In this document: positions 1-39,690 of the stretch, piece after piece
How positions within the stretch are numbered: position 1 is the stretch's first letter
Layout of the letters: each line of letters opens with the position of its first letter
Assembly (NCBI GenBank): GCA_902774995.1
Contig: CACYKR010000008.1
Coordinates: 1 to 39,690 of the forward strand
Source of the DNA: an uncultured Bacteroidales bacterium
GTDB taxonomy: Bacteria; Bacteroidota; Bacteroidia; Bacteroidales; Paludibacteraceae
Direction: 5' to 3'
Length of the DNA: 39,690 nt
Notes under the pieces: model-generated
What the model saw: only the letters and a program-made list of their open reading frames with translations
What the model was told of the DNA's origin: nothing
Databases searched by the model: none
Program-made: the position numbers and the translations under genes

Positions 1-1772
<1,772 letters not shown>

Positions 1773-1794
1773 TTAATATTATAATTCTCAACTG

Positions 1795-1840
1795 TCCATA
1801 CGGCTTCAGCCGATCGTTCGAGGCCTTGCCGAGATAAGAA
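1795..1840. repeat. 46-bp dispersed repeat, copy 1
   Basis: This stretch, starting TCCATACGGCTTCAGCC and ending CCGAGATAAGAA, recurs at 7199-7244 with one difference (G against A after CAGCC). Here it lies between the SPFH and gyrB genes, flanked by short CAACTGTC/TTGTCAACT oligomers. It contains the small inverted repeat GGCT-TC-AGCC. Function is unknown. Confidence 0.85.
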
Positions 1841-1843
1841 TTG

Positions 1844-3346
1844 TCAACTCTTCTTAATCTTCGCCTCGCCGGCTATCACTTGGCTGTTATTCTGCATGAT
1901 TGACGCCATATCGACACCCGTGGCCTCTTTGATCACCTCCATCGTCTGACGCATCACTACCGGCACATTGCCGCTGATGCCGGCTGCCTCGCTGCCGCTC
2001 GTGCCATACACATGCACGTCATTGATACTCGTCAGCGGCTCGGCTACCTTGGCGGCCACCTCCGGCAGGATCTTCACCATCATCTCCGCTATGGCGGCGC
2101 CGTTGTATTTCTTGTACGCCTCGGCTTTCTTGTCCATCGCTACAGCCTCTGCTTCACCTTTGGCCTTGATAGCCGCTGCCTCCGCCTCACCGACTGCCTT
2201 GATACCGGCGGCCTCTTGCTGTCTCGCGAACAGGTCTGCCTCAGCCTGGGCCTTGATAGCAGCCGCTTTCTGCTCCGCCTCGTAACGCTCGGCCTCTGCC
2301 TTGCGCTTGCGTTGTTCCAACTCGGCGGCCGCGTCTATCTCTTTCTGGTATTTGTCGGCATCGGCCTGTTTGTTCACCTTGGCCTCCAGCAGTTTCTCCT
2401 GGATGGCTATCTCCTGCTCGCGGAGGATCTGCTCCTGCTTGGCTTTCTCCACCTCGGCCTCCACGCTCAGACGGTTGATCTCTTTCTGGCGCTCCTGCTG
2501 GCGAATGGACTTGGCCGCCTCGGCCTCCACGGTCTTCACATTGATCTCGCGGGCCTGCTCCTGACGCTGGATCTCATACGCCGCATCGGCGATGGCCGAC
2601 TGGGTGTCTGCCTGTTTCTTCAGATCCGCCTGCTTCACGGCCAGCTCGGTGTTCTTGATGGCTATCTCCGTCTCGGCGGCTACACGTGCGTCGTTCGCCT
2701 CTTTGGAAGCCAGCGCACGGGCGATAGCTACGTCGCGCTCCGCATTGGCTTTGTTGATGGACGCCTCTTTCGTGATCTTGCACGTGTTGTCGGCACCCAG
2801 AGCGTGAATCAGCCCCTCGCCGTCGGTGATCGACTGGATATTGCAGCTCAGTATCTCGATACCTAATTTCGCCATGTCGGGAGCCGCTTTCTCCTGGATC
2901 TGGTTAGAGAATCCGTCGCGGTCCACGTTCAGAGAACGCAGATCCTGCGTACCGATGATCTCACGCATGTTGCCTTGCAGCGAGTCGCGGATCTCACTCG
3001 CTATCTGCTCGCGCGTCTTGCCTAAGAAGTTAGCAGCAGCCGTGGCTATCAGCTCCGGAGCGATTCGCACTTTCGCTACCGCATCCACGTCCACGTTGAT
3101 GAAATCAGATGTCGGTACCGGAGAGTCGGTCTTGATATCTACGCTCAACTGACCCAAATACAACTTATCCACTTTCTGCAGTCCCGGAATACGCAGACCG
3201 CCCGTTCCTATCAGGAACTTCGGCTTGCGGCGAGGCCAACCTGAGATTACTAACGCCTGGTTCGGAGACGTCTTGACATAAGACAACACCATCAGCAGTA
3301 ATACCAAGACTGCTACGACGATGATAATAATTGTGTTTTCAGACAT
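1844..3346 (-). CDS. flotillin-like SPFH/band 7 membrane protein
   Basis: This is a 500-residue protein of the flotillin (FloT/YqiK) group, which scaffolds membrane microdomains. One N-terminal transmembrane segment (residues about 4-24, rich in I, V and L) is followed by an SPFH domain (about 30-210, including TSPNQALVISG and VDVDAVAKVRI). A long Ala/Glu/Lys-rich coiled coil (about 215-400, many AEAEA and KQE heptads) and a C-terminal tail with Gly-rich patches follow. Length and order match bacterial flotillins of about 500 residues. An NfeD-type partner, often next to such genes, is not seen. Its own promoter lies at 3452-3482, leaving a 5' leader of about 100 bases. gyrB follows 80 bp downstream. 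The exact physiological role is inferred from the family only. Confidence 0.93.
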   Translation of the reverse strand: MSENTIIIIVVAVLVLLLMVLSYVKTSPNQALVISGWPRRKPKFLIGTGGLRIPGLQKVDKLYLGQLSVDIKTDSPVPTSDFINVDVDAVAKVRIAPELIATAAANFLGKTREQIASEIRDSLQGNMREIIGTQDLRSLNVDRDGFSNQIQEKAAPDMAKLGIEILSCNIQSITDGEGLIHALGADNTCKITKEASINKANAERDVAIARALASKEANDARVAAETEIAIKNTELAVKQADLKKQADTQSAIADAAYEIQRQEQAREINVKTVEAEAAKSIRQQERQKEINRLSVEAEVEKAKQEQILREQEIAIQEKLLEAKVNKQADADKYQKEIDAAAELEQRKRKAEAERYEAEQKAAAIKAQAEADLFARQQEAAGIKAVGEAEAAAIKAKGEAEAVAMDKKAEAYKKYNGAAIAEMMVKILPEVAAKVAEPLTSINDVHVYGTSGSEAAGISGNVPVVMRQTMEVIKEATGVDMASIMQNNSQVIAGEAKIKKS

Positions 3347-3451
3347 AATTGTAATATTTTGGATTTATTTCTTCTATTTATTATTACGCGTATTTATTTA
3401 TTATTACGCGCGAAACGCGCGCACATTCACACCCGCGCATGAAATTCGGTG

Positions 3452-3482
3452 CAAAGATACAAAAAAAAATTGACATATGCAA
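3452..3482 (-). promoter_or_regulatory. Bacteroidota-type promoter of the SPFH(-gyrB) unit
   Basis: On the minus strand, TTGCATATGTCA (-33 region, first base 3482) is followed by a run of T and then TATCTTTG (-7 box, 3459-3452). TTG and TA are 23 bases apart, as in all nine promoters of this type in the window. Confidence 0.8.
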
Positions 3483-3530
3483 GAGAACGCAACTTTTTTC
3501 TGTATTTTATGCTTTTTTTCTGTATCGCTA

Positions 3531-3561
3531 TTGTGTATTCGGATTATTTTTTGTACCTTTG
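3531..3561 (+). promoter_or_regulatory. Bacteroidota-type promoter of the 3702 gene
   Basis: TTGTGTATTC (from 3531), a T-rich spacer and TACCTTTG (3554-3561), with 23 bases from TTG to TA. It points to the 3702 gene and probably aroB, leaving a leader of about 130 bases that contains the 11-bp tandem repeats. Confidence 0.75.
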
Positions 3562-3624
3562 CACCGTCATGAAACATATACCCCATAGTATTATATACTA
3601 TGTATATAATACCAACGGTTGCAT

Positions 3625-3691
3625 GTGCGAAAATTAGTGCGTGATAAGTGCGCGATTAGTGCGCCACTTGTGCGCGATTAGTATGAAATTA
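3625..3691. repeat. five to six tandem 11-bp repeats, unit GTGCGCGATTA
   Basis: The units start at 3625 (12 bp), 3637, 3648, 3659, 3670 and, degenerate, 3681. GTGCG is constant in the first five and the second half varies around CGATTA. The array ends 10 bases before the ATG of the 3702 gene, inside its predicted 5' leader. Confidence 0.85.
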
Positions 3692-3701
3692 TTGGACTAA
3701 T

Positions 3702-4139
3702 ATGGCAAGAATACACCATGATTCGTCTGTCAACGAGATTATCGGATCCCTGAACTCGAAGAACGGACTCACTATCCGCAAGAAACACTTCCACGACTAC
3801 AACGGTAATATCACCAGAGAAGGACGGCTGGAGGTCTTCAAACCAAACCCGCGGGACTACAAGACCCACCCGGCTACACGCAAAGAGGCGGCTAACCAAC
3901 ACTCCTTCGGCTCGGCCTCGCACCTCGCGCAGGAGTTCATTGACGCACTCAAGTACAAGACTCCCCTCTCCCCGCAAAAACAGGCTTTCCTCGACTCCTG
4001 CACCGCACGCTTCTATGCCCAGCTCAAAGGCAAACCGGATCCCGTGGCGCCCAAAGACAGAGACGGCAACTACGTCATCTATGCACGCATAGACAACTTC
4101 ATCCGCGCCGTACTCCGCAAGGAAAACCCCATATTCTGA
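3702..4139 (+). CDS. small basic protein of unknown function
   Basis: I do not recognise this 145-residue protein as a characterised family. It is rich in Lys, Arg, His and Asn, has no signal peptide or membrane segment, and is probably cytoplasmic. Visible features are an N-terminal stretch with NGLTIRKKHFHDYNG, a central PNPRDYKTHPATRKEAANQ region and a helical C-terminal half. I have a faint impression of the small Bacteroidales proteins that carry a GKT-x-VY...PTPxQ pattern, but cannot confirm it. Reasons to call it real: a promoter at 3531-3561, normal codon use like its neighbours, an ATG start, and aroB only 30 bp downstream on the same strand. It was probably transcribed with aroB. 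An 11-bp repeat array sits directly before its start. Confidence 0.8.
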   Translation: MARIHHDSSVNEIIGSLNSKNGLTIRKKHFHDYNGNITREGRLEVFKPNPRDYKTHPATRKEAANQHSFGSASHLAQEFIDALKYKTPLSPQKQAFLDSCTARFYAQLKGKPDPVAPKDRDGNYVIYARIDNFIRAVLRKENPIF

Positions 4140-4169
4140 CCATCCCTTACGCGCTGATTTTTCTGATTG

Positions 4170-5204
4170 ATGCTTTGTCAAGACATACATAAGGCTATTG
4201 CTCCCTGGCTCGATCGCTACAAACAGATTTGCGTGGTGGCGGACGAGGCGGTGAACGTGGATTGGCCCTACCCCACGCTGCGGATAACCGTTAGCGAGCA
4301 GGACAAATCCCTGGAGACCGTATCCCGTATCTGGGATTTTCTCTTGGAGCAGCACTTCACCCGCCGCGGACTGCTCATCGCCGTCGGAGGAGGTGTCCTG
4401 ACCGACCTCGCAGGCTTTGCCGCAGCTACCTACAAACGCGGTATAGACTACCTCAATATCCCTACTACCCTGCTCGCCATGGTCGATGCCTCCACCGGCG
4501 GCAAGACGGGCTTCAACTACCATGGTCTCAAAAACGCAATAGGAGCTTTCCATGCGCCCGTAGAGACGCTCATCTACCCGCCGTTCCTCGACACCCTGCC
4601 CCCGCAGCAGTTCCTCAGCGGCTTTGCCGAGATGCTCAAAACCGGACTGATAGCCTCCTCCCCCTCTGAGAGGGGGTCAGAGGGGGCTTTATGGTACCGT
4701 CTCCTGCAATACGACCTGGATACGATAGACACCGCCGCACTGGCACCGCTTATCATGGATTGTATCGCTGTCAAGGAGCGTATCGTAGCCGCCGACCCCG
4801 ACGAACAAGGTCCCCGCAAAGCCCTCAACCTCGGACACACCTTCGGCCACGCGTTGGAAGAAATCTCCTTCGTACATCGTACTTCGTCCCTTGGTCCTTT
4901 GCTCCACGGTTACGCCGTTCTCTACGGCCTCATCGCCGAACTGTACCTCTCCGTCACGCTCCTGGGTTGCCCGCGCGACCCCTTGCAGCAGCTGACCCTC
5001 CTGATGCTCCGGTATTACGGCCGTCCCGTATGCAAATGCTCAGACAGACGGCAGCTCATAACCCTCATGCAGCAGGATAAAAAGAACGAGCATGCAGCCG
5101 AGATCAACTGCACGCTCCTTCATGCTATCGGAGCCCCCGCCATCAACCAAACGGTCACACCGGCACAAGCCGAAGAGGCTTTAGAATACCTTTTCTCCCT
5201 GTAA
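4170..5204 (+). CDS. aroB: 3-dehydroquinate synthase with two in-frame repeat insertions
   Basis: AroB converts DAHP to 3-dehydroquinate, the second step of the shikimate pathway, using NAD and a divalent metal. The NAD-binding motif GGGVLTDLAGFAAATYKRG, the PTTLLAMVDASTGGKTGFN stretch and the metal ligands in AEMLK, LNLGHTFGHALE and LLHGYAV are all visible. I place the start at the ATG at 4170 (an in-frame TTG lies just before). The protein is 344 residues. Two segments look foreign to the family. PSERGSEG at about 4660-4688 is encoded by a G-rich palindrome. FVHRTSSLG at about 4869-4898 is encoded by a GTAC-type repeat, and it sits between the two His-bearing metal motifs. The 3' end overlaps the convergent secreted-protein gene by 24 bp. 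The catalytic motifs are intact, so the enzyme is probably active. Confidence 0.95.
   Translation: MLCQDIHKAIAPWLDRYKQICVVADEAVNVDWPYPTLRITVSEQDKSLETVSRIWDFLLEQHFTRRGLLIAVGGGVLTDLAGFAAATYKRGIDYLNIPTTLLAMVDASTGGKTGFNYHGLKNAIGAFHAPVETLIYPPFLDTLPPQQFLSGFAEMLKTGLIASSPSERGSEGALWYRLLQYDLDTIDTAALAPLIMDCIAVKERIVAADPDEQGPRKALNLGHTFGHALEEISFVHRTSSLGPLLHGYAVLYGLIAELYLSVTLLGCPRDPLQQLTLLMLRYYGRPVCKCSDRRQLITLMQQDKKNEHAAEINCTLLHAIGAPAINQTVTPAQAEEALEYLFSL
4660..4686. repeat. G-rich palindromic element inside aroB
   Basis: The perfect palindrome CCCCCTCTGAGAGGGGG (4660-4676) is followed by TCAGAGGGGG. The same core occurs at 7278-7294 and, inverted, at 31982-31998, each next to TC and another G run. Here it is translated as SPSERGSEG within AroB and keeps the frame. 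Confidence 0.85.
4869..4898. repeat. GTAC-type interspersed element inside aroB
   Basis: CTTCGTACATCGTACTTCG followed by TCCCTTGGTCC. It matches the elements at 13659, 14041, 20525 and 20769 in the order GTACAT-n-GTACAT, then CCCTTnGTAC. It is in frame and is translated as FVHRTSSLG in AroB. Confidence 0.7.
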
Positions 5205-7193
5205 CGTAAAGACACCTTCCTCCGCCTCTACCAGCACTACGCCGTCTTTCATCACCAGTCTGGCTTTGCCGCCTGCGGACGAACCGTTGCTGTCCGGAGT
5301 ATCCACACCCTGAGGATGCGACGGATAAGCCTCCTGACGGATGATATACAGCGTCACGGCGTCGTGGTCATAGCTGACGATGACGTACGTACGCATCGGC
5401 TCCGACTGTACGAATGACGGCAGTTTGAACTTGTTCGCTACCACATACGTACGTCCTTTATAGCTCATCTCCGTCCAGCCCTCTACTACGGCGCTGTCCA
5501 GTACCAGATACCGGCATACGTCTGCGGAGTCAATCACCGCCGGTGCTTCTTCCGGCAACACTTCTCCGTTCTTGCCTGCGCGGAACGGCTCGGTAGGAGA
5601 GATCTCCGGCACACCGAAATAGTTGATAAACCGTCCCGTCACGCCCGACAAGGGATCCCCCGCCTTGACGTCCGCACCGTAACGCTTGCCCGTCACGCCG
5701 TCGCCGCGGTCAAAGAGCAGCATAGACCCTGTCTCGTCCCGTACATAGATATAGTTGTCGTATTTCTTGGTCACCGTCACGTCATTCAGATACACTACCG
5801 CGTGATCCTCCGCCTGCACAGCCTCCGCTACACGCAACACCCTCTGCAGGTTGAGTAGCACCGCTACCTCCGTCCGCACACTGCCGCTCTCCAGCACCAG
5901 CGTATCGACATAATGCCCCGGCGTTGCCTCATACGAGACAGTCAGCCGGTCGCCGTCCCGGTCTAACCATTCGTCCGAGAGTTTGAACACCCCGCCGTGC
6001 TTGAGCGATACGTGTATGTCCGCCGTCAGACGGTTGGCATTCACGCCGATGGTACGCGAGCCCGTCGTCTCGATGGTCGTCCCGAAATTGACGAACGGCG
6101 CTACGATAGCCGCTACGTCGCCCAATGCCTCCACCCTTCGGTACAGACACACCGGTGTCTGCGACCGCTCCGCGTAACAGCTGAAAAGCGTAGGACTGTT
6201 CTGTGCGTTGTACTGGATAATCTTCGAACGGCTGTTCCCGAGGTTCGTTATGACCGCTTCGCCGCCGTTCTCTATCGTTATATCCCAAAAACCGTAGTTG
6301 CCGTACGTGTCCTTGTCCACCACGTCCGTCCACACCGCAAGCCTGTTCTTCGTCTTCCCCCCGGAGGCTACCAGATACGCTTCTTCGTACCGTAACTCGT
6401 CCTGGAAGATATACGCCGTCCGGCCGTCCGACTCGGCGATACGGAGCGTATAGACCGCCCGGTCATCGGCCGCCACGGTGCTTCGGTCCGCAGAATAACG
6501 ACCGGAGATGGCGTGGATATTATTCACGCTCTCCCACTCGTCGTAATAGCCCATAATCTCGTTCACCCCTTCTTTATAGACGCCGAAGATCACTTGGTCG
6601 GAGTCCTGTAGCTGCGCTACGTCGGTCACCAGTTGGTAGGTGTCCATCGTAAAGACGGAACTGCCGCCTGACGCCGAACGGATGGTGACAGACTGTATAT
6701 TGATGGCGTTCTCGGTACATTTCACCCAAAAGCGGATCTTACCCGTCTGCGGCGTGGTAAACGCCACTACCGAATCACGGTTATAGACCCCGGCACCGCT
6801 GGTAGCGGGCTTGGTCACTATAATGCTGTCAGGCGCGTTGTTGCCTACCTGTACATAGATCACACCACGCCCTTTGGAAGAGTTCTGGCAGAAGTTAAAA
6901 CTAACCCGCCTCACCTCTTCAAAGGTCTGCACGGAAGTGGCACCGGCACCCGTAGTGCCTGTCTTGACGCTCACGCCCGCCGAATAGAGCCTTCCTTCCG
7001 CGTCCGTGCGGCCGGCGCTGTAATCCGACGCATTCTTGTCGCTTACCCATCCGTCCGTCTTGCCGTCGCAAACCGTGGCTTCTACCTTGGACACCCAGGA
7101 AACGGAAGTGAACGTATAAGTCACTTCCCCTGCCCGCACTGCTATCGCCCCCAGCAACAGCAGCACTCCTACCATAAATCGTTTCCCTTTCAT
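5181..7193 (-). CDS. secreted protein with OB-fold-like region and short C-terminal tail
   Basis: This is a 670-residue exported protein. The start at 7193 gives MKGKRFMVGVLLLLGAIAVRA, a clear signal peptide. A longer reading from 7217 would begin with residues encoded by a dispersed repeat and is rejected. After the signal come Ser/Thr/Gly-rich beta-type segments. The later region (about 460-560, including LRVAEAVQ, VYLNDVTVTKKYDNYIYVRD and GVTGRFINYFGVPEI) resembles the OB-fold domains of Bacteroidales secreted proteins. The last 25 residues (KDGVVLVEAEEGVFTLQG) match the tails of two other secreted proteins here. It is the last gene of the long lpx-glnS-phoH operon and has normal codon use. 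It ends inside the 3' end of aroB. Function is unknown; a surface or extracellular location is inferred. Confidence 0.85.
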   Translation of the reverse strand: MKGKRFMVGVLLLLGAIAVRAGEVTYTFTSVSWVSKVEATVCDGKTDGWVSDKNASDYSAGRTDAEGRLYSAGVSVKTGTTGAGATSVQTFEEVRRVSFNFCQNSSKGRGVIYVQVGNNAPDSIIVTKPATSGAGVYNRDSVVAFTTPQTGKIRFWVKCTENAINIQSVTIRSASGGSSVFTMDTYQLVTDVAQLQDSDQVIFGVYKEGVNEIMGYYDEWESVNNIHAISGRYSADRSTVAADDRAVYTLRIAESDGRTAYIFQDELRYEEAYLVASGGKTKNRLAVWTDVVDKDTYGNYGFWDITIENGGEAVITNLGNSRSKIIQYNAQNSPTLFSCYAERSQTPVCLYRRVEALGDVAAIVAPFVNFGTTIETTGSRTIGVNANRLTADIHVSLKHGGVFKLSDEWLDRDGDRLTVSYEATPGHYVDTLVLESGSVRTEVAVLLNLQRVLRVAEAVQAEDHAVVYLNDVTVTKKYDNYIYVRDETGSMLLFDRGDGVTGKRYGADVKAGDPLSGVTGRFINYFGVPEISPTEPFRAGKNGEVLPEEAPAVIDSADVCRYLVLDSAVVEGWTEMSYKGRTYVVANKFKLPSFVQSEPMRTYVIVSYDHDAVTLYIIRQEAYPSHPQGVDTPDSNGSSAGGKARLVMKDGVVLVEAEEGVFTLQGEKVF

Positions 7194-7198
7194 AACTA

Positions 7199-7244
7199 TC
7201 CATACGGCTTCAGCCAATCGTTCGAGGCCTTGCCGAGATAAGAA
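7199..7244. repeat. 46-bp dispersed repeat, copy 2
   Basis: This is the second copy of the repeat at 1795-1840, directly upstream of the start codon of the secreted-protein gene. It is followed by CAACTGTCAACTATCAAC oligomers and then by the G-rich palindrome at 7278. Confidence 0.85.
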
Positions 7245-7277
7245 CTATCAACTGTCAACTATCAACTTCCCCCCTCT

Positions 7278-7302
7278 CCCCCTCTGAGAGGGGGTCGGGG
7301 GG
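7278..7302. repeat. G-rich palindromic element between phoH and the secreted-protein gene
   Basis: CCCCCTCTGAGAGGGGG (7278-7294) followed by TCGGGGGG. This intergenic copy shares the core with the copy inside aroB and the inverted copy at 31982. Confidence 0.85.
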
Positions 7303-7309
7303 TATCCTT

Positions 7310-8248
7310 TCAACTTTCGACTTTTAATTTGTACGCTGCTACAATCTTCTTCACCAGCGGGTGGCGGACAATATCTTTCTCGTTGAACTCGATAATCTTG
7401 ATACCTTTTATCTCCCGGAACCGCTCCATAGCATCCCTCAGACCGGACTTCTGGCTCGGCGGCAGGTCTATCTGCGTCATGTCACCGGTGACAATCATCT
7501 TACCGCCTATACCTAATCGGGTCAGGAACATCTTCAGCTGCAGCGTGGTGGTGTTCTGCGCCTCATCAAGAATAACGATGGCGTCACTCAGTGTCCGTCC
7601 GCGCATGAACGCCAGAGGTGCTATCTGGATCACTCCCTTCTCCATGTATTCGTTCAGCTTCGTACCGGGAATCATGTCCTGCAGCGCGTCGTACAGCGGT
7701 TGCAGATACGGGTCGATCTTCTCTTTCATGTCTCCCGGCAGAAAACCTAATTTTTCTCCTGCCTCTACCGCCGGACGCGAAAGGATGATACGCCTGACCT
7801 CTTTGTTCTTCAACGCCCTGACGGCCAGCGCGATAGCCGTATAGGTCTTGCCGCTGCCGGCAGGACCTACCGCAAAGAGCAGGTCGTTCTCCTCGTAGGC
7901 TTCCACCAGTGCCTGCTGGTTGACAGAACGGGCATAGATAGACTTGCCGTTCACGCCGTGCAGGATCAGGTTCTCCGTGCCCTGCTCGTGAGGTTTCTCG
8001 CCGTGGAGAAGCTGCAGGATCTGCTGCTCCGAGAGAGCGTTGTTACGGATACAGAAATCTTCACAGAGCCGCAGCGAACGCTCGAATAGCGCTACCGCTT
8101 TCTCTGCACCCGACACCTTTATCTGATACCCGCGCGCAATCACGCGCACGTCCGGGTGCTGGTTCTTGAGACAGAGGATATTACTGTTGTTCACACCGTA
8201 AAAGGTCGGTGTATCCAGGGAGTCGTTGAGAGTAATGATTTGTTCCAT
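7310..8248 (-). CDS. phoH: PhoH-like ATPase
   Basis: A 312-residue P-loop ATPase of the PhoH family, whose members are linked to RNA metabolism and stress. Motifs seen are FYGVNNSNI near the N terminus, typical of Bacteroidales PhoH, a Walker A motif GPAGSGKT at about residue 130, the signature SRPAVEAGEKLGFLPGDM, and a Walker B region IVILDEAQNTT near 225. LTRLGIGGKMIVTGDMTQIDLP follows. The start at 8248 is supported by the conserved N terminus, although it overlaps the upstream nuclease-like gene by 68 bp. It follows glnS and the nuclease-like gene in the operon. The family assignment is secure; the cellular substrate is not known from sequence. Confidence 0.95.
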   Translation of the reverse strand: MEQIITLNDSLDTPTFYGVNNSNILCLKNQHPDVRVIARGYQIKVSGAEKAVALFERSLRLCEDFCIRNNALSEQQILQLLHGEKPHEQGTENLILHGVNGKSIYARSVNQQALVEAYEENDLLFAVGPAGSGKTYTAIALAVRALKNKEVRRIILSRPAVEAGEKLGFLPGDMKEKIDPYLQPLYDALQDMIPGTKLNEYMEKGVIQIAPLAFMRGRTLSDAIVILDEAQNTTTLQLKMFLTRLGIGGKMIVTGDMTQIDLPPSQKSGLRDAMERFREIKGIKIIEFNEKDIVRHPLVKKIVAAYKLKVES

Positions 8249-8615
8249 CCGGATTGAGAGTTACGAAAATAGACTGAGGTCCGTTATGCAAGAGCAGATA
8301 GGGGACATTCAGCTCACGGTTGTATGTCTGTGCCTGGTCAAGTGTCTTCTGGGTCAGCGGTACGGTCTCCGCCTTGCACTCAATGAGCACCAGCGGCTTC
8401 ATCTGTTTGTCATAGACTACGGCGTCGCAGCGCTTGTGCACCTCGCCTACCGTGATTGCCTGCTCCACGGCGATGAGGGAAGCCGGAAAGCCAAGTTGCT
8501 CCACCAACCGGTGAAGCAACTGCTGGCGTACCCATTCCTCAGGCGTCAGGCGCACCCATTGTTTGCGCCATTCGCAGAAAATCTGCTCTTTACCATTGTT
8601 TATGCGCGTGCGCAT
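8181..8615 (-). CDS. small type I restriction HsdR N-terminal-like protein (PD-(D/E)xK fold)
   Basis: A 144-residue soluble protein resembling the free-standing HSDR_N domain proteins of Bacteroidetes. It contains LTPEEWVRQQLLHRLVE, then GFPASLIAVEQAI, then a nuclease-like core RCDAVVYDKQMKPLVLIECK with the D...ExK arrangement. The ending is VPYLLLHNGPQ. I chose the ATG at 8615, which shares a base with the glnS stop (TAATG), implying translational coupling; a longer reading from 8645 starts inside glnS. Its 3' end overlaps phoH by 68 bp. No restriction or methylase genes are nearby, so a role in restriction is not supported. It is more likely an orphan DNA- or RNA-processing domain. Confidence 0.88.
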   Translation of the reverse strand: MRTRINNGKEQIFCEWRKQWVRLTPEEWVRQQLLHRLVEQLGFPASLIAVEQAITVGEVHKRCDAVVYDKQMKPLVLIECKAETVPLTQKTLDQAQTYNRELNVPYLLLHNGPQSIFVTLNPDGTNHYSQRLPGYTDLLRCEQQ

Positions 8616-10357
8616 TATTTCAGATAGTTGTCCTTGAGCGAGCACGTTCTGTTGAGTACCAGTTTCTCGGCGGTAGTGTCGGGATCGACTACGAAATACC
8701 CCTGTTTGAGCAACTGGTAGTGATTCTCCTGCTCAATGCCGTCCACCAGCACCGGCTCGTGCAGCTCGCTGCGCAGACTGCCTTCCACCTTCGCCGTCAC
8801 TACCTTGAGGCTCTCGGGGTTCAGCAGCTCACGGAAATCACCTTCCTCGGCGGAGGGGTTCTCAACGGCGAAGAGCCGGTCGTAGAGCCTTACCTCGGCG
8901 TACAGAGCGCTGTGGCACTCCACCCAGTTGATAGTTGCCTTCGTCTTGCGGTTGCCGCCTTCGGTGCCCGACTTGGAGTCAGGGTCGTAGGTCGCATATA
9001 CGTTGGTGATATTGCCGTTCTCGTCTTTCTCGCACCCCGTAGCCTGGATGATATACGACGCTTTGAGACGTACCTCGCGGCCGCCCGGACTGAGACGGTA
9101 GAACTTGTTGTCGGCCTCCTCCAGGAAGTCGCCGCGCTCGATCCACAGCTCCTTGCCGAACTGCATCTCACGCGTACCTAACTCGGGATGACCGTCGATG
9201 TTCTCGGCTACCAGAATTTCCGGTTTCTCCGGATTTTCCGGATAGTTGGTAATCACCAGCTTCACGGGGTCGAAGATGGCGCACACACGCGGGGCGGTCT
9301 CTTTGAGGTCCTCGCGGATGGTGTGCTCCAGCAGGCCCTGGTCAATCATGCCCTCCACCTTGGTATAACCTATCTTGTCCATGAACGTACGGATAGCGCT
9401 CGGCGTGTAGCCGCGGCGGCGCAGACCGCACACGGTCGGCATACGCGGGTCGTCCCAGCCGGCTACCAGGCCTTCTTTAACCAGCTGCAGCATCTTACGC
9501 TTGGACATGACGGTATAGGTGATATTCAACCGGTTGAACTCACGCTGCTTCGGGCGGTAGTCCGGGCCGTAAGGCGAGAGCCCTGCGAAATTGGCACCGG
9601 TGATCTGATCCAGGAAATAGTCGTACAGCGGCCTGTGTACCTCGAACTCCAGCGTACAGATAGAGTGGGTCACGCCCTCGAAATAGTCGCTCTGTCCGTG
9701 CGCGAAGTCGTACATCGGATAGACGTTCCAGCGGCGGCCCGTACGGTGGTGCGGATGGGAAGTGATAATACGGTACATGATCGGGTCGCGGAAGTGCATG
9801 TTCGGATTGGCCATGTCGATCTTCGCACGCAGCACCATCTTGCCTTCCTCTATCTCGCCGCGCTGCATGGCTTCGAACAGACGGAGGTTCTCCTCTATCG
9901 GCCTGTCGCGGTAAGGCGATGCCACACCCGGTTCGGTAGGCGTACCTTTCTGCTCGGCTATCTGCTCGGCGGTCTGTTCATCGACGTAGGCCTTGCCCTC
10001 TTTGATGAAGCGGATAGCCAGGTCGTAGAGCTGCTCGAAATAGTCGGAGGCATAGAAGATCTGTCCCCATTTGAATCCCAACCAGCGGATGTCGCGTTCG
10101 ATGGTCTCAACATACTCGGTATCCTCCTTGGCGGGGTTGGTGTCGTCGAAACGCAGGTTGCACACGCCGTGGTATTTCTCGGCAATGCCGAAATCCATAC
10201 AGATGGCTTTCACATGACCGATATGCAGGTAGCCGTTCGGCTCCGGCGGAAAACGGGTCTGGATACGTCCGTTATTGACTCCCTCGGCGAGGTCTTTCTC
10301 TACGATCTGCTCAATAAAATTGAGGCTTTTCTCTTCTGTCTGCTTCTCGTTTTCCAT
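8615..10357 (-). CDS. glnS: glutaminyl-tRNA synthetase
   Basis: GlnRS charges tRNA-Gln with glutamine. The 580-residue class I synthetase shows PPEPNGYLHIGHVKAICMDF (HIGH motif), RFDDTNPAKE, ATP-site residues near YPMYDFAHGQSD, and the KMSKS-equivalent VMSKRKMLQLV. The C-terminal anticodon-binding beta barrels follow (RGDFLEEADNKFYRLSPG region). The length fits the family. It lies 3 bp downstream of lpxA and is coupled to the next gene by TAATG, so it belongs to the lpx operon. Confidence 0.97.
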   Translation of the reverse strand: MENEKQTEEKSLNFIEQIVEKDLAEGVNNGRIQTRFPPEPNGYLHIGHVKAICMDFGIAEKYHGVCNLRFDDTNPAKEDTEYVETIERDIRWLGFKWGQIFYASDYFEQLYDLAIRFIKEGKAYVDEQTAEQIAEQKGTPTEPGVASPYRDRPIEENLRLFEAMQRGEIEEGKMVLRAKIDMANPNMHFRDPIMYRIITSHPHHRTGRRWNVYPMYDFAHGQSDYFEGVTHSICTLEFEVHRPLYDYFLDQITGANFAGLSPYGPDYRPKQREFNRLNITYTVMSKRKMLQLVKEGLVAGWDDPRMPTVCGLRRRGYTPSAIRTFMDKIGYTKVEGMIDQGLLEHTIREDLKETAPRVCAIFDPVKLVITNYPENPEKPEILVAENIDGHPELGTREMQFGKELWIERGDFLEEADNKFYRLSPGGREVRLKASYIIQATGCEKDENGNITNVYATYDPDSKSGTEGGNRKTKATINWVECHSALYAEVRLYDRLFAVENPSAEEGDFRELLNPESLKVVTAKVEGSLRSELHEPVLVDGIEQENHYQLLKQGYFVVDPDTTAEKLVLNRTCSLKDNYLK

Positions 10358-10360
10358 AAC

Positions 10361-11131
10361 TTATGCTTTGATGATTCCTCTCGTGGAGGCTTTTACGAAA
10401 TTGATTATTGTGTCGCGCTCTGCGCTCTCCGGCATCTCCGCTTCTATCTTCGCTACCGCCTGCGTGGTGTTCATGCCGCCTTGGAAAATCATACGATAGA
10501 CCTCCTGGATGGTATGGATCTGCTCGGGGGTGAAACCGCGCCGGTTGAGTCCCACGGAGTTCACGCCGCAGTACGCAATCGGCTCGCGGGCCGCGATGAC
10601 GTAAGGAGGTACGTCTTTGTTGATACGCGAACCGCCCTGTACCATCACGTGGCTGCCGATATGGCTGAACTGGTGTACCAGCGTGCCGCCGCCGATGATG
10701 GCGAAATCGTCCACCTCCACTTCTCCTGCGAGCTGCGTGGTGTTGGACATGATGATGTGGTTATGCAGGACACAGTCATGCGCCACGTGGCAGTAAGCCA
10801 TGATGAGGTTGTTGTTGCCGATGACGGTCTGTCCCTTGCTGAACGTACCGCGGTGAACGGTCACGAACTCACGCAGGACGTTGTTGTCGCCGATGAGGGT
10901 CCAGGTCACCTCGCCGTGGAACTTCAGATCCTGCGGTACGGCACCGATGACCGCAGAAGGGAACACATGGCAGTTCTTGCCTAACTTGGTATATTGACAG
11001 ATGGTTGCGCTGGCGTCGATGACGCAGCCGTCGCCTATCTCTACGTCACGGTCGATGGTCACAAACGGACCTATCTCTACTCCCTCGCCGATCTTGGCGT
11101 CCGGATGAATGCTTGCTAATGGACTAATCAT
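10361..11131 (-). CDS. lpxA: UDP-N-acetylglucosamine O-acyltransferase
   Basis: LpxA catalyses the first step of lipid A synthesis, acylation of UDP-GlcNAc from an acyl-ACP, in the cytoplasm. The 256-residue protein is built of hexapeptide repeats (left-handed beta helix, about residues 1-180) and carries NLIMAYCHVAHDCVLHNHII, which includes the catalytic His. A helical C-terminal acyl-ACP-binding part includes IAYCGVNSVGLNRRGFT. It is the third lpx gene in the order lpxD-lpxC-lpxA. A 42-bp junction of TGATTGATG-like oligomers separates it from lpxC. Confidence 0.97.
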   Translation of the reverse strand: MISPLASIHPDAKIGEGVEIGPFVTIDRDVEIGDGCVIDASATICQYTKLGKNCHVFPSAVIGAVPQDLKFHGEVTWTLIGDNNVLREFVTVHRGTFSKGQTVIGNNNLIMAYCHVAHDCVLHNHIIMSNTTQLAGEVEVDDFAIIGGGTLVHQFSHIGSHVMVQGGSRINKDVPPYVIAAREPIAYCGVNSVGLNRRGFTPEQIHTIQEVYRMIFQGGMNTTQAVAKIEAEMPESAERDTIINFVKASTRGIIKA

Positions 11132-11173
11132 TGATGATGAATGATTTATGATTGATGGTTGATTATGGATGAT

Positions 11174-12079
11174 TTATTCTTCTGCTACTATCTGGTTCCT
11201 GAGACGGCGGACACACTGGGTGTTGAAGGTGTGACCGGGTTTGTAAGCGATGATACGCCCTTGCAGACGCAGTCCGAGTAACGACAGGTCTCCTATCACA
11301 TCCAGCAGCTTGTGACGCGCCGGCTCGTTCTGGTAGTTCAGCGGGGAGAGGTACCCTAACTTGGTGGCATCCAGATGCGGCTGACCCATCTTGTCGCAGA
11401 AATAATCCATTCCTTCCTGGCTCATCTCCGTCTCGTAAATGACGAGGGCGTTCTGCAGGTCGCCGCCTTTGATGAGTCCCACGCGCAACAACGGCTCTAT
11501 CTCGCGTACGAAACAGAAGGTACGCGCCGAGGCTACCTCACGCGGATAATCCGCCAGGTTGGTCAGCTTGGCGTGCTGCTCGCGGAGCAGCATGGAGCGG
11601 AAGGCTATAGTGACGTCCACCTCGTAATGGTCACAGGGCTCCAGACGAAGTACATTGCCGTGCTCGGAGATATATTCGATCGGTTCGGTCACCACAAACA
11701 CGTGCTGCTCCGCCTCCTGTTCCTCCAGTCCTACGCGTTGTATCTCTTTGACGAACATACGCGCACTGCCATCCAGAATAGGCATCTCCGGCGCATTGAC
11801 ATCAATGATGCAGTTATCCACACCCATGGCGTACAGCGCACTCAGCGCGTGCTCCACCGTAGAGATCTTCCATTTTCCCCGCTCCAGCACCGTGCCTCGC
11901 TCCGTGCCGGACACATAGTCTGCCAGCGCCTGGTGGCAGGGCTTGCCCGGCAGATCAACGCGGCGAAGACAGATACCCGTATTAACAGGAGCGGGATGGA
12001 ACGTGGCGGTGATCTGAAGACCTGTATGCAGACCTACCGATTGTAATGTAAACTCGGATTTAATCGTTTTTTGTTTCAT
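11174..12079 (-). CDS. lpxC: UDP-3-O-acyl-N-acetylglucosamine deacetylase, not fused to FabZ
   Basis: LpxC is the zinc-dependent, committed step of lipid A synthesis. The 301-residue protein has the motif TVEHALSALYAMGVDNC (catalytic Glu and first zinc His), RHKLLDVIGDLSLLG (second zinc His and Asp) and YKPGHTFNTQ (catalytic His near the C terminus). In Bacteroides and many relatives LpxC is fused to a C-terminal FabZ dehydratase, giving about 460 residues. Here the reading frame stops just after the LpxC domain, and no FabZ-like sequence lies in the 42 bp before lpxA. It is 15 bp downstream of lpxD. All active-site motifs are intact. Confidence 0.97.
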   Translation of the reverse strand: MKQKTIKSEFTLQSVGLHTGLQITATFHPAPVNTGICLRRVDLPGKPCHQALADYVSGTERGTVLERGKWKISTVEHALSALYAMGVDNCIIDVNAPEMPILDGSARMFVKEIQRVGLEEQEAEQHVFVVTEPIEYISEHGNVLRLEPCDHYEVDVTIAFRSMLLREQHAKLTNLADYPREVASARTFCFVREIEPLLRVGLIKGGDLQNALVIYETEMSQEGMDYFCDKMGQPHLDATKLGYLSPLNYQNEPARHKLLDVIGDLSLLGLRLQGRIIAYKPGHTFNTQCVRRLRNQIVAEE

Positions 12080-12094
12080 GATATAAGTTATTCG

Positions 12095-13150
12095 TTATTT
12101 CTTCTCTACCGCCTGCAGTCTCTTGAGAATGTCCGGCAGTTGCTTGAATCCTACTGACGACCGCCGCCAGTTGCCCGCTTCAATAGCGGGCGTACCCTGG
12201 TACATACCGGGTTTGCGTACCGAACCTGCCACGCCGGCTTGTGCGCCGAAGATGCAGTTGTCTGCTATCTCGATATGCCCCGCTACGCCTACTTGGCCGG
12301 TCAGGATACAGTGCTTGCCGACCTTGCTGCTGCCGGCTATGCCTACCTGCGCACAGAGGAACGTGCTCTCGCCTACTTCTACGTTGTGGGCTATCTGCAC
12401 CAGGTTGTCTATCTTCACGTTCCTGTGTACCACGGTCGAACCCATCATCGCGCGGTCCACACAGCTGTTGGCGCCTATCTCCACGTCGTCCTCGATGACC
12501 GCATTGCCTATCTGCGGGATCTTTTGGTTCACGCCCTGTGCGTCCGGCTCGAAACCGAAACCGTCGGCGCCTATCACCACGCCGCTGTGCAGGATACAGC
12601 CTTTGCCTATCCGGCAGTTGGCATAGACCTTCACGCCCGAATAGAGGATCGTACCGTCGCCTATCGTCACATTGTCCCCTACATACGCCTGCGGATAAAT
12701 CTGCACGCCGGCGCCTAACTTCACGTTCTTGCCGATATACGCAAACGCGCCTATATACGCATCTTCGGGCACCTCTACACCCTCGCTCACATACGACGGC
12801 TGCTCTATCCCTTTCTTGGCGGGGTACATCACTTCCGACACCATCTTCAATAACTGTCCCATGGCGCCTCGGGCATTCTCCACCAGAATAAAAGCTCTGT
12901 CCTTAAAGTCCTTAAAGTCCCTAAGGTCCTTGGAGCCCTTAGTCTCTGTAAGTCCCTTGGTAACCAGTACCACGCCTGCTTTCGTCGTTTCCAGACAGGG
13001 GAGGTATTTCTCGTCCGTGACAAAGGACAGATGACAAGCCTGCGCTTGTTCTATCGGTGCAACGTCACTCACTTGGGCATTGGCGTTGCCGTATAACTCG
13101 CCGCCTAAGACGGCCGCTATCTGTTGTGCACTAAATTCCATGATTCTCAA
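12095..13150 (-). CDS. lpxD: UDP-3-O-acylglucosamine N-acyltransferase with a repeat-encoded insertion
   Basis: LpxD adds the second acyl chain in lipid A synthesis. The 351-residue protein has an N-terminal uridine-binding domain (about 1-110), a long run of hexapeptide repeats (about 115-310) and the catalytic His in NLVQIAHNVEVGEST. The N-terminal domain contains the odd, repetitive segment KGSKDLRDFKDFKD at about residues 70-84. It is encoded by tandem 9-bp AAGGACTTT units (12896-12962) and looks like an in-frame insertion before the conserved AFILVENARGAM. It follows the HD-hydrolase gene by 31 bp of TCAAATGTC oligomers. The catalytic part is intact. Confidence 0.96.
   Translation of the reverse strand: MRIMEFSAQQIAAVLGGELYGNANAQVSDVAPIEQAQACHLSFVTDEKYLPCLETTKAGVVLVTKGLTETKGSKDLRDFKDFKDRAFILVENARGAMGQLLKMVSEVMYPAKKGIEQPSYVSEGVEVPEDAYIGAFAYIGKNVKLGAGVQIYPQAYVGDNVTIGDGTILYSGVKVYANCRIGKGCILHSGVVIGADGFGFEPDAQGVNQKIPQIGNAVIEDDVEIGANSCVDRAMMGSTVVHRNVKIDNLVQIAHNVEVGESTFLCAQVGIAGSSKVGKHCILTGQVGVAGHIEIADNCIFGAQAGVAGSVRKPGMYQGTPAIEAGNWRRSSVGFKQLPDILKRLQAVEKK
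12896..12962. repeat. 9-bp tandem repeat array inside lpxD
   Basis: On the coding strand the core reads AAGGACTTTAAGGAC, preceded by degenerate units such as GGACCTTAGG and GGGACTTACAG. It is translated as a KDF/KDL repeat inside the N-terminal domain of LpxD and keeps the frame. Confidence 0.8.
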
Positions 13151-13181
13151 ATGTCAAATCTCAAATCTCAAATGTCAAATC

Positions 13182-14468
13182 TCAAATACGATATTTGAAT
13201 AAATACCGTTTAATCGGTTTCCTTGTCAGCGCCGCCAGGTCGAGTATCTCGCTTGCCTCGGCGATGTCGCGTACCGTCCCGTCCGAATAGAGTATATCAA
13301 TCGTATCGGCTTTCTCCGAATAGGTGTTGCTCGTGGACACATGCTCGCTCCAGCAGTAGGCCGCTTCTTCCTCCGTGATACCTAATGCACCGGCATACTC
13401 GCTGTTCAGCGCTTTCTGCTGAGCCTCCGTCAGAGGTGCCTCTATCAGTTCTCCGCGGAAGAGCTGCCTGTCCACAAACGAACGGCTCAGGACACTCAGA
13501 ACCCTGTCGCCGCTGCCTATCCATGCCTTGATGGCACTCAGCACATCCGTGTCATCCAGCAGGGCGTATTGCTCCAATGCCTCGCTATATACGCCGAAAT
13601 CGGCAAAGGAGACCTGATTATACAGAAAATAACGCAACGCCGGCGAGCAGAACAGCTCCTTCGTACGTAGTACATCGCCCTTTCGTACGTCTCTTGCCAG
13701 CTCCTTGGCGCGGCTCAGAATCTTGATCAGCTGCTGCTCCGCCGCCACGGAGGTCTTATGCAGATAGACCTGCCAGTACATCAACCGCCGTGCTACCAGA
13801 AATTTCTCCACACTGTAGATACCCTTCACCTGCACCACCAGCCTGTCGTCACGCACATCCAGCATCTTCAACAACCTCTCGCTGGCCACGCGGCCCTCCT
13901 GCACGCCCGTGAAAAACGAGTCGCGGCACAGGTAATCCATCCGGTCCACATCCAGTTGTGAACTGATCAGCTGGTGCAGGAAATGTTTCGGATACTCGTT
14001 CTTGAAGATAGCAATCGCCATATCCAGCGGCTTTGCCTCCCTTGTACATGGTACATTGTCCCTTTGTACATTAGATAGGTCCTCGTTGATCCGCTCCATC
14101 ATCAGAAGCGATATATCCTCATGCGTCACGCCGTCCACGAGTGTGTGCTCCAACACATGGGAGAACGGACCGTGCCCTATATCATGCAGCAGGATTGCTA
14201 TCTCCGCAGCCGTGGCCTCTTCGTCCGTGATCACGACTCCCTTGCTGCGCAAGGCGGCTATGGCTTCCTGCATCAGGTGCATCGCACCTATCGAATGACA
14301 GAAGCGACTGTGTTGGGCACCGGGGTACACCAGATACGACAACCCCAACTGGCGGATACGGTTCAAGCGCTGCACATAGGGGTGCTGCAGAACGTCATAC
14401 ACCAACTCGTTCGGTATGGTCAGAAATCCGAACACCGGATCATTGATTATCTTTCGTTTGTTCGCCAA
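13182..14468 (-). CDS. HD-domain phosphohydrolase (dNTPase/SAMHD1-like family)
   Basis: A 428-residue HD-superfamily protein. The metal-binding motifs are seen as RFCHSIGAMHLM, LLHDIGHGPFSHVLEHTL and, later, LDVDRMDYLCRDSFFTG. The fold and length match the Bacteroidota proteins found upstream of lpxD. Some relatives hydrolyse dNTPs, but the substrate here is unproven. Two segments appear to be in-frame GTAC-type repeat insertions. NVQRDNVPCTRE (14041-14072) sits before LDMAIAIFKNEYP. DVRKGDVLRTK (13659-13690) sits before ELFCSPALRYFLYN. It is the first gene of the lpx operon, with a promoter at 14507-14537. Confidence 0.93.
   Translation of the reverse strand: MANKRKIINDPVFGFLTIPNELVYDVLQHPYVQRLNRIRQLGLSYLVYPGAQHSRFCHSIGAMHLMQEAIAALRSKGVVITDEEATAAEIAILLHDIGHGPFSHVLEHTLVDGVTHEDISLLMMERINEDLSNVQRDNVPCTREAKPLDMAIAIFKNEYPKHFLHQLISSQLDVDRMDYLCRDSFFTGVQEGRVASERLLKMLDVRDDRLVVQVKGIYSVEKFLVARRLMYWQVYLHKTSVAAEQQLIKILSRAKELARDVRKGDVLRTKELFCSPALRYFLYNQVSFADFGVYSEALEQYALLDDTDVLSAIKAWIGSGDRVLSVLSRSFVDRQLFRGELIEAPLTEAQQKALNSEYAGALGITEEEAAYCWSEHVSTSNTYSEKADTIDILYSDGTVRDIAEASEILDLAALTRKPIKRYLFKYRI
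13659..13690. repeat. GTAC-type interspersed element inside the HD-hydrolase gene, copy a
   Basis: CTTCGTACGTAGTACATCG followed by CCCTTTCGTACGT. On the coding strand it reads in frame as RKGDVLRTKE, the same reading frame as the copies at 14041, 20525 and 20769. Confidence 0.75.
14041..14072. repeat. GTAC-type interspersed element inside the HD-hydrolase gene, copy b
   Basis: CTTGTACATGGTACATTG followed by TCCCTTTGTACATT. The coding-strand translation is NVQRDNVPCTRE. Confidence 0.8.
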
Positions 14469-14506
14469 ATTGCTTAATGTTTGTTAACTATATATTAAAA
14501 AGCGTG

Positions 14507-14537
14507 CAAAGATACAACAAAAATTTCACATATGCAA
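14507..14537 (-). promoter_or_regulatory. Bacteroidota-type promoter of the HD-lpx operon
   Basis: On the minus strand TTGCATATGTGAAA starts at 14537 and TATCTTTG lies at 14514-14507, 23 bases from TTG to TA. It is 39 bp upstream of the HD-hydrolase start. Confidence 0.8.
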
Positions 14538-14601
14538 GCGTTTGGGCATTTTTTTAACAAATCGACCGAATTAATACTGTCAATTATCAGTTGTCAATTG
14601 G

Positions 14602-14627
14602 AAAAATCGTCCTTCGGGGCGATTTTT
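14602..14627. terminator. strong hairpin with a TTCG loop between divergent promoters
   Basis: AAAAATCGTCC-TTCG-GGGCGATTTTT forms an 11-bp stem with a stable UUCG tetraloop and flanking A and T runs, so it looks like a bidirectional intrinsic terminator. No gene obviously ends here: the HD operon leaves leftwards and the tRNA leaves rightwards. It is preceded by CAATTATCAGTTGTCAATTG oligomers. Confidence 0.6.
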
Positions 14628-14637
14628 CTGTTTTTTA

Positions 14638-14669
14638 TTTGCATATGTCAAAAAAAAGCAGTACCTTTG
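14638..14669 (+). promoter_or_regulatory. Bacteroidota-type promoter of tRNA-Leu
   Basis: TTTGCATATGTCA (from 14638), an A-rich spacer and TACCTTTG (14662-14669). The -7 box ends 10 bases before the mature tRNA 5' end. Confidence 0.85.
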
Positions 14670-14679
14670 CACCCGATTT

Positions 14680-14768
14680 GCCGCGATGTTGGAATAGGTA
14701 GACAAGAAAGACTTAAAATCTTTTGCCCAGTGATGGGCGTGCCGGTTCGACCCCGGCTCGCGGTACCA
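14680..14768 (+). tRNA. tRNA-Leu(UAA)
   Basis: The acceptor stem GCCGCGA (14680-14686) pairs with TCGCGGT (14758-14764), with a terminal G-U pair. The anticodon arm AAAGA-CTTAAAA-TCTTT gives anticodon TAA. A long variable arm (TGCCCAGTGATGGGCG) is the class II tRNA feature of leucine. The T arm GCCGG-TTCGACC-CCGGC follows, then discriminator A and an encoded CCA (14766-14768). The D arm contains TAGGTAGACAA. Confidence 0.97.
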
Positions 14769-14794
14769 AAATTATGAAAAAAATGGCGTACGGC

Positions 14795-14825
14795 TTGTGT
14801 ATGTCATTTTTTTTTTGTACCTTTG
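14795..14825 (+). promoter_or_regulatory. Bacteroidota-type promoter of the T9SS-cargo/OmpA unit
   Basis: TTGTGTATGTCA (from 14795), a ten-T run and TACCTTTG (14818-14825), with 23 bases from TTG to TA. It leaves a leader of about 35 bases before the ATG at 14867. Confidence 0.8.
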
Positions 14826-14866
14826 CGGCGTTTTTGAAGAACACCATATAATAAAATCTCTACTGT

Positions 14867-17800
14867 ATGAAAAAACTATTCCCTGTTTTGATGCTTTTCT
14901 GCGTGCTGCCATTGGTAGCCCAGACGACAGTGTCCACTCCGGAGGAGTTGAGGGCATTCGCCACCCAGTCCGCCACGAGTGATTTCGAGGGTCAGACGAT
15001 TGACCTGACGGCAGACATTGATTTGGCGGGAGTGACGTGGACACCTATCGGCACTGCCGACAAGCCGTTCAAAGGAACCTTCCGAGGAAACGGACACGTA
15101 ATCAAAGGACTGCACGATTTCAGCACGCTGGACGGCGTAGGCCTCTTCGGCCATGTAGCCAAGGGGGCTACCATTGAGAAATTAGGTATCTGCAACAGCA
15201 CCATTGTTGCCAAGCCGAAACGCAAGATCGGTGCCATCGCCGGCGTCTGCGCCGGTCGTATCGACCAGTGCTGGAGCTCGGCTCACATCGCCGCAGCCGG
15301 CAACACGGTAGGCGGTCTGGTAGGTGAGCTGACGGAGGACGGAGAGCTGACCGATTGCTACCACTCGGGACTGATCCGCAACACGGGCAACGTGGTCGGA
15401 GGTCTGGTAGGAGCCAACTACGGTACGCTCACCCGCACCTATAACACCGGTTATGCGGAGAACGGAAAAGCACTCGTCGGAGAAGACCATAACGGTACGT
15501 ACAACGAATGCTATTACGACCGCAAACTCTACTATCTCCAGTCCGGAGTAGCGGAGGAGAACGTAACTGTCGGCGTGGACGTGACGGAGACTATGTTCTC
15601 CCTGTTCAAGGGTCTGGCGGCATGGTCGAACGCCTCCGACCGCTATCCTACACTGAGCGCATTCGGCGCTACCGACGCCGCTCTGCTCTCGGCTGCACCG
15701 CTCTACATCGACACGCTGAGCGTGAACCCCGTCAACCATGCCGACATGCTGACGGAGGATTTCACCGTCTCCACCGCCAACGGCGTCAGCTGGGCATGCC
15801 ACTACCAACAACACGAGCAATGGATCCAAATCACCGGCAGCAAAGTCAAGGTGGTCCGTCCCTGTACCGAGACGGAAGTGCTGGCGGTTGCCTCTATAGG
15901 CGAAGAGAAACGAGTGGTATATCTCCATCCGCTCCGTCTGGAGGATTTTGAGTCCGGACTGTTTAACGGTCTTGCTCCGACCGCTACGTTCTGTCAGGAC
16001 GAAGAGGACGAGCCCCTCTACGCCTATGTCCGCACGCTGGCGGCTAAAAACGGATGGAAAGAGGGCGACTATTACTACTGCGTCGTCCGCGGCCGTATCA
16101 ACGGCACCGACACCGTGTTCAGCGGCTTGGCAAAAGACACGCTGTTTGAGGGCAACCAGACAGCCTATGCCGCTTGGCATAACAGCTACCTGATAGACAC
16201 CTCCGAACCCGGTCTGTTCGTCCTCCGCCGCTTTGCGCATGACGAGGGGTGTGTACCCGACTGGCTGCGTTCGAGAGGAGAGTTTGTCTATCGTGTATTC
16301 CCTGCCTTTGACCCGGGAGAGATCAGCGACGGCAGAGACACGGTCTATCTCAACCCGAATCCCTATCCCACAACCGTCACAAGCCTCTCCCCGGCTACCG
16401 GTGGAGGCGGAGCCATCACTTATGAATGGAAAGTGAACGGCAGTACGATAAGCGGCACCAATACGGTTTCTCTCACCTATAATATAACGCAGGCAGGCGA
16501 ATATACGTTCACGCGTACGGCGCGCGACAGCGCAGGCTGCTGCAGCGACAAGACCCAGGCCGTAGGCGCCTTCACGCGCGTTGTATTCGACCCGTTCCTA
16601 CCGGGTGCGATTACCGAGGAAACCAGCCTCACATTCTGCACCGTTGAGGAGGCCAAAGAATATACCGTCCCGGCAACGACGGCTACCGGCGGCAGCAAAA
16701 AATATGAGTACCAATGGTACCTTGTCTCCGGCACGGACACCACGGCTATCAGCGGTGCTACGGCACAGAACCTGCCTCTCAGTCTGCTGGACATCCGGGC
16801 AGGCGAGGACTACACCGTAGTTCGCAAGGCGAAAGACGACACGCGCTTCACCACACTCACCCTGAGCGAGAACCAAACGACGGTACATGTGTTCACGCCC
16901 GTGAAAGCCGGTATAATCCAGGGAGGCACGCAGGAAAACTACTGCGCGCCGTATGACGCAAGCACTTCCACCCAAGTGGCTGTAGATGTAGAGGAGATTG
17001 ACGGAGGTGCCGCCGAAGGTGAAAACGGGAATATAGAGTACCGCTGGCTCTATATCCAAGACGGAGAGGCAGAGCCTGTGGTAATTGAAGGCAGCAACAA
17101 TGCCGAGTTGCACACCTACTTCCTCTTGTCCAAACTGAAAGGCAAGACCTATACCTATGTCCGCGAGGTGCGCTACCCCGGTTGCGAATGGGTTCGCTCA
17201 ACCGGAGAAGCCAAACGCTATTACGGTCAAGACACACGTTACGAAATAGTGAAGACCATTTGCAAAGAGCACCTGCCATACACGATGACGATGAATGACA
17301 GCACACATGTCTTCACGGCAGACGGCGACGAATGGTTGGTACTGAATAATACGAAGGGACTTTGCTCCGAGGATACACTCTTCATCATTCATACAGTTAC
17401 CATGCCGGTATTTGAAATCGACTCTGTGGCACGTGTATGCCAGGAAGAACAGATCATGACCCTGAACTTTGAGCAGAAAGCCGGTCTGTCAGACAAATAC
17501 CGTATTACCTATTCTGACCATTTGGCAAGCCTTATTGGACGCAAAACCGAGACCGGTGTTATTACGGAAGAAGGCAGAATCATCATCAGAAACATTCCTG
17601 CTATTGATAGAGATCCCGCTAACTGGTTAGAGTTGGAAATAGGATATGTAGGCGATGCCACCGATGAGTCCGATATCTGCTATAGCACACCGCACAGAAT
17701 GCGTCTGGATTTCAGTATAGGAGGTTATCTGCATACTAAATACGACCGCGTGCTCTTTGTGGACAACAACCCCGAGAACGGCATTGAGACCGGAGGAGCC

Positions 17801-18217
17801 GAAAAACTCAGATTCGTTTCCTACCAATGGTATAAAAACGGTTTGAAACTGGAAGGACAGACCGATCAGTACTATCACGAAGGCGGCGCACAGCTGATCG
17901 GTGTATTCTACTGCGAGATAGTGGACACCAATGGGAAAAATTATGTCACCTGTGACATTACCCTGCCGCATGCAACCAGTTGGTCCGCGCCGCAGCGCAG
18001 CACCGTCTATCCGGTACCGGTAGCCGCTTCACAGCCGCTGACTATCGAGGGCGAGGGATCGGCGCTCATCCGCTCTTTTGCCGGAGAGATCATCAGCCGC
18101 ATAGAGTCCATCGACGGGACAATCACCGTTGCCGCTCCGCGCGCCACCGGTATCTATTACGTACAGATCACCGCACCCGACGGCACAATGGAGATGCATA
18201 AATTAATCGTTAAATGA
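14867..18217 (+). CDS. T9SS-sorted GLUG-repeat surface protein
   Basis: A 1116-residue surface protein. The signal peptide is MKKLFPVLMLFCVLPLVAQ. Residues about 20-220 form a GLUG-motif region (ADIDLAGVTWTPIG, GLFGHV, VGGLVGEL, VGGLVGANYGTLTRTYNTG), found in bacterial adhesins. Residues about 330-1000 are a chain of Ig/PKD-like beta domains (YEWKVNGSTISGTNT, YEYQWYLVSGTDT, IEYRWLYIQDGE). Residues about 1045-1116 are a type A T9SS C-terminal sorting domain (VYPVPVAASQPLTIEG, then GIYYVQI and the terminal HKLIVK). The protein is therefore expected to cross the outer membrane through T9SS and be anchored at the surface. Its stop overlaps the leader of the next gene, which encodes an OmpA/LysM protein, so the two are co-transcribed. 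A role in adhesion is inferred from the domains. Confidence 0.93.
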   Translation: MKKLFPVLMLFCVLPLVAQTTVSTPEELRAFATQSATSDFEGQTIDLTADIDLAGVTWTPIGTADKPFKGTFRGNGHVIKGLHDFSTLDGVGLFGHVAKGATIEKLGICNSTIVAKPKRKIGAIAGVCAGRIDQCWSSAHIAAAGNTVGGLVGELTEDGELTDCYHSGLIRNTGNVVGGLVGANYGTLTRTYNTGYAENGKALVGEDHNGTYNECYYDRKLYYLQSGVAEENVTVGVDVTETMFSLFKGLAAWSNASDRYPTLSAFGATDAALLSAAPLYIDTLSVNPVNHADMLTEDFTVSTANGVSWACHYQQHEQWIQITGSKVKVVRPCTETEVLAVASIGEEKRVVYLHPLRLEDFESGLFNGLAPTATFCQDEEDEPLYAYVRTLAAKNGWKEGDYYYCVVRGRINGTDTVFSGLAKDTLFEGNQTAYAAWHNSYLIDTSEPGLFVLRRFAHDEGCVPDWLRSRGEFVYRVFPAFDPGEISDGRDTVYLNPNPYPTTVTSLSPATGGGGAITYEWKVNGSTISGTNTVSLTYNITQAGEYTFTRTARDSAGCCSDKTQAVGAFTRVVFDPFLPGAITEETSLTFCTVEEAKEYTVPATTATGGSKKYEYQWYLVSGTDTTAISGATAQNLPLSLLDIRAGEDYTVVRKAKDDTRFTTLTLSENQTTVHVFTPVKAGIIQGGTQENYCAPYDASTSTQVAVDVEEIDGGAAEGENGNIEYRWLYIQDGEAEPVVIEGSNNAELHTYFLLSKLKGKTYTYVREVRYPGCEWVRSTGEAKRYYGQDTRYEIVKTICKEHLPYTMTMNDSTHVFTADGDEWLVLNNTKGLCSEDTLFIIHTVTMPVFEIDSVARVCQEEQIMTLNFEQKAGLSDKYRITYSDHLASLIGRKTETGVITEEGRIIIRNIPAIDRDPANWLELEIGYVGDATDESDICYSTPHRMRLDFSIGGYLHTKYDRVLFVDNNPENGIETGGAEKLRFVSYQWYKNGLKLEGQTDQYYHEGGAQLIGVFYCEIVDTNGKNYVTCDITLPHATSWSAPQRSTVYPVPVAASQPLTIEGEGSALIRSFAGEIISRIESIDGTITVAAPRATGIYYVQITAPDGTMEMHKLIVK

Positions 18218-18218
18218 T

Positions 18219-18224
18219 AGGAGG
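18219..18224 (+). promoter_or_regulatory. perfect Shine-Dalgarno AGGAGG before the OmpA/LysM gene
   Basis: AGGAGG lies 7 bases before the ATG at 18232 and fixes this start over an upstream ATG at 18214. Such a site is uncommon in this phylum, and most starts in the window lack one. Confidence 0.8.
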
Positions 18225-18231
18225 AACGGAT

Positions 18232-20031
18232 ATGAAAAAGACATTTCTGATAATTGGTATCTTGGCAATAACCGCCTCTTTATCGGCGAAACAATACCCC
18301 GACTCGGTACGTGAAGCCAGCCGGGAAGAAGCCAACATCGCTTATGGCTGGAACTTCGAGTTCGGCGGCGGCCTGGGAGTAGGCAGTTACCTGTTCTCCC
18401 AGATGGGTTCGGGCTATACGCCGGCTCACGTAGTGAACAAAGTGCAGTTCCCCGCCTGGCACGCAGAGGTAGGTATCAACTACTACTTCGTGCCGTGGAT
18501 GGGTATCGGTACCGGTGCGCAGTTCTCCGCCTACCCCAACCGAGCGGCGATAGAGAACCCGTGGGTGAAGAACGCCAATGATATCTATGGCGATGCCTAT
18601 ACGCTCACCTCGGTGCCCAACTCCCTGACTGAAAGCCAGAACATCTACATGTTAGAGATCCCTATGGCGCTGAAGTTCCGTGCCCGTCCGGGCGTAGTCG
18701 GTTTCACCGGTACTGCCGGTGTGAAGATCGGTCTGCCGATGATTAACAACAACCGTCTGACGGACGGCACGATAGCCAATACAGTGCATTACCCCTTCTA
18801 CGACCTGACGATGAGTCATGTACCGACCGTAGTGGAAGATCTCTCTATTGCAGGCGGCAGCACCTCTCTCAGCACCAGCCGTTTCCGCACACTCAACTAC
18901 GCGGCTTATGCCGAGTTAGGCATGCTCATCCGTCTCCACCAACGCGTGGAGCTCGCCATTGCAGCCTACGCCAACTATTATTTCACGGACCTGCTGGAGA
19001 TACACGGCAGCAATGAGTTAGGCTTCTACGACGGACGCAGCGTAGGCGAATACCCCACGGCCTATGCCGCTTCGTACGACGGCGTGCTGCGCACCACCGA
19101 GGTGCAGGAGTTACACCCCTGGTCGGTAGGTCTGAAGATAGGTCTGCAGATCAACGCCAACCGCACGAAGGCGCAGCGTGACTACGACCGCGAGCAGCGG
19201 CGTCTGCGCAAAGCGGCACAGGAAGAAGAACCGGCAGAAGAGCCGGTAGAAGAGCCGACAGCGGTAGAGGAACCGGTTGTAGTAGCCGTGGTGGATACGA
19301 TCCCGGAGGAGCCTGTGGACACCACACCGGATCCCATTGAGCTGATACGCCGTATCGCCGAGGCGAACAACATCGACATATGCGCAGTATTCTGCCCCGA
19401 ACCGGAACCCGAACCGGAACCACCTGTCACCAATGCGGTAGCTGCCGAACTGGAGGAGGAACTCAAGAAAGCGGTGATCTATTTCGATTATGACAAAGCG
19501 GTACCTATCCTGGAGCCGAAAGACATCCTCGTCCGCATAGCCGAAGTGCTCAAACGCCATCCGCAGCAGAAGATCCATGTCAATGGACACACTTGCAAAC
19601 TCGGCAAACCGGATTACAACAAGCGTCTGGCTCTCCGCCGCGCCAACGCCGTAGCCGACCAGCTCCGCGCCTTGGGCGTACACGACGACCAGATGCTCAT
19701 TGCCAGTCTGGGTGCCGACGTGCCGTACCGCTACGGTGTGAAACACCCGTACGCAAAAGACCGCCGCGTGGAGATCGTACCTACCTATCGCACCACCGAA
19801 GTGGTACGCCCCGGCTCACGGCTCGCACAGATAGCCCGGCGCCATTACGGCAATCCGGATTTCTGGGTCTTCATCTACGAAGCCAACCGCGATAAGATAA
19901 CCGACCCGCAGAACCTGCCTGCCGGTATCGAACTGGAGATACCCGACCTCTCCGACAGACTGAAAGGCATGACGGAAAAAGAAGTGGCTGACGAAGCACT
20001 CCTACTCAAAAAACAACTTATGAAAGAATAA
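18232..20031 (+). CDS. OmpA-family outer-membrane protein with C-terminal LysM-like domain
   Basis: A 599-residue envelope protein. The signal peptide is MKKTFLIIGILAITASLSA. Residues about 25-303 form an outer-membrane beta barrel with alternating aromatic strands. Residues about 315-410 are an acidic, Pro/Glu-rich linker (PAEEPVEEPTAVEEPVVV, EPEPEPEPP). Residues about 413-522 are an OmpA C-terminal domain that binds peptidoglycan (VIYFDYDKAVPILEPKD, HVNGHTCKLGKPDYNKRLAL, DRRVEIVP). Residues about 525-575 are LysM-like (PGSRLAQIARRHYGNPDFWV). Two putative wall-binding modules on one barrel suggest a strong tether of the outer membrane to peptidoglycan. The start at 18232 is set by AGGAGG. 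It directly follows the T9SS-sorted protein and probably works with it, which is inferred from gene order only. It ends 3 bp from the convergent NlpC/P60 gene. Confidence 0.92.
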   Translation: MKKTFLIIGILAITASLSAKQYPDSVREASREEANIAYGWNFEFGGGLGVGSYLFSQMGSGYTPAHVVNKVQFPAWHAEVGINYYFVPWMGIGTGAQFSAYPNRAAIENPWVKNANDIYGDAYTLTSVPNSLTESQNIYMLEIPMALKFRARPGVVGFTGTAGVKIGLPMINNNRLTDGTIANTVHYPFYDLTMSHVPTVVEDLSIAGGSTSLSTSRFRTLNYAAYAELGMLIRLHQRVELAIAAYANYYFTDLLEIHGSNELGFYDGRSVGEYPTAYAASYDGVLRTTEVQELHPWSVGLKIGLQINANRTKAQRDYDREQRRLRKAAQEEEPAEEPVEEPTAVEEPVVVAVVDTIPEEPVDTTPDPIELIRRIAEANNIDICAVFCPEPEPEPEPPVTNAVAAELEEELKKAVIYFDYDKAVPILEPKDILVRIAEVLKRHPQQKIHVNGHTCKLGKPDYNKRLALRRANAVADQLRALGVHDDQMLIASLGADVPYRYGVKHPYAKDRRVEIVPTYRTTEVVRPGSRLAQIARRHYGNPDFWVFIYEANRDKITDPQNLPAGIELEIPDLSDRLKGMTEKEVADEALLLKKQLMKE

Positions 20032-20034
20032 TAC

Positions 20035-20907
20035 TTAGATTCTTCGGATAGAAACAAGGTGGTGTGAATAGCCACCTTGTTCTATGCTGTAGATACCCGT
20101 CTCGTCGATTTTCTCCACCTTCACGCGCCCAGAGCAATGTACCACGCGCTCGGAGTCGATGACGATACCTACGTGGGTGATATGGGGGGTAGTTTCGTTC
20201 CCTTCCCGGGAAGCAGGGAGAGGCTTGTCGAAGAACACCAGGTCCCCTGCACGCACTTGCTCCAGCCTCCGGACGGCTCTGCCATGCAGTGCCTGCTCGG
20301 AGGCGTTACGCGGCAGACGCTTGCCGAAAAGGCTCATCACCACCTGCACGAACCCCGAGCAGTCCATGCCCAGGGCGTTCTTGCCGCCCCACAAATAAGG
20401 CACATTCAGAAAGAAACGGACGACCTGCAGCAGGTTCTGCTCGTTCAACTCCAAGGGCTTCTCTATCACCATCGAGGGGTCAATACGGAAGCCCACTCCC
20501 AGCACCTCGAATCGCCCGAACGAAGTACCTTGTACATTGTCCTTTGCCACTTGGTACTGAGCCAGCCGTGTGCCGGCGGTGAGGGGGATGGTCTGGCCGT
20601 TGTTCTCACTCATGGCGTAAGCCATCGGCATGACGATCGTTGCCGTGGAGGTTTGGTAGGCCTTCCGGTACGCCGCATAGTCTTTCCCGCCTATGGGCGA
20701 TACCATCTTGGCATCCACCCACCCTTCTTCGCCGTCATTCTCCAGCTTCACGCGGTACCACCGGCCGGTTGTACATGGTACATCGCCCCTTGGTATCTCC
20801 TCCACAATCTCGCATAACTCGCCGAAGAGCATCTGGGTCTCCTGCTCCGCCGCTTCGCGTGCTTCTGCCCGCACGGGAACTATACTATGTAATGCTATTC
20901 CTTTCAC
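20035..20907 (-). CDS. NlpC/P60 cell-wall peptidase with SH3 domains and two repeat insertions
   Basis: A 290-residue NlpC/P60 protein, predicted to cut peptide bonds in peptidoglycan stems (D-glutamyl-diamino acid peptidase family). SH3-like domains occupy about residues 1-150 (RWYRVKLENDGEEGWVDAKMV). The catalytic domain follows, with LWGGKNALGMDCSGFVQVVM (Cys), GDLVFFDK and ITHVGIVIDSERVVHCSG (His). The start is a GTG at 20907 after an AAGGTGAAAGG sequence, 8 bp from the nadB stop. No signal peptide is visible. Two segments, KDNVQGTSF (20525-20557) and RGDVPCTTG (20769-20796), are encoded by GTAC-type repeats and sit in SH3-region loops. It is the last gene of the uxaB-uxaA-comF-nadB unit. 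Confidence 0.92.
   Translation of the reverse strand: MKGIALHSIVPVRAEAREAAEQETQMLFGELCEIVEEIPRGDVPCTTGRWYRVKLENDGEEGWVDAKMVSPIGGKDYAAYRKAYQTSTATIVMPMAYAMSENNGQTIPLTAGTRLAQYQVAKDNVQGTSFGRFEVLGVGFRIDPSMVIEKPLELNEQNLLQVVRFFLNVPYLWGGKNALGMDCSGFVQVVMSLFGKRLPRNASEQALHGRAVRRLEQVRAGDLVFFDKPLPASREGNETTPHITHVGIVIDSERVVHCSGRVKVEKIDETGIYSIEQGGYSHHLVSIRRI
20525..20557. repeat. GTAC-type interspersed element inside the NlpC/P60 gene, copy a
   Basis: GTACCTTGTACATTGTCC followed by TTTGCCACTTGGTAC. The coding-strand translation is KDNVQGTSF, in the same frame as the HD-hydrolase copies. Confidence 0.7.
20769..20796. repeat. GTAC-type interspersed element inside the NlpC/P60 gene, copy b
   Basis: TTGTACATGGTACATCG followed by CCCCTTGGTAT. 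The coding-strand translation is RGDVPCTTG. It is nearly identical at DNA level to the copy at 14041. Confidence 0.8.
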
Positions 20908-20915
20908 CTTTCACC

Positions 20916-22517
20916 TTACCAAACCTCCTGGGGATGATGGTTATCCGTCCGCGGATAATCGATGGTATAATGCAGTCCGCGGCTCTCCTTGCGCTCCAGC
21001 GCCTGGCGGGTGATGAGATAGCCCACGTTGATCATGTTACGCAACTCGCAGATATCTTTCGTCGCTTTCACGCGCTTGAAGAGGTCCTCCGTCTCTTCGT
21101 AGAGCACATCCAGCCGCTCCCAAGCACGGCGCAGACGGAGGTCCGAACGCACGATACCTACATAGGTGGACATGATCTGACCTACCTCTTTCACGTCCTG
21201 GGCAATCAGTACGCGCTCCTCGATAGACATGGTGCCCTCGTCGTTCCATGCCGGGATTTTCTCGTTGAAATCGTAGTTCTCAATGACGCTCAGGCTGTGC
21301 TTGGCTGCCGCGTCGGCATAGACCACCGCCTCGATGAGGGAGTTTGACGCCAGACGGTTGCCTCCATGCAGACCGGTGCACGAACACTCGCCTACGGCGT
21401 AGAGTCTGCGGATAGACGACTGGCCGTCAAGATCCACCTTGATACCGCCGCACATATAGTGGGCGCAAGGCGCTACCGGGATATAGTCTTTTGTGATATC
21501 AATGCCGATAGAGAGGCATTTGGCGTAGATATTGGGGAAATGATGCTTGGTCTCCTCCGGGTCCTTGTGGGTCACGTCCAGGCAGACATGGTCGATAGCA
21601 TGGATCTTCATCTCGTTGTCTATCGCGCGTGCCACTATGTCGCGCGGCGCCAGAGACAGACGCGGGTCGTATTTCTGCATGAACTCCTCGCCGTTGGGCA
21701 ACCTCAGGATACCTCCGTAGCCGCGCATCGCCTCGGTGATGAGGTATGCCGGATGGGTCTCGGCGGGGTTGTAGAGGCTCGTGGGGTGGAACTGGACGAA
21801 CTCCATTCCCTCCACCTGGCCTTTGGCACGATAGACCATCGCTATACCGTCTCCGGTAGCTATCTCGGGGTTGGTAGTCGTAGCATAGACCGCACCCGTT
21901 CCGCCGGTTGCCATGAGCGTTATACGGCTCAGATAGGTGTCTATCTTCTGTGTCTCGGGGTTGAGGATATACGCGCCGTAGCACTCTATATCCGGTGTGC
22001 GGCGGGTTACGCGGACTCCCAGATGGTGCTGGGTGATGATCTCTACGGCGAAATGGTTCTCCAACACTTCTATATAAGGGTTGTTCCGTACGGCTTCCAT
22101 CAGTCCCCGCTGGATCTCCGCTCCGGTGTCGTCGGCGTGGTGGAGGATGCGGAACTGAGAGTGGCCGCCCTCGCGGTGCAGGTCAAACGAACCGTCTTCT
22201 TTCTTATCGAAGTTCACCCCCCATTGCACCAGTTCCTCGATGCCTTTCGGCGCATTACGCACCACCTGCTCCACGGCAGCCGGGTTGCTCAGCCAGTCGC
22301 CGGCTACCATGGTGTCGTGGATATGTTTCTCAAAATCATCCACCAGCAGGTTGGTCACAGAGGCTATGCCTCCTTGCGCCTTGGCGGTATTCGCCTCCTC
22401 CAACGTGGTCTTGCAGCATAGTGCAATACTGTATTTTCCTTCTCGCGCCACTTTCAGCGCAAAACTCATTCCGGCTACTCCTCCGCCGATAATTAAAAAA
22501 TCATAACATTTGGTCAT
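20916..22517 (-). CDS. nadB: L-aspartate oxidase
   Basis: NadB oxidises L-aspartate to iminoaspartate, the first step of de novo NAD synthesis. The 533-residue flavoprotein shows the FAD-binding motif FLIIGGGVAGMSFALKVA, then TAKAQGGIASV, HREGGHSQFRILHHADDTG, MATGGTGAVYATTTNPEIATG and the catalytic-region HYMCGGIKVDLDG, ending with a helical C-terminal domain. I chose MTKCYDF at 22517. An in-frame ATG at 22532 would add residues encoded by CATTTGTTCATT-like junction oligomers. nadA and nadC are not adjacent. It lies between comF and the NlpC/P60 gene. Confidence 0.96.
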   Translation of the reverse strand: MTKCYDFLIIGGGVAGMSFALKVAREGKYSIALCCKTTLEEANTAKAQGGIASVTNLLVDDFEKHIHDTMVAGDWLSNPAAVEQVVRNAPKGIEELVQWGVNFDKKEDGSFDLHREGGHSQFRILHHADDTGAEIQRGLMEAVRNNPYIEVLENHFAVEIITQHHLGVRVTRRTPDIECYGAYILNPETQKIDTYLSRITLMATGGTGAVYATTTNPEIATGDGIAMVYRAKGQVEGMEFVQFHPTSLYNPAETHPAYLITEAMRGYGGILRLPNGEEFMQKYDPRLSLAPRDIVARAIDNEMKIHAIDHVCLDVTHKDPEETKHHFPNIYAKCLSIGIDITKDYIPVAPCAHYMCGGIKVDLDGQSSIRRLYAVGECSCTGLHGGNRLASNSLIEAVVYADAAAKHSLSVIENYDFNEKIPAWNDEGTMSIEERVLIAQDVKEVGQIMSTYVGIVRSDLRLRRAWERLDVLYEETEDLFKRVKATKDICELRNMINVGYLITRQALERKESRGLHYTIDYPRTDNHHPQEVW

Positions 22518-22541
22518 TTTCTCATTTACCATTTGTTCATT

Positions 22542-23273
22542 TTATCTTGCTTTGCACAATGCAAAGACACTTATTTCCGCGCCCCGGAAGAGACGCATGG
22601 CACGTATGCAACTTCTCGCGGTTTCACCGGTAGTAATCAGGTCATCTACCAGCAGAACATGCTTGCGGTACATCTGCTCCGGATGGTTCACGGCAAAAGC
22701 GTCTGCCACATTCAGCTTTCGCCCCTCGCCGCTCTGAAGCGCCTGCTTGGGCGTATTGCGGACACGCGTCACATGCGTCGTATCCACAGGGATACCGGTA
22801 TAATCGCTTATACCCCGGGCAATGTATTCCGATTGGTTGTAACCCCTCTCCCGCAGACGCTTTGGATGAAGCGGTATGGGGATGATTACCTCGATTTCAT
22901 CGAAGAAATCCGTGTCCTGCATCTCCATTGCCGCCTGCCATCCCAGATGGTATCCGATCAGCGGTTGGTCCGAATATTTCATCCGGTGCACCAGCTGCCG
23001 GATCGGATGGTCTTTCTCATAGAAGAGGAAAGCCGCAGCGCGGGTGAGATGCATCGCTTTGGCAGCGGCTACGATATCATTCGTCTTACCCGCCAACGCC
23101 ATCTCTGTCCCGTTCTGCAGGATGGACGCCTGCTCCGTGCGCGGCAACTTGCGCTTGCACTCCTCGCAAATCTCCCCTTGTCCTTTGCAGCCGGTATCCC
23201 GCCCCTTGGGGCTTTCCATATACCGCCCGCACATCGGGCACACGCGGGGATAAAAGAGACTAAAGAGTGACAC
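22542..23273 (-). CDS. comF: ComF-family amidophosphoribosyltransferase-like protein
   Basis: A 243-residue protein of the ComF/GntX family. The N-terminal four-Cys zinc module (CPMCGRYMESPKG, later CEEC) is followed by a phosphoribosyltransferase domain with RGYNQSEYIARGI and the PRPP loop VLLVDDLITTGET near residue 205. Homologues are tied to DNA uptake in competent bacteria, but the enzymatic role is unknown. It starts with GTG at 23273 and overlaps the 3' end of uxaA by 14 bp, which suggests translational coupling. Alternative starts would lose the zinc module. Confidence 0.93.
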   Translation of the reverse strand: MSLFSLFYPRVCPMCGRYMESPKGRDTGCKGQGEICEECKRKLPRTEQASILQNGTEMALAGKTNDIVAAAKAMHLTRAAAFLFYEKDHPIRQLVHRMKYSDQPLIGYHLGWQAAMEMQDTDFFDEIEVIIPIPLHPKRLRERGYNQSEYIARGISDYTGIPVDTTHVTRVRNTPKQALQSGEGRKLNVADAFAVNHPEQMYRKHVLLVDDLITTGETARSCIRAMRLFRGAEISVFALCKAR

Positions 23274-24741
23274 CGTTCTTAAAGATCGCTATCTCGTGGT
23301 AGCCGTTCTTCTCGTTGTTGGTCTTCGTGCCGTTAGCCACAGCGATGACGAACTCCGCGAAACGCTTTGCCACTTCCTCCATCGGTTCGCCCTCGGCAAT
23401 CACGCCGGCGTTGAAATCAATCCAGTTGGGTTTGTTCTTCGCCAAGTTCGAATTAGTGGAGATCTTCATGGTCGGGACATACGTTCCGAAGGGCGTACCG
23501 CGGCCGGTGGTGAACAGCACCATATGGCATCCACAGGAAGCCAGCGCCGTTGAAGCCACCAGGTCATTACCCGGAGCCGAAAGGAGGTTCAGACCTTTCA
23601 CTTGCAGCCGCTCTCCGTAAGGCATCACGCCACGAACGAGGGACTTGCCGCATTTCTGGGTGCAGCCGAGCGCTTTATCTTCGAGGGTGGATATACCGCC
23701 GGCTTTGTTGCCAGGAGAGGGGTTCTCGCCTACCGGTTCACCGTGAGAGAGGAAATAGTCCTTGAAATCATTGATAAGCGAAACGGTTTGGTCAAAGAGC
23801 TCGCGGTTGGCGCAACGGTCCATCAGAATCGTCTCTGCGCCGAACATCTCCGGTACCTCGGTCAGTACGGTTGTTCCGCCTTGTGCTACGAGCCAGTCGG
23901 AGAGACAACCGAGCAGCGGGTTCGCAGTGATACCGCTGAAACCGTCGGAGCCGCCGCACTTGAGTCCCACGCGCAGTTCGGACAGAGGCACAGCGACACG
24001 CTTGTCATGCTGGGTCTTGGTGTACAGCTCGCGCAGGATCGGCATGCAGTACTCCACCTCGTCGCCCTGGATCTTCTGGGTGGTGACAAACTTCACACGG
24101 TCTTCGTCTATCTCACCGCAGAACTCCTTGAACACATCCGGCTGGTTGTTCTCGCAACCGAGGGAAACTACCAAGATAGCACCGGCATTCGGGTGATGAA
24201 TCATATCACGGAGAATCTTCTTGGTGTTCTCGTGGTCGTCGCCGAGTTGCGAGCAGCCGTAGTTATGCGGGAAAGCAAAGATATTGTCCGCTCCAGTCTC
24301 CTGGCGCAGACGCTCCGCGCAGCGTTGGATGATACCGTTCACGCAACCCACGGTAGGAATAATCCACACCTCATTGCGGATACCGACCTGTCCGTCCTTG
24401 CGGCGGTAGCCCATAAAGGTGCGTTTCTCATCGGGGATATTGAGCACAACCTCTTTCGGGTGGTACTCGTAGGAGAGGAGTCCGGCGAGGTTGGTCTTGA
24501 TGTTGTTCTCGTTCATCCAAGAGCCGGCTTTCTTCGCCTCTTTGGCATGCCCGATGGGGAAACCGTACTTGATCACGTTCTCGCCCTCAGCGAGGTCGGT
24601 AATAGCTATCTTGTGTCCGGCAGGCACGTCCTCAAGGACTGTAATCTGCTTGCCGTCCACCTCAATCACCGCACCTGCCGACTGCGGCTGTATAGCTACA
24701 ACCACATTGTCGGCGGGATTGATTTTCAGAATATTGGTCAT
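23260..24741 (-). CDS. uxaA: altronate dehydratase
   Basis: UxaA dehydrates D-altronate to 2-keto-3-deoxygluconate in galacturonate breakdown. The 493-residue protein has the N-terminal SAF domain (about 1-90) and the catalytic part with VGIRNEVWIIPTVGCVNGI, FPHNYGCSQLGDDHENT and LKCGGSDGFSGITANPLLG. The C-terminal region includes VLFTTGRGTPFGTYVPT. I start it at MTNILKINPADN (24741). A reading from 24762 adds residues from TACAATGTACAA junction oligomers. It lies 141 bp downstream of uxaB on the same strand. uxaC and the KDG kinase/aldolase are not in this window. Confidence 0.96.
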   Translation of the reverse strand: MTNILKINPADNVVVAIQPQSAGAVIEVDGKQITVLEDVPAGHKIAITDLAEGENVIKYGFPIGHAKEAKKAGSWMNENNIKTNLAGLLSYEYHPKEVVLNIPDEKRTFMGYRRKDGQVGIRNEVWIIPTVGCVNGIIQRCAERLRQETGADNIFAFPHNYGCSQLGDDHENTKKILRDMIHHPNAGAILVVSLGCENNQPDVFKEFCGEIDEDRVKFVTTQKIQGDEVEYCMPILRELYTKTQHDKRVAVPLSELRVGLKCGGSDGFSGITANPLLGCLSDWLVAQGGTTVLTEVPEMFGAETILMDRCANRELFDQTVSLINDFKDYFLSHGEPVGENPSPGNKAGGISTLEDKALGCTQKCGKSLVRGVMPYGERLQVKGLNLLSAPGNDLVASTALASCGCHMVLFTTGRGTPFGTYVPTMKISTNSNLAKNKPNWIDFNAGVIAEGEPMEEVAKRFAEFVIAVANGTKTNNEKNGYHEIAIFKNGVTL

Positions 24742-24882
24742 AAAATAATGTACAATGTACAATTTACAATTTACAAAGCGTCCTACCGGCTTCTGTACAA
24801 ACTTATAAGTCCGTACGGATCTTTAAACATTGTACCAAACTCCGTTAAGCCCTTTTATTAATTGTGAATTGAGAATTGATAA
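24742..24882. other. uxaB-uxaA junction filled with short oligomers
   Basis: No gene is visible. The junction holds TAATGTACAATGTAC and AATTTACAATTTACAA next to uxaA, ACATTGTACC in the middle and AATTGTGAATTGAG next to uxaB. No clear promoter was found. Confidence 0.6.
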
Positions 24883-26418
24883 CTAAAAGAGGCTCTTGAT
24901 CTTTGCAATCACGTCATCTACCTTGTCGGCAGCGAGCATGAGCTGAACGGTCTTGAGCATGCCGACAGACTCGATCGAGTTGAGGTACAGCTCTACCATG
25001 TCGGTGAGACCCGGGATCTTATTGAGGTCCTCTTTGCTCTCTTTCCAGATGATGTCGGTTGCACCGAGGACACCTTCCGCCACCCTGCGGGTGTCGCCGG
25101 TAGCCCAGAGCTCTTTCAAGAGGTCCATGATCTCCTGTGCATCGTTCGGCTGGATCGGAGCACCGTCCTCGCGGGTACCGCCTTTGTAGTACTCGATGAT
25201 AGCAGCCAGACCGAGAACCAGACCCTTCGGCAGCTCGCCCTTGCGCTCCAGATACACCTTCAGACCCGGCAGGTCGCGTGTCTCGAATTTCGGGAAGGAG
25301 TTGAGCATGATCGAGGTTACCTGGTGATCCACATACGGGTTGTTGAAACGCTCGAGTACGGACTCGCCGTAAGCTTTCAGTTCCTCCTTCGGCAGGTTGA
25401 GGGTCTCCAGAAGTTCGTCGAACATCACCATGTGGATGTACTTACCGAGTACGTCGTGGTTGCAAGCGTCGCGGACGATATTCACGCCGGAGAGGTAACT
25501 TACCGGGCTCAGCACGGTGTGCGGACCGTTGAGCAGCGTCACTTTGCGCTCATGGTACGGCTTCTCGCTCTCTGCGATGAGGACGTTCAGACCGGCTTTG
25601 TTAGCAGGGAACTCAGCCTCTAACTCCTCGATACTCATGTTCTCCGGTTTCTCGATTACCCAGAGGTGGAAAATCTCAGCCTGCACAACGAGGTTGTCGT
25701 TGTAACCCACTTTCTCCTGGATCTCAGCGATGTCTTTGCGCGGGAAGCCCGGTACGATACGGTCCACGAGGGTAGCGCAGACGTAGTTGTATTTCTCGAA
25801 CCACTCTTTGAAGCCTGCGTAGTCTGCTCCGAAATCGTCTTTCCAGAGCTCGATATACTTGCGGATGCAGTCTTTGAGGTGGTGTCCGTTGAGGAAGATC
25901 AGCTCGCACGGCATGAAGATCAGACCCTTGGTGGGGTCGCCGTTGAAGGTCTTATAACGGCGGAAGAGGAGCTGCACCAGTTTGCCCGGATACGAACTTG
26001 CCGGAGCGTCGGTGAACTTACACGAATCATCGAAAGTGATACCCGCCTCGGTGGTGTTGGAGATGACGAAACGAATCTCCGGCTGCTCTGCGAGCGCCAT
26101 GAATGCCCAGTTCTGGGTGTAGGGGTTCAACGCGCGAGAGATGACATCGATACGCTCCAGACTGTTTACTGCCTTACCATCCAGACGGCCCTGCAGGTTC
26201 ACGTGATACAAGCAGTCCTGGCCGTTGAGCCACTCCACCATACCTTTGTCAATCGGCTGGACAACAGCTACAGAACCGTTGAAGTTGGTCTTTGCGTTCA
26301 TGTTCCAAACGATCCAGTCCACGAATGCCCGGAGGAAGTTACCCTCACCAAACTGGATGATTTTCTCGGGAGCGACACTCTTCGGCGCGGTCCACTTGTT
26401 CAATGCTTTTTTTGCCAT
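24883..26418 (-). CDS. uxaB: tagaturonate reductase (altronate oxidoreductase)
   Basis: UxaB reduces D-tagaturonate to D-altronate with NADH, the step before UxaA. The 511-residue protein belongs to the mannitol dehydrogenase family. The nucleotide-binding start IIQFGEGNFLRAFVDWIV, the FVISNTTEAGITFDDSCKF region, the catalytic-domain LVDRIVPGFPR and the Lys-x-x-x-x-Asn/His stretch HERKVTLLNGPHTVLSP are visible. It is slightly longer than the roughly 480-residue enterobacterial enzyme. It is the first gene of its operon, with a promoter at 26481-26512. No regulator such as ExuR is visible nearby. Confidence 0.95.
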   Translation of the reverse strand: MAKKALNKWTAPKSVAPEKIIQFGEGNFLRAFVDWIVWNMNAKTNFNGSVAVVQPIDKGMVEWLNGQDCLYHVNLQGRLDGKAVNSLERIDVISRALNPYTQNWAFMALAEQPEIRFVISNTTEAGITFDDSCKFTDAPASSYPGKLVQLLFRRYKTFNGDPTKGLIFMPCELIFLNGHHLKDCIRKYIELWKDDFGADYAGFKEWFEKYNYVCATLVDRIVPGFPRKDIAEIQEKVGYNDNLVVQAEIFHLWVIEKPENMSIEELEAEFPANKAGLNVLIAESEKPYHERKVTLLNGPHTVLSPVSYLSGVNIVRDACNHDVLGKYIHMVMFDELLETLNLPKEELKAYGESVLERFNNPYVDHQVTSIMLNSFPKFETRDLPGLKVYLERKGELPKGLVLGLAAIIEYYKGGTREDGAPIQPNDAQEIMDLLKELWATGDTRRVAEGVLGATDIIWKESKEDLNKIPGLTDMVELYLNSIESVGMLKTVQLMLAADKVDDVIAKIKSLF

Positions 26419-26480
26419 AGGATTTTGATTTTATTAAATGAATTGATATATGTTGTCTCCGTATTTTTTACTTTGCGTTG

Positions 26481-26512
26481 CAAAGTTACATAAAAAAAAT
26501 GACATACGCAAA
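26481..26512 (-). promoter_or_regulatory. Bacteroidota-type promoter of the uxaB operon
   Basis: On the minus strand TTTGCGTATGTCA starts at 26512, then a T run, then TAACTTTG at 26488-26481. TTG to TA is 23 bases. It is 62 bp upstream of the uxaB start. Confidence 0.8.
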
Positions 26513-26573
26513 CGTACACCATTCTTTTTACCTTTTTTACACATTTTCGTCAATTTTTCCACATGTAGGTCTG

Positions 26574-27542
26574 CTATCCCACGTTGAACTGGCTTCCTCC
26601 TATGAACTCCCGGAGGATAGAGGTGCGCGGGATACAGGCGGCTTCCAGGCCCTCGAAGAAACTGAGGTAACGGAGCAGTTGCTCGGCAGTCTTATACTCT
26701 TCGGCGACGGCCGGTACGGTCTGGAGCGCAGCCTCGACGGCGTATTGTATTGCCGGCAGCTCGTAGAGCATGGAGGTGTCAAACAGCGCATCCGCCTGCT
26801 CTTGGAAGGGTTCAATCCATTTGCTCTCTCCCTCCCGCACGGAAGGCCATTGGGCGATAGTCATCTGCGGGCTCTTGCCGCGGGTGCGCAGGTCACGGCT
26901 CATGCGCCTAAGCAGGCGGTGGACGTACGTCGGGATCCAGTGCTCGCCGTCCAGCGAGACGGGACTCATGGGAGCGGCATAGACCTTGTACTTGCGCGAA
27001 GCGGGTATATGCTCCGTGAGGAGAGGGTTCAGCGCATGAATACCCTCTATCACCAATATGTCTCCGTCATTCAGGCGCAAGGTCTCGCCGTTGTACTCTC
27101 TCTTGCCGGAGAGGAAGTTGAAGGTAGGCAGCGCCACCTCTCGGCCCTCTATCAGACCGTTGAGGTTTTCGTCCAGCAGCTTGAGGTCAAGCGCATAAAC
27201 GCTCTCGTAGTCTGCCCCGCCGTTCTTCGAGGCCGGCACATCTTCCGCCTCCAGAAACCAGTTATCCAGCGACAAGGCGACCGGCTGTCTGCCGTGGTTG
27301 AGGAGCTCCAGACAGAGTTTATGGCTGGTGCTGGTCTTGCCGCTGGAGGAGGGTCCGGCGATGAGTACCACGCGCACCTTCCTCCGCGCAGTTATCTCCT
27401 GCGCTATCGAGGCGAGTTGCCGCTCGTGGTAGGCTTCCCCGTCACGCACCAGCTCCTCAGCCCTGCCGCTCTCGATCATCTCGTTGATATACGCCACACG
27501 GCGTTGGGACTCAGGTATTATTGGAGATTTTATATTTGACAT
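26574..27542 (-). CDS. uridine-kinase-like nucleoside kinase, short form
   Basis: A 322-residue P-loop kinase. It has the Walker A motif IAGPSSSGKTSTS, then SLDNWFLEAEDVP, NGGADYESVYALDLKLL, LPTFNFLSGKREYNG and ILVIEGIHALNPLLT. The later stretches include RLLRRMSRDLRTRGKSPQ and the C-terminal ILREFIGGSQF. These match the large Bacteroidota nucleoside kinases, which usually have about 550 residues with an N-terminal TGS/threonyl-tRNA-synthetase-like half. That half is missing here. I chose MSNIKSPI at 27542. A longer reading to 27587 is encoded by TCAAATAT-type junction repeats. It follows priA by 28 bp in the tdk-priA unit, so a nucleotide-salvage role fits; the substrate is inferred. Confidence 0.88.
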   Translation of the reverse strand: MSNIKSPIIPESQRRVAYINEMIESGRAEELVRDGEAYHERQLASIAQEITARRKVRVVLIAGPSSSGKTSTSHKLCLELLNHGRQPVALSLDNWFLEAEDVPASKNGGADYESVYALDLKLLDENLNGLIEGREVALPTFNFLSGKREYNGETLRLNDGDILVIEGIHALNPLLTEHIPASRKYKVYAAPMSPVSLDGEHWIPTYVHRLLRRMSRDLRTRGKSPQMTIAQWPSVREGESKWIEPFQEQADALFDTSMLYELPAIQYAVEAALQTVPAVAEEYKTAEQLLRYLSFFEGLEAACIPRTSILREFIGGSQFNVG

Positions 27543-27570
27543 TTTATATTTGACATTTGATATTTGATAT

Positions 27571-29580
27571 TTATACGGGATCGACATCGACGATTACCTT
27601 TACGTTTTTATTCGTTGAAATCGAGGAAACATAGTCTATCGCCTCTCTCAGCCTCCGTTTGGCTTCGGCTATGTTCGCGCCGCTCTCGATACGGAGTGTG
27701 AGTTCCCGGATGACGTACGCCTGGACACGCTCCACGGACGGCACGATGACTCCCGACACGCGGTTGCCGAAGATACGGGCGAGGTGCTGTTGGAGCCGGG
27801 TAGCATACGCATGCACCCTTACGGCGTTATGGTCTCTCATCTGCAGGCGGATGAGCCGGCAGAAAGGCGGGTAGGAAAAAGTCTTCCGCTCGGCTACCTG
27901 CGCCTCGTAGAGCGCGCGGTAGTCATGGCGGGCGACGATTTGCAGTATGTCGTTAGCGGGGTTGAACGTCTGGATCCAGACCTCGCCTTGCACGCCTTTG
28001 CGTCCTGCCCGCCCCGCTACTTGCTCCAATAGCTGGTAGGCACGTTCATAGGCACGGAAATCCGGTTGGTTGAAGAGGGGGTCGGCATTGAGCACGGCTA
28101 CCAGCCGCACATCGTCGAAATGGAGCCCTTTGGTAATCATCTGGGTGCCGACCAGGATGTCGCACTCGTGGCGGGAGAAAGCATTGATGATCTCCTGGTA
28201 GGCGGAGCGGTTGCGGGTGGTATCCAGATCCATGCGCAGCACGCGTGCCTCGGGGAAGAGCGCCTGTATCTCGTCCTCTATACGCTCAGTGCCGAATCCG
28301 ACGGCTTTGTATTCTCCTCCGCAATGGGGACAGCCGGCAGGGACGGGAGTGTGATAACCGCAGTAATGGCACTGCAGTTCGTTCCGGCTTTTATGGTAGG
28401 TCATGGGTACATCGCATTGCACGCACCGCGGCGGTTGACCGCAGGCGATACATTGTATCTGAGGGGCATAGCCTCGGCGGTTCTGGAAGAGGATGACCTG
28501 TTTTTTCTCCTCCAGCACCTCGCGGATACGCGCTACGAGCGGGTCGCTGAAATGGCCGTACATCTCTTTGCGGGTATATTGCCTGCCTAGGTCGATAGTG
28601 GTGATGGAGGGCAGTTGCACCCCTCCGAAACGCTCGGTGAGCGACACCAGCCCATAGACACCTTTCTGCGCCAAAAAATACGACTCTATAGAGGGGGTAG
28701 CGGTGCCGAGCAGCACCCCGGCTCCGTGTATCCGGGCAAGCATAATGGCGGCGGAGCGGGCATGATAGCGCGGAGCGGGTTCCGTCTGCTTATAGCTCGG
28801 TTCGTGCTCTTCGTCCACGATCACCAGACCTATATCGGGTATGGGGAGGAACACCGTGCTTCGCGCGCCAAGCACGACACGGCCTTGCGCGCCTTGCACC
28901 TCCCGGTAGCGGGCTTCGCGCTCGGCATCGGTTAGACGGCTGTGATATACTATCAGCCGGTCACCGAAGATAGTATGCAGGCGGCTGGTGAGCTGGGTGG
29001 TAAGGGCTATTTCGGGTACGAGATACAGTACGTTTCTGCCTTGCTCCAACCGGGCGTGTATGAGGCGGATGTAGATATCGGTCTTGCCGGAAGAGGTCAC
29101 GCCGTGGAGGAGTACGATATCCTTGCCGGAGCGCCAGAAATCCTCGATTTCACCGATACTTTTCTCCTGTGCCGGGGAGAGGGTGTGCGCAGGTTCGACA
29201 GGACCGGTATAGGGCGCTATCTTCTTTTTGCGTTTAGGGGGGTCCGCTAAGCGTTTGTCCAGTCCTCCAGGTAAGGCAGCTGCCATGACTTCGCCTAAGG
29301 AACACATGTAATAACTGCTCATCCATTGCCAGAGCGAGAGTTGCTCTTTAGGAACCGGCGGTGCGTCGTTTAATACCGATGAAATCGGGCGGATCTTACT
29401 CTTCCACGCCTCGTCTATGGGCTCTGTATGAACGCGGAGCACCACGCCCCGCACCTCTTTTTTCATCAGCGGCACGAGCACGCGTGTGCCGGGAGAAGGA
29501 AGCTCCGTACCTTCCGGCACGGAATAGGTGTAGCACTCCCCGATTGCCAAGGGTAATATGACGTCAAGGAATGTAGTCAT
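27571..29580 (-). CDS. priA: primosomal replication helicase PriA, apparently without a winged-helix domain
   Basis: PriA reloads the replisome at stalled forks. The 669-residue superfamily 2 helicase has the 3'-DNA-binding domain (about 1-103, FLDVILPLAIGECYTYSVPE), the Walker A motif HGVTSSGKTDIYIRL, the DEEH box VIVDEEHEPSYKQ and HARSAAIMLAR. The zinc-binding part has paired Cys (CIACGQPPRCVQCDVPMTYH, then CHYCGYHT and CPHCGGE), and GTQMITKGLHFDDVRLV follows. Only about 30 residues separate the DNA-binding domain from the helicase start at LSPAQEKSI, where the winged-helix domain should be, so that domain seems lost. The start MTTFLDV at 29580 follows family practice; 29601 adds junction-repeat residues. 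It lies 17 bp from tdk. Confidence 0.95.
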   Translation of the reverse strand: MTTFLDVILPLAIGECYTYSVPEGTELPSPGTRVLVPLMKKEVRGVVLRVHTEPIDEAWKSKIRPISSVLNDAPPVPKEQLSLWQWMSSYYMCSLGEVMAAALPGGLDKRLADPPKRKKKIAPYTGPVEPAHTLSPAQEKSIGEIEDFWRSGKDIVLLHGVTSSGKTDIYIRLIHARLEQGRNVLYLVPEIALTTQLTSRLHTIFGDRLIVYHSRLTDAEREARYREVQGAQGRVVLGARSTVFLPIPDIGLVIVDEEHEPSYKQTEPAPRYHARSAAIMLARIHGAGVLLGTATPSIESYFLAQKGVYGLVSLTERFGGVQLPSITTIDLGRQYTRKEMYGHFSDPLVARIREVLEEKKQVILFQNRRGYAPQIQCIACGQPPRCVQCDVPMTYHKSRNELQCHYCGYHTPVPAGCPHCGGEYKAVGFGTERIEDEIQALFPEARVLRMDLDTTRNRSAYQEIINAFSRHECDILVGTQMITKGLHFDDVRLVAVLNADPLFNQPDFRAYERAYQLLEQVAGRAGRKGVQGEVWIQTFNPANDILQIVARHDYRALYEAQVAERKTFSYPPFCRLIRLQMRDHNAVRVHAYATRLQQHLARIFGNRVSGVIVPSVERVQAYVIRELTLRIESGANIAEAKRRLREAIDYVSSISTNKNVKVIVDVDPV

Positions 29581-29597
29581 TTGACATTTGACAATTG

Positions 29598-30188
29598 TCA
29601 TTTGTCTTCCGAGGCGACGGCTTTGTTGTAGCAGGCGCGGCAGAGCGGTTCGTAGCTGTCCGTTTCGCCCAAGAGGACGCGTTTGTCGGAGGAGACGAGC
29701 CGGTGGCTGACGTATGCCAGGTCGCCGCAGTGGACGCAGATAGCGTGGGTCTTATAGACGTCGTCGGCTATCGCCATCAGCGCGGGGATAGGTCCGAAGG
29801 GCACACCCTTGAAGTCCATGTCGAGGCCGGCAACGATGACGCGTATGCCGCGGTCAGCAAGTTGCTTGCACACATCGACGATACCCATGTCGAAGAACTG
29901 CGCCTCGTCGATTCCCACTACGTCGATGTCGTCCACCATGAGCAGAATATTCTGGCTGCTGTCCACGGGGGTGGACTGGATAACATTGCGGTCGTGGCTC
30001 ACCACGTCCTCTTCGCTGTAGCGTACGTCGATAGCGGGTTTGTAGATCTCGACCCGCAGTTTGGCGAACTTGGCGCGTTTCATACGGCGGATGAGTTCTT
30101 CGGTCTTGCCGGAGAACATCGACCCGCAAACTACTTCGATGGACCCTTTGCGCAAAGACGGTCCTTTGGTGTCTCGCTCAGAAAACAT
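29598..30188 (-). CDS. tdk: thymidine kinase
   Basis: A type II thymidine kinase phosphorylates thymidine in the salvage pathway. The 196-residue protein shows the P-loop [16 protein letters not shown], the Asp/Glu region [11 protein letters not shown], the lasso substrate segment and the zinc ligands CVHCGD and CRACY in the C-terminal half. The length fits the family. It is the first gene of tdk-priA-nucleoside kinase, with a promoter at 30211-30242. Confidence 0.97.
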
Positions 30189-30210
30189 AAACTATATAGA
30201 TTTTGCGGTA

Positions 30211-30242
30211 CAAAGGTAATGCTTTTTTTTGAATTGTGCAAA
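30211..30242 (-). promoter_or_regulatory. Bacteroidota-type promoter of the tdk operon
   Basis: On the minus strand TTTGCACAATTCAAA starts at 30242 and TACCTTTG lies at 30218-30211, 23 bases from TTG to TA. It belongs to the second promoter subtype, in which ACAAT follows the -33 box. Confidence 0.8.
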
Positions 30243-30310
30243 TAAAACCGATAAAAAACAAAATTACTCATATTGGATTACCGCTTTGTTGTTGAGGAAA
30301 TTCAAACTGT

Positions 30311-31666
30311 TCAGGCTGTCAAGCCTGTCATATCCGGCTTATAAATCAAAGGCGTTTCAGATGTTTGTTTTTGCATGAACATGGTCATATACACCGGAGC
30401 ATATACAATCTGTTCCTGTCGTTTCATATTGCCATTGCACAGTACCACTGCATGCCGGATAGAATAATCGGGGGAAGCCAACACATTGCTCAATGCCACA
30501 TGGCGTTGGTAATCCTTGCCGGACTTCACTTCTATCGGAATAATCCGGTTATCCTGCTCCAACAGGAAGTCCAGTTCTCCTTGTTTTTTGTTGTTGTAAT
30601 AATACAACTGCCAACCGTGCGCGCGGAACTCTTGCGCCACAAGGTTCTCATACACCGCTCCGTAATTGATAAGGGTGTCACCGGACAACATTTGCAAAGC
30701 GATGCCTTCCGCATACTGCGCAGCCAGCAGTCCCACATCATTCTGAAACAGTTTGAACAGCGAGCGGCTTTCGCTTAGTTTCAACGGAGCCTTCGGCTCG
30801 GATACATTGTAAGTCGGCAGTGCCACCCCCGCATCCTTCAGCCATATAAAACCGTTTTCCATGCGCGAATACTGGCGATGTTCGTTCATGTTCTTCAGAA
30901 TAAAGCGCTTGTTCTTGGCATTCAGTTCGGACGGCATCAGAGAGAAAATCTCATCAATATACAGTTTGTTGTTCGGGTCATATTGGGCGATATCCCATCT
31001 GTACAACTGCAAAATCTCGTTTTGCTTTTTTCTGACGGCCTGTAAGTCATTTGTATCCAGATAGGTCTGCACCACTGCCGGCATACCGCCAATCAGCAGA
31101 TACAGAGTCACTATCCGAAGCATGCTTTCATGCACCACTTCATCTACAGGAATGCACTCCTTCCATGATTTCTCAAGACTTTCCATCACCTGATTGCCTA
31201 CCCCAAGCGCTTGTGCAAACTCGCGCAAGTCCAAAGGGAACACCTCTTTTACATCCATGTAACCAACAGGAATGCTGCGTATATCTTTGAGCGTTACACC
31301 TAACAGGCTGCCACTCAATGCATAGAGAAAACTGCCTTCTTCAACCAGAAATTTCACCCATGTCACTACATCTGCATACACCTGTACCTCATCGAAAAAA
31401 ACAAGAGTTTTCCCTTTTTCCAGTGTTTGATGATAATAAGCACTCATGCGGAAAAGCACTTCCTGCACATTGCGGGCACCTTCAAAAATGCGACGAGCTT
31501 CTTTGTCCTCATAAAAATTGATTTCCAAGAGGTTCAACCGGGCTTTTTGGGCATATTTCCGAATGGCTAATGTCTTCCCCACTTGCCTCGCACCTGTCAG
31601 CAACAAAGCAGATCTGGAACTATTGTAATGATTTTCTATGAATTTGTCGAGATTTCTATCTATCAT
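30311..31666 (-). CDS. AAA ATPase with DUF4143 and C-terminal nuclease-like motif
   Basis: A 451-residue cytoplasmic ATPase of the AAA_14/DUF4143 family, abundant in Bacteroidetes and without a settled function. The Walker A motif is LLTGARQVGKTLAIRKYA, Walker B is KTLVFFDEVQVYAD, and the AAA part covers about 1-200. The DUF4143 part includes LPTYNVSEPKAPLKLSES and a run of Tyr/Leu helices. The last part carries a PD-(D/E)xK-like site QGELDFLLEQDNRIIPIEVKSGK. The gene is clearly richer in A+T than the core genes, which hints at recent transfer. A promoter lies at 31759-31789, with three 33-bp-spaced direct repeats between it and the start codon. It stands alone. Confidence 0.93.
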   Translation of the reverse strand: MIDRNLDKFIENHYNSSRSALLLTGARQVGKTLAIRKYAQKARLNLLEINFYEDKEARRIFEGARNVQEVLFRMSAYYHQTLEKGKTLVFFDEVQVYADVVTWVKFLVEEGSFLYALSGSLLGVTLKDIRSIPVGYMDVKEVFPLDLREFAQALGVGNQVMESLEKSWKECIPVDEVVHESMLRIVTLYLLIGGMPAVVQTYLDTNDLQAVRKKQNEILQLYRWDIAQYDPNNKLYIDEIFSLMPSELNAKNKRFILKNMNEHRQYSRMENGFIWLKDAGVALPTYNVSEPKAPLKLSESRSLFKLFQNDVGLLAAQYAEGIALQMLSGDTLINYGAVYENLVAQEFRAHGWQLYYYNNKKQGELDFLLEQDNRIIPIEVKSGKDYQRHVALSNVLASPDYSIRHAVVLCNGNMKRQEQIVYAPVYMTMFMQKQTSETPLIYKPDMTGLTA

Positions 31667-31668
31667 AC

Positions 31669-31745
31669 GTTACTTTTCTAAAAGGTTTTGTGGGTAATTA
31701 TGTTACTTTTCCAATATCTTTTTAGCATTATCTTGTTACTTTTCC
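31669..31745. repeat. three direct repeats at an exact 33-bp spacing
   Basis: GTTACTTTTCT at 31669-31679, GTTACTTTTCC at 31702-31712 and GTTACTTTTCC at 31735-31745. The spacing is exactly 33 bp, about three helical turns. They lie in the 5' leader of the DUF4143 ATPase gene; on that strand the unit reads GGAAAAGTAAC. Confidence 0.85.
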
Positions 31746-31758
31746 AACAAAACTGCTG

Positions 31759-31789
31759 CAAAGGTACGACTTTTTTTTGGATTGTGCAA
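31759..31789 (-). promoter_or_regulatory. Bacteroidota-type promoter of the DUF4143 ATPase
   Basis: On the minus strand TTGCACAATCCAAA starts at 31789 and TACCTTTG lies at 31766-31759, 23 bases from TTG to TA. The three iterons lie immediately downstream. Confidence 0.8.
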
Positions 31790-31981
31790 GGCTTTGGGCG
31801 TTTTTCTTTCAACTTTCGGCTTTTGGGGTTTAGTAGTATTGCGATAATTTTAAGAAAATTACGAATTAATGACGGCGGCAAAGCCGTGTCCGGATAAAAT
31901 CCGGACGCAATGAACAAAGAAAGGGCTCGCGGTACTAGCCGCGAGAGCAGGACCAAAGGGGAAGGGAAGGACACCCCCCGA

Positions 31982-32005
31982 CCCCCTCTCAGAGGGGGAG
32001 AAAGG
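31982..32005. repeat. G-rich palindromic element, inverted copy
   Basis: CCCCCTCTCAGAGGGGG (31982-31998), flanked by CCCCCCGA on the left. Read on the minus strand it matches the 7278 copy, including the trailing TCGGGGGG. Confidence 0.8.
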
Positions 32006-32028
32006 GGGAGGGAAAGGGGGAGGAAAAG

Positions 32029-32060
32029 AACAATCCCGCGAGGGAAGTCGCGGGATTGTT
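32029..32060 (-). terminator. likely terminator of the surface-protein cluster
   Basis: AACAATCCCGCGA pairs with TCGCGGGATTGTT (13 bp, loop GGGAAG). It lies 31 bases after the stop of the 50-residue gene in the direction of transcription. On the minus strand the stem is followed by the T-rich TTCTTTTCC. Confidence 0.7.
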
Positions 32061-32090
32061 TGATAGGCATGCGCCGAAGCGCAAGGGGGA

Positions 32091-32243
32091 TTAGTCGATG
32101 AACTGTATATCACCTGTCGTTGCTGTAGCAGAAGCGCCAGTTCCTACTGAAACGGTTGCGACACCTATTACCGGACCTTGCATTAGACCCATGGATGCCC
32201 ATGTAGCCATTTCCGTGCTCGGAGCAATATAATTCTTTTTCAT
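32091..32243 (-). CDS. 50-residue small peptide of a Bacteroidales type
   Basis: The minus strand gives MKKNYIAPSTEMATWASMGL and continues to a C-terminal half rich in Val, Thr, Ala and Gly that ends in GDIQFID. The MKKxYIAPxxE start is common in short uncharacterised Bacteroidales proteins, usually followed by a variable Gly- or Ser-rich tail. No strong signal peptide is seen. It lies 47 bp after the 593-residue secreted protein on the same strand and just before a likely terminator, so it is probably co-transcribed. The conserved start, a clean ATG and stop, and the position support a real gene. Its function is unknown. Confidence 0.7.
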   Translation of the reverse strand: MKKNYIAPSTEMATWASMGLMQGPVIGVATVSVGTGASATATTGDIQFID

Positions 32244-32290
32244 CTTATTATATCATTTTAAAAGTTCAACAATCAGTTATATCACTCTTC

Positions 32291-34072
32291 TTATTTTACG
32301 AGCTGACCCTGAACGGTATAAACAGCCTCGCCACGACGGATGTAGAGTTTGCCATCGTTGCCGACGAACTTCACAGCCTTCACAGCCTCCGGAGCTACGT
32401 TCTCAACAGCCTGGGTCTCCTCGGTCTCAGCAAAACGCATCGAGATACGAGCAGGAGCGCCAGCAGGATCACCCGAGAACAGCAAGAATGCCTTGTTTGC
32501 CTTCATGTTCTTACCGGTGTACAGATACAACTGGTCACCGTGGAGAATATAAGCTTGTCCTGCATACGAGGTCTGCCAAGCAACTGCAGCTTTGAAGTTA
32601 TTAGCAGTAATGGCAGATGCAGAAGGAGTAGCAGGAACGGCAAGGCTGTATTGAGCACCAGGAGTTCCAGAAAGCAGGACACCCGTTGTTGCCGGGATTT
32701 CAGTTCCATCAATTTCAGCCAAGGCTAATTCACCGGATGCGCTCAAACTACCAGCCTTGTAAGCTTTCAGATTCGCAGGAATAGTAACAGCCTCTGCTGC
32801 GGAGAAAGTTGCAAAGCCATTAGCGTTGAGAGTTACGCTGTACGGAGTAGCTGTATTACCCGGAAGAATAACTGTAACTGGTTTACCATCAACCTCAACT
32901 GTTGCAGTGTGAGTTGCATTCTTAGTATCATCTGACATAAAGTCTTCTACAGTAGCGGGAGTAGTTTGACCTTCAACTTGGATTGTACCACCAAAAGTAC
33001 CATTAACGATTGCTACTTTATCTCCACTAGCAGTCGCTGCTTCTACAATGATACCACCTTTGGTTCCACCGGAGATTGTACCGTTTTGAATAGTGATACC
33101 TGTTACTTTGGTTCCTGTAACTGCATTATCAATTGTCTCTTCGATACCATAACCGGTCGTACCCTTCACTACGGTCTCACCGGAGATAGTAACTTCGGTT
33201 TGGCCAGGATATGCGTTATTCGACTCAATTACAATACCGCTACCACCAGCTGCTACGCCAGAAGTTTTTCCGGTAGTAGTTGTTACAGATTGCGTACTCG
33301 TAGATTCGATAACAGCATCCTTAATCTCTACAGCTCCGGATTTTGCATACAGACCGGTGCTACCACCACAGTATCCTTCAATTTTCCAACGAGCATAACC
33401 AGACGAATAAGCAGCTACAGCACTAGCAGTATTCGGTAAAGTTTTAACTTCAGCACCACTTGCAATGTAAACATACGGGGAGTAATTTACATTACCCGGT
33501 TTCTGAATGTCTCCATTTACCTTGATACCATACTTCTGAGCGTCTAATGTGCCATACACATCAATACGCGCACCATTCGAAAAGTGGGTAGAGGTGGCTT
33601 GCGTAATCGTCATGACATTTTTGCAATTGCTCTTCAAAAGCACATTAGCACCTACGGTAACATAGGAATAAGGAGTACCTTCTTTTGCGTCATAAGCGGC
33701 GGTTTCTTCACCAACACCGATTACACGAACAAGGTCATCAATGTTGCTAACAGCGGTAATGCTACCTTCTCCACCAGTAGATTGGATGTTCAGAGTACCC
33801 TGAGATACTAAAATAGCATAAGTCTTAGAAGCAGAAAAGGTAAAGTCGATGTCGTTACCCTGCAAATCCAAGGTAATTGTTTTCGCTGCATTCAGAGTGA
33901 TCTGAGTGGTTAAACTAAGAGGCATTTGAATTGCAACCACATCACCATTAGCTGCATTGTTAATAGCCTGCTGCAAATCTGTAGGTTCTGATACTGGAAT
34001 AGTAGCAGCCCAGCTGTTTGTGCCGATCAGCAGCCCCGCTGCTATCAGCACGAGAGAATACAATTTTCTCAT
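32291..34072 (-). CDS. secreted beta-helix-like protein with short C-terminal tail
   Basis: A 593-residue exported protein. The signal peptide is MRKLYSLVLIAAGLLIGTNSWA. Residues about 25-380 are built of short beta segments rich in Val, Thr, Ile, Gly and Asn (TITLDLQGNDIDFTF, GTLNIQSTGGEGS, GTISGGTKGGIIVEAATA), which looks like a right-handed parallel beta helix. A beta-sandwich-like part follows, and the last 25 residues, DGKLYIRRGEAVYTVQGQLVK, form the tail shared with the 5181 and 34328 proteins. The gene is visibly more A+T rich than the core genes. The 255-bp gap upstream holds two tandem hairpins but no clear promoter, so read-through from the 1751-residue gene is possible. Surface location is inferred; no enzyme motif is recognised. 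Confidence 0.85.
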   Translation of the reverse strand: MRKLYSLVLIAAGLLIGTNSWAATIPVSEPTDLQQAINNAANGDVVAIQMPLSLTTQITLNAAKTITLDLQGNDIDFTFSASKTYAILVSQGTLNIQSTGGEGSITAVSNIDDLVRVIGVGEETAAYDAKEGTPYSYVTVGANVLLKSNCKNVMTITQATSTHFSNGARIDVYGTLDAQKYGIKVNGDIQKPGNVNYSPYVYIASGAEVKTLPNTASAVAAYSSGYARWKIEGYCGGSTGLYAKSGAVEIKDAVIESTSTQSVTTTTGKTSGVAAGGSGIVIESNNAYPGQTEVTISGETVVKGTTGYGIEETIDNAVTGTKVTGITIQNGTISGGTKGGIIVEAATASGDKVAIVNGTFGGTIQVEGQTTPATVEDFMSDDTKNATHTATVEVDGKPVTVILPGNTATPYSVTLNANGFATFSAAEAVTIPANLKAYKAGSLSASGELALAEIDGTEIPATTGVLLSGTPGAQYSLAVPATPSASAITANNFKAAVAWQTSYAGQAYILHGDQLYLYTGKNMKANKAFLLFSGDPAGAPARISMRFAETEETQAVENVAPEAVKAVKFVGNDGKLYIRRGEAVYTVQGQLVK

Positions 34073-34089
34073 TTTGATTTTAAGTTTTT

Positions 34090-34194
34090 TTGGTTAATAC
34101 TTGAGGGTTTGCACCCTCGTTAATTAGTTGGTTTGTTTTGAAATTTTTAGTTTCTTTATTTTGGTTAATACTTGTGGCTTGCGCCACGTTAATT
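34090..34194 (-). repeat. two tandem hairpin units with GCAA loops
   Basis: Both units read TTGGTTAATACTT, a hairpin, then GTTAATT (34090-34125 and 34161-34194, offset 71 bp). The hairpins are GAGGGT-TTGC-ACCCTC and GTGGC-TTGC-GCCAC. On the minus (transcribed) strand both loops are GCAA, a GNRA tetraloop. The stems differ by two compensated base pairs, which supports structure at RNA level. Confidence 0.75.
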
Positions 34195-34222
34195 GTTATA
34201 CTTTCGTTCCTGTTACGTCACG

Positions 34223-34255
34223 TTTGACCGTCGTTCGACCGTCGTTCGACTGTCG
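34223..34255. repeat. three tandem 11-bp repeats
   Basis: TTTGACCGTCG, TTCGACCGTCG and TTCGACTGTCG are directly adjacent, each 11 bp. They lie between the 1751-residue gene and the hairpin units. Confidence 0.75.
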
Positions 34256-34327
34256 TATTTGAATGCTATTTTATGTTGCTTTCTGTTCACAGATTACACA
34301 AATTAAACTATTTTTTAAGGTCAAAAA

Positions 34328-37300
34328 TTATTTATTTACTTCCACTCCTTGGAGGGTGTAGGTCTTGCCGCCGCGGAGGATATAGATCGTACCGTCGAGG
34401 AGCACCTTTTGAGCCTCCATGCATGGCGGCTGCACGTCTTCTATCCCTTGCGTCTTGTCGTACCGGGTATAGACGGCGCGGTAGGTGGTATGCTTGGACA
34501 CTGCCGACAGTTTCGGGCTCCAACCCTTGAAGGTATAGGCGTACTGCCCTTCGTCGTCTTTGGTCGGCGTCTCGCCTTCATAGACCGGCACTGTGCCGTA
34601 GTCCAGCGTCTGGCTATCCAGCTCCGTACCGTCCTCGTCGAGGAAGATGACCGTGTATTGGTTCAAGGTGCCTTCAAAGACCGCGGTGTAGGTCGTCGGA
34701 CCGGTGACCTCCGTCAGCTCCGGACTCCAGCCGGCGAAGGTGTAGGTGTATTGCTTGTCCATCGTCCTGGTAGGCTCGTCGCCCGTGTATTCGGGTATCT
34801 CGCCGTAAGGCGTTTCCGTCGTCAGGAGCGTCCGACCGTTGTGGTTCTTGAAGGTCACGGTGTATTGCTTCGGGACTGCCGTGAAGGTAGCCTTATAAAA
34901 GGCATTGCCTTCCGCCGGCACTACCTCCGGGCTCCAGCCGGAGAAAGTATAGTAGTAATGCTCCTCGGAGTACTTGGAAGGGATGAGGCTCGTGGCAGGC
35001 GTCTCGCCGTACTGCACCGTCACCTGATCCAAGACTGTCACGCCGTCCTCATAGTAGAAGGTGACGGTATAACTGTTGCGTACGCTGTCGTAAGTAGCGG
35101 TATAGGTGGCATCATCCTCCACCGGTACTATCTCCTTGTCCCAACCGGCAAACGTGTAGGTGTACTCCGCGGTGGACTCTTTGGTTGGATCGGCGGGGGC
35201 GGTAGGTGACTCGCCATAAGCCACGGTGGTTTGGGCTAACAGCGTATTATCCGCATTGAGCCAGTTGACCGTGTAGGTTCGCTTGGTGGTCGTGAAGGTT
35301 GCCCGGTAGGTGGCATCGCCTTCCACTGACGCTATCGCAGGACTCCAGCCCGCGAAGATGTATGTATATTCGGGTGTGTTCTCCTTAACTATATCCGCGT
35401 GCGCGGGCGTATCGCCGTATTCGAGCGTCTCGCTCGCTATGACGCTGCCGTCCTCGTTGAGCCAAGTTATCGTATAGCTGTTCTTGGTGGCATTGAAGGT
35501 AGCCTGATAGGTGGCGTCGCCTTCCACAAGCGCTATCGCAGGTGTCCAGCCGGCAAAGGTGTATGTATATTCCGCAGTGTTGTCCTTATTTATATCCGCG
35601 TGCGCGGGTGTAGCACCGTATTCGAGCGTCTCGCTCGCTATGAGACTGCCGTCCTCGTTGAGCCACGTCACCGTATAGCGGTTCACAATACTGTCGTAGG
35701 TCGCGGTATAGGTGGCGTCGCCCTCCACCGGTACTATCTCCTTGTCCCAACCGGCAAACGTGTAGGTGTACTCCGCGGTGGACTCTTTGGTTGGATCGGC
35801 GGGGGCGATAGGTGCCTCGCCATAGGCCACGGAGGTTTGGGCTAACGGCGAATTATCCGAATTGAGCCAATTTATCGTGTAGGTTCGCTTGGTGGTCGTG
35901 AAGGTAGCCGTGTATTCGGCGTTGCCGGTAACTGCCTCTACTTGCGGAGTCCAGCCCGCGAAGGTATAGGTGTATTCGGGTGTGTTCTCCTTATTTATAT
36001 CCGCGTGCGCGGGCGTAACTCCGTATTCAAGCGTCTCACTCTCGATGACACTGCCGTCCTCGTTGAGCCAGTTGACCGTATAGCTGTTCACTATACTGTC
36101 AAAGGTCGCGGTGTATTCCGCATTGCCGGTCACGATACCGATACCCGGTGTCCAGCCGGTAAAGGTATAGGTATATTGCGCGGTTTTCTCCTTATATATA
36201 TCCGCGTGCGCGGGCGTAGCGCCGTATTTGAGTGTCTCGCTCTCTATGACAGAACCGTCTTCGTTCTTCCAAGTAACGGTATAGGTGTTCTTGGAGTCCG
36301 TGAAGGTAGCGGTATAGGTGACATTACCTGTAGCCGGTGCTATCTTCGGCGTCCAGCCGGCGAACGTATAGGTGTGCTCCGCGTTGCTCTCGCGGACAGG
36401 TGTTGCGCCGGTATAGCCTGGTGTCTCGCCTTTGTTCACCTCTTGCGTCTCTAGCAGGGTTCCATCGTAGTTCACAAAACGAATCGTCAGCGCGTCACAG
36501 GAATACATGTAGTGGTTGTCGTTAAAAGACGTTAGACCTCTACTTGTCCAACTTCCAACTATTTCCCGGCGGAGTTTCGCTTGTGCATCGTCATCGTAGC
36601 TCCATTCTTTGCGAGAGCGGATAGACCATTGGTTACTAGACCATGCGTATGTATTGTCCTTCACCAACCTATTCCCAGTATATTCCTTAATATACCTATT
36701 CGAGTTCACCCATTTTCCGTTGGAATAAGCTTGTACTATTTGCTCAATTTCTCTGTCATAAGAGTCGTAAGAATAGGAATATTTGAAAGAAGGTGTCCAT
36801 GTATTATTTTTCCATTTATAGGTAGTAGTAGTTACATATTTATCCGTATAATTCTTATAGAAGGCAACCTCTTGTTTAGAACTTCCTACCCACGAATTAG
36901 TAGTTGTATTCCAACTACTATAACTGATATATGCTGTTCTGCGCCCCTGCGCATCATATGCATATTCATATCTGAAAACTCCTTGCCACTTCCGACTGGT
37001 ACTATTCCAAGTAAAACGTTGTTCAAGCGTCGTTCTATCAGCTGCATCATATGTATTCTCCGCTTTAGAAACAGGGACCCATGCCCCATTCGACCAGCCC
37101 TTGTAACTTGCCATATACAATGTTTTCCCCGTAGCCGAATACTTGGTTGTATCTTTCTCAACACCTTTCCACACTGAGTCGCTGCCGCATTGCCATGAGG
37201 CTTTGAGGAGTTGGCGGCCTTCGGCATCGAAGACCTGATCCAAACGTGTCATGGAGGAGACCGCCCAGCGGGTGCCGTTCCAAGTGCCGTTATAGGTCAG

Positions 37301-39583
37301 GATATTCTCGCCGTCGGCGTTGTAGGTATTGCGGGTGACGGTAGCGTTGGTCCATTGAGATGCGCCTGCGGGCCAGTTTTGGGTCAGGAGTTCGGTGAGC
37401 AGTCCGTTCTCGGTAGTCGTCTCCGTGCGTGTGCCCGTTCCCTGCCAAGCCGTACCATTCCAGGTATAGTTCGCCTCGGAGACGGCGGTGTTGCCGTTCT
37501 GATAGCCCGCCTCGTTTCTCGTGCTATAGACCCATGCACCGTCGGTCCAAGCATAGGTGAAGGTTGTAGTTTTTGTACCGCCGTCGAAGACATATTCTTC
37601 TTTTTTCAGTCCTGTCCACCCCGTTGTAGTCAGGAGCGCATAGTTCTCGACCAGTATCTGGTTGCCAGCCGCATCGAAGGCAGCAATCTCGCGCTGCATA
37701 TCAACCCATTCCAGACCGTTCCAGCCGTATTTCTCATAGCGGGTCTGCTTGCCGGAGGTGAAGGTCCAGTCCTCCTTGGTGGAATAAGCCCAGTCGTTGT
37801 TGTACCACTGGTAGGTGAGCACCTGGGTCTGCTTGCCGGAGGTGTAGGTATAAGCCTCTTTCTTGGTACCGGTCTTGACGCCGTCGGTCCAGCTGTAGTT
37901 CTCCACGGCGGTGATGTTCGCGCCGTCATAGGTGGTGTTCTCCTCGGTAGCGAACGTCCAGTCGTTCTCCGCCCATGCGTATGTCACCGTTTGAGTCAGT
38001 TGCTTGGAGGCATTATAGGTGTACGTCTCTTTCTTGGTACCGGTCTTAACACTCTTGGTCCATTTATAGTTCTCCACCAGAGTGTTATTACCCGCCGCAT
38101 CATAGTCCGCTATCTTACGGATATAGATGGCCCAGTCGTTCTCTTCCCATTTATACTGGTTGGTAAGGGTCTTCTTATTCTGGCTATTGTAAGTATATTC
38201 GATTTTCTTGGTTCCGGTCTTAACGCCATTTATCCACTCATAGTCTTCCTCCCGAACGATGTACTTGCCGTTATATACCGTTTCCTCTTTTAGCGTCAGC
38301 GCCCAGTCGGAGTCAGCCCACGCGGCTTTCGTATGGAGCGTCTGTTTGCCGGAGGCGTTGTAGGTCCATTCCTCTTTCTCCGAACCGGCCCATGCGCCGT
38401 TCGCCCAGCGGTAGATCGTCGTCATAGAGGGTTTGTTGGAGGAGGTGAAGGTGTACTCCTCTTTCTGAGCGCCCACCCAATCGCTGTTGGCCCAGCCGTT
38501 GTACAACTCGTGGGCAGTCAGAACACCGGCGGTGTAGGACCAGAGTTCTTTCTTCGTGCCGGTCTTGGTGCCGGCGGTCCATGTATAGTTCTCCACGCGA
38601 ACGAGGATGTCGCCGTCGTACTCGTTCTCCTCCTGCAAGGCGGGAGTCCAGTCGGCGGCAGCCCAGCCGTATTTCACGTAGAGGGTGGTGCGTCCGTCTC
38701 CGTCGAAGGTCCACTCCTCTTTCTGCGAGCCTACCCATCCGTAGTCAGCCCATCCGCCGTAGGTAGCGTGCATGGTGAGCGTACCGGCGGTATAGCCCCA
38801 CTCCTCTTTGGAGGTGCCGACCCATTTGCCGTTGGAGATCGTATAAACGGCGGTCATGGTCTGCGTGCCCTCTGCGTCGAACGCCCATTCGTTTTTCGTG
38901 CCGGCGGTCCATTTGCCGTTAGCGTAAGCGGTATATTGCGCGTCGAGGGTCTGGAGTCCGTTCGTCCAGGCTCTCACCCAACCTTTGACAGAATCCAGTT
39001 TGTTGGTAGCGGTATTGCGTTTGAGCTCGAAATAGTCCGTCTGGTTGCCGGCCGCGTCGTAAGCGTAGGTATAGCGTTGGTCCGCCACCCATGCTCCGTT
39101 GAGCCAGAGGGAGGAGGTATTGGAGGTCATGCGCCCTCCGGCATAGGTATATTCATGCTTCTCGGTACCCTTCCAGTCCGCGGCTTCGGCGTTCCATTCA
39201 TAGACGGCAGTCATGGTCTGGGTAGCACCGGTATAGCCGTATTCGTTCTTGCTCTTCCCGGTACGCAGACCGTCGGCGGAGCAGGTCCAGACGGTAGCAG
39301 AGGTCGTATGACCGGCGGCATCGTAGCCATAGACGGTAACCTCGGTGAGCACCGAGTCGATATTGAAAGTCAGGACAGAATCCGCCAGACAGGCAGCCGC
39401 CGCCGGCGCATGCTTGGGCGCGCGTAAGGGAGCGGGTATAACAGGCGCTACATACCAATCAGGAACATATTCACCCAGCGCGGACGCCTGTACGCCCTGC
39501 GCAGGCGCGCATAAAGCAACAAACAAACCCGCCACAAGAATGGCGGTTTTAAGAAAAAGTTTTTTGCTTAATCTGACAATCAT
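34328..39583 (-). CDS. giant secreted repeat protein with InlB-type B repeats
   Basis: A 1751-residue exported protein with signal peptide LFLKTAILVAGLFVALCAPA. Residues about 60-1030 hold roughly two dozen degenerate units of 35-40 residues that alternate a Trp-rich turn (GWANSDWVGAQKEEYTF) with a YDAAGNQT-like turn, similar to YD/RHS-type repeats but not a canonical RHS protein. Residues about 1033-1705 hold ten Listeria-Bacteroides (InlB B, Flg_new) repeats of 66-69 residues, recognised by NEDGSVIESETLEYG and YTYTFAGWTP. The last 25 residues (DGTIYILRGGKTYTLQG) are the tail shared with two other secreted proteins. A promoter lies at 39620-39651. It is likely surface-exposed and adhesive, but this is inferred. 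Part of the repeat region (36500-37165) is much richer in A+T than the rest. Confidence 0.9.
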   Translation of the reverse strand: MIVRLSKKLFLKTAILVAGLFVALCAPAQGVQASALGEYVPDWYVAPVIPAPLRAPKHAPAAAACLADSVLTFNIDSVLTEVTVYGYDAAGHTTSATVWTCSADGLRTGKSKNEYGYTGATQTMTAVYEWNAEAADWKGTEKHEYTYAGGRMTSNTSSLWLNGAWVADQRYTYAYDAAGNQTDYFELKRNTATNKLDSVKGWVRAWTNGLQTLDAQYTAYANGKWTAGTKNEWAFDAEGTQTMTAVYTISNGKWVGTSKEEWGYTAGTLTMHATYGGWADYGWVGSQKEEWTFDGDGRTTLYVKYGWAAADWTPALQEENEYDGDILVRVENYTWTAGTKTGTKKELWSYTAGVLTAHELYNGWANSDWVGAQKEEYTFTSSNKPSMTTIYRWANGAWAGSEKEEWTYNASGKQTLHTKAAWADSDWALTLKEETVYNGKYIVREEDYEWINGVKTGTKKIEYTYNSQNKKTLTNQYKWEENDWAIYIRKIADYDAAGNNTLVENYKWTKSVKTGTKKETYTYNASKQLTQTVTYAWAENDWTFATEENTTYDGANITAVENYSWTDGVKTGTKKEAYTYTSGKQTQVLTYQWYNNDWAYSTKEDWTFTSGKQTRYEKYGWNGLEWVDMQREIAAFDAAGNQILVENYALLTTTGWTGLKKEEYVFDGGTKTTTFTYAWTDGAWVYSTRNEAGYQNGNTAVSEANYTWNGTAWQGTGTRTETTTENGLLTELLTQNWPAGASQWTNATVTRNTYNADGENILTYNGTWNGTRWAVSSMTRLDQVFDAEGRQLLKASWQCGSDSVWKGVEKDTTKYSATGKTLYMASYKGWSNGAWVPVSKAENTYDAADRTTLEQRFTWNSTSRKWQGVFRYEYAYDAQGRRTAYISYSSWNTTTNSWVGSSKQEVAFYKNYTDKYVTTTTYKWKNNTWTPSFKYSYSYDSYDREIEQIVQAYSNGKWVNSNRYIKEYTGNRLVKDNTYAWSSNQWSIRSRKEWSYDDDAQAKLRREIVGSWTSRGLTSFNDNHYMYSCDALTIRFVNYDGTLLETQEVNKGETPGYTGATPVRESNAEHTYTFAGWTPKIAPATGNVTYTATFTDSKNTYTVTWKNEDGSVIESETLKYGATPAHADIYKEKTAQYTYTFTGWTPGIGIVTGNAEYTATFDSIVNSYTVNWLNEDGSVIESETLEYGVTPAHADINKENTPEYTYTFAGWTPQVEAVTGNAEYTATFTTTKRTYTINWLNSDNSPLAQTSVAYGEAPIAPADPTKESTAEYTYTFAGWDKEIVPVEGDATYTATYDSIVNRYTVTWLNEDGSLIASETLEYGATPAHADINKDNTAEYTYTFAGWTPAIALVEGDATYQATFNATKNSYTITWLNEDGSVIASETLEYGDTPAHADIVKENTPEYTYIFAGWSPAIASVEGDATYRATFTTTKRTYTVNWLNADNTLLAQTTVAYGESPTAPADPTKESTAEYTYTFAGWDKEIVPVEDDATYTATYDSVRNSYTVTFYYEDGVTVLDQVTVQYGETPATSLIPSKYSEEHYYYTFSGWSPEVVPAEGNAFYKATFTAVPKQYTVTFKNHNGRTLLTTETPYGEIPEYTGDEPTRTMDKQYTYTFAGWSPELTEVTGPTTYTAVFEGTLNQYTVIFLDEDGTELDSQTLDYGTVPVYEGETPTKDDEGQYAYTFKGWSPKLSAVSKHTTYRAVYTRYDKTQGIEDVQPPCMEAQKVLLDGTIYILRGGKTYTLQGVEVNK
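34480..36485 (-). repeat. ten InlB/Listeria-Bacteroides B repeats, with a 603-bp higher-order unit
   Basis: Ten units of about 200 bp. Units 2-3-4 and 5-6-7 (counted from the N terminus) are alike in order, which gives a 603-bp higher-order repeat. The stretch at about 35100-35210 is almost identical to about 35703-35813. Confidence 0.85.
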
Positions 39584-39619
39584 ACCGAATTAAGAATATA
39601 GTATCTGTCAAAATCGCTG

Positions 39620-39651
39620 CAAAGATACAACAAAAATTTGGATTGTACAAA
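39620..39651 (-). promoter_or_regulatory. Bacteroidota-type promoter of the surface-protein cluster
   Basis: On the minus strand TTTGTACAATCCAAA starts at 39651 and TATCTTTG lies at 39627-39620, 23 bases from TTG to TA. It is 36 bp upstream of the start of the 1751-residue protein and belongs to the ACAAT promoter subtype. Confidence 0.8.
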
Positions 39652-39690
39652 TATTTGGGCTAAAAAAATAAACTTTTTGTAAAAAAAGTG

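Follow-up and report, generated by a model that had tools for sequence, protein, structure and literature searches.

The 39,690-nucleotide stretch of DNA analysed here (the window), from an uncultured Bacteroidales bacterium with named relatives mainly from ruminant guts, carries a short GTAC-rich sequence inside three different enzyme genes. What is this sequence, and how did it come to be there? The first-pass annotation had proposed that five copies, in aroB, an HD-domain gene and an NlpC/P60 gene, represent one element. This holds: unguided repeat finding grouped the five as one family (D11), and the five best window matches of a profile, R1, are these same copies (E 5.3e-13 to 4.4e-5; Table 1). 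R1 was built from 20 GTAC copies, including four window copies; the clearly degenerate copy at NlpC/P60 site 2 was left out of the model. At least 24 of the 35 consensus positions are matched at 6 window positions; of 20 block shuffles, one gave a single such match and the others gave none. The next R1 match in the window after the five is the short GTACAAT array. The aroB product scores 281.4 bits against NCBIfam TIGR01357, under the cut-off of 305, and the AlphaFold model of the HD protein has a mean pLDDT of 88.2.

Table 1 GTAC copies, their host genes and other repeats in the window.
Feature	Position	Strand	Details
Host aroB, 3-dehydroquinate synthase (DHQ synthase)	4167..5204	+	PF01761, PF24621
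Second repeat family, palindromic CCCCCTCTGAGAGGGGG type, in aroB	4656..4688	+	peptide SSPSERGSEGA
GTAC copy in aroB	4866..4900	-	R1 E 3.2e-10; peptide on gene (+) strand SFVHRTSSLG
Host HD-domain protein	13182..14468	-	PF01966, PF19276
GTAC copy, HD gene site 2	13657..13690	-	R1 E 2.2e-9; peptide DVRKGDVLRTK
GTAC copy, HD gene site 1	14038..14072	-	R1 E 5.3e-13; peptide NVQRDNVPCTRE
Host NlpC/P60 protein, N-terminal SH3 domain	20035..20907	-	PF00877, PF18348, PF08239
GTAC copy, degenerate, NlpC/P60 site 2	20529..20557	-	R1 E 4.4e-5; peptide within QVAKDNVQGTSFG (20515-20553)
GTAC copy, NlpC/P60 site 1	20768..20798	-	R1 E 1.7e-9; peptide IPRGDVPCTTG
Short GTACAAT heptamer array, not full element	24747..24762	+	ORF edge; R1 E 0.001, covering just model positions 16-31

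The consensus of the element, AATGTACAAAGGGACAATGTACAATGTACAAAGGA, is ~35 nt long and is laid out in units of 7, 8, 7 and 7 nt (7-8-7-7). Its ends are sharp: across 103 copies, the information content is ~0 bits at +35 and 0.09 at -1, with 0.11 bits at +36 and 0.14 at +37, just past the right end. The coordinates first annotated were thus correctly placed but slightly short. Farther out, at -9 to -13, the flanks of the copies show a signal of at most 0.33 bits. The predicted fold has a 6-bp stem (-3.5 kcal/mol, z -2.2), and inverted repeats in it do not exceed 6 bp; the palindrome TGTACA, present near both ends, makes a 6-bp inverted pair. All six frames of the consensus are open, as they are in 118 of 5000 dinucleotide shuffles. 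A scan of the window against Rfam gave no match at gathering thresholds.

Searching the source genome, a draft of 114 contigs that is 86.66% complete, with R1 returned 131 matches in 2.18 Mb (E <=0.0032; 150 of 1280 candidates scored, a few of the matches being adjacent parts of one array). An independent count of GTACATNGTACATNG with at most one mismatch gave 124 matches genome-wide vs 5 for the reversed control. The element had been described as dispersed and in frame within unrelated enzymes, and the genome bears this out: 104 of the 131 matches lie in a clearly longest stop-to-stop ORF of at least 200 aa, and only 5 fall outside every stop-to-stop ORF of at least 150 aa. Host genes include those for RsmH, MurE, MurG, RsgA and ValS, among others, and are unrelated in function. 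Most copies appear to lie within working genes and to be read as protein. Their flanks are also unrelated: of 5253 pairs, only 6 on the left and 8 on the right reach 70% identity, which speaks against segmental duplication as the cause of the spread.

The reading frame of the element depends on protein context. The frame encoding NVQRDNVQCTK is found in soluble domains, that encoding LCTLYIVPLYI in signal-peptide-like starts, and that encoding MYKGTMYNVQR in C-terminal tails. Frame use is uneven (61 of 104 copies share one frame), all six frames occur, and the hydrophobic frames are concentrated near N-termini. In the window, the four HD and NlpC/P60 copies use the NVQRDNVQCTK frame and aroB reads the element from the other strand, as annotated. 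The C-terminal tails may resemble type IX sorting domains, but the label was not confirmed: none of four tails matched a sorting domain in NCBIfam or Pfam, which gave just weak matches to unrelated families. In BatD, the element stands in place of the signal-peptide core at equal length (comparison with 29 relatives, of which L376, L382 and L395 were mis-parsed).

We compared seven sites, the five in the window and two in RsmH, with the orthologous loci of 29 aligned relatives from the same genus, all of them draft genomes, using R1 over 120 orthologue loci and a consensus scan. At each site, the element is absent from most or all relatives. The aroB loop is hypervariable, with 15 residues between anchors in the source genome, 6 in the shortest relative (1 of 29) and 11 in the commonest form (6 of 29), and neither search found a GTAC-like match there in any of the 29. 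Loop lengths at the other window sites could be counted in parsed rows only, parsing having missed, for example, 21 of the 29 relatives at HD site 2. At that site, 6 of the 8 parsed relatives are 8 residues shorter, and relatives lacking the insert read, for example, RSGKELF. The shortest form of HD site 1, in 14 of 28 parsed relatives, lacks 13 residues; NlpC/P60 site 1 is 9 residues shorter in 20 of 25 and site 2 is 10 residues shorter in 23 of 26. At these seven sites, the aligned source sequence is, on balance, 8-14 residues longer than that of the shortest relative, so the length-neutral replacement in BatD may not be the rule.

The suggestion that the peptides fall where homologues have no residues is thus right for most relatives; at HD site 1, weak GTAC-like matches occur in genomes G018 (E 0.0057) and G057 (25 of 35 consensus positions), and at NlpC/P60 site 2, G075 has a look-alike that matches 25/35 of the consensus, with no R1 report at E <=0.1. 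G018 and G057 also have R1 matches inside rsmH fragments, which lie outside the 30 aligned sequences. More distant homologues do not share the segment: none of 60 HD proteins with at most 58% identity has the extra residues at HD site 1. Neither outcome that would have refuted the first annotation, the same segments in distant homologues or a genome devoid of further copies, was seen. The nearest genomes are ~85% identical in protein, and so offer no young empty site at which a move could be observed.

The GTAC sites are hotspots: some sister species have a different heptamer repeat there (CAATTCA, TATTCAG, GAGAGTT). Inserts in relatives frequently consist of plain heptamer arrays; the GTAC family has the mixed 7-8-7-7 layout. 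Counted over 61 genomes of the genus, the GTAC, CAATTCA and AAAGTCN families are amplified species by species. R1 matches occur in 40 of the 61, the source genome included; CAATTCA is present 164 times in G050 and 4 times in the source genome (the reversed control never exceeding 1 per genome), and AAAGTCN 11 and 80 times, respectively (control, at most 7). Genus loci picked by gene contain a lag-7 excess of 23.0 per 100 kb vs 1.8 in shuffles; the values in other genera are 7.4 and 1.0. A lag-11 excess (13.0 vs 1.5) is also present. A survey of interior insertions of at least 6 residues in 39 orthologue groups from 11 genomes found 38, of which only 2 reached the 70% lag-7 identity set by a strict heptamer test. 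Of the nine in the source genome, one lies on a spurious antisense ORF; the eight genuine ones comprise three GTAC copies, one AAAGTCG stretch, one that we read as palindromic-type, and the rest unrecognised. With so few heptamer or GTAC insertions, the repeats account for only part of the indels.

How, then, does the element spread? To what is observed (the copies and their boundaries, open reading, the lack of copies in most relatives, different repeats in their place, frame bias and the BatD replacement), the explanation that we favour, at about even odds, adds a copying mechanism, neutrality and selection that we infer. The element would be a non-autonomous repeat of ~35 nt, one of several short, mostly heptamer-based families spreading in the genus. 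New copies would need no dedicated transposase: template switching or short-patch illegitimate recombination would copy a short patch into or over a target independently of homology; arrays would lengthen or shorten through 7-nt slippage; and selection would purge copies that break frame or fold. Survivors would be stop-free stretches in loops (NVQRDNVQCTK), signal-peptide cores (the hydrophobic antisense frames) and C-terminal tails (MYKGTMYNVQR). Against this explanation, the sharp ends and fixed 7-8-7-7 layout are more easily reconciled with a discrete mobile unit than with random patches, and it does not account for the flank signal at -9 to -13 or the lag-11 excess.

A genuine miniature transposable element, of the MITE type or like the Rickettsia palindromic elements, mobilised by a transposase in trans and only by chance short and open in six frames, would account for that discreteness, for the unrelated flanks, the inverted TGTACA pair and the patchy amplification among species, and PMC2229807 provides bacterial precedent for in-frame miniature elements. 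We consider it rather unlikely: inverted repeats in the fold stop at 6 bp, the BatD replacement is length-neutral, and no target-site duplication above control was found in 103 copies. The duplication test allowed for an uncertainty of 1-2 bases in the ends, and the distribution of flank matches resembled that of re-dealt flanks, the longest match, 5 nt, occurring in 5 copies vs 2.7 expected. Nor was the PF01797 (Y1) transposase found in six genomes with 30-42 copies each, three of them 92-97% complete (G050, G057, G062) and three only 63-78% (G015, G021, G075), which leaves RAYT/IS200 unsupported as the mover. PF01797 is above cut-off in 19 of the 61 genomes, and the source genome has one marginal match (25.3 bits).

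Growth of heptamer arrays in place by polymerase slippage alone, with no copying between sites, would fit the lag-7 excess, the plain arrays in many relatives' inserts and an internal repeat of ~22 nt that we read at three places in the source genome (hits 10/110, 22/122, 27/126). Purely local slippage is disfavoured, and we hold it to be very improbable, as an identical 35-nt layout with the 8-nt unit in the same place and sharp ends recurs more than 100 times and the families are species-specific genome-wide. That the copies were recruited rather than tolerated, for a selected function of the peptide or the DNA (a localisation tag, regulator site or uptake signal), would suit the preference for one frame and the hydrophobic frames near N-termini; it sits poorly with the use of all six frames, the unrelated host functions and sites that are empty or differently filled in sister species, and we regard it as improbable. 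An assembly or binning artefact might be suspected in a draft of this kind, and is extremely improbable given the R1 matches in other genomes of the genus and a public MAG (L199) whose HD gene carries a variant of the element at the corresponding site.

Among known systems, the first-pass annotation likened the element to the protein-coding palindromic elements of Rickettsia. Like these and their Wolbachia relatives, it is dispersed in frame within conserved protein genes of one lineage, and several families coexist in that lineage. Unlike the Rickettsia elements, which PMC2229807 describes as 105-146 bp long with long stem-loops and terminal inverted repeats, it is 35 nt long with a 6-bp stem, exceeds 100 copies in one genome, shares its sites with other repeats, and replaces as well as inserts. 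The likeness is thus right in kind and wrong for membership, the element having no long palindrome and being partly substitutive. With three of its four units 7 nt long, the element partly resembles heptanucleotide repeats, including long simple sequence repeats with a 7-nt unit, for which slippage was proposed in work cited by PMC4679880; that paper places TAACTGA arrays in Beggiatoaceae, cyanobacteria and some Bacteroidetes, mostly intergenic, the genic ones mainly at protein ends. In contrast, GTAC copies lie inside core enzymes, rarely outside ORFs, with a mixed layout and fixed ends. Looking for published work on in-frame or heptamer repeats in Bacteroidetes, we found only these two papers; others may exist.

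REP sequences, at 20-40 bp, are similar in size and also numerous and dispersed. They are palindromic, extragenic and linked to RAYT (Y1) transposases, whereas the GTAC element is mostly coding and folds weakly, and Y1 was not found in the six high-copy genomes. Cyanobacterial heptanucleotide repeats are known as STRRs. The element also differs from MITEs, having no target-site duplication signal. Short-patch double illegitimate recombination would swap a short segment for a copy of another, as in BatD, but is known from rare single events rather than a genome-wide repeat family.

A broader reading, which we offer tentatively, is that repeats based on 7 nt overwrite coding DNA throughout the genus, at times length-neutrally, with sister species rewriting the same loops, signal peptides and tails by means of different repeat families. 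The GTAC element itself may descend from DNA that encoded the C-terminal tail of a secreted protein (...KLYIMYKGTMYDVQGRRI); being free of stops in all six frames, it could then have spread from there into other genes. More generally, the range of protein-coding mobile repeats, so far Rickettsia and Wolbachia, both intracellular, would widen to include a species-rich genus of Bacteroidales, and their unit would be short enough here to serve as a ready-made peptide. Since sister species differ at the same sites, nature would in effect have run the experiment of how readily a loop, signal peptide or tail takes up new sequence, and would offer a route to catching transposase-free dispersal in action. 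Loop differences between such proteins may, by the same token, stem from repeats and not from adaptation.

The second repeat family in aroB, of the palindromic type, has further copies in the window at 7266-7309 and 31967-32010. At its aroB site, the source genome has 16 residues and the commonest length is 8 (13 of 26 parsed relatives).

The first-pass annotation had described five GTAC-rich copies in three genes of the window, and an unbiased repeat search bore this out by placing all five in one family, D11. The same five were the top window matches (E 5.3e-13 to 4.4e-5) of R1, a 36-position sequence profile of the element derived from 20 copies (4 from the window and 16 from elsewhere in the genome), with the weakest window copy (E 4.4e-5) left out of the training set. 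The observation exceeds chance: six window positions match the GTAC consensus at ≥24 of 35 nucleotides, whereas 19 of 20 block shuffles gave none and the remaining one gave a single match. In the source genome, a 2.18-Mb draft that is 86.66% complete and of which the window forms contig C8, a fixed GTAC pattern gave 124 matches against 5 for its reversed control. The genome-wide profile search proposed in the first-pass annotation likewise found further copies: R1 scored 150 of 1280 candidates and 131 were retained at E ≤0.0032, a few of these being neighbouring pieces of one array.

The unit reads TGTACAA / AGGGACAA / TGTACAA / TGTACAA / AGGA, a layout of 7-8-7-7 nt. Across 103 copies matching the consensus at ≥28 of 35 positions, pairwise identity averages 80%, and information is about zero right outside the right end and 0.09 bits directly left of the left end. 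Flanks of separate copies are unrelated: of 5253 pairs compared, 6 on the left side and 8 on the right reach ≥70% identity. By our reading, a ~22-nt repeat occurs at three GTAC places.

Stop-to-stop ORFs of ≥200 aa, >1.3 times the next ORF, contain 105 of the 131 matches and only 5 matches lack any ORF of 150 aa, these being counts of open frames rather than gene calls. Hosts identified by protein models include RsmH, MurE, MurG, RsgA, BatD and the three window genes; ValS takes its name from a PDB match, and further hosts are assigned by our own reading. The consensus is free of stops in six frames, as were 118 of 5000 dinucleotide shuffles. After re-anchoring, the frame could be assigned for 104 of the 131 matches (27 were ambiguous): NVQRDNVQCTK in 61, SFVHCTLSLCT in 16, LCTLYIVPLYI in 9, PLYIVHCPFVH in 8, MYKGTMYNVQR in 7 and CTKGQCTMYKG in 3. 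Frame choice tracks protein context. By our own start-codon rule, copies lie near the N-terminus in 7/9 cases for LCTLYIVPLYI, 6/16 for SFVHCTLSLCT, 2/8 for PLYIVHCPFVH and 4/61 for NVQRDNVQCTK, while 6/7 MYKGTMYNVQR copies and 1/61 NVQRDNVQCTK copies are ≤20 residues from the C-terminus. The N-terminal copies look like putative signal peptides or lipoprotein signals of ordinary appearance, such as MKKITLVLCTLSLCTFFVACSD. The C-terminal copies have a common tail, ...KVLRDGKLYIMYKGTMYDVQGRRI, which resembles a type IX sorting tail; for four tails searched, NCBIfam and Pfam gave no sorting-domain match, and that label was not confirmed.

Positions of the repeat features, with the share of parsed relatives that have the shortest form at each GTAC site
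Feature	Window position	Shortest form	Remark
AroB-1	4866-4900	1/29	
HD-1	14038-14072	14/28	
HD-2	13657-13690	6/8	
Nlp-1	20768-20798	20/25	
Nlp-2	20529-20557	23/26	degenerate
RsmH-1		4/29	outside the window
RsmH-2		16/29	outside the window
CCCCCTCTGAGAGGGGG family	4656-4688, 7266-7309, 31967-32010		palindromic
65-nt repeat	1785-1849, 7189-7253		91% identity
Heptamer arrays	13146-13188, 27520-27573		AAATGTC/AAATCTC type; former overlaps HD gene 3' end
NlpC third insert	20191-20223		PLPASREGNET
1751-aa ORF	34328-39583		~201-nt and 87-nt repeats

Searches of 61 same-genus genomes, the source genome included, returned matches to RsmH in 60, the HD protein in 59, NlpC in 57 and AroB in 55, and the 30 best loci per gene (own included) were aligned. 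At ≥80% identity to the HD protein, the named relatives are MAGs assigned to Bacteroidales, and several of them were recovered from ruminant rumen. At the copy sites, relatives read, for example, INMDLNGQLDMAI, RSGKELF and LTNYKDGRF where our genome reads INEDLSNVQRDNVPCTREAKPLDMAI, RDVRKGDVLRTKELF and LAQYQVAKDNVQGTSFGRF, respectively, and own copies add 8 to 14 residues to the shortest form, which is rarer at RsmH-1 and AroB-1. Modelled with AlphaFold, the HD protein has a mean pLDDT of 88.2, and its two inserts (residues 132-147 and 260-270) lie in low-confidence stretches at helix ends. The first-pass expectation that homologues lack these residues held among distant HD proteins (≤58% identity), where 0 of 60 had extra residues at HD-1. 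Near HD-2, one of the 60 (L235, found in a Prevotella MAG) carries a repeat-like insert, HSPLTSHHSPLTSH, so the phenomenon may extend beyond this genus.

Across the 120 aligned loci, R1 at E ≤0.1 detected all seven own copies and few others: a weak match at HD-1 in genome G018 (E 0.0057) and four weaker ones, unassigned to sites, in three other loci. A consensus scan found look-alikes at HD-1 in G057 and at Nlp-2 in G075, the latter matching our degenerate copy in quality, and rsmH fragments of G018 and G057, both outside the 30 aligned, contain R1 matches. A few species thus share the element at some sites, through descent, exchange or repeated hits. The final 125 residues of RsmH on G018 contig C51 are 94% identical to ours (other near-full-length relatives, ≤85% overall), which may reflect recent gene exchange.

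The copies do not all add length. The signal peptide of our BatD, MKRILFILCTLYIVPLSLWA, is mostly GTAC element, and the length of 24 that it spans up to the conserved motif FKAQAP is equalled in 10 of 26 correctly parsed relatives (range 22-31), including the sister genome G050 (four-protein tree, 23 taxa). In an alignment with a solved RsgA (1u0l), 6- and 8-residue gaps face the two copies in our protein; MurG is almost length-neutral, and ValS shows several small gaps and a length difference of a few residues. Copies can therefore lengthen a loop as well as overwrite it.

This overwriting in BatD, together with the lack of target-site duplication above control (103 copies; longest 5 nt), of any inverted repeat >6 bp in the element's fold and of any detected link with Y1 transposases, argues against ordinary transposition. 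A small mobile element is still in play, the discrete ends of the GTAC element being the chief point against copying without a transposase. The best-fitting mechanism is probably template switching or short-patch illegitimate recombination, which would generate new copies, combined with 7-nt slippage, which would create and trim units. Studies cited in PMC4679880 had proposed such slippage for heptamer repeats of bacteria; PMC4679880 itself describes TAACTGA heptamers as intergenic for the most part.

The first-pass annotation had likened the element to Rickettsia palindromic elements (RPEs). According to PMC2229807 and PMC10969869, RPEs are 105-146 bp long, form hairpins and lie in frame within conserved proteins; the former also reports one Yersinia repeat as part of a signal peptide. 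The GTAC element folds into a 6-bp stem only, and on this description it falls outside RPEs; we file it as a new variant among protein-coding dispersed repeats. Our literature search found neither this element nor heptamer families within Bacteroidales core enzymes, and reports may exist.

The copy sites are hotspots, often occupied by other repeats in relatives: (TATTCAG)n, (CAATTCA)n, AAATGGT and GTTACGG units in aroB, GAGAGTT, GATTTGG and AAAAGAC units in the HD gene, and CAATTCA in rsmH. The CAATTCA and AAAGTCN families are amplified species by species across the genus, with CAATTCA counts of 164 in G050, 91 in G021 and 4 in our genome, and AAAGTCN counts of 86 in G057, 80 in ours and 11 in G050. 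R1 counts of the GTAC element, under stricter filters than the 131-match search, are 108 in our genome, 39 in G050 and zero in 21 of 61. HD-1 holds a different sequence in G050 and no insert in the next lineage, G022, which indicates rapid turnover of sites. For genus loci selected by gene, lag-7 self-similarity amounts to 23.0 per 100 kb versus 1.8 in shuffles; it is also raised in other genera, to a lesser extent (7.4). Of 38 interior insertions surveyed, however, only 2 met strict heptamer criteria, and GTAC copies make up 3 of the 8 in our genome, so repeats account for part of the indels.

Other repeats accompany these. One CCCCCTCTGAGAGGGGG-family copy is in frame in aroB as SPSERGSEG, at a site variable in relatives. 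Two host proteins have SSLERVKSSARSDCRW in common, possibly a coding form of a repeat related to the 65-nt one. The third NlpC insert, flagged missing in at least half of aligned relatives, looks like a SPALPSREG-type repeat. At the C-termini of L098 and L090 (hits 44 and 113), the shared-tail linker is NVQRDNVQCTK or SPALPSREGV-type, and two repeat families thus alternate at one position in one genome. The 1751-aa ORF is probably a repetitive surface protein.
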